DNA of 64,000 nt, taken from Scleroderma bovista. Lineage: Eukaryota > Basidiomycota > Agaricomycetes > Boletales > Sclerodermataceae. Of this stretch, positions 1 to 64,000 are shown piece by piece. The stretch's first letter is position 1, and each line of letters begins with the position of its first letter. Below the pieces are notes generated by a model. The model made no database searches, was not told the DNA's origin, and was given only the letters and a program-made list of their open reading frames with translations. Both the position numbers and the translations under genes were made by a program. The stretch spans positions 27,093-91,092 of the forward strand of contig JAYMGJ010000375.1 in NCBI GenBank assembly GCA_037178675.1. Direction: 5' to 3'.

Positions 1-897
1 GTCTTCGTGACCAGGGTCTACTACTATAATTCCGATGAAACGGTTGTGGAGCTTCCTGAGGAGGCCTTAGAGTTCCCTTCTCTGAAGCGCGCTAGCATCT
101 CATGCTCTCTTAGCATTGTATACCCAAGTTTCCTTTCCTCAACATGCGATTGAACCCCCTGGAAGATTCGTCCCAGGTATAGGGTGTGCAATGGAATCAT
201 GCAGCACGAGACTCGAAATCTCAGCGTGGATCAGCAACCAAACAGTTTCCAATTTCCAGTTCTCAAAACTCTCATCCTCTGTGTTCAGCAGAACGAAAGC
301 GTTAATGCAGGCCATCGTTGCGCCGAATTTGGAGCACTTCGAGTACCAGCCCTCGTTTTCCAGGCGGATTCGCCTTCTATTGTCTTTGACGGTCTCGGAC
401 CCTAAATTCGCCAGAGTTCACCGCATCTCTTTCTTTAATTTCATCGAGATCCAACATCTCCTCGATCATGACCATAGTGCTTTGCCTTCCCTAATATACG
501 CCATGTGGAACTTTCGCTGCAAGACCTGGATGGCCTCTTTGTGCCAGTTCCTCCGTACATGGCTGAGTCGACACACAGCTGCCAGTATCTTATCGACCTC
601 TGGAAGGACCTTCAGAGCTTGACTCTCCATGGACCAAGTGACGATTGGGTTCAAAGGCTTGATCAACTCTCTGGGTGGCTCATGCAGCGACGGAAGTCAA
701 ACTTACCTTTATTGCGCATCACGATAACTGATCTTGGTCGCTTCGGTTCTACCGCCAATCTCGTCGAATATTTCCTGTACCTCCATAATTGCTTGCAAGG
801 CCATTGCATTCTAAAGTGTAACATCCCCGCCGATCGGTGGAGCTATGTCTCTCGGAATGCAGAGTCCTTCTTTAGGGTGGTGAGTACCTTGTGTCTG
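1..897 (+). pseudogene. F-box/LRR-like protein remnant (3' part)
   Basis: Frame 1 opens at the window edge with leucine-rich text (VELPEEALEFPSLKRASIS) and meets a stop near 154. It resumes around FPVLKTLIL (about 265) and then has to change to frame 2 (APNLEHFEY, about 325 to 500) and back to frame 1 (505-909, QSLTLHGPSDDW). Phrases of this kind are typical of the large basidiomycete F-box/leucine-rich-repeat families. The frame changes are not explained by clear introns, so I read it as a decayed or truncated copy. The last usable donor may be at about 880 (GTGAGT). The family is inferred from style only, and the 5' end is outside the window. Confidence 0.4.
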
Positions 898-909
898 TCC
901 AAGTTATAA

Positions 910-1483
910 CCAAGTTCATGTTTCCTCCATTATTCTCGTTTTGGCGTTAACTTGAAGGCACATAAAGCGATTTTACTGTGACCTTCCTGGTAGACCTTGT
1001 TGCTAGTATTGAGGTCGTAAGGCATATTATGGTACAGTAATGTCCTTAGTCTGTGGCTACACGTTTGCTATCGATGAGTGGGGTTTCACCGGAGGCGAGC
1101 CTATCTGAGGAGCGCCGTACATAGTAATCTACGATGCTCCATTTACCAGCAAAGCGTTTTGCTGGGAAACGGTGGACGTTCATTCCCAATCATACTCCAA
1201 ACCCATGATAATTGACATCCAACCTGAACATGGGAGAAACTGGACCAGATCTGGACATCAAACGTTCGAGTTAACGTGGAAATCCGTGTTCTATTGCAAT
1301 TGATAGGTATACAAAAATGAGTGTGGCTAGTACTACAACAGGCGTAGACGTGCTTTGTCGTTAAAAAGAAAAAGAAAGGCAGAAAAAGTTAGTTCGAAAG
1401 GGTCGAAAGTACTGGTATCAATATAGAAAGGAATGCATAAAAAAAGGTATGCAGATGATGATGATGAAAATGATGCAAATATA
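910..1483. other. Intergenic, no gene seen
   Basis: There is no convincing frame or RNA gene here. It lies downstream of the LRR remnant and downstream of the minus-strand STE6 gene, so it should hold the STE6 3' UTR. Confidence 0.5.
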
Positions 1484-4400
1484 TCACTGCCCAACCCACT
1501 CCCCCCCGTTCGCAAGCTCCGCAAATACCCCCTTGCGGGACACAAGCTGCTCCCAGGGGCCCTCCTCAACCACAACGCCATCGCGCAGGACCACGATTCG
1601 ATCACACATCTTCATTACGGGCACCTGGTGTGTAATCATCACCGTCGTCCGACCGACCTTGGCATGCTGCAGTGTCTCCAGCACAGCAGCCTGGTTCGCG
1701 CCATCCAATGCGGATGTGCACTCATCCAGGACAAGCACCGTCGACGGCCGCGCGAGCGCACGCGCGATCTGGACCCGCTGCGCCTGACCACCGGACAGAA
1801 GCGACCCGTTCTCCCCGACGGTTGTGTCATACCCTTGCGGCAAGCCCAGCACGAACTCGTGCACGTTGGCTGCGCGCGCGGCACGCTCGACATCCACGTC
1901 CGATATTGATGTCGCTCCGTACGCAATGTTCTCCCGGATGCTTCCATCGAACAGATTCGGCTGCTGGCTGACGACCGCGACGTGCTCCCGAAGATGGTGG
2001 ACATCTGTACTGCGCAAATTGATCCCACCAAGGGTGACTGTGCCCGATGAGGGCTCGTACAAACGCTGCAGCAGTGCAGCGACTGTCGACTTGCCACAAC
2101 CCGACGTTCCGACGAGTGCAACGCACTCGCCCTCTCGTACTGACATGGTCAGTCCGCGCAACACGGGCTCGTCGCTGCGCGTGGGGTAAGCGAAAGTGAC
2201 ATCTTTGAGGACGAGGTCGCCACCAAGTGGGGAGGGTCGCAGCATTCCTTGGGCCTCGCTTGTCTCGTCGGTGCGCAGCTGGACGAGGGAATACAGGTCC
2301 GTCGTAGCCTGAACAGACTTGGCGATCTTATGCGTGAAGGCCATAAGCTGGCTGCCAATCGTAACAGTGAACACTACGAGGTTGAGGACCTGGACCATCT
2401 GGAGGTACGTGTACGTCCCACGAGCGATAAGTACCGCGCCGACGTAGAAGAGAAGTGCTTCTGCGAAGTAGATGAGTGCCGATGCTACGCCGTATGTGCA
2501 CCCCTCGACAAATGCGCCTCGGATGCCAGTCGCAAGACACGCCGAAGTGGCACGATCGAACTGTTCCTGCAAAACAGGCTCGAGCGACATCGCACGAATA
2601 CTGCGCACGTTCAAAATCGACTGCATCTAAGATTAGCATGCCATCTCGTACACAACGAGGAAAAAACACATACCTCGTAATAAACCCTCGCGACCTCCTC
2701 GCGTGCACGCTTGTTTCGGACCTCGCATCGTCCCACGAGCCCCGTTTGCACACCCATTACGGCCACAAACACCGGCCCGATCGCGACGCCAACAAGGGTG
2801 AGCTGCCAACCCCACACCATCGCCCACAAAAGCCCAAGCCCCATCATCGCAAACACAACAACACACTGACCCAACACGACAGCGACGAGAGTGCGTGCGT
2901 CGTCTGCGTCCTTGACGAGTGTTTGTGCAAGTGCGGGGGGAGCATGTGCGGGAGCATCGAACCATGCCTTGTCCTGTCGAAGCACACGTGCATACGCTGT
3001 GTCCCGCAGACACGTGACCCATCGAATTGCAGACACTTCCATGAGTACGTATTTCGCGCCAAGCAACAACCCGTCGAGGGCGGCGATGCCTAGCACAAGG
3101 CCGCCGTACTGGTTGATGATACTGTTCGAAGGATCCGCGGAAACCTCGAACATGAGTCGCGAGAGGAGGAAAGAGAACACAGGCGTCATGGCTCCGCTAA
3201 GGAGACACACGATGAGACCAATGAGGAGCAATGGTTTGCTCGGAATAGTGGGCCATACGAGGCGCAGCGTCTCGATTAGGCCTGGAAGGGGACGTCCTGC
3301 ATCTTGTGCTTCGACCGCTTGGTGGTTGGCCTTGGATCGTGGTGCAGGAGGCAAAACTGGGATCTCGGTGTGTGCAGCCCGGCGCACGGCCCTTCGCTCC
3401 CCACGACGCCCTGCAGCCTGTTGTGCACTCCGTCGTAGTGCCTCCTTGTCTTTTTCGAATTCATCGTCGTCCTCGACCATCGGGGGCGAGGAAGTATCGG
3501 GAGTAGGGATTGCTGTAAATGTTGGCGATGTTGGCGTGAATTGCAAGCTGAGCCTGCGTCCATCATATGCACGAGGCGGAAACGTCGGGGAGGGGATGAT
3601 AATGGACATACTTGAGGTACGCCTCACGCGAGGCCCGGTAGGCTGCGTAACGGAGTGCGTAGGGAGAGGTGGAAGAGGCGGATGTGCTGAGCCAGCGCTA
3701 TTGGCTGCGCGTGTGAGCTCTGCAACAACGTCGAGCATCCATCCGCCAAGCGCCAATGTGACGGGCCTAACGCCCGCCAACGTCGGAGCGAGACTCAAGT
3801 GTCGATCTGCTTTGGCTTCATCCGCACGCTCACGCTCCTCCTGCTCGGCCAGGATATCCCCAACGTCTTCATAAACTGGCAGGGTGCTCGTCCCAGACTG
3901 GGCATCATTGTCGAGGTCGAGTTCGGCACCGATTTCACGAACCATACCCTCCCATACACCCCCTGCGTACTCCAAATCGCCCCTGAAACCTTGCTCAACA
4001 ATATGTCCCGCACGCATGACATACACAAAGTCGCTCCGGCCTACGCTGGAGAGGTCATGCGTGATCACGATCGTGGTTTTGTGTGTACGTGCACGCCATG
4101 CGAGAAGGGCGGTAGTTGTGAGGAGGCGAGTTGCTGGGTCGAGCGCGGATGTTGATTCATCTATGGCCGTGTCAGTTTTCGGTGTAAACAAACAGAAGGA
4201 AAGAGAACTGACCGAGAATAAGAACTTCGGGATCACGGATTCGGGCACGGGCAAGTGCGAGTCGTTGGCGCATTCCCCCGCTCAGTGTAATACCACCATC
4301 CTGCTCCTCAGCCCCACCGCTGCCAGAAAGAACAGTATCATAGCCCACATCGAGGCCATTCACCCATCCCTCGAGCATTGCAATCCGACAAGCTTCGCGT

Positions 4401-6091
4401 ACTTCCTCGCGTGATACATCTTCGACATGTCGACCGCTCCCGACAACGCCGAGCGCCACGTTCCAGTGTACACTTCCTCGAAAAACTTGTGCACCCTGGC
4501 CCGCAGAGCCCTGCACGACGCCTGCGACGTGGCGGCGCACCCAGGTCGGGTCGAGGTATCGTATGTCCTGTTCATCGAGGAGCAGATTTCCGTTTCCTTC
4601 GCTGGGTAGAGCGTACTGCCCAAGAAGGAGGGCACCTATGGTGGATTTGCCACATCCCGATGGGCCGACGATGTATGTCGTTTCGCGAGCGGGGAGATAC
4701 ATGTTGACGCCGCTTAGGACAGGTGTGTCAGGGCGAGTTGGATAGGAGAATGTGATATTAGTAAGGCAAAGGTCACCCGTGAAACGGGCTGGTGTGATTC
4801 GCCGGAGAATTTGGGATTTATGAGGTTGAGCGCTTGAGGCCTCGGAGTCATCGCGTGTGGACGTGTGTGGGGGAGTCGAGGACACGATGAGAGATGCGAG
4901 TTCGGCAGCTGCGATTTTTCCTTTGGCGAGCACGACAAGGAGTGGCACTGCCATTTGGAGGTTACTCGTAGCTATGAGACACGCCCAGAAGACGCTCATG
5001 ACGCCTCCAGGCTGGATCTTGCCCTGGCGCACGAGATGTGCGCCGAACCAGAATCCTTCGACGAACATGGCCATCGTGACGAACTGGGATGCCCCAGTAG
5101 TAGCACCCCATATGGCGGGGAGTGCTGGCAGGGCGGCAGGGATGCGCGCGAGGAGAGAGGATTCGTGGGATTCCGCGTTGGAGGCTTTGAGCGCGCCGAT
5201 GTTAGCGGCTGCGCGTGAAACAAGGGATGCAGCACGCGCAAGGAGGTTACGTTCATGGGCAAGGCGAGGACCCGCAAGTGCCTGGGAGAATCCCTGGACA
5301 AAGATGAGAATGGGCAAGGCAGAAAGGATAACGAGGGTGAGCAGTGGGCCCCAGTAGAAGGCCAGCGCGAGAGAGGTAAGTGTCGTGGTGAGGTACTGCA
5401 AGAGCTGGCCAGACACGAGCGAGGATGCTGCCCTTACGTCATCTGTTTCCCTGTGATGTATGCGTGAGCGAGGAGACATTGTGTGCGTGTGGACGAGTGC
5501 TTACCTGGCGAATTTGGCCATGAGGCCGCCTGCGCCGATGGGTGCACTGGAAGAGGCATCCTGCACACCAGGTGCGGGGGACGCATCATCAGCGCCCATA
5601 CGTCGGTCAAACCATTCCATCTGCATATGTACGACGGCACGGTAGACCTGTCTCCTGAGTTCGACGACGTTGTGCTCGCCGGTCCATATCCAGAGGCTGC
5701 TGGTCACGCTACTCATGATGAGTGCGGCGAAGCCGAGGGCAACCAGCTCAATGGCTGCAAGGCCGACACCGTGGAGAAGGTCGTCTTTTGCAGATTGGGG
5801 TGGGTTGGGAGTGAGTGGGAAGGCGGCAAAGGCGTTGAAAGAGCGTCCGACAACGTAGGTCATGAAAGGTGCGATGCCCCCTGCTGCGATAGAGGATGCA
5901 ACGGCGGGCGCGAGCAGGACGAGTTTTCGGCGGGGTGTAAGAAAGGAAAAGAGCAGTTTGATAGAAGGCTGAGGTGCTTCTGTTGGGTGGACATCGGGTG
6001 AATGGGTTGGTTCATGTTTGATGTCGATGTGGGTGCTGGACGAGCTCAGCGATGCGGTATCGCTCTCGCGTAATGGGTCGTGGTTGCTCAT
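1484..6091 (-). CDS. STE6: STE6-like ABC transporter (a-factor-type pheromone exporter)
   Basis: Full-length ABCB exporter: two transmembrane domains and two ATPase domains in one chain. Four exons join cleanly as complement(1484-2626, 2674-4160, 4213-5450, 5505-6091), 4455 nt and 1484 residues. The introns are 47-54 nt with GT/AG ends. NBD1 has Walker A GPSGCGKS (about 460), signature LSGGMRQR and Walker B ending LDES; the second intron splits that Walker B codon. NBD2 has GTSGCGKS (about 1276), LSGGQAQR and LDECTSALD. A long charged linker separates the halves. The stretch around NVRSIRAMSLE resembles basidiomycete Ste6 rather than general drug pumps. In this family the protein exports the farnesylated mating pheromone across the plasma membrane. 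It appears intact. A generic multidrug ABCB exporter is the alternative. Confidence 0.85.
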
Positions 6092-6816
6092 CGCGCGATG
6101 AAGGAAAGAGAGGAGGAGGAGAACAGTGAGTCCAGCTGCGATAGCCCATTTTGTTGTGTGGCTGGATGCGGAATCGACTCTATTGTCTGGGACGAGGACA
6201 ATAAGATCGACACGATTATGTAAACATTACATTGTCTTGATTAGGTAATCAACCTTGGACAATAGCATTCCCACGCTTATCCCACAAATGTCTTTGTCTC
6301 TCCGTACAACCCAGTAGTCGGAGAGGGAACGATTGTCTTCCATCGAATCTTTGGTATGCCTTGGGAGACTACAACCCAGTTGTCCGTCGTTTCTGGCTCA
6401 TCCTCAACCATGTTTCTACTCGTGCAGAATATTTCGGTTGTAAGTTCAGCCGTTTATGAGGTGACTCATGTTTGCTGCTTGTACTTCAAACAAAAGAGCG
6501 TTTAGACAAAGAAAAAAGAGATTACGCTAGTTAATCCACGAGGTCCATGGATGCCGGACACGCGGGGTTGGTTGCGGTATGTGGATGCGGACTACCAAGT
6601 AGACCGTGTGCGTGATGGCTCAGCCACACAATTTCCTTCCCCCTGGTTGCATATCACATTCAGTTTCAGGCCGTCAGGCAACGAGAACATTGTGCCTATA
6701 TGGTAGCCCACAATGTGCATCCAAGTGCGCGAAGTTGGTTGCGAATTTAGGCGGATGCCATCTTTACATGTTGCCCAGAGGCCGTAATGGTTTCTCCGTG
6801 AAAGTGACTGTTCCAG
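6092..6816. other. Intergenic between STE6 and the urease relic
   Basis: This is upstream of the STE6 start, so its promoter should lie here. I saw no reading frame that resembles the beta-like part of fungal urease, although that region should precede the urease relic. It has either decayed beyond recognition or been deleted. Confidence 0.4.
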
Positions 6817-8960
6817 GTGGTTTATAGTGACGAGATCAAGTTTGGTGGAGGTAATTCGAAGTGGTTGTGTCCTTCCCTGTCACGGTGTTCATGGTCCCTC
6901 CAGGTAAAACCATCTGAGATGGGATGGGCCAGGCGACTGGCTGGAGCTCGAAGAACTCGAAAGATTGCCAAGGAGCCCTCGATCTCGCCATCACCAATGC
7001 CGTCGTCGTGGACTGGACTGGAATCTATAAGGCGCATGTATTCCTGTCATTCTTCACACAACACACTTGACGGCCTACCGCAGGCAGACATTGGCGTTTG
7101 GTGTCATCGTCGGCATCGGAAAAGCTGGTAACCCGGATGATATGGATCGCGTCTATTCCTGCTTGGCCAAAGTAGGCGCCTCCACTGAGGTCATCACCAG
7201 CGAAAAGCTAATCATTACCGTAGGTGCCATTGACGCACATGTCCACTACATTTGTCCACAGCTTGTCCCCGAAGCCCTCACGGTTGGTACGACGACAATG
7301 ATCAAAAGAGGGACAGGTCCCAGCACGAGAACCAACGCAACGACGTGCACGTCAAGTCCATTTATATCCAGCATATGCTGGCTGCGACAGATGGTCTACC
7401 CATGAATTTTGCGTTTACGGGAAAGGGAAATGTCTCGGAAATGGCGGCGATGAAAGAGGTCGTTGAAGTTGATGCGGCGGGCTTCAAGTTGCATGAAGAT
7501 TCGGGGAGCACACCCGCTGTGATCTCGAGATGTTTGGATGTGGCGAATATTTACGATGTACAGGTGGGTGCGTTGTGTTGTCGGATCGATCGTGAACTTT
7601 AAGCATGTTAACACGGATACACTTAACGAGAGTGGGTTCGTAGAGAGTGGGTCGTCGTACTTTCTACTTCTTTATTGTGTCTCAAGATGTCAGGATGTAC
7701 CATCCACATTTACCACACGGAGGGGGCCGGTGGGTGCATACCTCAATTGCATGGTCGCCATTTCTGACTTCTGCAAACATCAGGTGGTGGTCACGCGCCT
7801 GCTATCATCGTCGCCTGTGGCCTTGAGAGGGTGCTCCCATCCTCAACAAGTACTACCCGCCCTTACGCTACCAACACCCTTGATGAGCACCACGATGTAA
7901 GTGCTGTGTCCCTGTACCAACCCATCATCCTCCTCATTCCCGTCCAAAAGATGCTCACGGCTGCCACCATCTCGACAAGAACATCTAAGAAGGCCCCGCC
8001 TTCGCCAATTCGCGTATCCGCGCCGAGATAATTGCAGCAGAAGACGTGCTCCACGGTATAGGCGCGATATCGATGATTAACTCGGACTCACAGGCGATGG
8101 GTCGTGTCGGGGAGGTCGTCGCGCGGACGTGGCGCACTGCGAGCAAGATGGCGACGCGTAGGGGACCGCTGGAGGATCTTGGTGATCCGGCGAAGTGAAG
8201 AGGTACATTGCCAAGTCTATGATTAATCCGTAAGTTGACCATTTACTCGTTTCTTGGTGCCTGGATGCATTAGACTTAACATGTATACGTCAGCGCTATC
8301 ACGCACGGCATCAGCACGTACGTCGGCTCAGTTAAAGTAGGCAAGCTCGCAGACCTCGTGCTGTGGAAACCTGAAAACTTCAGTGCAGAACCAGAGATGG
8401 TCCTCAAATCTGGCGTCATCATATGGGCATAGGTGCTTTTGTCCTTTCCTTTGAACCCATATGCACCTTTCGAGGGAGCTTCCTTTTCTCGTTTGTCACG
8501 TTGGTGGCGTGTATTACGGGCGGGTATGAAGGTGGATCAGACGGAGGGCATGGCGTGCACTGACCATAATATCCTTTTCCACATGTACTCCCGTGTGCAT
8601 TTAATCGCTCACATCCTCCTGTCTCAGATGGGTGACGCCAACGCCTCCATCCCGACCGTCCAACCTGCCTACGGCTGCCCAATGTGGGGCTCCCTACCTG
8701 GATCGGCCACACGCAGTTCGTACGCCTTCGTCTCCAAACACGCGTTCGACAAGAACATTGCGGCGCTGTACGGCCTGTCAAAGAACACGGCACCCGTCAC
8801 GGGCTGTCGGGCGGTGACTAAGTGAAGTGGAACGATGCGTTGCCCAAGATGTCGGTCGATCCTGAGAGCTACGAGGTCTATGAGTGGGGAGAGGCAACGC
8901 CACTATTCCGGCGTGGATTATATAAGCGGGAAAATGTGGTCAATCAGTGTATCGAGGGAA
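6817..8960 (+). pseudogene. URE1: Urease (alpha-subunit-like part), decayed
   Basis: The nickel urease of fungi hydrolyses urea to ammonia and carbamate. Pieces of its alpha-like region occur in the right order but in shifting frames: DEIKFGGG (about 6830), a dimetal-site block [13 protein letters not shown] (about 7228), a [13 protein letters not shown] block (7315), [12 protein letters not shown] (7396), AGFKLHEDSGSTP (7477), NTDTLNESGFVE (7610), HLDKNI and [19 protein letters not shown] (about 7970-8120), [13 protein letters not shown] (8341) and GDANASIPTVQPAYG (8630) to SVDPESYEV near 8870. Short introns survive (for example before 7080 and 7565). At least one frameshift (about 7350), further frame changes and missing segments break it. 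No single product can be read. Confidence 0.88.
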
Positions 8961-10981
8961 TCTGGCGGTAGAATGGTATCATAGCAGAGTATAAAATGTC
9001 CATTAGGCTTGAATATGTATCTAGAAGGTGTAGGTATGAATAAAAATGAGAGAACATGAAAGGAGCCCACAAGTCAAAAGCTGTCAGTCACAAGCCCCTG
9101 TATACTCACCATCAATTGCATCTGATACCTCTGTTCGTGCAATTCAACTCAGTGTGTGAATCTTAGTGAACTGCACTGGTCTACCCGTGGGTGTCTACAG
9201 TCAACCCGGACCTGACCTGCGACCAACCCATACCCATAATACTGAGCCCAGCCTACTAGGTACATATAACAAAGGGTCTCAAGGATAGACCCAGTGCAGG
9301 TACACCCTGGAAGGGTATCAACATTGTTTGTATCATTGTAGCAGATAAAAATTTAGTATTAGATGTATATATACACATGATATCTACAGAGGTACAGCTA
9401 TTAGCTATGTGTGTGTTGTCATTGTGATTGTCAGAGGGGTGGTGATCATGGTACTCGTCGAGGTGCGTGTGTGCCACAGCATGCATGGTCAGCGTGAGGG
9501 AGATAATGGAGAGGTGGTGATCGCAGGGCAAGCTAGCAGCACAGGCAGCGGCAGCGTTGTTCATTGCCGTCTGGTGGTGGGATCACATTGGTGGTGGATA
9601 TGGTTGACGTTGACAGTCGTAGTGATCATTGCATTGGTGGTCGTCGTGTTGGTGGTGGTGGCGGTGATGGTTGGTGTTGGCTTGTTTGTGAAAGTAACCA
9701 ATCAAATGTTTCGTATGGCGTGTAGTGGGATGTGAGGCCTTGAGGACGTGGAGTACATGACGGATCGGGTAGGGTGAGAGCTTGAGTTTGTCTGAGCCAA
9801 CCTGTTCCTTCTGTGGACGCGAGCACTTTCAGCTTGGATTCCACCAGAAACACCGTGACGACATTGCATTGTAGCATTCATGTGATGTGTCAATGACATG
9901 CTCATTTTGCTTATATAATCCCTAAACATGTCTTCCAGCCTGCATTCACCTTTGCATTCGCTGGAGGCACGACACTCACCCAAATGATCATCTAAGTAGG
10001 TAAATACGTGTTTTTTCTACCTGTGGTTGTATTGTCCAAGAGCTTTTTCTATTTAACCAGCAAGAATCATGTGTTTTGTACCTAAACTGGGCTAAAATCA
10101 AAACTTCAGTGGGATTTCTTTCGTAGAATACAATGAGAGTAAAAAATAAGTGCCACTCTTCCCCCAAAAGTTGTTCTCAAAATGTTGTGCTGAGTGTGTA
10201 GCACAGTGAACCACCTTTTCAGCCACATCTCTGCATAAGACATGCACAAGCAAAGTTGAAATTTTGTAGGGCATTGCCTCTCCCCACTATGAGGATGGGG
10301 TACTTGCAAACGTGGAGCCGGTGCAGGAGGCTCTGCCTGCAAGGGAGTATAACTTTTTCTGAACTCTGGTTGGATCCAGAAAGTGACCTTATCACCTCGT
10401 TTACACAGTCACTTGGGTTGGTGGAAAATGCATGATTTTTCCCCACTGATCCACAATTTCGACGACTGCCTAAGCTCTCCATTGACTCTATTAGATAGTT
10501 GTGTGGCACCTACTCACTGTGGGAAGTAAAGTCACTGGTATTCAGTGATTGAATCACCACTTATCAATGTTGACTGCAGTACATATCAGTAATGAAGCAC
10601 TGAAAATCAGCATCCCTGGATGTCATTCAGCATCTGAGTCAGTGTCCAAGGCACTGCTTTTGAGTGTCTTGGCCAGTTATTATCAGATGCATTAGCACTA
10701 CTTTTCAGTGTAGAAGTTACTCAATCCAGCCAGATGCCATTGGTTTTCATCAGGGAACTTATCAGCCATTCTCATCAGCAAAAGTGGCCAAGGAGAGCTG
10801 ACCACCATCTTGCCAGGCTGGCACCCCTAGGACCCTGACTCCTCAAGCCCTTGGCCTCAAGCCCCTCACTGCAACAATCTGCTCTGTCTCAAAGACTCCA
10901 TATACCATACTTTCACCACCTATATCCTAGTGATGAGCTCAAGAGGGTCACCCACCCTCCTGATGACCCACCTGCTGAGGC
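8961..10981. other. Intergenic; GT-rich tract at 9400-9700
   Basis: No gene was recognised. The stretch 9400-9700 is rich in GTG/GGT runs and gives open frames of low complexity that I do not treat as coding. The remainder up to the copia insertion is unremarkable. Confidence 0.4.
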
Positions 10982-10986
10982 CCTCC
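10982..10986. repeat. Target-site duplication, left (CCTCC)
   Basis: Five bases immediately before the TGTTG start of the 5' LTR. They match the five bases directly after the 3' LTR (19935-19939). Confidence 0.85.
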
Positions 10987-11571
10987 TGTTGAGAAAGTAA
11001 GTGCTTAGTCATCAACAGCATGTGACTTCTCTAGAGCCTTGACATGTGATGTGTCTGGACTCGTCAACTTCCATGTGATACTTCTGTCACATGACCGGTT
11101 ATCAAAGTACCGACTAACCGGAGTCATATCTCTTATCTATGACATCATCAAGATAAGAAGAGATAATGTTCCTTCTAGAACGTTCCTATGAGTCATGTCT
11201 AGACCATTTCTTATCTCTTATCTTACCTATGACTCACTGTGGTATTCTACGAGGTTCTACGAGTTTCCACAGGACTACTATGTTAGGAAGGTACTTATCT
11301 GCCTGTCCGTTTATGGACTCTTATGGCCACTCTACTTTACATGGTCTGTGCGCAGCTCAGACGTATAAATACCCTTATGCTTCGTTGTAGCATAGTAGGA
11401 TTTTACCCACCTGTTTTACCCTCTGTTGTTATCAACAAACTCTCAAACCACCTTCGGTTATTACTCCAAGTTAGAACTGTCTACCCAAGTGAGTTAAAGA
11501 CTTCATATCATTTGTGTAGAGCCCGCTGCGTAGTGTCCACTCTCTCCTGTTGTGGACATTGCCTCCCGTTA
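10987..11571 (+). repeat. 5' LTR of the copia element
   Basis: Starts TGTTGAGAAAG and ends CCTCCCGTTA. It does not end in the usual CA, but the target duplication and the primer site fix the boundary. It contains a TATA box at 11364. A donor-like CAA|GTGAGT lies near 11488. Confidence 0.92.
11364..11371 (+). promoter_or_regulatory. TATA box in the 5' LTR
   Basis: TATAAATA inside the LTR. The 3' LTR keeps it as CATATAAATA. This is the likely core promoter for the genomic RNA. Confidence 0.6.
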
Positions 11572-11590
11572 GGTTATGAGCCCTGTCTAG
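11572..11590 (+). promoter_or_regulatory. Primer binding site (initiator-Met half-tRNA type)
   Basis: GGTTATGAGCCC directly follows the 5' LTR. It is complementary to the anticodon stem-loop of initiator methionine tRNA (GGGCTCATAACC), not to its 3' end. Priming from a cut initiator tRNA is established for Drosophila copia and yeast Ty5. Confidence 0.75.
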
Positions 11591-11633
11591 GCGAACTCCT
11601 GTGACGTCGTTATTCTCGTTGGCCAACGAGAAG

Positions 11634-12401
11634 ATGGATAGGAACGCCGAAGACCGGTTCACTTGGAGGTTATTCCTTTGTGTCATGCAGTTTCTACTTG
11701 CCGGACGTGGTGTACAGGCTTTTCTGTACCCACATCCAGTTATCTCAGCAGAGCTTTGCTTTGCCGCTTTTTTGATTGCTTTTTTCACGTTAGTTGTTGA
11801 GATGAATCAGACTCCTGATGGACGTCGGTTCATTGTTCAGGCTAGCACTGGAGATAGGCAGGGTCGATGGACTGTAACCCTTGAGAAAGAACGATTTCTT
11901 CGTTCAAATCAGGAGTTATCAGCCATTGAGCGTCAAGCTGCGGAGGCTCGGCGTAGAATTGAAGGACCCATTGTTGTTCCAACAATGTCGGAATTTCTTG
12001 AGAGACATCTCCGCGAACAGCGAGACGAGTTTCTCTCAAGACATCCGAGAAATGGGGAATACTCACCATCTCCGAGATATTATGCTCGTCTTGCAGCTAA
12101 CGAGAGTCTTGTTCTCGATAATGATGGAATCCCCTATGGGGGAAATCCTCCTGCATATGAAAGACTTGAGCTTTCGTCGAGATCGGGTATTTCCAATAGT
12201 CGTATTGTTCAGTCTTTGCCTTCCCCTGGTCATACTAGCGGCGAGTTTATAGGCTTGACTGACAATTCTAACAGGTCCTATTCAATTCAATATCAGGTAA
12301 TTCCTTCTAGGCCACCTCCCACTTATATCGACTCTACCGCCAATCAAACACAAGATGTCATCGTCTACCCCCGTTCCCAGTCTCGACACCGTCTTAACTG
12401 A
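11634..12401 (+). CDS. Extra copia ORF 1, membrane-anchored-looking protein
   Basis: A 255-residue frame from the first ATG after the primer site. Two hydrophobic stretches near the N-terminus (around LFLCVMQFLLA and AAFLIAFFTLVV) suggest membrane insertion. A charged, coiled-coil-like middle (about 75-125) and a proline/serine-rich end follow. No family was recognised. The stop overlaps the next ORF start by 47 nt in a +1-related frame. A gene here, before gag, is not part of the standard copia plan. Confidence 0.55.
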   Translation: MDRNAEDRFTWRLFLCVMQFLLAGRGVQAFLYPHPVISAELCFAAFLIAFFTLVVEMNQTPDGRRFIVQASTGDRQGRWTVTLEKERFLRSNQELSAIERQAAEARRRIEGPIVVPTMSEFLERHLREQRDEFLSRHPRNGEYSPSPRYYARLAANESLVLDNDGIPYGGNPPAYERLELSSRSGISNSRIVQSLPSPGHTSGEFIGLTDNSNRSYSIQYQVIPSRPPPTYIDSTANQTQDVIVYPRSQSRHRLN

Positions 12402-13753
12402 AGAAGCTCTACGCCTACTCTTGGAACCAGTGCGCGACTCAGTCGAACGAGAGGAGCGGCTCCGTTCCCTTTACATTGGACCCGCTCGGACTCACCAGTC
12501 AGTTTCCCCTTGTTCGATTCCGACAACTAGGGGAAATCCGTCGACTAGTATGGGCTTATATACGCCCACTCGCTCCAGGGCCCTTACTCCTGGTCCTGAA
12601 ATCTTCGTACCCAAACAGTACGAACGAGAAGGTTCTATCCTTAGCACTGATCCAGATTTTGATCCGAACGATCATTGGCATGATCCTCTCCTGGATCCGC
12701 GCTATCTAGCTTTTATCCTTCGGTCGGTATACCATCGAGTCCAGGATCCGATTCCAAATTTCCCTTCACAGATCGTGATACCAGTGGAACGTCTTATTCC
12801 TCTTCCCTGGTATGATTATCCCGATCCTGTTATCCACCTTGAAGACTACATTGTTCAATGTACTGAACAAGAGGTATCTGTTCAAGCGACTCCCTTCCGT
12901 GCAGACCATACTGGCTGCATTCTCGGCTTCAGTCCTCCTGTCGCCGACCTCTTTCCCACTGGCCAGGGTGACATTTTCTCCATGTTCTTCCTCAAGGAGG
13001 ACATGTGTTACCCTTGGCTACGGAGTATTGGGTTTAATGTCGCTAGGAACAAGACACGCTTCAAGCAAAAGTGGATGAGGGGAGAAGTGGATTTTGGAGC
13101 TCAGTTCCCTGGAAAATTCTTTCGCTCTTTATCGTCAATTCAGCAGAAGTTTGCTAAATTTGTCATAGACATTTCAGACTATGTCATTAACCCGGCGGCA
13201 GGAAAAATTGCTGTATGCAATAGAGAAGCGCTTGCTTCTTACCTCGCCTTGGGTGTCGACGACCACGGCGACTGGATTCTTGGCCAAGATTTTTGGCAAT
13301 ATTTTACCGATTCGCGCGGTCCCAGTGTACCCCATGCCTCTTTCCTCTCCTGTACCTTACGTCCGAGACGCATTTGAGTACCTTTCTGTTATTCAAATTA
13401 ACAATACTCTTCATCGTCACTTTGATTACACTTCTTTTCAGACTCTTCTTCTCTTTTGTACTACCACCAGTCCAGAGGACTCGGCACAACTTCGACTCAC
13501 TTCCTATATTCCTTTTATACGAATACCGCTTGAGATTCAAGTTGCCAGTTACGTCAAATATCCTTTTACTTCTTGCGCATTAATTTCTTTGTCTTGCTAC
13601 ATGAATAGTTTTGCGGAATTCCTAGGCACTGCCACGGAGATACCCAATCCGCATTACTTTCCAGAGCTAGATTTTGAAAGCGCAGAAGAAATGGAATGGC
13701 AACAATCAGCGGGTTACCATGGAGTTGAGTATCTGTCAAAAGAGGGTCAATGA
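12355..13753 (+). CDS. Extra copia ORF 2, unknown protein (frame change near 13300)
   Basis: A 340-residue frame runs from ATG 12355 to 13377. Coding-like text continues in the next frame (from about 13300, YVRDAFEYLSVIQ) to a TGA at 13751-13753, and the same frame then continues as a very basic stretch to 14017. This suggests one longer protein broken by a frameshift or nonsense mutation, or made by frameshifting or splicing. It has aromatic and acidic patches but no recognised motif, and it is not similar to Env, gag or pol domains I know. The start is the first ATG and overlaps ORF 1. Confidence 0.45.
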
Positions 13754-13990
13754 AAAGAGAATCGACGAGATCGGACGAGTATGCGGAGATTTGAAAGAAG
13801 AGCTAGGGACAGAGACAGACGTCTCATGGGATTGCTAACACCGCGCAGAGCACCGGGAACTCACAACGGGAAACATCGTAGACAAACGACATTACGACAA
13901 TTTCGATCACCATCCCCACAGGCTTGGATAAATCCAAATCCTCGGAACATTCATGGTTCTATTCCAAATGGAGAAAACATGATCACTGAC

Positions 13991-14017
13991 CTATTTTTCT
14001 TTTCCTCTTTGCTGTAG
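13991..14017 (+). promoter_or_regulatory. Strong 3' splice site just before gag
   Basis: A branch-like CTGAC, a long pyrimidine run and TAG end one base before the gag ATG region (ATG at 14019). It would allow gag-pol to be made from a spliced RNA that skips ORFs 1 and 2. Confidence 0.5.
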
Positions 14018-14018
14018 A

Positions 14019-15857
14019 ATGTCAACAAAAGATCTCTCCACTTATGTCCCGATTTTCGATGGAACGAACTACAAGGAGTGGTATGATAAGTTGGAAGCTT
14101 TCGCGATGGCGATGAAGTGCGATGGACCCATGACCACTGACAGAGCTACAGTTCCTGCAGCTGACCGCGATGCTTTTGACGTAATAGATCGTCAAATGCG
14201 AGGCATGATACGTCTCCGCCTTGGAGCAACCTATCAGTCTCATGTAGGTGCTACTGCCAGGGCGACGTTGACAGCACTGAAGACCGCTTTTGGTACTCCT
14301 GGGAGAGTTGGAGCGCTCGTTGAGCTGCGTTCTTTGTTTCAGCATCGCATGAAACCCAACGCTAATCCCATCCATGAGGCCAATAACCTCATTCAGTGCG
14401 CTGCCCGCCTCTCTACGGCAGGATATGCTCTCGCAGACGGACTTATCGCTTTGGCCATTCTTATGGCTTTACCTTCCGATTGGGAGAACCTAGTGTCTAC
14501 ACTTTGTTCCACCCTCGACGATGCTGGTTTCACTGTTGCCACAGTCACTGCCCAGATTCATCGCGAGTATATGCGACGGCAGGCGAGTCGTGGCAGGTCC
14601 ACTATATCTCTACAGGATCGACTGTCAGAGCGAACTTCTTTCGCTGCTGAGTATTCAGACGCCACTCTGGTGACGCGTCTCACAAATGTGAAACCTGCAG
14701 TTCGCCCTTCTTATCAAGGAGGTAACCGAGGAGGTAAAGGCAAGCAACCTGTTCGCGATGGACAGCGCAGCCAGTACCCGCGCTGTGTCTTCCAGGGATG
14801 TCGCCGGAATCATTTCCCGGCTGAGTTTTGTCCTATTGGTCGTCAGAGAATTTTCTACGATCAAGGAGGCAAACAGATTTGCTGCCAACCTCAAGTCCAA
14901 TCTCCTCCGGCTGGAGGATCGAGTAATAATCATCGCGGAACCCCTAATCGTGGTCGTGGAGGAAAAAGAGGAGGACGAGGAAGAGGGAAAGGCCGAGGAG
15001 GAGGTGGAACTCATGTTGTCTTTGATGAGTCCCTCCAATATTATGACCAACCTGACTATGAGGAGTTTCAGGATTATACGGCCATGATGGTCGATCAACC
15101 AGCCACCTCGGGTCTTGCCGAGATTCCCGTTTCTCCAACTATCGAAAGTCTCGATGCACAGTTGGATGAGTATAACGCGGAGAGACCCATGGCTCCCTTC
15201 TCTGAAGAAGCCGTGCGGGCAATGTGGGCTGATGAATCAATGGGGCCTTCAAGTTTTGATGATATCATCGAAACTTATGAACAGGAGGCCACCTATGATT
15301 TTGATCGTACCTGTGCGTTAATCCATGTCCCTAGGATTCCAACACAAGAGCCTGACGTCCCTCTCCTATTCTCCCATCCAGAAACTGAGGTTTCTTGGAA
15401 TAATTGGGAAGAGATAGAGGATGAGGACTTTGTACGTTTAGTGCGACGCGAGGACGTTTTGTGTCCAGGTAGCGCCTTATGTGTTCGTTTTTGGAATCAT
15501 GGGGGACAACTCCCTTATATGGATGAACATGGCAATATTCGCCTTGATTCAATGAGTTCTGATGTGTTCTTCTTAAATCGTACTTTTGAAGGTCACACAG
15601 AGATCGTACGAAATTTTCGAATTCCACGAGCACTCATCATTGGATGGTCATTCCTTGGTTTCCCTGCTGAAGTTCACTTTTATAGTGGAGAAGTGGATTG
15701 TGATTTGTGCAATACCTCACATCCACATTTTAGCTTTCGTCAAGCACCTCATAGCGAATCAGATGAAGCCATTCAAATGGCTGTTGATATCGCGAAGCGG
15801 AATCTCTTTCCACCTCGCCGCCCAACTATACCAACATCCTCGTTCCTGACAAATTGA
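14019..15857 (+). CDS. Copia Gag protein
   Basis: 612 residues. The N-terminal 190 residues carry the copia-type gag fold (DGTNYKEWYDKLEAF near the start, then helices with LRSLFQHRMK). A cysteine/histidine cluster CVFQGCRRNHFPAEFC (about 250-265) stands where the CCHC nucleocapsid knuckle is expected but has a different spacing. An RGG-rich stretch (about 300-330) should bind RNA, and an acidic C-terminal third follows. It forms the particle shell in this family. The frame ends at TGA 15855-15857, and pol continues in the same frame. Confidence 0.85.
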   Translation: MSTKDLSTYVPIFDGTNYKEWYDKLEAFAMAMKCDGPMTTDRATVPAADRDAFDVIDRQMRGMIRLRLGATYQSHVGATARATLTALKTAFGTPGRVGALVELRSLFQHRMKPNANPIHEANNLIQCAARLSTAGYALADGLIALAILMALPSDWENLVSTLCSTLDDAGFTVATVTAQIHREYMRRQASRGRSTISLQDRLSERTSFAAEYSDATLVTRLTNVKPAVRPSYQGGNRGGKGKQPVRDGQRSQYPRCVFQGCRRNHFPAEFCPIGRQRIFYDQGGKQICCQPQVQSPPAGGSSNNHRGTPNRGRGGKRGGRGRGKGRGGGGTHVVFDESLQYYDQPDYEEFQDYTAMMVDQPATSGLAEIPVSPTIESLDAQLDEYNAERPMAPFSEEAVRAMWADESMGPSSFDDIIETYEQEATYDFDRTCALIHVPRIPTQEPDVPLLFSHPETEVSWNNWEEIEDEDFVRLVRREDVLCPGSALCVRFWNHGGQLPYMDEHGNIRLDSMSSDVFFLNRTFEGHTEIVRNFRIPRALIIGWSFLGFPAEVHFYSGEVDCDLCNTSHPHFSFRQAPHSESDEAIQMAVDIAKRNLFPPRRPTIPTSSFLTN

Positions 15858-18800
15858 GACGCTGAGTGTATTCTTTGTCATTCTTCATGCACCACCACTC
15901 TCTGTTTGGATTGTGGACGGAAACAAAGAGATGGAAGTACGCTAATTCTTTTGGATTCAGGCGCGTCGCGACATTGTACTCCTCATTTCGAGGATTTTAT
16001 TTCCTATAAGCCGTATGGAGTGTCGAAGTTCTCGACTACTGCAGAAAAAGATACGTTTGTGGAGAAGCTTGGTCTCGGGACCGTTTTGATGCTTCACCAC
16101 GGCAAGGTCATTCGACTAATTGACGTTGAGTATTGTCCGTCTGTTGCATGTCGATTGATTTCTACTGGGCAGCTCGTGGGTCAAGGTTATTCCCTGAGCA
16201 CCACTGCCTCTGGCACAAGGCTTTTTGCACCTAGTGGCGACTTATATTTGCGGTCGGACCCGATAGCAAGTGTAGGACCTCTTCACTATGTCCGTGTACT
16301 TTTGCAGTGCATAGATGAAAAGGTACAAGTCATTAGTTCAAAGAAAGATGAGTATCTTCTTTGGCATCATCGTATGGGTCATCCTTCGAAAAATGTCATT
16401 AAACATTTGCATAGTGCATCTAGGAATTTTAAAGCCATTGCTATTCCTGCCGACCTAGCTCCTTGTTCTGGGTGTACTGCTGGGAAGATGGCTGAAAAGT
16501 CTTTCGCCATCTCATATTCCCGTGCCACGAAACCACTGGAACTTGTCCATTCGGATCTCTGCGAGTTTCCTGTTCTGTCCTATTATCGTTGTTGCTATAT
16601 TGCGACTTTCATTGATGATTATTCTGCTTTCGCATGCGTTTATCCCCTTGCTGCGAAATCCGACACCTTCCGCGTATTTCAGGAGTTCAAAGCCTGGGCT
16701 GAGAATTCGCTCGGTGCGCGACTCCTTCGATTGCGTTCGGATCGTGGGGGAGAATTTAGGACGAATGAGTTTTCTGCCTTCATGCGCCAGTCGGGCATTG
16801 AGCAGCAGTTTTCTTCGCCTGATACTCCTCAGCAGAATGGTCGTGCTGAACGGTTTAATCGGACGATGGTTGAGAAGGAAGAGGCTATGCGACATTCTGC
16901 TTGCCTTCCACCAAATCTCTGGCAACATGCTCTGGAAACTTCCGTCCATGTTTATAATCGCCAACCCTTTCGCAGATCTCTTTGGAAAACCCCTGTTGAG
17001 CTATGGAAAGGCAAAGTACCGGATGTCTCTTACTTCCGTGTCTTTGGTTGCCTTGCTTATGTATTCATCAAAAAGGACCAACGCAACAAACTCGAACCAA
17101 AATCCCGTCCTATGATATTTCTAGGCTACGAATCTGGCTCGAAAGCGTATAGGTTCCTGGATGAAGGAAGAATCGTCGTATCCGCGAATGCGATATTCGA
17201 TGAAACCATCTTTCCTCGATGTGTAAAAAGGATCGAAGAACCACGTCAAAATGAAGTTAGCCGTGAAGATCACGATGAAGAGGATCACGAAAGTGACTTG
17301 GGGGTCGCTCCTCCAATCATTAGTAGTGAATCAAATATTCCCTACTCGTCCACATACGATCCGCCACAATCTAGTGTGCAGGACAATGATGAGCCACCAG
17401 TTATACCTTCTGGAAGTAGTGCTCACTCTACTAGGATTCCACCAGCAGTAAAGGGCACTGTTTATACCCCTAAACCAATTATGGAGAGAGAAAGGTTTAA
17501 ACCATATCCTGATCCATCCGTCCCTAGACGATCTGGTCGAATCAGAGTCGTACCGACTAGACCTGATAATGTCTATGGTGAGAATGCACATCCTGTAGAG
17601 GCCGAGAAATTCGCCGAAGCAGAGAGTAATAAAGTGCAGGAGGATCAAATGACCTTAGGATTTGGGACTCAAGGAGAGAGTCATGACCTTGTGGATTTAC
17701 ATCGCTTACATCATGAGTTTGGTTCAGATTTCTTGAACTTTCTGATGTCAAAAGCTGAAACCCTCACTCCACGGATTCCAGTACAGTATAGGGATATTTT
17801 GAGATTACCAGCCGATGAAAAGAAGGCTTGGGATAGTGCTTGTCAAGACGAAATTGACGCACTTTGGAAGCGTCAAGTCTGGTCGCTAACCAATCTTCCT
17901 CCGAATCGTAAACCAGTTAAGTGTCGCTGGGTTTTTGCCGTAAAATCTGACGGTCGCAAACGTGCACGTCTAGTGGCAAAAGGTTTTTCACAGGAATATG
18001 GAGTGGATTACGAAGATGTATTTTCACCCGTTGCAAGATTCGAGTCTGTTCGAATTATTCTTGCCCTGGCTGCGCAGAACGCTTGGAGTCTTCAAGCTTT
18101 GGATGTTAAAACTGCCTTCCTATATGGTAACCTCGAAGAGGAGATCTATATGGATCAGCCAGAAGGCTTTATCAAGAAGGGAAGAGATGAGAAGAAAGTT
18201 TACCGTCTCTTAAAAGCTCTTTATGGTTTGAAGCAAGCCGCTTTAGCGTGGAATATCGAGCTTCACAAGTCCCTTCAACGACTAGACTTTACCCGTGTCG
18301 TTTCTGATGCTGAGATTTATGTTCACCATGGAGTAACTGGGAACAAAAAGGTCAAAGTTCTTCTCATCCTGATCATCTACGTGGATGATGTTCTCTTTAC
18401 TGGCTCTGACCAGAAATATCTTGGGATGATGAAAGAGAAGTTTATGAAGGTCTGGGAATGCCGCGACCTTGGGGCTGCAAAGGAGTATCTTGGGATGAAA
18501 ATCCAGCGAAACCCATCAACAGGTTCTTTAATCGTTGATCAGGTGGAGTACCTGGACAAGATTCTCAAACGCTTCGATATGCAAGATTGTAATCCTGCAA
18601 ATACCCCACTTCCAGAGAAGTATGATCCAGTAGCGAGTATGGGGGAGTCTACTCCCAAATTACGCTCACAATATCAGTCAGTGATAGGATCTCTTCTCTA
18701 TCTTATGCTTGGAACGAGACCTGACATTGCGTTTGCTGTCATCAAAATGTCTCAGTTCTCTGCGAGTCCAACAGAGGATCATCTTAATCATGCCAAGTAT

Positions 18801-19364
18801 ATCTTTCGCTATCTTCGAGCGAATAGAGAATGTGGCATTGAGTTTAAAAGAGATCACTCGTTGCGAGTGGAAGGGTATGTCGATGCCGATTGGGCTTCTG
18901 ACAGAAATGACCGGAAATCCTGTACTGGTTTTACCGTGTTGTTTAATACCTCTCCAGTTTCCTGGGTTAGCCGGAAACAGAAGACCGTTGCCACTTCAGC
19001 GACTGAAGCTGAGTACATGGCTCTTTCTGACGCTGCGAAACAGATATGTTGGATCAAGTCTTTACTTGAGGAGTTGTCTTTTGACATTCCACCTGTCGTT
19101 CTCTATGAGGACAATATGGGCTCCATATTCTTAGCGCAAAACCCCACGCAAGAGAGACGAACGAAACATATTGATATTCGTCATCATTTTATTCGCGAAT
19201 GTGTTCAAGAAAGAAAGGTCATTTTGTTACGACATATCTCTACTGATAAACAGTTAGCAGATGTCTTTACTAAAGCCCTTGACAAAGTCAAGTTCCAGGG
19301 TTTTAAGAGTTTTCTTGTTGCCGACTTGACATGTCTCAAGTCTGGGGGAGTGTTGAGAAAGTAA
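15858..19364 (+). CDS. Copia Pol polyprotein (protease, integrase, RT, RNase H)
   Basis: This continues in the gag frame after one TGA and has no ATG near its beginning. It opens with a cysteine-rich piece CILCHSSC and CLDCGR, then the aspartic protease (LLDSGASRH, about 15946). Next come the GAG-pre-integrase motif (LWHHRMGHPS), the integrase core (LVHSDLCEF, FIDDYSAF, DTPQQNGRAER), the reverse transcriptase (RWVFAVKSDG to IIYVDDVLF, catalytic YVDD near 18380) and the RNase H region (VDADWASD, SATEAEYMAL, KHIDIRHHFI). The stop lies 14 nt inside the 3' LTR. About 1168 residues counted from the TGA. No other stop or shift was seen, so the enzyme part may still work. Confidence 0.93.
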   Translation, partial: DAECILCHSSCTTTLCLDCGRKQRDGSTLILLDSGASRHCTPHFEDFISYKPYGVSKFSTTAEKDTFVEKLGLGTVLMLHHGKVIRLIDVEYCPSVACRLISTGQLVGQGYSLSTTASGTRLFAPSGDLYLRSDPIASVGPLHYVRVLLQCIDEKVQVISSKKDEYLLWHHRMGHPSKNVIKHLHSASRNFKAIAIPADLAPCSGCTAGKMAEKSFAISYSRATKPLELVHSDLCEFPVLSYYRCCYIATFIDDYSAFACVYPLAAKSDTFRVFQEFKAWAENSLGARLLRLRSDRGGEFRTNEFSAFMRQSGIEQQFSSPDTPQQNGRAERFNRTMVEKEEAMRHSACLPPNLWQHALETSVHVYNRQPFRRSLWKTPVELWKGKVPDVSYFRVFGCLAYVFIKKDQRNKLEPKSRPMIFLGYESGSKAYRFLDEGRIVVSANAIFDETIFPRCVKRIEEPRQNEVSREDHDEEDHESDLGVAPPIISSESNIPYSSTYDPPQSSVQDNDEPPVIPSGSSAHSTRIPPAVKGTVYTPKPIMERERFKPYPDPSVPRRSGRIRVVPTRPDNVYGENAHPVEAEKFAEAESNKVQEDQMTLGFGTQGESHDLVDLHRLHHEFGSDFLNFLMSKAETLTPRIPVQYRDILRLPADEKKAWDSACQDEIDALWKRQVWSLTNLPPNRKPVKCRWVFAVKSDGRKRARLVAKGFSQEYGVDYEDVFSPVARFESVRIILALAAQNAWSLQALDVKTAFLYGNLEEEIYMDQPEGFIKKGRDEKKVYRLLKALYGLKQAALAWNIELHKSLQRLDFTRVVSDAEIYVHHGVTGNKKVKVLLILIIYVDDVLFTGSDQKYLGMMKEKFMKVWECRDLGAAKEYLGMKIQRNPSTGSLIVDQVEYLDKILKRFDMQDCNPANTPLPEKYDPVASMGESTPKLRSQYQSVIGSLLYLMLGTRPDIAFAVIKMSQFSASPTEDHLNHAKYIFRYLRANRECGIEFKRDHSLRVEGYVDADWASDRNDRKSCTGFTVLFNTSPVSWVSRKQKTVATSATEAEYMALSDAAKQICWIKSLLEELSFDIPPVVLYEDNMGSIFLAQNPTQERRTKHIDIRHHFIRECVQERKVILLRHISTDKQLADVFTKALDKVKFQGFKSFLVADLTCLKSGGVLRK
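19340..19350 (+). promoter_or_regulatory. Polypurine tract
   Basis: A purine run (GGGGGAG) directly before the 3' LTR start, as needed to prime plus-strand DNA. Confidence 0.6.
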
Positions 19365-19934
19365 GTGCTTAGTCATCAACAGCACGTGACTTCTCTAGAG
19401 CCTTGACACGTGATGTGTCTGGACTCGCCAACTTCCATGTGATACTTCTGTCACATGACCGGTTATCAAAGTACCGACTAACCGGAGTCATATCTCTTAT
19501 CTATGACATCATCAAGATAAGCAGAGATAACGTTCCTTCTAGAACGTTCCTATGAGGTCATGTCTAGACCGTTTCTTATCTCTTATCTTACCTATGACTC
19601 ACTGTGGTATTCTACGAGGTTCTACGAGTTTCCACAGGATACTATGTTAGGAAGGTACTTATCTGCCTGTCCAATTATGGACTCTTATGGCCACTCTACT
19701 TTACATGGTCTGTGCGCAGCTCAGACATATAAATACTCTTATGCTTTTAGTAGCACAGTAGGATTTTACCCACCTGTTTTATCCTCTGTTGTTATCAACA
19801 AACTCTCAAACCACCTTCGGTTATTACTCCAAGTTAGAACCGTCTACCCAAGTGAGTTAAGGACTTCATATCATTTGTGTAGAGCCCGCTGCGTAGTGTC
19901 CACTCTCTCCTGTTGTGGACATTGCCTCCCGTTA
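19351..19934 (+). repeat. 3' LTR of the copia element
   Basis: Same boundaries as the 5' LTR (TGTTGAGAAAG to CCTCCCGTTA), one base shorter. It is followed by the duplicated target CCTCC at 19935-19939. Confidence 0.92.
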
Positions 19935-19939
19935 CCTCC

Positions 19940-21087
19940 CTGACAAGGGCCTCCACTACCAGCATCACTACCAGAAGACAGACCAGTGCCTACAGAAGCC
20001 TGGACACAGGATTATTGAGAGAAAACATGTTGAAGCCTCCCACCTTCTCCTCATCCATCACAACAGTCTCCACTGCTCAGAACTTCCTTGCTGAACACTC
20101 TCTGTTGTCTTAACCATCAGCAACTTAACAAATTTTCTGAAACAACTTATTTGTCTGGAAAGGGCTGAAATAGTCTGGAGGGTCTTAAGGATCTGAGATA
20201 TCTGAGAATTTTTGGGTATCAGACTGGCCAACTACCTGAAGTTTCTCATCAGCAAACCAACCCTTTTGATTAGCCAAGCTGACAGCATTTGACAGTGCTT
20301 AGCCACCCACCCAGGCTGTCTGACTCTGTACCAGTCTGGTTCAGCCCATTATTCACTCCATTGTATCAGTAAAGTAAAAAAATAAATTTATTAGTACTAC
20401 AAATACAATACAGTGTGGGTCATTCAAAATACATCAGCAAACTGACCCATGCCCTGTACAGTCTGTACAGCTGATTACAGAAAACTACAGCAAGGTACCC
20501 AGTAATACAGGGCTGTACAGAAAATGGACAAAAAAACTGGCCTATAAACCTTGCCTAAAAATTTCACTGAACCTTCTTTGTATCAAAAATAAGCTTTTTA
20601 CATACCAGGTTTGACTGTGGACACTGAATTGCTCATGTGATATGTCAAAACTTGGGGTGGCAAAAGTGCTGTTTTGCTGATGTAGGCAACTTGACTATAG
20701 CAAAAAATTAAATTGTATCTACACCTTCAATACACCTCATGCTGGTATTTAAACTATATAGACATACAGTAGTGTGCTAGAGCTTGAAGGCTATCTGAAC
20801 AGAATATTGAATTTCTCACTTTTTCAAAGTTGAGTTCCCTGAAAGTGGACTTGAGCTGGAGACTGCTGGAGTTACTATATATGGACATTGGAAGACCAGA
20901 CCACCAGCTCCATAATCAGTTGAGCAACACATCAACATTCATCATTACCATAGGTCCACAGTGGCAATGAGACTTGTATTTCTTGACTGCAAATTCAGCT
21001 TGTCATGTGTTTAAACCATTTCTGTTGACATGTGAGGCAAAAAAATGGTGATCAATGAGTGATGTTCTGTACCTGCCATAAGCCAGG
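19940..21087. other. Intergenic, no gene seen
   Basis: An A+T-moderate spacer between the copia element and the fold-back element. Small TGTACAG repeats occur near 20455-20520. No reading frame of interest. Confidence 0.4.
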
Positions 21088-21109
21088 TAGTTCAGTCACA
21101 AACCCTCGC

Positions 21110-21830
21110 AAAAGTGGGTCATCGGACATGTACATTTGCCTGTAAAGGTGGGACTAGCTGACGCCGGCCGATGCTCACAAAACTGGGCCAGGCCGATGTT
21201 TTCTATTATTGCAAATCTAGTACAGGCCTGAGGGACATTAATCACTGCAAAACTGGGATGGGCTGATGTTTGATAAAAATTGTAGAACTGGGACTGGTGG
21301 GAGCATTGTAAAACTAGGTCAGGCCTGTTGAACAAAAAAATTGACAAGTGTTTCAAAGCTGGGACTGGCCGATGTTGTAGATACATTGCAAAACTGGGTC
21401 AGGCCTGTTGAGAAAAAAGTTGTCAATTACTGCAAAACTGGGTCAGGCTGACATGGCAGAATTGGGTCAGGCCTTTTGAGGAAAAAATTGTCAAGCATTG
21501 CAAAACTGGGTCAGGCTGACATTGTATATACATTGCAGAACTGGATCAGGCCTGTTGAGAAAAAAAGTTGTCAAGCATTGCAAAACTGGGTCAGGCTGAC
21601 ATTGCAGAACTGGGTCAGGCCTGTTGAGGAAAAAGTTGTCAAGCATTGCAAAACTGGGCCAGGCTGACATTGCAGAACTGGGTCAGGCCTGTTGAGGAAA
21701 TAGTTGTCAAGCATTGCAAAACTGGGTCAGGCTGACATTGCAAAACTGGGTCAGGCCTGTTGAGCAAAAAAGTTGTCAACCATTGCAAAACTGGGTCAGA
21801 CCCAAAATTGATACACATTGCAGAATTAAA
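21110..21830 (+). repeat. Minisatellite 1, left arm
   Basis: Repeated units built from GCAAAACTGGGTCAGGC and GTTGTCAAGCATT. A composite unit of roughly 60-65 bp recurs, most regular at 21400-21790. Confidence 0.85.
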
Positions 21831-22560
21831 TTACTGTGCTGACTACCAAAAATGTGGACCATTGATTAGGCAATATTGTGTACTGTTGGTGTGATAGTGT
21901 TGACTACCAAAGATGTGCAGCTTGGATTATCTAATGTTGTGTTCTATTGGTGTGGTAGTGCTGATTACCAAAAATGCGGACTATTGATTAGCCAACGTTG
22001 TGTAGTGTTGTTGTTGTAGTGTACTACCAAAAATGTGTAGTATTGATTACCTAATGTTGGGTACTCTTGGTGTGGTAGTGCTGATTACCAAAAATGCGGA
22101 CTATTGATTAGCCAATGTTGTGTAGTGTTGTTGTTGTAGTGTACTACCAAAAATGTGTAGTATTGATTACCTAATGTTGGGTACTCTTGGTGTGGTAGTG
22201 CTGATTACCAAAAATGCGGACTATTGATCAACCAATATTGTGTGGTGTTGTTGTAGTGTACTACCAAAAAAAGTGTAGTACTGATTACCTAATGTTGTGT
22301 AGTATTGATGTGATAGTGTTCATTACCAAAAATGCGGACTGTTGATTAGCCAATATTGTGTAGTATTGTTGTAGTGCACTACCCAAAATCTGTAGTGTTG
22401 ATTACCCAATGTTGTGTAGTGTTGATTACCAAAAGTGCGGACTTCTGATTAGCCATTATTGTTTAGTGTTGATTACCAAAAATGCGGACTATTGATTAGG
22501 AAATGTAGTGTAGTGTTTGTGTATTGGAGTTGATTACCAACATTGTGTAGTTTTCATTAA
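21831..22560 (+). repeat. Minisatellite 2, left arm
   Basis: Units with AAAAATGCGGACTATTGATTA, CCTAATGTTG and GTGTAGTGTTG. Several 120-bp blocks are near-identical (for example 21959-22078 and 22079-22198). Confidence 0.85.
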
Positions 22561-23429
22561 CTAAATTCAGTAGTGTCAACACTTGATTACATAAGCTCTC
22601 CAAGCGCCACTACTCCCAAAACATTACCATATTTGGTCAATAGTTGACTTCAAATATTCCCACCTTTGTTCTGGTACTTTTCTTCCCCTTCTGTGCTTCA
22701 TCCCTGGTCCAAATGTACTGTAAAAATGATTCTGTATCCCATATTACCCTATAGGATCACCATTGGACCCTCATCTAAATGTGCAAGGGGCTCTGTATCC
22801 CCAGAGAGTAGTGCAGGCTTAAAAACACCAAAAATGTTCGCATTTTTGATACATTCAACATATCAACTTAAAGAATGCATCCCCATACAGGGGATATATG
22901 TACCTACAACATATTTACAGTCCACAGCATGGGATCCATGTCCTGGTGCGATGTTTTATGTTTTTCCTTTGCAAACATATCACCATGGCAGGCAATTACT
23001 AGGAGGTATGGTGGCTACTGGATGGTCTCCAGTGGTATTACTATGCTATACCAAAGTCCCAATACAATCTAGTGAGCAGCTGACCACTCCAAGAGGAGCA
23101 GCATAGAAAACAGCACTTTCATAACAATAGGTGCTGTATGATCCTCCAGATCAGGTATGCACAATATGACTATCTCAAAAGCTGGGGGATACCATACAGT
23201 AGTGGATACAATTTACTCAAGTCAATACCGCTTGATGTGGGGGAGGGAAGGGCACAATAACATACAGAAGGCGTGGGAAAATACCCCACAAAATGCGGAG
23301 ATATGCAAAAACATTACATATCACACAACACATAACATCTACTGACCTAGAAATGCTACCAACAGCCTACTAATATCACATAATGCTTATACTCAGCTGT
23401 TCCTGACATGCTTAGAGGCACAAATCATT

Positions 23430-23525
23430 TGAACCAAGAACATGTTGTTACTGTCCATATACACTGCAGCTTTGCACCTGCAGTACTGATATGATGTAGC
23501 ACATTTCCGCATTTTTCAAACCTTG
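23430..23525. other. Loop of the fold-back element
   Basis: The only part between the arms that is not mirrored: 96 nt starting TGAACCAAGAAC. The arms stop abruptly at CAAATCATT and AATGATTTG. Confidence 0.8.
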
Positions 23526-24394
23526 AATGATTTGTGCCTCTAAGCATGTCAGGAACAGCTGAGTATAAGCATTATGTGATATTAGTAGGCTGTTGGTAGC
23601 ATTTCTAGGTCAGTAGATGTTATGTGTTGTGTGATATGTAATGTTTTTGCATATCTCCGCATTTTGTGGGGTATTTTCCCACGCCTTCTGTATGTTATTG
23701 TGCCCTTCCCTCCCCCACATCAAGCGGTATTGACTTGAGTAAATTGTATCCACTACTGTATGGTATCCCCCAGCTTTTGAGATAGTCATATTGTGCATAC
23801 CTGATCTGGAGGATCATACAGCACCTATTGTTATGAAAGTGCTGTTTTCTATGCTGCTCCTCTTGGAGTGGTCAGCTGCTCACTAGATTGTATTGGGACT
23901 TTGGTATAGCATAGTAATACCACTGGAGACCATCCAGTAGCCACCATACCTCCTAGTAATTGCCTGCCATGGTGATATGTTTGCAAAGGAAAAACATAAA
24001 ACATCGCACCAGGACATGGATCCCATGCTGTGGACTGTAAATATGTTGTAGGTACATATATCCCCTGTATGGGGATGCATTCTTTAAGTTGATATGTTGA
24101 ATGTATCAAAAATGCGAACATTTTTGGTGTTTTTAAGCCTGCACTACTCTCTGGGGATACAGAGCCCCTTGCACATTTAGATGAGGGTCCAATGGTGATC
24201 CTATAGGGTAATATGGGATACAGAATCATTTTTACAGTACATTTGGACCAGGGATGAAGCACAGAAGGGGAAGAAAAGTACCAGAACAAAGGTGGGAATA
24301 TTTGAAGTCAACTATTGACCAAATATGGTAATGTTTTGGGAGTAGTGGCGCTTGGAGAGCTTATGTAATCAAGTGTTGACACTACTGAATTTAG

Positions 24395-27250
24395 TTAATG
24401 AAAACTACACAATGTTGGTAATCAACTCCAATACACAAACACTACACTACATTTCCTAATCAATAGTCCGCACTTTTGGTAATCAACACTACACAACATT
24501 GGGTAATCAACACTACAGATTTTGGGTAGTGCACTACAACAATACTACACAATAATGGCTAATCAACAGTCCGCATTTTTGGTAATGAACACTATCACAT
24601 CAACACTACACAACATTAGGTAATCAGTACTACACATTTTTGGTAGTACACTACAACAACACCACACAATATTGGTTGATCAATAGTCCGCATTTTTGGT
24701 AATCAGCACTACCACACCAAGAGTACCCAACATTAGGTAATCAATACTACACATTTTTGGTAGTACACTACAACAACAACACTACACAATATTGGCTAAT
24801 CAATAGTCCGCATTTTTGATAATCAGCACTACTACACCAACAGTACACAACATTAGGTAATCCAAACTACACAATATTGGCTAATCAATAGTCCGCATTT
24901 TTGATAATCAACACTACCACACCAACAGTACACAACATTAGGTAATCCAAACTACACATTTTTGGTAATCAACACTACACAATATTGACTAATCAATAGT
25001 CCGCATTTTTGGTAATCAACACTACCACACCAACAGTACACAACATTAGGTAATCCAAGCTACACATTTTTGGTAATCAACACTACAACAATGACACTAC
25101 ACAACATTGGTTGATCAATAGTTCGCATTTTTGGTAATCAACACTACCACATCAATAGTACACAACATTAGGTAATTAATACTACACATTTCTGGTAGTA
25201 CACTACAACAACAACACTACACAATATTGGCTAATGGTTCGCATTTTTGGTAATCAGCACTACCACACCAACAGTACACAACATTAGGTAATCCAAGCTA
25301 CACATTTTTGGTAATCAACACTACAACAACAACACTGCACAACATTGGCTAATGGTTCGCATTTTTGGTAATCAGCACTACCACACCAACAGTACACAAC
25401 ATTAGGTAATCCAAGCTACACATTTTTGGTAATCAACACTACAACAACAACACTGCACAACATTGGCTAATGGTTCGCATTTTTGGTAATCAGCACTACC
25501 ACACCAACAGTACACAACATTAGGTAATCCAAGCTACACATTTTTGGTAATCAACACTACCACACCAACAGTACAAAACATTAGATAATCAATACTACAC
25601 ATCTTTGGTAGTACACTACAACAACAACACTACACAATATTGGCTAATCAACAGTCCGCATTTTTGGTAATGAACACTATCACATCAATACTACACAACA
25701 TTAGGTAATCAGTACTACACTTTTTTGGTAGTACACTACAACAACACCACACAATATTGGTTGATCAATAGTCCGCATTTTTGGTAATCAGCACTACCAC
25801 ACCAAGAGTACCCAACATTAGGTAATCAATACTACACATTTTTGGTAGTACACTACAACAACAACACTACACAACATTGGCTAATCAATAGTCCGCATTT
25901 TTGATAATCAGCACTACTACACCAACAGTACACAACATTAGGTAATCCAAACTACACAATATTGGCTAATCAATAGTCCGCATTTTTGATAATCAACACT
26001 ACCACACCAACAGTACACAACATTAGGTAATCCAAACTACACATTTTTGGTAATCAACACTACACAATATTGACTAATCAATAGTCCGCATTTTTGGTAA
26101 TCAACACTACCACACCAACAGTACACAACATTAGGTAATCCAAGCTACACATTTTTGGTAATCAACACTACAACAATGACACTACACAACATTGGTTGAT
26201 CAATAGTTCGCATTTTTGGTAATCAACACTACCACATCAATAGTACACAACATTAGGTAATTAATACTACACATTTCTGGTAGTACACTACAACAACAAC
26301 ACTACACAATATTGGCTAATGGTTCGCATTTTTGGTAATCAGCACTACCACACCAACAGTACACAACATTAGGTAATCCAAGCTACACATTTTTGGTAAT
26401 CAACACTACAACAACAACACTGCACAACATTGGCTAATGGTTCGCATTTTTGGTAATCAGCACTACCACACCAACAGTACACAACATTAGGTAATCCAAG
26501 CTACACATTTTTGGTAATCAACACTACAACAACAACACTGCACAACATTGGCTAATGGTTCGCATTTTTGGTAATCAGCACTACCACACCAACAGTACAC
26601 AACATTAGGTAATCCAAGCTACACATTTTTGGTAATCAACACTACCACACCAACAGTACAAAACATTAGATAATCAATACTACACATCTTTGGTAGTACA
26701 CTACAACAACAACACTACACAATATTGGCTAATCAACAGTCCGCATTTTTGGTAATGAACACTATCACATCAATACTACACAACATTAGGTAATCAGTAC
26801 TACACTTTTTTTGGTAGTACACTACAACAACACCACACAATATTGGTTGATCAATAGTCCGCATTTTTGGTAATCAGCACTACCACACCAAGAGTACCCA
26901 ACATTAGGTAATCAATACTACACATTTTTGGTAGTACACTACAACAACAACACTACACAACATTGGCCAATCAATAGTCCGCATTTTTGGTAATCAGCAC
27001 TACCACACCAAGAGTACCCAACATTAGGTAATCAATACTACACATTTTTGGTAGTACACTACAACAACAACACTACACAACATTGGCTAATCAATAGTCC
27101 GCATTTTTGGTAATCAGCACTACCACACCAATAGAACACAACATTAGATAATCCAAGCTGCACATCTTTGGTAGTCAACACTATCACACCAACAGTACAC
27201 AATATTGCCTAATCAATGGTCCACATTTTTGGTAGTCAGCACAGTAATTT
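24395..27250 (-). repeat. Minisatellite 2, right arm, expanded with 1,085-bp higher-order repeat
   Basis: The same short units as the left arm, reversed, but about 2.9 kb instead of 0.7 kb. The landmark TGGCTAATCAACAGTCCGC occurs at 24556, 25641 and 26726, exactly 1,085 bp apart both times. The blocks between are nearly identical, so two full units plus a partial third are present. Confidence 0.9.
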
Positions 27251-27987
27251 AATTCTGCAATGTGTATCAATTTTGGGTCTGACCCAGTTTTGCAATGCTT
27301 GACAACTTTTTCCTCAACAGGCCTGACCCAGTTCTGCAATGTCAGCCTGACCCAGTTTTGCAATGCTTGACAACTCAACAGGCCTGACCCAGTTCTGCAA
27401 TGTCAGCCTGACCCAGTTTTGCAATGCTTGACAACTTTTTTTCTCAACAGGCCTGATCCAGTTCTGCAATGTCAGCCTGGCCCAGTTTTGCAATGCTTGA
27501 CAACTTTTTCCTCAACAGGCCTGACCCAGTTCTGCAATGTCAGCCTGGCCCAGTTTTGCAATGCTTGACAACTTTTTCCTCAACAGGCCTGACCCAGTTC
27601 TGCAATGTCAGCCTGACCCAGTTTTGCAATGCTTGACAACTTTTTTTCTCAACAGGCCTGATCCAGTTCTGCAATGTATATACAATGTCAGCCTGACCCA
27701 GTTTTGCAATGCTTGACAATTTTTTCCTCAAAAGGCCTGACCCAATTCTGCCATGTCAGCCTGACCCAGTTTTGCAGTAATTGACAACTTTTTTCTCAAC
27801 AGGCCTGACCCAGTTTTGCAATGTATCTACAACATCGGCCAGTCCCAGCTTTGCAACACTTGTCAATTTTTTTGTTCAACAGGCCTGACCCAGTTTTACA
27901 ATGCTCCCACCAGTCCCAGTTCTGCAATTTTTATCAAACATCAGCCCATCCCAGTTTTGCAGTGATTAATGTCCCTCAGGCCTGTAC
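27251..27987 (-). repeat. Minisatellite 1, right arm
   Basis: Reverse-complement counterpart of 21178-21830 (GACCCAGTTTTGCAATG units). Homology to the left arm stops at GTAC (27987). Confidence 0.85.
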
Positions 27988-29226
27988 GGTGTAGAGACGC
28001 AGAGGTGCACATATACCGATCAGTATTCACCTGAACTCGCTCGTGCTACTCAGCACAGCCACCCGCACCCAACCCGCACGAGAGCTCTCCAATGCGCAGC
28101 TTGGTACACCCGGTCCTGGCCACATGAGTAGCTATTCCCTATCTCTTCCTGCGAGCGTCGTGCGGAATAGCTTCGGGTCTGTTTGGACTAGTCCACGCTA
28201 CTCAGCACAGCCACCTGCACCCTACCCGCACGAGAGCTCTCCAATGCGCAGCTTGGTACACCTGATAGGGCCCTGCAAAGGTCCTGCATGCGTAGCTCAT
28301 CCCTATCCCTTCCTGACTGTCTCAGTCACTTGGAGTAGCATCGAGTCACACTACTACATTGCATTGGGTCGTGCTACATTGCATTGGGTCGTGCTACATT
28401 GCATTGGGTTGCACTACATTGCATCGAGTCACGCTACATTGCATCAGGTCACACTACATTGCATCGGGTCGCACTGCATTGTGTCGGGTCACTCTCCTGC
28501 GTAGGGTCTCACTGCATAGGGTCGCATTGCATCGGGTCGGGTCACTCTCCTGCATAGGGTCTCGCTGCATAGGGCCGCATCGCGCTGCATAGGGTCGCAT
28601 CGCACTGCATAGGGTCACACTACATAGGGTTTGCTCTCCACTTCTCTTCCTGTCACTTTAGCTTCTGCCTTTGTGTCCCTCAGCCTTTCCCCTCGCTTTA
28701 GCATCCCTGACAGCTGTCATTATGTTAGTATTACATTCCCTCTTAGCGCTGTCATCCTCTCTCCTTCTCTTCGGGTCGCTTGTACCCTTCCCCCTGGATT
28801 AGGCTTCAGTATATAGCCCTAGTCCTCACAAAAATAAGAAGTTTCTTTTCCGCCCCCGTCTGAGTGTCTAAGTGCGAGTTCTGTCGTTTCCGGTGTTTCT
28901 CTGTCGTTTCTCTCGTGTCCTGCCGCTCTCTCTTTGTTTTCTGACGACCCTAGACGACCCTATTCGGTGCTCCAACGATTTCCAGTGGATCCCGCTATTC
29001 CCAGCTCTCCCTAGCGCGTGTCTACACACACTAGGCAACCTCCCTACTCCCTAGTCGCGCACTCCCTGCGCATTTTCGCTGCATTCCTCACTCCTACCCT
29101 GCTCTCTCTCGACTCCCGGAACCTCCGAGTGCGCTCCTGCGCTCTATTCTCCTTAGCTCCCCTAGTCAAGCCAGACCAGGTCTCCTTGGGCGGACACCCA
29201 TTTTCGCGCCTTCAAGGGACTCACCC
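27988..29226. other. 1.24-kb insertion inside the right arm
   Basis: It stands where the left arm has only about 49 nt. It contains two direct copies of a segment of about 65 bp beginning GCTACTCAGCACAGCC (28044 and 28196, 152 bp apart), a tandem array of GCATTGGGTCGTGCTACATT-like units (28340-28620), then a pyrimidine-rich tail. No gene was recognised and no clean target duplication found. Its open frames are low-complexity. Confidence 0.6.
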
Positions 29227-29317
29227 CGGCCGGCGTCGGCTAGTCCCACCTTTACAGGCAAATGTACATGTCCGATGACCCACTTTTGTGAGGGCTTTTG
29301 ACTGAACTATGTGCATA

Positions 29318-29424
29318 AGCATCCTAATGGGAGGCAATATCCACAACAGGGAGATTGTAGACAATGCACAGTGGGCTCTATTCAAATGATAATGAAGTTT
29401 TAACTCACTTGAAGTAGATGGTTT
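29318..29424 (-). repeat. Fragment of an old copia LTR (3' end)
   Basis: Read on the minus strand it follows the 3' end of the LTR at 11475-11575 almost word for word (CAAGTGAGTTAAA..., TCCCTGTTGTGGATATTGCCT, CCATTAGG), with scattered substitutions. It is cut on one side by a KDZ-type end and abuts the fold-back element on the other. Confidence 0.75.
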
Positions 29425-29522
29425 GAGCCCATGCACATGTGTAGGCCATATGTGATGGCCAGATGAGGTGATATTCACCCACATCAGCAAAACTACAGCT
29501 GTCTTGGAACAACTTAATTACT
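29425..29522 (+). mobile_element. KDZ-type terminal sequence, truncated
   Basis: Starts GAGCCCATGCACATG and continues TGTAGGCCATA, nearly the same as the start of element A at 29523. Either an older KDZ element into whose tip element A inserted, or a duplicated end of A itself. Confidence 0.55.
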
Positions 29523-29552
29523 GAGCCCATGCACCTACTTAGGCCGTCTTAC

Positions 29553-31590
29553 ACGGCCACCCCAGGGTGAAAATCGGCCGAGTATGACGGGCCAGCGGAC
29601 AGAGGGCCCTGGATGAGTTGTTATCGGTTTGTACGGGTTGGCTAGCTACAAGGATATTGTTGCAATGTGTGAGGATGGGCTAGGGTGTCAATTAAGGGGA
29701 GGGTATATAGATCAAATTAAATATTATCATGGAATCATATGAATGAGCCCTGAAAAGATTGTGCCGCATATTAATGGGGGGTACATAATGTGTTATCACC
29801 ATATCAGTGGGTTGGACCCAGACATTGCTATCATCCATGGTAATTGATGGGCCCATATTGCATTGTAATCAAAGCATATAGCAAAGCTGTATAGAATCAG
29901 CACAAAGCAGGGCATACCGCTAGGCATGCAGGACTGCAGAAAAGGAAACACCCGCGGGCTTTTTGTAGTAAATGGAAAAAGGGAATACTTAATGGGATGG
30001 AAACTGTTGTTGGTGATACTACAAAGCACCATGAGGGGGGGGGGAATAAATAGGATGGGATCCATGGATGCTACATATCCACGGTTTGTTTGGTTGGTAC
30101 ACCACAAGAGATAGGAAAGGAAATGAGGTAGCATAACAACTAGAGCAGGACCTTGTGGGTGACTAGTACCGCAGTATACTAATAAGAATGATGGAATGCT
30201 ACAGCAGGTGTGAAGACGCACATCAAGAGCAATTAAATACAGTATCCTGTTAGATATATTAGTATATCACCCGCGGGAACAAATTACCAGCGGATACACG
30301 ATATTGCTAGAGAGGTAACCCAGCATACAAGTGCTAGGTAGTACGGTGCCAAAGGTAAATTTGCCTAGAATGAAATCCGGGTGCGAATGAGTTCATCACC
30401 GCGGGTGCAGCGGGTAGATACAGGGAATGGGTGCCAATGATTACTAGTGATTATGTTCCCTACTGGTAGCACAGGAGAATGGTACCGCGGCGAAGTATAC
30501 TAATCAGCAGTCATTAACACTTATTGAAATTTATTAGATTATGGTGAAATTAACAAAGTGTAAGGTTTTGAAGGTAATTAGTCAGTGGGATGTTGCTGAA
30601 CACACGAGCCGCGCGGTATGTGACTGAACCCGCAGTCATTTCAGCAGGCACAACTGAAACACCCACACAAGAATACATTATGTTCAAAATAGCATAGTAA
30701 GAATGTGTAGAGAAACATTAATATATAGATCAGGACACATTAAATATGAACCAAGCCATGGTTGCCTCAAGGCTTAGAACCCACAGTGAATTAGTTTTCA
30801 GAGGCCTTAGAAAGACAATGCAGGTACTTCCTGGAAATTAACCGATTATATGGAGGTGTGGATAACAAGTGGATGATACTATATACACTATCTACTAGGA
30901 TAACAGTACCAATCAAAGAGAAGAGGGATACCACAAACAGCATGCTATGCTGCAAAATGATTGGGTAGAAACTTATGCTAGATGAAAACAACAGATAAAT
31001 ATACAATAACTTAATATGGCGTGGGATCTGACAATGGATTGGTCGGATTGGGTTGGGCAGTGCCAGGTACCGCGGTCAATTCAATTGCATATAGCTACTG
31101 CTGTTCTGCTGGTAGGATGCTAGTTGAGGAACTACATAAAATAGACCATGGTGACGGTGGGTAGATACAACCTTATCCGATCACCATATCAGTGTTTATT
31201 CAGATCATGGTAGTACCTGCAAAAAATGGGGTGTACACTAGTTTAATTAATATAGAAAAAACATAGAGACATGGTCTACAAAAATATAAATTACACTGTG
31301 AAGAACAGGGGTTCACAAAGAGTTTCATATTCAAATACCTAGCCTGCTGAATGTTCAAAAGCCGCGGTTAGCCTCATTTGACATGGAATTAATTAAATTA
31401 ATCACACCGGGTACATTAAATCACTATTGAAAGACACAAATTATATATTCAAAGAATGCATGCATGACATTCCAGTACTCCAATGACACAAGTAAGTAGA
31501 TGACTTGCATAAAGGGAAAAAAGAAAAATTGTTTGGGTGTACAAAAAGAATAGTCCAAGAGGGAAACATACAAAAAATGTAAGTAACAAA
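29553..31590. other. Non-coding left subterminal region of element A
   Basis: Two kilobases with no supported gene. It holds CCGCGG at about 29952, 30271, 30399, 30485, 31070 and 31362. Confidence 0.5.
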
Positions 31591-33468
31591 TCATGCGGTT
31601 GTATCCATTTGGGTATCCACCCCATCACCTACCGATCCTTCGACAATACCCGCGGGACCCGGTGCTGACACATCCAGTGATGTGACCACAATGGTGGGAG
31701 GGGGGACAGCGGGAGTATCCACGACCATTGTGGCATCTGAGGCATTTGTCGGAAGAGGGCAGGGGGGTGGCGCATAGTCTTCATCAACACCAGAGTCCAC
31801 CGACCGCGGCGAGTGTGCATCCCCGGTGGGCGACCACAGAGTCACCAGCAGGTCAGTTGGCACATCGATTGGATGGGGATCTGCGACTGAGGAATCCTGG
31901 CCCTCCAGCAATGCAGGTGCTGTAGATGGAGACTGACCTGGCACCTGGTCGTCGGGCATATCAGCGGTGGTGTGGAAGGTGAGGCCAGCAGATGCAGGGA
32001 CCGAGGAAGGTGAAATGGGACCTGGATTGGATGCAGGACCATCCACAGGTGTGGATGTTTGCACAGCAGCGGTGGGCAATGGCGTTGGAGGGGCAGTGAG
32101 CGTACTTGATTGCAAATCTTCCACCAGCTGACGAAGGGTGTCCATTTCCAGCTCCTGGGCGTTGAGTCTTCGATTAACATCGCCCAAATCCTCTTTCAAC
32201 TGCGAGCATTCGCTGCAGGCACTCATTGTCGCAGTGGTCGCATGCTCGCTCCATTCTGCACTTGTGCCGCGGTTGCGGGATTTTGACAGCCATTTCAGTC
32301 GGACTATAACCACTCCATCAAATTCTGTTTAGACTTTCAGAAGAACACAAAAAGGAAATATAATCACTCACTTTCACGCCTGCCCCTTGATGGCCCAGGT
32401 GTAGGAGGGCGGGGTGCAGACCGGGGATGTGGGGTATCATCCGCGGGAATGGGACTCTGAGCTTTGTGCTTGCGAGTCGAATGGGAAGGGTTGACGCGAG
32501 TAGGTGCCAGTGGGACTGTCTTCGATGGAGGAGACACCCTGCGACTGGCTTGCCTGGTTGGTGCACGCGACCGCGACCGAGACCTTCCACGTTTGGATGC
32601 CAGGCTGCACCCATGCTTCGATTTGTTGCATTGGAAGCATGCGCGATCTTCTTTCCTCGCACAGGGCAGCTGGCGACGGGCACAGTAGTCGCACCGGTCC
32701 ACAGCTGGAAGGATCGGAAAGTCGGGTGGGGGGTGTTGAAGGTCGAATGTCTTATTGGAACCACGACCAGTGGGGTTCTCTTCCTCGTCGCTGTCAACCA
32801 TCGGAGCAGACTTGACGCGTTTGCGAGGGCGACGGGACTGGCTACGTCCCCGTGTCTGCCCATGCCCACGACCGCGGCGACTCCCTCTGACTTCCTCACC
32901 ACCTGCTGCCTGTGACGAGCTAACCTCATCATTACTCACCTCATATTCCCTTCCCTTCCCCTTATCCACAGCCTCTGTCACTTCCTCCTCTCCGTCCATC
33001 TGGGTGTCTTCCATTGCTGCTGGAACCGCTCCACCGTCCTGACATGGTGGACCGCGGTGTGACCATGGATGGTCAGCGACGGTCTCCAATGGGCACTGTA
33101 GAAGTTCAGGCCACCTCGGCCACTCCGTAATACCATCGTTTGGGTCTTCCAGGTACCGGTCAAGGGCCATGAGCATGGGAGGAATGCTCAAACTGCGGGG
33201 TATGTCTCCCGCAACTGCTCTAACACGGTTCTGCCAGGTATCAGCTAAATGAAACTAGCATAAAATGATAACTTACCAACTGAGTCCAGACATCCCGCTG
33301 AACCTGCATCCACAGCGTCATATCCTTCATTTTCTTAATGGTTGTGACTGTTGAGATGATGACGGACGTGGCATCCGCGATAATTTCGGCAGGCATCATG
33401 GGAGTGTCAAAAAGACCGGACAGGTCAGATGTGGGTGCGAGTAGGGCAGTCGAAGGCTGGGCAGACAT
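31591..33468 (-). CDS. Zn2Cys6-type zinc-cluster protein of element A
   Basis: Three exons, complement(31591-32324, 32372-33230, 33277-33468), 1785 nt, 594 residues, all GT/AG. Around residue 245 lies C-x2-C-x6-C-x7-C-x2-C-x6-C (CDYCARRQLPC ... CFQCNKSKHGC), the exact plan of the fungal binuclear zinc cluster, which normally binds CGG triplets. An acidic N-terminal part and an SR/RGR-rich basic stretch precede it, an RSRSRS stretch follows. A coiled-coil-like segment (SQLKEDLGDVNRRLNAQ) sits in exon 3, then a long proline/serine/threonine-rich tail. Exon 1 is 64 codons, exactly as in the element B homologue. DNA binding is inferred from the motif. It is divergent to the W-x-P-P gene across a shared 820-bp spacer and carries six CCGCGG copies in its own exons. 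Confidence 0.82.
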
Positions 33469-34288
33469 AGCAGAATGAGACAAAGGGTGATTGGAGGTGG
33501 ATAGCAAGGACGCGGTGTGGAATCCTCACGGCAAGGTTGAATATTTATTATGGTTACGTCATCCAGGGTCCACTATGGCCGCGGTGTCAGATTGACAGAT
33601 GTACGTCACACCGCATGGAAATGATGGCCGATGACCTAGAATGTCGGAGAAGCCTGCCACATGTCTGGAAATAAATGTATGTAAGAATTGTATGTTACTC
33701 CTCCAAAATATTGTATTGAATAATGCTGGTAGAGAACATGTGACAATCATGAATTTATGAAGATCATTACATTGCATCTGCTTCCATTGACTACGGGAAA
33801 ATAATACATACTTCAGACTGTTCAAACTACATGAAAAAATGGCAAATTGTACAGACAGTAATACCACAATCTCACCCAAAATATGAAGTTAGACAAATCA
33901 AACCAGAGTCCACTCCATGGGTAAAGCTGCGGCTGACAGGTAATTAGTAAAATTTGACTGCCATGGCCACCACATGATGGACAAGTCAAATAGTCAAATA
34001 CCTACCATTATATGTAATATGTACCACTATCTGCCTGGAGGATAACATTTGGGATATTGCCTGTGATATTATACACAATTACCGTGGATGATGCCCTATT
34101 ACAACCTAAATATGGAATAATGGGCGCATTGTAGATACATTCCAGGCTGCATTCCACCGATGACATCACGCGGCTCATTGTGCCCGCGGGAAATGTCTTA
34201 TATAAGCTAGTCCATACAATATATATTTATTCTGGACCTGTCCATCCCACCCTTGCACTCCGTCGTACCTCGTTCCTCTATTTACATC
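33469..34288. promoter_or_regulatory. Divergent promoter region, element A
   Basis: The spacer between the divergent zinc-cluster and W-x-P-P genes. CCGCGG lies at 33579 and 34184. A TATA-like CTTATATAAG follows at about 34196, some 90 bp before the W-x-P-P start. Confidence 0.45.
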
Positions 34289-35831
34289 ATGAGTGGGCAA
34301 AGGAATGTGAGATTCATAGATGATGGCGCAGCCAACTCAGGTATGTCTATGAATCCAAGTCTCCTCAAAGTAACTCCCAAACTTATTTTCATTAGCTTTA
34401 TTCGGTAGCCCAGGATGGATACCTCCCATTAGAAATGCTACACGCACCTCGTGTTTGTATATCTCTCTCGATATTAGGCACTGCTAATCTAATCATCGCA
34501 GCGAGCAATAGTAGCACTGGATGGTCTCCACCGCGGATTCCAGCAACTGTGGATTCCACAATGATGGTGGACACCAAAGTTTCAAATAGTCCTTCCGCAA
34601 GGTCTCAAAGGGATTCAGGTATGTATTTATTGTTTTATATTTCTTATAATTCATTTCATGTTTGCAGCTAGTGAGAGGAGCACAGGCGGGTCTCCAACAC
34701 AGTATCTGCCGTCCATGACCGCGGCTATGACAATTTCTCGGAGTGGGTCGTGTATGTATTCTATTTGTTGCCTTTATTGCACCTTATAAAATCTTTTCAG
34801 CAAGTTCCAGTAGCAGCAGGGGTTGGTCTCCACCACACGTCCGGCCGCGTATGATCCCCGGTGCTGCAATGTCGGTGCACAGCACCAGTCCAAATATTCT
34901 CCTGGCCTTGGAAGTTGCGCTTCGTAAGGATGAACAAGAGCAACTGTTGCGACAAGATCAATCCTCCACTACCGATTGGGATCCTCCCGCACTCCCACCA
35001 ACAGGGAGACATCCCCGCGATGCTGGGCCCCACAACAAATTACAAGAGGTACCGACACCTTCATCCATACAAAAAAGTCCATCAGAAGTCTCCATGGATA
35101 CCGACACATCCACCAACAGTGGTGGATGGACTCCCCCTCCCCAAAGACCCCAAGAAATATTCCGCGGGTTATCCACACCACTCTCACCGCTAACTCAATC
35201 ATCCATGTCGATGTCGCCACACCCTGCATCAACTATTGATAGCGATACTGACAGGGAACAAATTTCCCGCAAGGACCAGTGGCCAAGGGTTATTGGTACC
35301 AGTCCCACCACCCACAATAGAGTGCTGGAGAAAGGAAAGGCGCCGGAAACCGAGCTGAATGAGGTGACCTGTCCAAAGGTTGCGGAGGGTAAGTTTGCCT
35401 TCAAATTTGATACTGTTAGCTCACAGGTCCATAGATAAATGGTGGCAGTTAGTCTACAGTATGGCCAACATGGACATCTATGGCGGTAGGTTCAATGGGC
35501 CGCGGCATGAATGTGAGTTCTCATTGGATAATATTGTATTGATACTTACAAAGAAATAGTAACAACAGCCCGTGAAATAGCTGCAAGATTTCACCCAAAG
35601 GATAGAAGGGTCACCAAACTGGACGACCTCTATGACAAACCGATGGTCGTGATGTACAAACAATATGCGGATAGGTTGGTAGAAGAGACATGAGAATGGA
35701 GAAGGCTTGTCAATGGCCGGGCACAGTATGCAGAGATGAGGGAGAGACTGGTGCACATGGACAAAGGTGAGGGATCCGACTCAGACAATGGCATGTATGA
35801 TATGGAGGACTTGGATCCTACCATGTTGTAA
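34289..35831 (+). pseudogene. W-x-P-P repeat protein of element A (one stop)
   Basis: Six exons: 34289-34340, 34502-34618, 34668-34751, 34801-35388, 35435-35512, 35560-35831, 1191 nt. All introns are phase 1. Exons 2 to 4 all begin with an Ala/Ser-Ser-rich start followed by G-W-S-P-P-like motifs, as if one exon had been duplicated; GWTPP and DWDPP recur later. The last two exons match the element B homologue in phase, and exon 5 has the same 78-nt length. An in-frame TGA at 35691 removes the last 46 codons. Function unknown. The low-complexity middle looks disordered, and the C-terminal part looks helical. Confidence 0.7.
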
Positions 35832-35904
35832 TTACATTCCTGTGTATATAGTGAACCGGAAAACAATACTTTCTCACTAATATATTTACATGCATGTATG
35901 GTAA

Positions 35905-37335
35905 CTACTTTCGGGATCTCTTTGGAATGCGGTCGTCCAGGTAGTCCTCAAGCTGCGGTGGAAGCCTCTTATGCCGGGTGGACTGCCGCTGTGCAGGCGC
36001 AGCCATGGCGGTAGGTGGCTCAGGAACCATTGGCACGATGCTGTCTGAATTTGCAGGCTCTGTGGCAAATTGTCTGGGAGGTGCCTTGTCACCGGTGGCA
36101 GGGCCCACGGTTTCAAACTGCACCCGGCGAGTACTTGTTCTGGCGTCTGGGAATTCTTGTTGTAAATATATATTATATATATAAGATACACAATGACAAA
36201 CTTACTTGTCATCTTGGCACCTCGCTTATCCTGTGGCTGGTCAATTGATGTTTTGGAAGGACCAGTGATTGCCTGCTGAGCTGCGGGAATACTTTTACCT
36301 AACGTAGATTTTTTTTCTGAACATATGTTAGAAGTATGATAAGATGTGTGTATATATTAGAATACTGGTACCTTTAATTTCGGTTGCCGTCTTAGCCGCG
36401 GTGACTGATGCAGCTCCATTTTTTGTCCTATGGGCAGCAGTGCTTTTCCCTGGGAGCACACCATGTTTCTCTGAAGTTATGTAATATATGAAACACATTG
36501 AAGGTTTAACAGCACACAATACTCTTACCTTTTGTCTTGGCCCCTGGTCTAGTTGCTCCGACCTCTGCTGCAGGAAGGGAAGGCACCGACGTTTCCTGCT
36601 GCATTGTAGCACTAGTCTCACCAATTGCTGCAGGTTGTTTCTCTTCAATGATATATAAAAGATTTAACTATTAATAAATGTGTGACCGCATAACATTAGA
36701 CAAACCTTTGGTCTTCACCCGCGGCTTTGGTTTGTCACTGACCACAGGATGATTTACCATCATATCTGTGGGTGCATGACCCATATCATCCGGTATTTTT
36801 TGTCAATTTTCACCGTCATATAATGTATTTCTCACCTTTTTGTTTCACAGGTTCAGCATCCTTATGTTGATCGGATCCAGCAGGAATAAAATATGCCTTG
36901 TTGGGTGGGCCAACCTTGATATTGTGACTGGAACCATTGTCCCTTTCATCCAAAGTGGAGTCTTGGCATGTTAGTTAGAGTACCTTCCTAGGGTAGTACA
37001 CCTTCCCACTTACTGTCTGCAATTTTGTCACCAGCTTTTCCCTTTGAGTGTCCTTTACCACCCATGTGTCGTGGCTCAGCACCTCCTAACATATGTCAAC
37101 AATATTAAGACACATGAAGGTAAATCCTTACTGTGAATATTTGCGCCACTGTGTAGGTCCTTTGGCTGGCCTCCGGCCCTGGAGGGACCCGCTGTGAGTC
37201 AAAGTGTGGATTTGGGTCGGAGTAATAACCCAAACACAACACCAACAAAGGACTACGAAAATGTGCGAGTGGTGGTTTACCTCCGCGGTGTCCAGAGAGG
37301 ATATGCTGAGGAGGGGGAAAGGGGATCCACACCAA
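35905..37335 (-). CDS. Small basic KDZ-associated protein of element A (5' end uncertain)
   Basis: Nine exons traced on the minus strand: 37281 back to about 37335, 37132-37191, 37014-37085, 36836-36961, 36706-36765, 36529-36642, 36372-36470, 36206-36298, 35905-36155. Every internal exon starts and ends in phase 1. Each piece is short and rich in lysine and proline (KPKPRVKTK, RPGAKTK); the C-terminus PKRSRK looks like a nuclear localisation signal. No ATG was found for the first exon, so the start is missing or lies in another exon, perhaps displaced by the insertion next to it. Element B has a homologue with KPKPRVKK and the end PKRRRK. No known domain. Confidence 0.6.
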
Positions 37336-37399
37336 CAGGGTGATGCAGACAGTGATGCAGGATACTCCTGGGGGACAGGAGTAATAGAAGACGAAGGGG

Positions 37400-39200
37400 A
37401 TAGGGGTCTGGACTCTTCCTAAAGCCTAGGAAGTGTCAAAGCGGGGATTGGGTTGACTGGGACTGAAACAGTGATACTACACCTAGAAGTTGGTGCAGCA
37501 AAGGGGCAAGGGGGCTCCTGACGTCCAGAAGCACTGAGAGATGAAGGATTGACTGGCTAGACTCCGCTTGAGCCTAGAGAAACACTTGGACTTGAATAGA
37601 CTGAATAAACTTGAGATATCAGAGCCTTTAGACCTTCACTGAAGCCTACAAGACTCAAAGAACTGAGGGGATACTGACTGAGAGAGTCTGAGAGAGGGAT
37701 AATTTCGTGCAATTGGGTCTTTTCACTAGGCTGAGCCCAGGGGTTTAAATACATGGGGGGGCACAGCATTAAAGTACAAAAAGAGAAGGGAGTAAGCAGA
37801 ATTTGTTAAGGATTGGTAAGGGATTGGTAAGAGCTTTGTAAGGGGTTTGTAAGCGATCAGTAAGCAAGGGATAAGCAGGAATGAGTAAGCATAGGAAGCA
37901 TGAATAAGCTGCTGAGTAAAGGAATGAGTAAGCTGCATGACAAGATTGATTGGTAAGGGAGTGAGTCATCAGCTGAGTAATATACCAAAAATGCGAAAGG
38001 GATAGAGTAATACTGATGACAAGAGAGCATCAGTAAGCAAGGGATGAGTCACTGCACAGCAGAAGGAGTCATTGATGCACAGCCTAAGAAGTTTGATGGG
38101 GGGCTGTGTACCATCAGGAATTTGATGGGACAACAATGGGGAAGATCTGAGATAAACAGGGGAATTGATCCGAGACAAAACAGCCACAAGAAGGGTACCA
38201 GGGGTCCAGAGGTCTTTTTGGGGGGTCAGCATACACTAAGGTATAGTGCATGTGTTCTAGCGCCGCTGAAGCACAACCATGGGCTCCCTTGATGAGCTCT
38301 CTTCTGGGAAAGAACGAGAGAGGGTTCTTCTTCCTAATAGCACTATAAAGTGGGCGGAATAACTGTCATGGTGCTGGGGGACGTCGTCTGAAAGTAGGGA
38401 AGCGGATAGAGTATTGAATTTGACGCATCCAGGGAAGTGAGACGAACGACAGAGGAAGATGGACATGGCAAGTATCTGGGAGGAAGGGACCATAGGCTGA
38501 GGGCTCAGGGGACACAGAGACGACCAGAGAAGACTTCTCAAGCTTGACAATAGACCTAAGATGACCAAAGTATGTCCTTGACACAGGACTGACGAGGAGA
38601 ACGCGCTGACCGAGAACGAGAGGGACTGAGGGAGCAGGCTGGGAAGATATGTGCCAGGCAGTGCACGGAAACTATGGGAGAGGCTTTCCTAAGAGCAGGA
38701 CATAGTGGAGATCTGCAGCAATAGCGGAGAAATGATCCAGAGAAAATATGGACTCCATAGTGAGCAATGAAGCGAACGTCTAGATTGTGGGGGGAATATC
38801 TCTGTGGGAAATGAACGGATTTGCGTCGGAACTTGACAGGCAGATAAACCACGTTCTAGGCTCTCTGATGGTATAGTCACGTGCCTGATAGCTTCAGAAA
38901 CAATGGAGCTATTCAAAATATCGGAATGCCGGCACTGGGCGCCTAAAAATGACATTTGGGCGCTAAAAATCATTTCTTCTCTTTCTCCTTCGTTTCTCCA
39001 TCAATTCTTCGGCTTCTTTGATTGTTCTGGTATGGGAGTTGGACTGCAGACGTGTGCATTCCTTTCTCATACCACAATTGATGTTATTCCTTCAGTTTCT
39101 TCTGCTTCTTGGCGGTTCTCGTGCGATAGATGACTGTCTGCATTGGCATTCATTTCTCGCATCAGGATAGTCTTCTTGTGCGATAGATGGCTACGATGAG
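37400..39200 (-). mobile_element. Unidentified insertion in element A, retroelement-like
   Basis: A 1.8-kb stretch with no CCGCGG, unlike everything around it, and with no counterpart in element B. On the minus strand it has a TATA-like TATTTAAA (about 37750) with a CT-rich region after it, reminiscent of an LTR, plus AGTAAG-rich short repeats at 37790-37990. No protein family was recognised and the boundaries are approximate. Confidence 0.35.
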
Positions 39201-39246
39201 GGTCCGTCGTGCTTATCCTTCACATAAGGATCATTCAATATAGGTG

Positions 39247-41058
39247 TTATCTTCCATGTTCACTGTACCAAACCTGTTTGGTGCGTGACACCGCAGGCCC
39301 TGTATGCTGCGGCATTCCCTCTTCATCCGCTTCCACGTTGTCATCTTCATTGATGGCAGGTTCTGACCATGGCTCAGTAGTGGCATATTTAATATGATTA
39401 TATTCACCTTTCCTGCGACCCTTGACTGGCGCTTTTTGGCCGGAGTGTCCCACTGCAGAGCCGCGGGGCCTTTCCTGCCGCGGCAATGCATCTTCATCAT
39501 CATCCTCGTCCTCGTCCTCGTCCTCATCACCCTCGTCACCCTCATCATCATCCTCCTCCTCATCATCATCATCATCTGGTGAAGGTTCTAATCATGCCTT
39601 AGTAGTTCCTTATTCAATAACATTATCCATACCTTTCCAGCGTCTTTTGACACCACTCTTTGCAGAACCGCGGTGGGATGGGCTAACCGCAGATTGGACT
39701 GACCCGTCAGACTCCAACCATCTCTTGAACCTGAAGGTATCAGTTGGATAAGTCACCTGCCTGTCTCGCCACCACTCCAATATGGCAGTGGCCTCCTCGT
39801 TTGTAAGCCTAGAGGGTTCCCTGAAGGCTACATTGGTTGGCCAATACCGGCCAGAGATATATATGCCGCGGTCTTCTGCAATGGCAGCCCAGGGAACAGT
39901 GACATCTTGGCGGTCACAAGCCTTTCCTGTGTGACACCATTAGTCTTTAATTTCCAGATCTTATTTACATTACCATAATGAAAACCAATGAATGCCCGCA
40001 CGACATCCTTCTTGTCTTGTGCATTCATATTGAGAATGACAGGAATGGACGGCGTCCCATCCTCATTGGAGGGGAGGTTAATCCGCGGGCACCGTTTACC
40101 TCGGCCGGGCTTTCTTCTTGGCACCTGGTTTTCGTCCTCGTCCTTGGAAGGTTCCCCAGCATCCTCCTGCACCCCAAACACCTCATGGGCATATCGCTCC
40201 CATTTGCTCTCTACCCTGTCCCACCCCTCAAACATCTTTCCATCACCTATTTCATCATTGAAGTTGTGCCTGCTGGTGTTAGTAAAAGTATCCACACTCA
40301 ATGACCGCACCTACAGGCCATACATAATATCCCCTGCAGCATCTTTCCAAGCCGCCATCACCACCACTCTTGCACCACATTGCTTCCACATTTCCTTTGG
40401 AAACTCCCGTGCAAACTTCCGGCCTTTTGCTTCCACGGTTCTACCCACACCTGAGTGAAATTCGGGAATGGAATAATATACTCACTTTGCTTGAATCTCT
40501 GCAGGGGGGTGGCTGTTGTTCCATTCCTTCGCCGTCCCAGCTGCTTGCTCGATCTGCTTTGGGCTCATTTTCTTGATCACCTTTCCCACTGCCTGTTGAT
40601 AAAATTTAATATACCCCTTGGATCCGGGTGCATGCCCAGCTCTTGTCAGTAAAGAATCTATTTTCTCCTTGTGTTGGTGTGCTACCACCATGCGGGTATT
40701 CCATCTCCGGCCATACTTGACAAGTTGCTTTTTCTTCCGGGTACGACTGTGGTTATAGAGCCACGTCTGAATTGCCTATGAAGACACATTATTGTAACAC
40801 CTCTAAATTGGGGGAAGCACTCACCTTCTTCTTGACCACCCATTGGTTACTCTTGAGGGTCCTGTTGGCCTCCAGCCCTTGAACAGTGTGCGCAATGTCC
40901 TTGAAAATAGACTTCCTCTTTGTCGCATCAGCGCCCATCCACTGTTCCAATTTCCCCTGGATAATTGCAACCTCATCTTTTTGGAGGGGGGTCTTGCCTT
41001 GGCCTGAACCATCAGAGTGCCCACCACTGTTGCTGCTGCTGTATTCAGAATCAGACAT
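39247..41058 (-). CDS. 508-residue KDZ-associated protein of element A
   Basis: Seven exons, complement(39247-39362, 39408-39587, 39633-39926, 39974-40269, 40324-40440, 40486-40775, 40825-41058), 1527 nt, all introns GT/AG. The start MSDSEYSSS fits the element B copy. Conserved blocks with B: a helical N-terminus (LQKDEVAIIQGKLEQW), MWKQCGARVVVMAAWK, EDGTPSIPVILNM, VPWAAI and REPSRLTNEEA. Exons 6 and 7 both begin E-P after a phase-1 junction, and exon 6 holds a long acidic run followed by KGRRK. No known family was recognised. It is divergent to the transposase gene with 427 bp between starts. Intact as far as I can see. Confidence 0.75.
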
Positions 41059-41485
41059 GACTGAGGTGGAACCCTTGCTGCAATTCCTAAGTTCTGGTGC
41101 GCATACCGGGTTGTTGAACAAAGTTCCCGTGGTCACCTCCTTCCCATGTCACAAAGACCCTTGATCCTCCCTTCCCATTTATGTGCAAATATAACACGGC
41201 ACCCGAGGCCTATTTGGAAAGGTTCTGGGAATATTTGCAAATGTTATACCATACATGGAAAGGTCCATTTCGTCAGCGTCCATTTTCCCGACCCTCATTC
41301 GCCTATCTCAAGATCTCATTCCATATTTGGAAATGTTTCATTTGTACCTGAAGATTGTCCTGAACTAGATTGGGAACCGAGGATCCCAATGCAATCATTG
41401 AAGTTGTCCGAGTTCAAGGTATTGCAATGAGGCATTTTGAGGTCAAAAGCAATCCTTTCTGTGAGCTTTGCATCCAGAGACCATC
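41059..41485. promoter_or_regulatory. Divergent promoter region between 508-aa gene and transposase A
   Basis: A 427-bp spacer between the two start codons, with an imperfect repeat of CATTTGGAAA/TATTTGCAAA type (about 41180-41335). Co-regulation is likely from the head-to-head arrangement. Confidence 0.4.
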
Positions 41486-44313
41486 ATGGGGAAGTCCAAG
41501 GTAGTTAAAGCTGGACCATCTACATCTGTAATGCAGGTGACATGGAAGACAGTAAGATCAGGTAGACGATCCAAGGACAAGATAGTCAAGGCTCCACCCC
41601 GAAAGAAGGCACACATTGAAAGAGCTGATGACAATCAATCCCCAACTCGGGCTGGTTCATCTGCATTAGAGCACACCAATTTCTTTCCTGATGAACCTGT
41701 AGAGGCATATGCTGCCATAGATGACCCACCTCTGCGAGCATGTAGATTGCCAAGGAACCAGGTCAGATTGATCACCACCCCCCTTTAATTTCAGAGTTTA
41801 TTTCATCCGACCATAGGATCACTATCTCCAAGACTGGCTGCCCTTCAAGGCCAGATATTTGTCCGTGCTGCTGGAAATGGAGTCACCCATGGAATCAAAA
41901 ATCTGCATGTGCTGTGGAAAGGATGCAACATTTAGGTGCACAGAGTGTGCTCATAGACCAATGTTCTGCAGTAACTGTTGCTTGGATGCACACCAGCAGA
42001 GTCCCTTCCATCAGATTCAGAGATGGACTGGAACCTTCTTTGAGGACTTCTCTCTTCGCCTGGTGTGTCATTTCTTTCACCATATCTACATGATAATTAA
42101 TAGAGTAGATTGGTTTTGTGATGCACTTGGGCCACGGTGGAAAACCTTGTCCCAGAGGGGGATATAGCCGCGGGAATATTGCAAGCGACGATGAAGAGGC
42201 TTGGGAAGATATGGAGGATGATGGGCGACCGCCTCATCTGACTAGACCATGGGACAGAGGTTGTCTAACCTTGGTGCACACAAATGGAGTGCACTTTTGT
42301 GATATTCGGTACTGCAGCTGCAGTGGTTCCGAGGATTCACATCTACAGCTCATGATGGCCGGCCTTTTCCCTGCAACAACCAAGAGTCCCAGGTCCGCAT
42401 TTAGCTTCCAAGTGCTGGATGATTTTATTTGGGATAATGTGGAATGTGGAACGACCGCGATGAACTACTATAGTAAGCTGCAGAGAGTGACATCCAATGC
42501 ATTCCCGCATTCTGTGCTGGTGAGTAAAGTAGCCCATTCATTACCGCGGTACTGATGTAGCCATGACAGAATAGGTACAAGGAGCTTCTGAGAGTGTCCA
42601 GGGCATGGAGACTTCTGAAACTTCTCAAGTGGCAGGGATTTCATGCAGGGTCGTCAGACCCTGGGCCAGGGGAGCTGGTCCTCTTTTGCCCGGCATGTCC
42701 TCAACCGGGGGTCAATATTCCACCCGCGGGAGAGGTGGATCTAGCGCAGTGAGTTATGATCTTGTACCCTTGACAAATCCTACTGATAATGGTAGCTGGA
42801 AATATGCTCGCATAATTGCGATGGATGGAAATTTCAAAGCCAAGCATATGTTGCTCAAATCAGCTCCTAATGAGGTCTGGTTGATGGATGGGAAGGGATT
42901 CATGGTAACATCAGGGGCTTATAGAACATATTTAGCAGGGAGTGCGAATCGAATAGAGGTAAGCTATCCATTTCTTGAGCCGCGGTCATTTACCAACCCG
43001 CGGTGGCTGTCAATGCCGCAGTCAGAAATCGCACTGCAGCAATCACCGGGCAGTCAACCAGGCTAATTCAAATAGAAGTCAGTTGGCTTCAACCGGAATT
43101 GGTGGGTGTGCCTGTGCAAGACATGGCTGCTTTATTCCCCATGCCATGGTGGATTTTCAAAAGGGAGAGCAGTATGTCCGCGGTATACCATGACAAATTG
43201 ACATTGACTGGTGACTAGGCAAATCAACATGGACTATGCCCTGGTGCACGCAGTGCGCCATGGAATGGGCCAGGAACAGCAGGTGGTAAATTTCTATGAC
43301 ATCAATTGTCAATACAGCAAAAATCTGCAAAGGCGGATAGAAGGCAATTGGTTCATATCTCTTCCACCAGCGTTAAGGATCCAACCTGGAATTGGAATTT
43401 GGCATGTCCATGGACACCAAAGTGAATGTTTTGTGAGGTATTCCCCGAATTTCATTCCTGGTGTTGGCAATGTGGACGGGGAAATAATGGAAACTCTGTG
43501 GGCTTCCTTAAATATTGTTTCCCCTTCTACACGAGGAATGGCTGCCCCTCATCAGCAAGAAATGCTTGACTTCCAAATGAACGATAGTAACTTCTTAAAG
43601 ATGGTCCGCATGCGTGAGTGGTCCTCAAGTGTGCAATATTGGAGCGGTATTCACAATTTCCAGCTTTGTCTTTGAAGAGGAAACGGACAATTGCAAGACG
43701 AAATCTCACATCATCTAGTGATTCCTTTGCAAATTTGGACGCAACAGTTCCCCAGCACCTCCGTCAAATTTGGAAGGACCAGGAGACAAAGGCGCTTCTT
43801 GAAAGGTTGACAAATCCGAAGGCAATGGATATATTTGAAGTCCAATTGGAAAAAGGTAAGCCTCACAGTGGAAGATAGATAACAATTTTGATTTTGTGGG
43901 GTAAGCCCCAAGCATTAAATCCGTGGAGATGAAGCTCATAGAAATGCCGACTGTGGGTTCACCGCAGGGATCCGCCATGTGGATGGCCAGAGCCCTGAGA
44001 GTGGAAGAGGCACAGGTAGTCCTCTCATTGGATGCACGAAAGATTGATGCAAGGGCTACTGAATCCCAAAGGCTCGACCTTTCACGCCGACATGACAGGC
44101 TACAATCCCAGATCAATAGTTTGGTGCAGACCGCGGCAACATTTCTGGGCCCAGACTGGGACAGTACACTTGATGGGATTCACGGAGCAGATACTGATAG
44201 TGATGAAGATGATACATTCATTACTCTGGCTCCAGGGCGTGCTGAGCACGCCGTACTACCACTTCTGTCCTATATAGGTGTGCTGCGCTGCCATGAGCTA
44301 GGGCTGATTGGCC
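41486..44313 (+). pseudogene. KDZ transposase A, 5' part (cut by element B)
   Basis: Nine exons before the cut: 41486-41761, 41817-42062, 42109-42519, 42570-42748, 42796-42958, 43026-43171, 43219-43613, 43664-43855, 43906-44313. The CxC2 zinc motif (CMCCG ... CTEC ... CSNCC, about 122-150) is the N-terminal module of fungal KDZ transposases. Catalytic-core landmarks are MDGNF (about 381), FYDINCQYSK (about 500) and VDGEIMETLW (about 560). Joining 44313 to 62513 and adding the last exon gives 3039 nt with no stop, 1012 residues. So the gene was whole before element B landed in exon 9. Exon lengths 1, 2, 4, 5, 6 and 8 equal those of element B exactly. Confidence 0.9.
44306..44313. repeat. Target-site duplication, left (GATTGGCC)
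   Basis: Eight bases before element B, repeated at 62505-62512. Both copies are bounded by mismatches, so the length is exactly 8. Zisupton-class elements are known for 8-bp duplications. Confidence 0.85.
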
Positions 44314-44549
44314 ACATAATGCACCTGCATTGTCCCATACAACACGGACAGACGAAGCTGACAATCGGCCATGCTACATGGCCAGCTGAGATAGGGCCCA
44401 GCCATGGTGCATCCCCATGTCATACGAGTGGGCTAATGGTAAGGTGTTTCACCGTGCCATATTGGTGGCTCATGGAGAGGTTGTCACCAAGTAATATTGG
44501 TGGGCTGACACACTAGTACACTAGATCAGGATATGGCCTGTGGCAATAG

Positions 44550-45330
44550 GACCTAATGCGGCAAGGGAGCCGCGGCATGCAGCCAGAGGACTATATGCCA
44601 CAGGGTAGCCGCTACATTCAGGCCGAGGATTGCAGGGGGGCTGCCTCAGCATTTCGGCAAAAGGACGGTAGTAAGTGCCGCAATGCGGCTAACCTGCGGA
44701 TGGGAGTCAATAGAAAGGCCTCTGTACCAGTGTCCCATGTTTTGAATTTGGCTGTGGTATTGGTGTCCTGTTTCTGTCAGTGGGCCAGAGGGATAGTGTG
44801 TCCTGTGCTTTGCATTGGGCTGTACCTTTGGTGTCCCTTTCTTGTTGCAGGGCCAGCCATAGAAACAGCATCCCGTGCTTTCCAATGGGCTGCATGCATG
44901 GTGTACCTTTAAGAATACCTAGCCATGGGATTGGTGTCCCATGACTATGAGTAGGCCCTGGAGCCAGTTTCATCTATATAGTCAGGGCACATGGCAACAA
45001 TAGGTACAATGTCCCATAGCATTAGGTGGGCCCTCAGAAAGGTGTTATCTACCTATATGGGAGGGCCTTGCAGTACACTTCAAAGTGACAGGCTATGAAT
45101 GCGGTGTCCCAGAGCATTAAGCAAGCCCTCCGTCTGGGGACACCTAGCTAGATGGGAAGGCCAGCTGATATGCTTCCCCTTCAGTATGATCGGCCATAAT
45201 GTTTGGCCTCCCAATATACACAGCAGGCCCTTAGAACTATATCCCTTGTATAAATGTAGGGCCAGGCATCTGGTCTTCTCTAAAGTAGCGGTAAGCCAGG
45301 TGTGGCACGACACAATCGGCACTACATGGC
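44550..45330 (+). repeat. Long direct subterminal repeat, left copy
   Basis: Resembles 61030-62010 in the same orientation (shared phrases such as GTGTACCTTTAAG/CTGTACCTTTAAG, GTGTTATCTA, AAAGTGACA, GGTGTCCCAGAG), with many substitutions. Confidence 0.7.
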
Positions 45331-45334
45331 ATTG

Positions 45335-45530
45335 GCAGAACACACTGTTGGCAGAACACACTGTTGGCAGAACACACTGTTGGCAGAACAACGCTGTTGG
45401 CAGAACACGTTGTCGGCAGAACAATGCTGTCGGCAGAACAACGCTGTCAGCAGAACACACTGTCGGCAGAACAAGGTTGTCGGCAGAACAAGGCTGTCGG
45501 CAGAACACGACTGTTGGCAGAATTGTTTTT
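45335..45530 (+). repeat. Tandem array of GGCAGAACA units
   Basis: About a dozen units of 14-17 bp, GGCAGAACACACTGTT and variants with TCGGCAGAACA. A dense cluster of element B's CGGCA-type motif. Confidence 0.85.
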
Positions 45531-46328
45531 CGGGCAATGTCGGATTTGAACCGACGACAGCAGCGGCACAACATGTCATCAGCAATCTACCATCGGCATA
45601 ATAGAATTGCGGCATTACAAGAATGGCACAACATAAATACTGGTAATGGCTGTGCAGCCATCGCGTAGGTGCCGCAATACCTTGCCGAGAATCACAAACG
45701 TGCTGGAGTAATAGCCGTGTGGCCATCATGCTTGCATGTGCGGCAATATGGGAATGACCGTGCCGTGTGGCAGTGTCGGCACGGTTGTGGACACCGGCAT
45801 TTGCCACTGACATACTGGCCGGTGGCAGCCAGGCTGGTGGCTGTGCGAATAAGTACCACAATGATAACATTAAATTAATGATGGCCGTACCGCAATGACT
45901 GACATGTGGCATTGATCCCTTTCTCAAGCTGCGGCTGTGTTAATACATGCCGCATCGATTGTTCCCCGAGAGACACACTCCAAAATAAGGCAAATCATAA
46001 TGCCGATCCGAGATCCCTTATTATTGTGATGGGACAATGCACTGTGACAGCCAATCACAAGCAATAGAAACGTGGCCATCATGCAATATGAAATGCGGCA
46101 GTGTGGTTCATTAGCTGAATTGTCAGGACAATGATTGGTCGGACTTGTGGCTGAATTATTAACCTATATTTGATTTAGTCCACTTTGGTGTGCGACCACA
46201 ATGCAAACATGTTGTGGTGTGAAATGCTTATATAATACGTTGAACATCCTCCAGGCCGCACGGCAATCGGACCCAGTTCTTCCTCTCCTCAACCACTGCT
46301 TTACCATTTCCACATCCTTACAGTCTAT

Positions 46329-48295
46329 ATGGCAACTTCAGAAGGTTCTCAGTTCGTCTCTGCCTCATCCGTTCAAGAGGACATGTCAACGGCTACGTCC
46401 CTCACTGCAGAAGAAGTCATCGCCCAGGCTGCTGAAATAATTCAAGGCCGGATTGATGGCTTGAGAAGAACACGGGAGAAGGGTGTATGGTCGGAAGCAG
46501 TGTCAACTATCTGGGCCCAGGTGGTGTGTGGCAAATTTATCTGCAATCAATCAACTCACTGATTAGGATATGATAGCGCCGGGTCGAGAATGTCCTGCAG
46601 GAGTTACCTGCAGGATTCATTATACCGACTATCATTGTTGCTGCCGACCAGTTTATGGAGGCGCCAGAGGTGATCCTGTCGACAGGGAAGTGGCCTCACT
46701 TCCCGGACATCATTAACGCCACGGACCACGATATCCGGGACCATCCCTGGTTCCAACTAGGCAAGCCGCAGAAGAAGGTGGACAAGGGAAAGAGGAGAGC
46801 GGTAGAGCCATCGGGGAACAATGCAGTGGCAGGACCATCGGGGGTAAAGGAGACAGAGGTGCAAGGCAGTCGTGGCCAAGTAGGTGAGCCCAGCAAAACT
46901 GAGGACTCACAAGCAGTGCCAGAAGGAAGCCATGCCATCGAGGATGATGAGGTGCCTAGGGGCCGCAGTCGCAGTCGCAAGCCGAGGAAGCGTGCCCAAT
47001 CCGTTGCAACGATCAACAGCGACGGTGACGATGAAGAAGGCTCATTGCAACCACGGCCAAAGCGACCAAGGCCAAACGTTCGCGACATGCAGACACCAGA
47101 CGCAGGCTATGAGTGGGTGGATGACAAGGATCGCTGCATCAAGTGCGTACAGCAAGATCGACGGTGTGCAGCGAACCCAGGCCGTGCTTGCTGGCAATGT
47201 TGCTGCAGCAAGATTGCATGCAGTATGATGACGGCAGTCAGAGCAAGGTCAAGGTCGCGTTCACAAGCACCGAGGAAACCTGCACCGCGTTGGCGTTCAC
47301 CATCTGCGCCCTCAACACTCAACCGAGGAAGGTCACAGCGTGCAAAAAGCCAACGTCAGACCCCGGCACCAGCAGCGGCCAATCCGCCCAGGAAACCAAG
47401 TAAGTCGTTCATTATTCGAACAATTTAATATTATTTCTATCGATATTCCATCCAGTTTTTGATGGGGTACTGATCAATACTCCAGCATGGCTAGGGAAGA
47501 CATCGAGGACGGCAAGTCCATCGTCAACGGCCGCCGGCAGTGGCATGAACCCTCCCACAACACCAGGAGACAGTACGAATATGTCGAATATACAAGATCT
47601 CAAGGAGGAGGTTGTCCATTTGAGGGAAAAGCAGGCCGAAACGGAACAAAAGGTGGACGAAGCAAATGCAAGATTGGCCGTCGCGCTCGGAGAAGTCGCC
47701 AGCTTACGGCAGGTGGTTGAAGCGATGCGGGAACAGCTGTTCCCAACACCATCCCATCTTCAACGTCCGGCATCACGGCAGGCATTCGCACCGACACAGC
47801 CGGCATCTGACTCAACATGTCCCGAGGTCTTGCAGTGTGCTCACCCCAGTCCACCAAGCCCGTTGGCACTAGCGCCTACCACAATGCTGGAAGAAATGGC
47901 ATCGTCCAACAATCCGTCCCGACATGGCTCGAGCGAGCCGACCGGCACCCATGGTATGCAGGTTGCACTGCGCAACAATGCCTCAAGTCTGGAGGTGGCA
48001 ACTCCAGGCTTGGTCGATGAAAGGGGTGCCAGCAAGCCAACTGGTGATAGCTATGACTGGGCCCCACCACAAGGTAAGTCTGTCAATTACCAAGCCATGT
48101 GCTACTGATCACAAGATTGTGTTGTTGACAGCGATTTGTGATGAAGTGGCCGCAACCATAGAGACCGGCAATATTCCGGCAATTGAGGTCAGCCCGCCGG
48201 AAGATGGAGATGTTGGGCCGGCATCCGATATGGAGATTGGGAGTTCCGATGCCGATGCCAGGCATGATGCCGGTGTGCAAATGGAAACGGACTAA
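46329..48295 (+). CDS. Zn2Cys6-type zinc-cluster protein of element B
   Basis: Four exons: 46329-46520, 46577-47399, 47456-48073, 48132-48295, 1797 nt, 598 residues, GT/AG introns. The zinc cluster CIKCVQQDRRC ... CWQCCCSKIAC keeps the C-x2-C-x6-C-x7-C-x2-C-x6-C spacing of the element A protein. Exon 1 is again 64 codons and exon 2 again ends in phase 1. SR-rich stretches (RSRSRKPRKR before, RARSRSRSQ after) flank the cluster. Exon 3 begins I-F-D-G-V as in A and holds a coiled coil (DLKEEVVHLREKQAETEQK). The residues between the third and fourth cysteines differ from A, which fits a different DNA preference. Binding is inferred. The frame is intact. Confidence 0.83.
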
Positions 48296-49363
48296 TTTTC
48301 TTTTATCATACCTACATCTTTTGTACAATTTCCGCTTCCTATTCCATGTATACCATATACATCACATTGTAAAGTATATTTATGCATGTAGAGTTGTCCT
48401 TGTGAATCATTGACACAGCCTGAGAACTCTGTCAGAGACATGCCAGTAATGGTCTCAACCACAGCCATGAATGCATTGCCAATATGTTGCTGGCACATCC
48501 CAAATTTACCTGTGGAGTAACTTTTCAACGTTACTGATATACATGAATACCAAGAGCAGGCTAGATATGTCCTACAGATGTAACTATAATTGCCATGTAT
48601 GGCGGCATCAAGTATTGGAAGGAGCAACATACTTTTAATCCACTGGCACAACACAATCAGCAGAACATACAAGGGAGAACATACACTCGGCACTGCATCA
48701 GCACATACAATCGGCATACAATCGGCACAACCATCGGTGGCATTACATCCATGCCGCTGCAACAGTGATCAGCACTTGCATAACATTGGCACTTGCAAAC
48801 CATTTGCACAAGACACTATCGGCACAGCAACATCGGCACAACATACCATCGGCACAACATACCATCGGCACTACATACTATCGGCACATCATACTATCGG
48901 CACTACATACTATCGGCACATCACACTTGTGACACAGCACACTATTGGCACTATGTACATGATACTATCCCAATCTTTCGCCGGCAAATGCAAGATTTAC
49001 CTTTGCAGTAATTCTTCGATGTTACCGATATACATAAATAGCAAGAGTATCTATAATTGCCGTGGATGGCGGCATTAGGTGTTGATTGAGGTAACATACT
49101 GTAATCAGCATAGCATTCCATTGGAACATGCATACGGTAGACAATCGGCACACACCCCGGCGGCAGGACATACATTTGTAATACCATCAGCACTTGTATA
49201 ACATCGGCACTTGCCGATACCTTTGGCACAACACACTATCAGCAAATCTTTCCAGTGGTGAGATAAATGAACTATATATGGAAACCATTATTATATAATC
49301 ATTCAATTGTGATTTCCATTCCACGTCAATTCCATCTTGTCAACTTGCATCTTTGCTACCGCT
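48296..49363. other. Spacer with CGGCACAACA arrays
   Basis: There is no gene between the zinc-cluster and W-x-P-P genes of element B. 48640-48950 is a tandem run of ATCGGCACAACAT/ACTATCGGCACATCAT units. A shorter set lies at 49140-49240. A TATA-like CTATATATGG follows at about 49270, some 90 bp before the next start. Confidence 0.6.
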
Positions 49364-50664
49364 ATGCCACCTAAGTCTGTCAGATTTGATAGCGCAAGTC
49401 CACGGAAATTGAGTGAGTAATTTCTCTCCTCTGAGCTGATCTGCATGACATCGTTATCAGCCATTCCTGCACTGCCAGTGTGGCACCCGCCTCCATCCAT
49501 TGTCGATGAACGCCTGCCATCAAGCATGGACTGGATGCCACCCTCTCCCCCACGCCACGGGATGCGCACAGGTGAAACAAATGTGTCTGTGAGGAACAAC
49601 GATGCAATGTCTGGGGACAGCAACAGACAAGCAACAGCGGCAAACAATCAGTTACCGGCCCCCTCGCAATCAGCTCCGATCAACCTCCCTGGCCCCTCAG
49701 CACATGAGATGCACGCAGCAACCCCCACGACTAGATCCCAGGCTTGGATGCCACCGTCGCCTCCAATCGCTGCCAGTTCATCCAATGTGCCGTCTACCCT
49801 CACCATTCGGTCGCAGGCATCAATGCCACCCCCAGCAGCAATGCCAGCTACCCCATCGGTTCGGCCATCATCCCAAGGCACCCAACCGCAAGCATGGATG
49901 CCACCGTCGCCATCCCCCATGATGGCCGCATGGATCCCGCCCTCTCCAGTGCACGTGCCACGTATTGGGACATCATCCCCATCAATGCCGGCATCCTCAG
50001 TCCTGGCATCACCGTCCAGCCCGGCATCACCATCCAGCCCGGCATTGCCATCGCTCCTGGCATTGCCATCGAGCCCAGCATCGCTATCTAGCCCGGCATC
50101 AAGCCAGCGGATTCCCACCTCCCCAATGGAGGCAGAATCATCTCCTGAGGCTGTATCTGGATCGCATGCACGATTCCGGGAACATGTGCATGCAGAGGAT
50201 GGTAAGTCAGTATTACTGCAGGAATTATGTGTATTTAACAATCATCCAGTGGAATATTTTGAGATGGTGGAGAGGATTAATGCATTGCATGAGCATTTGG
50301 ATCCATTCCAGAGTGATGCGCTTTCATGTAAGTCTCTCTTGGGCTTGATCCATAGTATCAGTTGATCAGTTGTCATCTAGTGGCCTCTGCAAGGCAAGTT
50401 GCTACATCCGTCCCTCCTAGGAACTTGCCCGACCTACTCCCACTCGATGCCGGCCTTGATCACCCTATGATCGCGGCCTACATTCATTACGCAAACACAT
50501 TGCTCGACACCGCCAGGTTGTGGAGATTGGAAATGTGCCGGAGAGCGATGTTGGCAAATGTGTGGGATATGTTGGCTAGGTCAGCCCGACTTGGCAAGAA
50601 TGGTGACATAATTGAGTCCGATCACCCTGAGGATGTGGTAGTATTAGATCCCTCCAAGCTGTAG
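49364..50664 (+). CDS. W-x-P-P repeat protein of element B
   Basis: Four exons: 49364-49412, 49461-50201, 50250-50327, 50381-50664, 1152 nt, 383 residues, all introns phase 1. The start MPPKSVRFDSAS parallels MSGQRNVRFIDDGA in element A. Exon 2 is low-complexity with WHPPP, DWMPPSP and three AWMPPSP repeats, then Ser/Pro/Ala repeats. Exon 3 (78 nt) matches A in length. The last exon (LPDLLPLDAGLDHP ... LWRLEMCRRAML) looks helical and ends D-P-S-K-L (D-P-T-M-L in A). No break. Function unknown; the short W-x-P-P motifs look like peptide ligands for another protein. Confidence 0.75.
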
Positions 50665-50744
50665 TTTTGTTACAGTAGTGCGGCAATAAAATCTTTCGGC
50701 ACAAGACATGGCAGATTTGACAATAGAATTATTCTACAAGTATA

Positions 50745-51120
50745 TTATTTGCGGCGTCTCTTTGGGCTGGGTGTAGGGACATCGGCATCGGGCCGCTTTG
50801 GCCACCTTCTTTGCCATTCCGGTTGACTAGGCCTGGCAACGGCATTGACATGTTGAGCCCTGGCAATCTGGCATGTGCTGGCAGCCCGCTTCCCCTTGCC
50901 TCCAGAGTGTGGGCATCATCATCCCCTGATCGACCACCCTCCATCCCATTTGTGTTGCCAATGGAATGCATAGTTAATTCACCAACTATCATTTGTCGGA
51001 ATTGCTCAAATGGATATTGAAATAGGCAAACTTACATTCCACCGGCGCATCGGCTGTGTTCTTTTTAACCCGGGGCTTTGGCTTCATCGGTCCATTAGCA
51101 TTGACGTTGCCGGGATCCAT
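50745..51120 (-). CDS. Small basic KDZ-associated protein of element B (partial model)
   Basis: The C-terminal exon ends SPKRRRK with stop at 50745-50747, like PKRSRK in element A. An upstream exon starts at ATG 51120 (MDPGNVNANGPMKPKPRVKK) and ends near 51035, matching the KPKPRVKTK exon of A. Far fewer exons can be found than in A, and the join is unclear because another frame is also open at 50750-50990. Probably shortened or damaged. Confidence 0.4.
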
Positions 51121-51534
51121 ATGTGCTTTTTCTTATATGAGAATACGTGCCATTTCCAAGTAATTGAGACCAATACCCACCTTGCTGTTTAGGTTCGGCT
51201 GGCTGCCGTGCCGTCAGTGCCGCTGATGCTCTTCGTCAAGATGATCCCACCAGCATAACAAAACCAAGCCCCACGCACCGTTTTCCTTAGCATTATGTCC
51301 ATCTGAGTCATCCTCTATATATAAACTTCATATTCTGACAACAAAAATATTCAAAGGAACTGACCAGGCTGTGCAATGGGCGTTGTATGGCTTGCTGACA
51401 GGGATGTTCCAAATGTAGGAGGATCAAATGCTTGGAATACGGATGGGGCGTACCATCATCCTGGTTTGACCGGCATTGGTTTTTGTTTGTTGCACTGGAC
51501 TCCCTCTCCTCTGGGGCCTCTTCTTTTATGCATG

Positions 51535-52470
51535 TCAATGGTTGCATAACATGGTTGAAAGATCCATACCAATTGTGCGCCGCCTCTTCCGACTGCTTGC
51601 GAGTTCCACATCTCGTGCCGCAGGTTCTTTGAACCAGTCAAAACAAGTTGATAAAAGTATTCAGAGCTAACCTTTCAGGGGCGGCTTTGCTGCACTTATC
51701 ATTCCGGCCACTGAGTCCTCACAATCTGATACTGGATCTTGTAATCCACCATCCATATCTCTCCATTTGTGAAATGTCAGTACATCTTCCGGATCTGTCA
51801 CTTGCCTATCACGCCAGAATTCCAGTACCTTTGTAACTTCCTGATTTGTGAGCCGGGTCGGCTCTTTGAACTCCCAATGCCGCGGCAGGTACACAGATGA
51901 AATGTAGATACTGGTCTTTGCATGTATGGCAGCCCAAGGAACACTGGCACTTGGCTTGCCGCATGCCTTGCCTGTGGCAAGGGGTCAATTCTCTGTCTAT
52001 TTACAAGGAAGAACTTACAATAATGCCATGTCACAAAGGTCCTCATAACATCCTTTCTCTCCAATGCTTGCATATTGAGGATGATCGGAATCATTGGTGT
52101 GCCATCTTCCATTGTTGGTAAAACAGTTTGCGGCCTCTTCTGCCCTTTCTTCCGGCAGAGCGTCGGTCTGGCATCTTCATCGCTATTATTGTGTTCTTCC
52201 CCTCCTATGGCCTGCTGTGCATAGGCATCCCAGTGGTGCTTGATGTCATCCCAATCGGCAAAGGTCTTCCCTTGTCCCAATGCCGAATTAAAGTCATGCC
52301 TGTGAATGTGAGTATACAAATACCACAAGTGAGAAGTGACATACATTCCCATCATGGGCTGACCATTCCGGCCCTTCCATGCCGCCATCACAACCACCCG
52401 CATCCCACACTGCCACCACATTTCCTGCGCAAACTGTTTGACATATTGTCGGCCTTTTGTCTCGGCCATT
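51535..52470 (-). pseudogene. 508-aa-type protein of element B, C-terminal part
   Basis: Four exons, complement(51535-51626, 51672-51971, 52019-52299, 52345-52470), in phase and homologous to exons 3-6 of the element A gene (MWWQCGMRVVVMAAWK, EDGTPMIPIILNM, SVPWAAI, KEPTRLTNQE). The last exon begins E-P and ends with SSRKRRR and a short tail. The first two exons, expected upstream on the minus strand, lie on the plus strand at 52500-53085, so the gene is split by an inversion. Confidence 0.75.
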
Positions 52471-52499
52471 CTGTTTGCAGATGAATAATTGTCAAGATA

Positions 52500-53085
52500 A
52501 ACAGAAGATGAGCAAGACCATTCTTCTGACTCGTCGGGCACAGAGGCACCACAAAATGTGGTAAAAACAAAACTCCAGGATGATGAGGTCGAGGTCCTTG
52601 AGGAAGCCTTGGAAGACTGGAAGGCAGCTGACAGCAACCAAAGGAAAGGTATGAAGAGTGCCATGAAGGCAAAAATCAAGAATCTCCCTGCCAATAGCAC
52701 ACTCAAAGGACACGAATGGGAGAAGAAAAAAAAAGTGCGCCCCATTTCCATAACTTCACATGGACTACTGATGCATCAGTGATATCAGGCAATTAAAAAT
52801 TGGTTGTATAACCACAGCCGAGCCCGTGCCTGAAAGGCCCTAATAAAGTATGGACGTAGGTGGACTGCCAGATCAGTCGTAATGAAGTCGAAGAAAAAAG
52901 AAATCGAAGCCGAATTCGAACGGGCCAGAATTGCCCAAGGAAGCACAGGCATGATTAAAGGCTACCAAAAGGCGGTAGGATGCATCATGGGGAAGCTCAC
53001 CCAGGAGGAAAGGGATGCTGCAGCAAAGCAGGCTGATGAATGGAACGAGGAGCAGCCGCCGGCAGAGGTCCAGGCCGAGGATTCT
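52500..53085 (+). pseudogene. 508-aa-type protein of element B, inverted N-terminal exons
   Basis: Exon 1 text (EDEQDHSSDSSGTEA ... VEVLEEALEDWK ... EKKKK) to 52734 and exon 2 from 52789 (AIKNWLYNHSRARA, then stop TGA 52831, then KALIKYGRRW ... EWNEEQPPAEVQAE) correspond to exons 1 and 2 of the element A gene. They now lie on the plus strand. The ATG is lost at the left junction (about 52490) and the exon 2 donor is lost at the right junction (about 53085). The TGA stands where arginine is expected, as after CGA to TGA. Confidence 0.75.
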
Positions 53086-53540
53086 CCATAGATCTGCTGG
53101 ATGAACGACTGCGGGCCATGCTGTATGTTGAGTAGACTTAGATACTTTTTTGAGTGGTGCTGTGCTAGAGAAGTCCCGGACACTTTGTTGAAGGATTCCC
53201 GAGCTATTGTTTCTCCCATGTCAATTAGTGTTCAATTCCTCCACGCCGACCTCTTTTGGAAAGTCCATTGGTGAGCTAGCTACTTCTGGGGCCGGCTATG
53301 TTGTTCGGCAGCTAACAAGCTATTTCCGGACTTTAACTTAGCATCTAATTCAGTAGCGGCTACCATATATGGGATTTTTGCATTGGTGCCTGATCTTCAA
53401 GTCCATATTACAAAAGCTAGATCCAAATTGGCAGATCCAAAGATCCCTTTCCGATCACTGTCCATGCTGTTTCAATGAGGCTTCAGTGAGATACAATGTG
53501 GAAAGACTTTGTGCAGGGATTTCCTCATCAGATACCACTC

Positions 53541-56500
53541 ATGGCAAAGTCCAAGATACAACCTGCTGGTAGCTCTACTCTGGTGGTTCATGTAACATGG
53601 CAGGCATTCAAATCAAGGAGGGGATCTATTGATAAGATGGTGAAGGCAACGCCCCGAAAGAAGGCCCGTCATGGAAAAGCTCCTTCAAATGACACTCCGA
53701 CCCAGTCAGCATCTATAGGATTAGAACAATCCCAACTGTTTCCAGATGATGGCCAGCCATACATTTCCATGGATGATCTTCCACCCCGAAAGAGAACAGG
53801 TGTGTCAAAGAATCAGGTGTGTGATTTATTCCGATCCTGCACTTGCCATGTCCTCCTGAAGGCATAATAGGACAGTTACTTATTGGCATGGTTGCCATAC
53901 AAGCAGAGGTACCTCCAGGTCCTTCTGGACATGGAGGCACCCCCTCACCCAAGGGTCTGCATGTTGTGTCAAGGAGATGGCACGTACAGATGCGCCAAAT
54001 GCATCCACCGGCCCTTGCTCTGCAGTTCCTGTTGCAGAAAGGAACACAAGTTGCGGCCCTTCCACCGGGTGGACCAATGGAACGGTACATTCTTTGAGGA
54101 ATCATCGTTACGACTGGTGAGTCATCAATTCTACGTGGCATACAGCAACAACTCATTTAGAAGGCTGGGTTGGTGGTACACCTCGGCCATGGTGGGGATC
54201 CATGTCCGAATGGCGGGATGGATGGTGAGGACATTGCTGGTGATGTTGAGGATGAATGGGAGGATATTCAGGACCAACCAAGACCACATCATCTTTCTGG
54301 AGGAATGGACAGGTCTTGCCTAACTGTAGTGCATACATCTGGGGTACATTTTTGCGATGTGAGGTATTGTAACTGTCCAGATGCAGGAGCTTCGCATTTG
54401 CAGTTGGTCAAAGCAGGACTCTTCCCGGCAACTACAAAGGAACCTAGGACTGTATTCACCTTCCAAGTATTGGATGACTTCATTATGGATAATGTGGAGT
54501 GCGGCACCTCTGCCATGAATTATTACAGCAAGCTTCGGCGAGTCACATCCAATGCATTTCTCGGCCTTGTACCGGTGAGTTCAAAGCATGATATTAAGGA
54601 CCCGATGACACCACCAACACTGATCCAAGAACAGATACAGAGAGCTACTCAGGGTGTCGAGGATGTGGAGGCTGTTAAAGCTGTTGAAATGGCAAGGTTT
54701 TCATCCAGGATCTCCTGATCCCAAGAGGGGGGAATTGGTGCTGTTCTGTCCGGCATGCCCACAACCAGGAGTAAACATTCCATCCAGTGAAGATGTAGAC
54801 CTCTCAGAGTAAGTAATGTTTTATTTTTACTTGTACTTATTGAGCAGCTGCGCGATATAGGTGGAAATATTCTAGGACCATCGTGATGGATGGAAACTTC
54901 AAGGCCGAGCATATGCGGCCAAAGAATTCAGCTAATGAAGTTTGGCTCATGGACGGAATGGGATTCATGGTTACAATGCTGGAATATAAGGATTATCTGG
55001 CCGGAACATTGAACCGGGTCGAGGTTTGTGATTGCACATGTTTACAATACGGTTCAGCATTGTAATGGAATTCACAGAAATCTGACTGTAGCAACCATCG
55101 AGCAGTAAACCAGGCAAATGCTAAAAGAAATCAGCTGGCATCTACTGGAATTGGCGGGTGTGCATGTGCGCGGCATGGATGCTTTGTACCCCATGCAATG
55201 GTTGACTTTCAGAAGGGAGAGCAGTATGTGCCGACATGTTGCATGCATTCCACCCTAACAGGAAGATAGGCAGGTAAATATGGATTATGCTCTGGCACAT
55301 GCCGTGCAACATGGGATGGATCCGCAACAAAAAGTCATAACCTTTTATGACATCAATTGCCAATACAGCAAAAACCTAAAGCGCCGGCTAGAAGCAAACA
55401 ATTTTATATCCTTACCACCTGGGCTATGGATTCAACCTAGCATTGGGCTCTGGCATGGACATGGTCACAAGGCAGAATGTTTCACCCGATATGCTCCCAA
55501 TTTCATTTCTGGTGTAGGCCACGTTGATGGTGAAATTATGGAGACTCTCTGGTCCTCTCTTAACATCATTTCGCCATCGGCCCGCGGAATGGCAACGCCG
55601 CATAGACAGGAGCTGCTTGATTTTCAAATGAATGACAACAACTTCTTAAAGATGGTGCGGATGCATGAGTGGTATCACAATATCTTGCAGATTTTGGGTG
55701 AAGTATGCCAACGACATATTGCACAGCCATCACCCTGAAAAGAAAATTGAAGAATGCTCAAGAGGCACTGATGTCCACGGAAGGAGCATTTGTGGAGCTT
55801 GATACAAGGGTTCCGGTCGAGTTGCATGAGCTTTGGGCACAGCAAGAGAAATCGGCTTTGGAGAATAGGGCTACTGATCCAAAATCAATGGACATATTTG
55901 AGGTGCAGCTGGAAAAAGGTATTTACTTGCTTGGCTGATTTCAAACCAATTTGACGTATATGACAGCTCAAACAACGAAGTCGATCGAAATGGATATTAT
56001 AAGTAATCAGGGACCGGATGGTCGTATGCGTGGGGCAGCAACATGGATGGCAAGGGTATTGAAAGCTGAAGAATCACAAATTATTTTGGCCATAGATGTC
56101 CGCCACATTCATGCAAGGGCGACGGAAACACAAAGGTTGTCTATTGCCCGCCGGCAGGACCGCCTGCAGATGCAAATTGATCGGCTCTGTGAATCAGCTT
56201 CCCAATTTCTAGGCGAAGATTGGAATGAGGACATCTCGGATAATCTCATTTCCACAACGGACATCGATGAAGGTGATGGTGAAGATGTATTTTCAGACAC
56301 ATTCCACCCACAAGATCCCAACTACTTGGATGCTGTGGTACTGCCCTTGCCGTCGTACCTGGGGATGCAGCAAGCCGATAGGTTGGGGCTTTTAACCATG
56401 GTGGATCAGGAGTTACGATTGAGGGAAGGTCAGGCCAACGATGCTCTACATGAACTAAGGGTTTCGCTGGCACACAAGGCAGTCATCTTCCGGACCAATG

Positions 56501-57059
56501 TCAGACATGCCGGGACATACAATATGACTACGAGGGCCTGGGGGAAGGTGGGTAGTGCCGATGTGAAAGTGCAGCGGCATGTGGCAATATATTGTCAGTG
56601 CCGGAAACAAATGATAGCATTGAATGCAAGCGGCAACACATTGAACCGATACAAAATGTTGAGGAAAGAAGACCTAAAGATCAGTGCAACCATTGCCGAC
56701 CCAAATGCAAGGGGTCATAGGGATGACACTTTGGCCTGGTTTTGGACAATGGATGTGCCGTGGGATACAGAGGTCAATGATTGGATGTCTGAATGTAAGA
56801 TGATTGCTCCTCATGTTAACACTGGCTGACATGTATAGTTTACCGGGTGCATTGATTGAGGGCGAAAGCATTGTGAGACAGGTGGGACGAAGAGGTAAAA
56901 CTATTGACATGTGAAGCCACCTGGACAAGACAATTTTTTTCGTATAGGGAAACACTTTGGAGAGATCAAAAGGAGGAGGCTAATATGAGCGGAGAGATGG
57001 GGAGAGCATGCTATGCAGCAAAGCAATGTCAAATGTATGGTAGACTTGGTTGTGTATGA
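53541..57059 (+). pseudogene. KDZ transposase B (two stops and a lost splice donor)
   Basis: Exons: 53541-53816, 53871-54116, 54161-54574, 54630-54808, 54861-55023, 55078-55223, 55270-55664, 55727-55918, 55967-56794, 56839-57059. The CxC2 motif (CMLCQG ... CAKC ... CSSCC) and core landmarks MDGNF, FYDINCQYSK and VDGEIMETLW match element A. Three lesions: the donor of intron 7 reads ATGAGT instead of GTGAGT (55665), and TGA stands at 56853 (where A has Trp in VHWL) and at 56874 in the last exon. The damage affects a splice and the C-terminal tail; the catalytic exons read through. Trans-mobilisation by an intact copy elsewhere would be needed. Confidence 0.85.
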
Positions 57060-58404
57060 TTGGCATTGACCATCGGCATCAAATACCACTATATGGTATG
57101 CAAAGAGGACATATTTAAAATGGATCATCGAGTGGCTGTTAGTGGAGAAAACAAGGTGCAACTGCAAGGTATTTATGGGGTGCATACCTTGGAATGAATG
57201 GATGATGGAATGGGAGGGTCATGAACAGTGGCACGTAGATTCACTGGTAGCTGGAATGGAAAAGCCATGTACCAGCAGCAATTGAATGCCATGCATGCAC
57301 ACCCTTCGGCCAATATGTAAATATAAATCTGCCAAGGGAAGAGGTGCAATCATGGGCCTACTGGCCGTGGTCCTCGTAGTTCCATGACTGCTGGCATTGA
57401 TAACAATCAACTACCGCAGCTAGAAACCATTGTGTGCCGGTGCAACAGCTAGCTATAACCTATGTGTCATAGTTCACTGCATCAATCGTGCTGTTGTGTA
57501 GTGGCGTGTCAGGATGCTTCCAGCAGCGTGTGCCGCAATGATGATGATGCCAAATTGTTGATTGTGCCGGAATGTTGACTGTGCCGGAATGATGAATGTG
57601 CTGAACAGTTGATTGTGCTGGAGGGCTGACTCTGCCGCAATGTTGAGCCAGAATGGTGATTGTGCCGAAATGATGATTGTGCCACAGTGTTGGCTCGGCC
57701 ACAATGTTGCCTGTGCCGGAGGGTTGAGTGTGCCGGAGTGTTGACTGGGCCAGACTAATGATGGTGCCGACGGAGTGTTGTTTGTGCCGGCCTGTTGACT
57801 GCCGGGATGTGGATCCTGCCGGAGTGTTGACTGTGCCACAAGGTTGATTGTGCCGGAGTATTGATTGTACTGGCCTGTCAACATTACGGCAGAGTCAACA
57901 CTGTGGCACAATCAACCCTCTGGCACAATCACCGTTCTGGCTCAACATTGTGGCAGAGTCAACCCTGTGGCACAATCAACCATTCAGCACATTCATCATT
58001 CCGGCACAGTCAACAGTTCGGCACAATCAACAATTCGGCACTATCATCATTGTGGCACACATTGCCGGAAGCATCCTGACACGCCACTACACAACAGCAT
58101 GATTGATGCTAGATTAGTTCACGCTGCCAGAATTATAATTGTGCTGAACTGTTGAATCTGCCGGAAAGTGTTGACTATGCTGGAATGATGAATGTGCCGC
58201 CCTGTTGAATGTTTACACTTGACCAAGCCGGATCATTGTGATCATGCCGGAATCAACTTTGGGCTCGCCGAGCGGCACTACATCCCATCGGCACAACACA
58301 CGTTCGGATAGTATCTACTACAAACTACTTCCAACAAATTTGGACTACATACCATCAGAATTACATTTTAGTACAACAAACAATCATATCAGGAAGCTAA
58401 TTAT
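57060..58404. other. Spacer with a 220-bp inverted repeat of TGCCG units
   Basis: This lies between the 3' ends of the convergent transposase and dioxygenase genes. 57479-57700 and 57885-58110 are inverted copies (both contain AGTGGCGTGTCAGGATGCTTC), each built from TTGATTGTGCCGGAATG-like units. Confidence 0.75.
57479..58110. repeat. Inverted repeat, arms 57479-57700 and 57885-58110
   Basis: The arms match closely with about 185 bp between. Each holds roughly ten copies of TGCCG/CGGCA-type units spaced 16-20 bp apart. It could form a hairpin in DNA or in read-through RNA. Confidence 0.8.
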
Positions 58405-59773
58405 TCAATGCTTCACCAGTGCATTGCGGACATTATCTGGCGTCACCCAATCAAGAGGCCGTGGCACCCTCAACCAATGGTGAATATTATCCCTCATATA
58501 ATATGCCAAACAGCACCTCGCTCCGTCAACCTCGTTGACGCCGTGCTGAAAGAGCTGGCCGGAAAATGCAACGACAGTGCCGGGATTGTACAATACCTGA
58601 ATCCCAAGACTGGGAATGTGCAGTGCACAATCATCATAATTACCGACACTGACTAGCATGTCATACCAATCTGCTCGAGAGTGTGGGTCCCTGTGGAGGG
58701 GGGTACTTCGATTGACAATTAGTGAGATATTGGTGAAGACAGTGGACCAATTTTCAAGTGCCGCCAGCATTCCAGGATCATGGCTGGTTGCCCAGTCAGT
58801 CAAGTGTTGCATGGCAAGGTGGCCGGCATGGTATAGAGGCGGATGGATAATAGAAAGAACACCTGAAAGTATTGCCGACGGAAGACATCTATCCTTGCTC
58901 CATTGATAGCCCGTAGGACCGGCCAAAGCCTTGGACACCCCCGGAATGTCATTGGGGGTCTAGCAGAAGATCAAACAAGTGCATTGTCAAAAGAACAAGG
59001 TACTCACAGAATGGCCGAGCATGTGCCATGCCGGAGAGAATTCCAAGCACCCGAAAATATCCATGTCATCCTTGAAATACTGGTGTGTTGTACGCCATGA
59101 TTGATTAGTAATACTCTCTTCCAGTGGATCTGCAAGTGAATCAATGGATGCCGCGATGTGCTCCTAGAAACAAAGGCCTCAACAGTGGACAATGAGAGTG
59201 GAATGATACCATACTTGGATGCAGGGAGCTAGAGCTCCGGGAAGATACCACAATGCAATTGTGTCACCTTCTCCCAGAATAATGGTGGGCCGGGAAAGGG
59301 TCCCAGTCAAAGAGGAAGGATGTCTACGGAGGACCCTAATCTCCTGTTGCTCATTTGTGCCGGATTGCATTGGTCCGAGGCTTTCAGACAACCTAATCAA
59401 GTCAATGCCGCACGAAACTTCAGCGGATATCAAGCAAGGGATAATAGAACTATAAAAGAATTGGCTCACTCCGATTATGGTATGCCTGTGTGATGGTGGA
59501 TACAATTTGGTTCATGGCTACAGTTGCGTCCACCGGCAGGGACAGAAGTGTTTCTGGGGTGGGGGAATTTAAATCTGGGAATGCTTCATTCAGGAAGCAG
59601 CGCCGCATATATGATGCCATGATGTCAGACAAAGTATAGTTGGATGGCATGGCATTTGCACCGGCCATTGGATACAGGACGACTTTTGACAATGTGGGGA
59701 GTAAAAAATTTAGTGGGGGATGTGCAGCATCCTGCGGACATCTGTTTGCAAACAGCAATGCAACACATTCCAT
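58405..59773 (-). CDS. TET/JBP-family 2-oxoglutarate/Fe(II) dioxygenase of element B
   Basis: Four exons, complement(58405-58959, 59008-59163, 59215-59417, 59470-59773), 1218 nt, 405 residues, introns 48-52 nt. The double-stranded beta-helix signature is complete: H-x-D as LHRDPHS (about 310 and 312), second iron histidine in FQHGVN (about 360), and the 2OG-binding arginine in GARCCLAYYMR (about 369). The surrounding text (ADWYDMLVSVGNYDDC, VLYNPGTVVAFSG) is that of fungal TET/JBP proteins, which oxidise 5-methylcytosine in DNA. Their association with KDZ transposons in mushrooms is published. It converges on the transposase and is divergent (170 bp) to the 223-residue gene. No stop or frame break was seen. 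Confidence 0.86.
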
Positions 59774-59943
59774 TCTCGGCTAGATCCACTAAACAAGGCT
59801 GATCGGCGATTGGCCGGTGCGAAACAACACATGCCCGGTTGCACAATGTGGTAATTATGCATCAGGTGACATGTGGACCGTGAGAACATTGATTGCCTGA
59901 ATGTTATAAGGCTTAGGGCGAATCGGCCATCACACCATCAATC

Positions 59944-60710
59944 ATGAATACCACATCCGAACTGTCCATGGTATTGCAATACGTTGGAGTCCGCTTTCGA
60001 CGGATGGTGCACACGGTTCAACAACAGCCCGAGGGGATGCTGGCCACAGCTGCATGGTATGCAAACGTACAAACAGAAGTGGTAAGTGGAGAATGATTAC
60101 ATTTGATTAACACACTCATGAGCCCCCAGGCAAATTTAGAACGTGTGCTTGCCGCATGCCAGGCTATGGGTGCGAAGATGATATTGCCAATGATGGCGAG
60201 CAGGGTGCACAGAATGGTCATACTAGAAGATCTGCCGCTGGCAAGACTGTATGCGGCAATGCGACAGTTGAACGTCTATCATGCAAAGGCCGCTGAAGTC
60301 CAGGTTCCAAGTACGCTTCAAGTGGCAAACTCATGGTGGGTAAATGGCCACGGCCCATGTACGGCAGGGTACAGCACGCGGCCGCTGCGGGACATGGTAT
60401 CGGAGGCAGAGGCATTCTTTCCGCCGGACCTGGTATGCTCCCTTATTCGTGTTGTGTTAGATACTAAAGCTTTTCCAAGGTTGCTGATAGAAAGGTCACC
60501 ATTCTACTCACTGTTGGGTATACCTCCGACGAGGCCTTGTCAAATGCACGGTACTTCTGCGACAATATGTTGTGGAGCTCGGACAATGCCCTCAAATATC
60601 ATATAGAGGTGATGCAGCATTGTGCAAAAAGGATGGAGGACATTGAGATGCTAACCTGTGCACCAAATGCATTGCGGCAGAAATGGGAGGAGTCTTTGGG
60701 TGGTAGGTAA
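59944..60710 (+). CDS. 223-residue KDZ-associated protein of element B
   Basis: Three exons, 59944-60081, 60130-60432 and 60480-60710, 672 nt, phase 0 junctions. Mostly helical-looking, with a conserved NSWWVNGHGPCT ... VSEAEAFFPPDL block shared with element A (REWWVWGNSGDI ... VTEVEKFFAEYQ). No known family. It shares a 170-bp divergent promoter with the dioxygenase, so the two are probably expressed together. Confidence 0.72.
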
Positions 60711-62504
60711 ACATTGTATGAATACCTACATATATGTTCATCACAACAATAATTGGTTAATCAAATATCGGCCAAAGCGACACATGTGATATAATGTTGC
60801 CGGCCAAAGTCTGAGCTGCGGCTGCAACACCCGGCCAGGTTAACAATGAGGCAGAAATCACACAGGGAACACATCGGCATGAATGGGAATAGCACATGTC
60901 TGGGTGGAGGTGTCGTCCGCATCTTCCAATACAATGGGTGCCGCAAGTTGATACCTTATGCTGGTCGTCAAGTTTGCAGCTGTGATGGCTGTAACCAATC
61001 ATGGCTGGGCGGCAGTGGTGGCCTCCACTATGACAAGTACGGCCGCGGTATCATGGCAAAAGAAAGGTATGCCACAGCAATGCGGCCAGAGAACCAGGGA
61101 TAGCCGCTGCTGCCGAAGGACTGTTAGCAGCATGGCAGCCAAAGCAGCAGGGTAGCCATGGAATTGTGGCCAAGGGGCTAGAAGTAGCAGAGTAGGCCCC
61201 GCCTCCTGCAGTTCCCAAGGCACGCTGCTAAAGTGGTGTCACACAATGTGTCAAGCCCCATATGATGGTGTCCCATGATTACATAACAGCCCCAGGTGCC
61301 GTATCATCTATATGAGCAGGAGGCCCTGGATATAGTGTTCTCTATTCTATTATAGAGCCCAACAAATAGGAGTGAGTAGGAGGGCTGCAGTGCCAGTGTC
61401 CCGTGCTTTGCATCAGGCCCTAAATATGGTTTGCCATTTCTGTTGGCAGGCCAGAGGAATAGTGTGTTTCGGGCTTTGATCAGGCTGTAACAACAGAGTC
61501 CCTTTCTTACCAAAGGGCCATGGAACTATTGTCCCTTGCATTCCAATGGGCTGTGCAGAGACTGTACCTTTAAGGGGTGCTAGCCACAGGTGTGGTGTCC
61601 CATAACTCTGGGCAAGCCCTGGAGACAGCATCATTTATAGTCAGTGCGCCCAGCTCAGTCTGACAGGCAATGGCCATGGTATCCCATAGCATTGGGCAGG
61701 CCCTAGCAGAGGTGTTATCTAGCTATGCAGGCAAACCTTGCAAGTACATTTTAAAGTGACAAGCCATGAATGGGGTGTCCCAGAGGATTAAACAAGCCCT
61801 CAATGCAGGAACAACTATATAGTTGGGAAGGCATGTGGATAGGTGTCCCATTGAGTGCGTTGGGCCACAAAGTTGATCTCCCTGTATACCCATTAGGCCC
61901 TAGATACTATGTCCTCTATATAGATGTATCGCCGTGCATATAGTGTTAAGTAGCTACCGTTAGGCCAAGATCCGGCACGAGGAACCGTCGGCACTAAATT
62001 GATGCAGCAATAGATGCGGCTGACACATAACACCCGGCACCACATATCGTCGGCACCACATATCAGCGGCACTGCATATCAGCGGCACAACATCTCATCG
62101 GCACATCATCTCGTTGAACATGCCGGAGTGTTGACTTTGCCGCACTGTTGACCATGCTGCAATGCTGATTGACTGGCTCACTATGGTGTTATTGCTGCCG
62201 TCAGATTTCACCACACTGCCTCCATTGCGTACTGGCTCACTTATTCTATTGGTATGCTACTCCTCTGAGCCCGAGTATTTTCATGACGACACCCATTTGT
62301 CCGGCTTAAGACTTTCACCCTACCCCACGATGACAACAGAGCCATGGGCCCACCGTTGTCACTTGGTGACAATGCTGTCAGGGGCTGACCCCTGTGATAC
62401 AGCAAAGCTCTAGTCATAAGCCTCACTTCCACCAGCCCGTGTAGCACGGCCAATTGTCATTGTCCGCTGACCGTATAACATGGCCTACCCAGGTGCATGG
62501 GCTC
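60711..62504. other. Right non-coding region of element B
   Basis: No supported gene. It contains the right copy of the long direct repeat (about 61030-62010) and then a CGGCAC cluster (61975-62110), followed by the right end. Confidence 0.6.
61030..62010 (+). repeat. Long direct subterminal repeat, right copy
   Basis: Same orientation as 44550-45330, diverged. Both copies are followed by CGGCAC-rich sequence. Confidence 0.7.
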
Positions 62505-62512
62505 GATTGGCC
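62505..62512. repeat. Target-site duplication, right (GATTGGCC)
   Basis: Second copy of the 8-bp target; see 44306-44313. Confidence 0.85.
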
Positions 62513-63188
62513 TGGTGGAGCAAGAACTTCAGCTCAGACAAGGTCAGGCCAATGACACTTTACATGAAATACGACTTGGTCTAGCAGATAAGGTGGTGTT
62601 GTTTCGGACAGAGGTCAGACATGGGAGGAACTATGTGGGGACCACCCGCGCATGGAAAAAGGTAGCTGACCTGGATGCAATGGTAAAAAGATATGCTGTG
62701 GTCTACCACCGTTGCAGAAAGCAAATGATCGCCTTAGAGGCCGAGCCGAGGATCCTGGACCGCTATAAAGTACTTTCCAAAAAGGATCTCACAGTCAGCA
62801 CCGCGGTCTCAGATCCCAATGCAAGGGGACATCGCCATGACTCTTTGGCATGGTTTTGGACTATGGATATACCCAAAGACACTGATAAAAATGATTGGAT
62901 GTCAGAATGTAAGCCTTTCCATGCACCATCATATACCCTTCAGAATAATGATTCGGACCAGTTTACTGTGTCCACTGGCTGCAGGCAAAGGCAAAGCAAG
63001 ACAGATGGACTGAGGAAGTGGAGTTGATAACTGCAGAACAGGGTTGGACACATACCTTCTTCAGGACCCGGGCAAATCGCTGGGAGGAAAATGCCTCTGA
63101 GGCTTCATTATGTGGTGACCGCGGCTTGGCATGTTATGCAGCAAGGCAATATGACATGTATAACAAATTGGGTAGACTTTGTCAGTAG
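62513..63188 (+). pseudogene. KDZ transposase A, 3' part
   Basis: The remainder of exon 9 (62513-62908) and exon 10 (62962-63188, stop TAG). It holds ELQLRQGQANDTLHEIRL, DPNARGHRHDSLAWFW and VHWLQAKAKQDRW, the usual C-terminal blocks of KDZ transposases. It joins in frame to 44313. Unlike element B, the last exon is free of stops. Confidence 0.9.
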
Positions 63189-63337
63189 TCCCGTGACTGC
63201 TGCATATTATTTGTGTCGTTGAGTCATAATTTGTGATGTTCATTATTATGGGGAACATCAGTCAGATAATTCAATTATCATTCAATGTGGACAGGAAAAA
63301 ATCATAATTGTCATGTGTCACTATTGGGATGGCCACA

Positions 63338-64000
63338 CTACTCATTTGTGCCTCTCCATAATCTATCCGCAGATGCCGCCCATTTGTCCTCCAGTTCATC
63401 CCCTGCATCGGTCAAATATTCCACCATAGCCATGCGGTCAACCAGATGTTGCAACACCATGTTTTGATGAAAGATCTTCTCATCAGTTTCTTCCAACATT
63501 TGCTCGGTTTGTAGTCGGAGATCCTTCAGGCCAATGTGGGGGGTTTCTGGGACATCAAATAAAGCCGGGATTGCAAAGTCCCCAGGCTATTGACAATGTT
63601 ATTAGCTTATCATCGCACATGAATGTAACCTTACCTGGTATTCGGCAAAGAATTTCTCCACCTCTGTGACCAGCTGGGTGAAGGTTGTCCACGGTATATC
63701 TCCGCTATTCCCCCACACCCACCACTCCCGTGGTGTACTGTGTGTGCTGTGGACTCTAGCCTCCCGGTGATACACCTTGAATACATTTATTTCTTTGATT
63801 TGTTCCATCCTTGCATCACTAGCCCCTTTCTGTTGCACGCGGCAAGTAGCCGCTCCAAAAGTGCTTACATGGGGGATATGGTCATATTCAAAGTTTCAAT
63901 ATGGAAGAACACACCACTTCTGAACATGTCCATACCAGTTGATCTTCTCCAGAATGGCATGGTCACTGCTTTGCTGCAAAGAATACACGAACCACCTGAA
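63338..64000 (-). CDS. 223-residue-type protein of element A (5' end beyond window)
   Basis: Last exon 63338-63586 (PGDFAIPALFDVPET ... VDRMAMVEYLTDAGDELEDKW), middle exon from 63635 to about 63866 (GASDARMEQIKEINV ... WWVWGNSGDIPW ... EKFFAEYQ), first exon from about 63915 beyond the window end (FVYSLQQSSDHAILEK). Homologous exon by exon to the element B protein. Here it converges on the transposase, whereas in B a dioxygenase gene lies between. Confidence 0.65.

Follow-up and report, generated by a model that had tools for sequence, protein, structure and literature searches.

Several described systems resemble in part the locus analysed here. The VANC proteins of Arabidopsis VANDAL (Mutator-like) elements are transposon-encoded and family-specific, with a short motif repeated over the element, and in the available sections of two reports the motif as well as the protein differs from one related family to the next (PMC5735166, PMC10398659). 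According to the same sections, these motifs belong to tandem repeats of non-coding DNA, and binding to probes from coding sequence was poor (PMC5735166, PMC10398659). In maize, the element proteins Spm TnpA and MuDR MURA are linked, in the accessible part of one of these papers, to DNA demethylation or hypomethylation of their own families (PMC10398659). TET/JBP-bearing Kyakuja transposons of Agaricomycotina combine a KDZ transposase with a TET gene; the accessible text reports a target duplication of 7 bp and includes the speculation of Kojima (2025) that TET/JBP acts without a target (PMC12730594). In yeast, dimers of the zinc-cluster proteins Pdr1/Pdr3 bind the PDRE TCCGCGGA, which has CCGCGG at its core, as described in the available portion of the source (PMC11111045).

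The window, that is, the whole stretch of 64,000 nucleotides analysed, contains a KDZ element (A) interrupted by an unrelated repeat and by another element (Table 1). Element A proper comprises 14,187 bp (14.2 kb) in three parts, and at least 40 genomic matches to its left end were found, with 40 candidates scored out of 139. The preliminary description discussed the word of element A under positions 29523-64000, but not all of this span is A: positions 44314-62498 are a second KDZ element (B) with another word, and the CCGCGG at 37283, previously counted as a site of A, is the single site within the 2.1-kb insert. Element B has the target duplication (G)ATTGGCC, 7 or 8 bp long, at both ends, and C212 has a single copy of it. 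The right end of A, and with it the placement of CA..TG termini, lies beyond the contig. A KDZ transposase domain was found in both elements, through PF18758 in A and through similarity to the A core (74%) in B. TET/JBP dioxygenase genes are present in both families, and in five A copies (C288, C343, C212, C173 and C554) the TET gene lies 3.5-4.9 kb after the transposase. All five also carry the A-type zinc gene. Element A is CpG-depleted (observed/expected 0.55), and its copies show CpG decay, with CpG transitions making up 132 of the 204 differences between two of them.

Table 1. Features of elements A and B, with the CCGCGG sites of A (positions in the window).
Feature	Position	Strand	Basis
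Element A, part 1	29523..37189		C86 and C202 element alignments start exactly at 29523 (left end)
Element A, part 2	39296..44313		alignment to C212 copy
Element A, part 3	62499..64000		alignment to C212 copy; truncated by contig end (window 64000)
Unrelated 2.1-kb repeat within A	37190..39295		same repeat elsewhere in C212, C202, C324
Element B, inside the A transposase	44314..62498	+	target-duplication evidence
A transposase exons, 5' part, broken by B	42109..44313	+	tblastn relatives
A KDZ transposase core exon	43208..43672	+	PF18758, E 4.2e-31
A transposase, 3' part, beyond B	62499..63024	+	tblastn relatives
B KDZ transposase core exon	55259..55735	+	relative of A core, 74% identical; KDZ locus C375:82348-82734
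B TET/JBP dioxygenase	58408..58959	-	PF12851, E 9e-19
A zinc-cluster gene, six-cysteine exon	32367..33254	-	six-frame spacing scan; relatives in C86, C202, B, C441, C463-II
A cluster CX2CX6CX7CX2CX6C, loop ARRQLP	32607..32693	-	spacing scan; AlphaFold2 pLDDT about 90, residues 171-220
A zinc-cluster gene, putative next exon, coiled-coil-like	31594..32328	-	open frame; relatives in C86, C202
B zinc-cluster gene exon; cluster from 47135, loop VQQDRR	46577..47425	+	tblastn relatives; spacing scan
B next exon, coiled-coil-like	47404..48105	+	open frame; weak relatives in C463-II, C441
CCGCGG	29952..29957		count in A
CCGCGG	30271..30276		count in A
CCGCGG	30399..30404		count in A
CCGCGG	30485..30490		count in A
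CCGCGG	31070..31075		count in A
CCGCGG	31362..31367		count in A
CCGCGG, coding	31650..31655		count, coding assignment
CCGCGG, coding	31804..31809		count, coding assignment
CCGCGG, coding; kept in C86	32267..32272		family comparison, coding assignment
CCGCGG, coding; kept in C202	32441..32446		family comparison, coding assignment
CCGCGG, coding	32872..32877		count, coding assignment
CCGCGG, coding; kept in C86, C202, C212	33052..33057		copy/family comparison, coding assignment
CCGCGG	33579..33584		count in A
CCGCGG	34184..34189		count in A
CCGCGG	34531..34536		count in A
CCGCGG	34719..34724		count in A
CCGCGG, coding	35162..35167		count, coding assignment
CCGCGG; kept in C86, C202	35500..35505		family comparison
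CCGCGG	36396..36401		count in A
CCGCGG	36719..36724		count in A
CCGCGG	39461..39466		count in A
CCGCGG	39478..39483		count in A
CCGCGG	39668..39673		count in A
CCGCGG, coding	39866..39871		count, coding assignment
CCGCGG, coding; kept in C202	40083..40088		family comparison, coding assignment
CCGCGG, coding; kept in C86	42168..42173		family comparison, coding assignment
CCGCGG, coding; kept in C86, C202	42544..42549		family comparison, coding assignment
CCGCGG, coding; kept in C86, C202	42724..42729		family comparison, coding assignment
CCGCGG, coding	42980..42985		count, coding assignment
CCGCGG, coding	42998..43003		count, coding assignment
CCGCGG; kept in C86, C202	43178..43183		family comparison
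CCGCGG, coding; kept in C86	44131..44136		family comparison, coding assignment
CCGCGG, coding; kept in C86	62801..62806		family comparison, coding assignment
CCGCGG; kept in C86	63119..63124		family comparison

The window has 40 CCGCGG sites: 34 in A proper, one in the insert, four in element B (44570, 51880, 55582 and 61043) and one (3135) before 29523, in agreement with the roughly one site reported earlier for the preceding 29.5 kb. Twenty-two of 24 coordinates listed at that stage were exact, and two were one base off (39669 is 39668, 43179 is 43178). The density of the word in A is indeed above background, since dinucleotide shuffling gave a mean of 0.96 and a maximum of 4 in 300 shuffles, and an order-2 Markov model predicts 2.59. 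CCGCGG is the most enriched 6-mer of positions 29523-45000, and the remaining seven of the eight palindromic hexamers composed of C and G only are found 0 to 5 times in A. Codon-preserving shuffles of the A reading frames with relatives in C86 or C202 placed it at rank 1 (15 versus 2.3 expected), and with protein and codon use fixed it was the top 6-mer in the exons of A, C86 and C202. As the preliminary description had it, the word is present in exons and in non-coding DNA on no fixed frame: 16 sites lie in the 5,141 bp of assigned coding sequence, where all three phases are used (phases 0/1/2, 5/4/7) and the density is higher than in the remaining 9,046 bp with 18 sites. Site spacing in A showed no regularity beyond random. 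Among CCG-Nn-CGG arrangements in A with n = 0-15, n = 0 gives the 34 occurrences and every other n gives 0-4, with no comparable excess of CCG/CGG at these other spacings.

No excess of CCGCGG was detected in the control loci, which included the 2.1-kb insert (one site), window positions 1-20000 (1 versus 3.2 expected), the neighbouring 10 kb (0 versus 2.0) and the C324 core (1 versus 1.6), or in nine other KDZ loci (of 30) that were pooled (1 versus 3.1). Each of the 30 listed KDZ loci has 0 to 2 sites. The pooled loci, which include related copies, are moderately rich in CGTACC (23 versus 5.3), and single loci are rich in CCGGAG (L007), CCGGAC (L021), CAGACC (L025) or ACCTAC (L035).

Every element in which a six-cysteine (Zn2Cys6-type) gene was found has its own dispersed CGG-containing word. 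With tandem arrays masked, CCGCGG is the word of A (observed/expected 34/1.0), C86 (41/1.6), C202 (39/1.2) and C306 (7/0.5 in 3 kb), CGGCA that of B (114 versus 31.7), CCGGA that of C441 (53 versus 17.4) and ACCGG that of C463-II (37 versus 7.5); the last three words partially overlap. Between families, CCGCGG was retained more than other two-CpG 6-mers in three pairs (P 0.007, 0.003 and 0.035), and within family A its decay matches that of other two-CpG words. C463-I contains four CCGCGG but is rich in CCGCAG (11 versus 1.3 expected), and since CCGCAG is one CpG transition away from CCGCGG, this is probably a CCGCGG element that has decayed. No zinc gene of C463-I turned up within the 20 kb searched; C306, which shares a 287-aa transposase frame with it, is therefore taken to stand in for it. 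The C306 zinc gene lies 9 kb upstream of the transposase in reverse orientation, the same as in A. A six-frame spacing scan of 20 kb of C324 revealed no zinc cluster, and no dispersed word was found there. The arrays of C324 consist of CAGGCCGG/CCGGCC only. C408 contains a zinc-gene relative; the 2 kb analysed there gave no cysteine-spacing match and two CCGCGG sites.

The zinc-cluster protein that had been ascribed to the element has six cysteines at the spacing CX2CX6CX5-12CX2CX6-8C of Zn2Cys6 zinc clusters, and the 206 kb scanned contained seven clusters of this spacing, one for each zinc gene found. The predicted A fold produced three Foldseek matches and, with VIA, six entries among the matches listed; all are weak, and all are Zn2Cys6 DNA-binding domains. 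Pfam Zn_clus matched C463-II only, below the cut-off (E 0.0077), and gave no match among 18 members of A1. Searched by sequence with the zinc-protein profile, solved structures yielded no related chain. The coiled-coil-like exon next to the cluster exon of A is assigned to the same gene by a join that we infer from sequence, and is possibly the dimerisation part. The cluster loop is ARRQLP, ARRMLP or IRRALP in CCGCGG elements and differs in other elements. CCGCGG tracks this loop, not transposase distance: the transposases of B, C441, C463-I and C463-II are equidistant from A (65-69%), only the C463-I/C306 type among them has CCGCGG, and the zinc protein of this type compares with that of A at 46%, against 31-33% for B, C441 and C463-II. 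The pairing of an RRxLP loop with CCGCGG, drawn from A, C86 and C202, agrees in C306, a comparison that was not blind because the C463-I data had hinted at it beforehand.

We favour the explanation, with a probability of about 0.6, that the word of each family is read by its own zinc-cluster protein, most likely for anti-silencing of its own copies. Element A would be one of several related KDZ (Kyakuja-type) families, each filled with a family-typical CGG-containing word that selection would keep along the length of the element and that the zinc-cluster protein encoded in the same element would read. CCGCGG is two CGG half-sites back to back, and so would suit a dimer of the Pdr1/Pdr3 kind. 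With sites along the whole element, the protein may gather on copies of its own family and on little else, and once bound it could bring the TET/JBP dioxygenase of the element, or open chromatin otherwise, against CpG methylation. The self-recognition code proposed in the preliminary description is upheld in its element-specific excess, and family-specific words together with family-specific cluster loops are expected of such a code; the binding and anti-silencing that it implies are putative. That a zinc-cluster operator written through the entire KDZ element, exons included, is a family-private address code steering TET to its own copies is a tentative proposal, to which we give somewhat less than an even chance. 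If true, fungi would have a targeted, transposon-encoded demethylation system, and its diversification would proceed through the joint evolution of the protein loop and the DNA word.

The words could instead serve transposition, with the zinc-cluster accessory protein gathering its own DNA into an excision complex, like subterminal repeats elsewhere. This would agree with the CCGCGG arrays near the left end of C86 (38534-38956), further pairs near C86:19334-20218, CCGCGG repeats in a non-coding element with A-like ends and the CAGGCCGG/CCGGCC arrays of C324. However, randomly spaced sites filling all of A, exons too, exceed the needs of end recognition, and the TET gene is left unexplained, so that we regard a role in transposition as unlikely. 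Zn2Cys6 proteins are mostly transcription factors, and the protein might be an ordinary activator of the element's genes with the many sites acting as enhancers; the PDRE TCCGCGGA is itself an activator site in the available portion of its source. An activator appears improbable given that the sites show no concentration upstream of genes and are denser in assigned coding sequence than elsewhere.

That a host protein reads the words, whether to the element's benefit or its detriment, and that the element's zinc-cluster protein is unrelated to them, is conceivable inasmuch as the tie between word and protein is drawn from sequence comparisons, but it seems less probable still: the same genome has several words, the cluster loop differs between the elements that carry them, and a word that harms the element should be neither kept nor gained. 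Finally, every word contains CpG and A is CpG-depleted, as might be expected if the excess merely followed from base composition, from CpG decay or from constraint on coding sequence. We give this almost no credence, because 34 sites stand against 0.96 to 2.59 expected, CCGCGG ranks first under the codon-preserving control, the words differ between families, sites are also non-coding, and within-family decay is the same as for other CpG words. On the basis of the shuffles, the codon-preserving control and the differences between families, all three were thus rejected as the main cause.

As in VANC systems, a family-specific motif is repeated over the element and differs between related families, and the comparison with VANC made in the preliminary description is apt to this extent. 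It does not carry over to the placement of the motif, which for VANC is non-coding in the available sections of the reports, whereas CCGCGG in element A is not confined to non-coding tandem repeats but is dispersed and lies in exons as well. Element A also belongs to another transposon class, copies of its family include a TET gene, and its cysteine cluster suggests a protein different from VANC proteins. The sites of Spm TnpA are subterminal, whereas those of A span the whole element. Pdr1/Pdr3 are host regulators acting at promoters, and their likeness to A lies in the core of the site. The Kyakuja account, in its available text, mentions neither a dispersed word nor a zinc-cluster gene: a word search returned 'zinc' 0 times, and 'motif', 'DNA-binding' or 'palindrom' appears in the 11 passages listed in unrelated contexts (PMC12730594). 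A word search of PMC8889193 found no prior description of the family word, and a literature search, thin on subscription papers and with Iyer et al. 2014 outside its scope, gave none for KDZ transposons, in line with the earlier statement that none was known.

In fungi, DNA transposons have taken TET/JBP genes with them as they spread, and a dispersed word with a matching DNA-binding protein offers a testable route to preference for the own element. Zinc-cluster families may also be a natural source of targeting domains that differ in their CGG-containing sites. If our explanation is true, selection would act on DNA words within transposon exons, and sequence-specific anti-silencing would not be confined to the Mutator elements of plants but would also operate in an unrelated class of transposon with another protein.

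Element A, a KDZ transposon, encodes a KDZ transposase (PF18758, E 4.2e-31) and begins at 29523, where the alignment of the related elements C86 and C202 also begins. It extends to the contig end. The contig is 91 kb long, and the window covers its right end; the 51.8-Mb genome from which it comes yielded 166 or more matches to KDZ transposases and 150 or more to TET/JBP (lower bounds, with 150 candidates scored for each). The range 29523..64000 given in the preliminary description is not all A: it is broken by a 2.1-kb repeat and by a second, 18.2-kb KDZ element, B, which lies within the A transposase and is accompanied by a duplicated (G)ATTGGCC. The copy of A on contig C212 is uninterrupted at this site. 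The zinc-cluster (Zn2Cys6-type) gene of A is located ~10 kb upstream of the transposase in reverse orientation, and its next exon is coiled-coil-like. Five copies of A (C288, C343, C212, C173 and C554) carry a TET gene 3.5-4.9 kb past the transposase together with an A-type zinc gene. In C554 the TET frame is broken by a single stop; in C212, where the TET sequence was read, it spans 219 aa, and the 2.8 kb read there contain five CCGCGG. For the A-type transposase of C62, no TET match was found among the TET/JBP matches listed.

Repeats and inserted elements in the window and related loci of the genome (G000)
Feature	Coordinates	Observation
Direct repeats	10987-11571, 19351-19934	96-99% alike, 8.4 kb apart; probably the termini of an LTR retrotransposon; no excess of the motif in 10987-19934
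Large imperfect palindrome	21220-27987	61-nt and 68-nt tandem repeats; CpG-poor, without CCGCGG
Palindrome inner arms	22427-23429 / 23526-24528	99% complementary over 1003 nt
20-nt tandem repeats	28354-28630	Shortly to the left of A; CTACATTGCATCGGGTCGCG and variants
2.1-kb repeat in A	37190-39295	Also in the C212 copy of A (at a different position), C202 and C324
Element B	between 44313 and 62499
Minisatellites of B	45334-45522, 48679-48953, 57529-57868, 57895-58059	16- to 17-nt, built around CGGCA
Divergent KDZ element (L044, L046)	G000:C324:14000-33999	CAGGCCGG and CCGGCC arrays in two blocks; search found neither dispersed word nor zinc cluster
Non-coding 4.2-kb element (L001, L002)	G000:C43:18165-22412	Its two ends are both A-like and oppositely oriented

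The window contains 40 CCGCGG sites, of which 34 are in A proper, four in B and one in the 2.1-kb insert; the estimates of about 35 in A and about one in the preceding 29.5 kb (exactly one) were accurate. Shuffled sequences gave a mean of 0.96 sites in A (maximum 4 in 300 shuffles), and an order-2 model 2.59. As had been proposed, the sites keep to no fixed reading frame, all three codon phases being occupied in the assigned coding sequence. Their spacing in A is random, and inspection of their flanks revealed no longer consensus. Genome-wide, CCGCGG pairs 8 bases apart occur 34 times (once for the reversed pattern) and pairs 9-38 bases apart 272 times (51 for the reversed pattern).

With tandem arrays masked, CCGCGG is the top 6-mer in A, C86, C202 and C306 (the last over 3 kb only), whereas the top 5-mers are CGGCA in B, CCGGA in C441 and ACCGG in C463-II. 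This comparison covers one genome and eight elements with words, and the loops (between cysteines 2 and 3 of the zinc cluster) and words compared form a small set with shared ancestry. The other words overlap partially, C441 being also rich in CGGCA and ACCGG, and C463-II in CCGGA and CGGCA. Tandem arrays of their own word also occur in B and C86. No excess of these words was detected in the 2.1-kb insert, the first 20 kb of the window, the neighbouring 10 kb, the C324 core or nine pooled KDZ loci. Further KDZ loci are rich in CCGGAG (L007), CCGGAC (L021), CAGACC (L025) and ACCTAC (L035), possibly further family words.

A codon-preserving background, proposed earlier as a check, was obtained for each element by permuting synonymous codons inside its reading frames, and every 6-mer was compared with it. 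CCGCGG came out on top in A (15 observed, 2.3 expected), C86 (15 and 2.5) and C202 (12 and 1.7), as did CCGGAG in C441 and CCGCAG in C463-I. In B, CGGCCA led the 6-mers, and CGGCA took third place among the 5-mers (33 observed, 16.7 expected); none of the words was in excess in the C463-II reading frames.

Conservation of CCGCGG (means of both directions) was compared with that of other, non-overlapping 6-mers with two CpGs. It was kept at 10/20 sites between A and C86 (77% identity; others 12/65, one-sided P 0.007), 7/~15 between A and C202 (77%; 6/58, P 0.003) and 21/~33 between C86 and C202 (85%; 44/101, P 0.035). In this closest pair CpG-free words of C and G only were kept equally well (34/56), which counts against selection, whereas in the two distant pairs they were kept less than CCGCGG (4/20 and 4/27, both directions). 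At some C86/C202 sites (for example 40559, 43209 and 43948) A differs at several bases, so new sites also seem to arise besides those retained. Within family A (window and C212, 97.8% identity), CCGCGG shows the same decay as other two-CpG words; CpG transitions make up 132 of the 204 differences. The word decays in single copies and persists in family lineages.

The yeast PDRE, to which Pdr1/Pdr3 bind as dimers, likewise centres on CCGCGG according to a passage of PMC11111045, and a dimeric zinc-cluster protein might similarly assemble along the DNA of its own element. The words could possibly serve transposition or plain activation. The non-coding C43 element, with its ~169-bp repeats bearing CCGCGG (some copies differing by C-to-T or G-to-A), may be mobilised by A-type proteins. 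Aimed anti-silencing would be the most economical use of the word, because the same element carries a TET gene and its copies show clear CpG decay. Passages of Kojima 2025 (PMC12730594) propose that such TETs help transposons to evade silencing and speculate that those of this group act without a specific target. The nearest known logic to the dispersed word of A is that of Arabidopsis VANC, whose motifs, in the passages cited (PMC5735166, PMC10398659), lie in non-coding tandem repeats.
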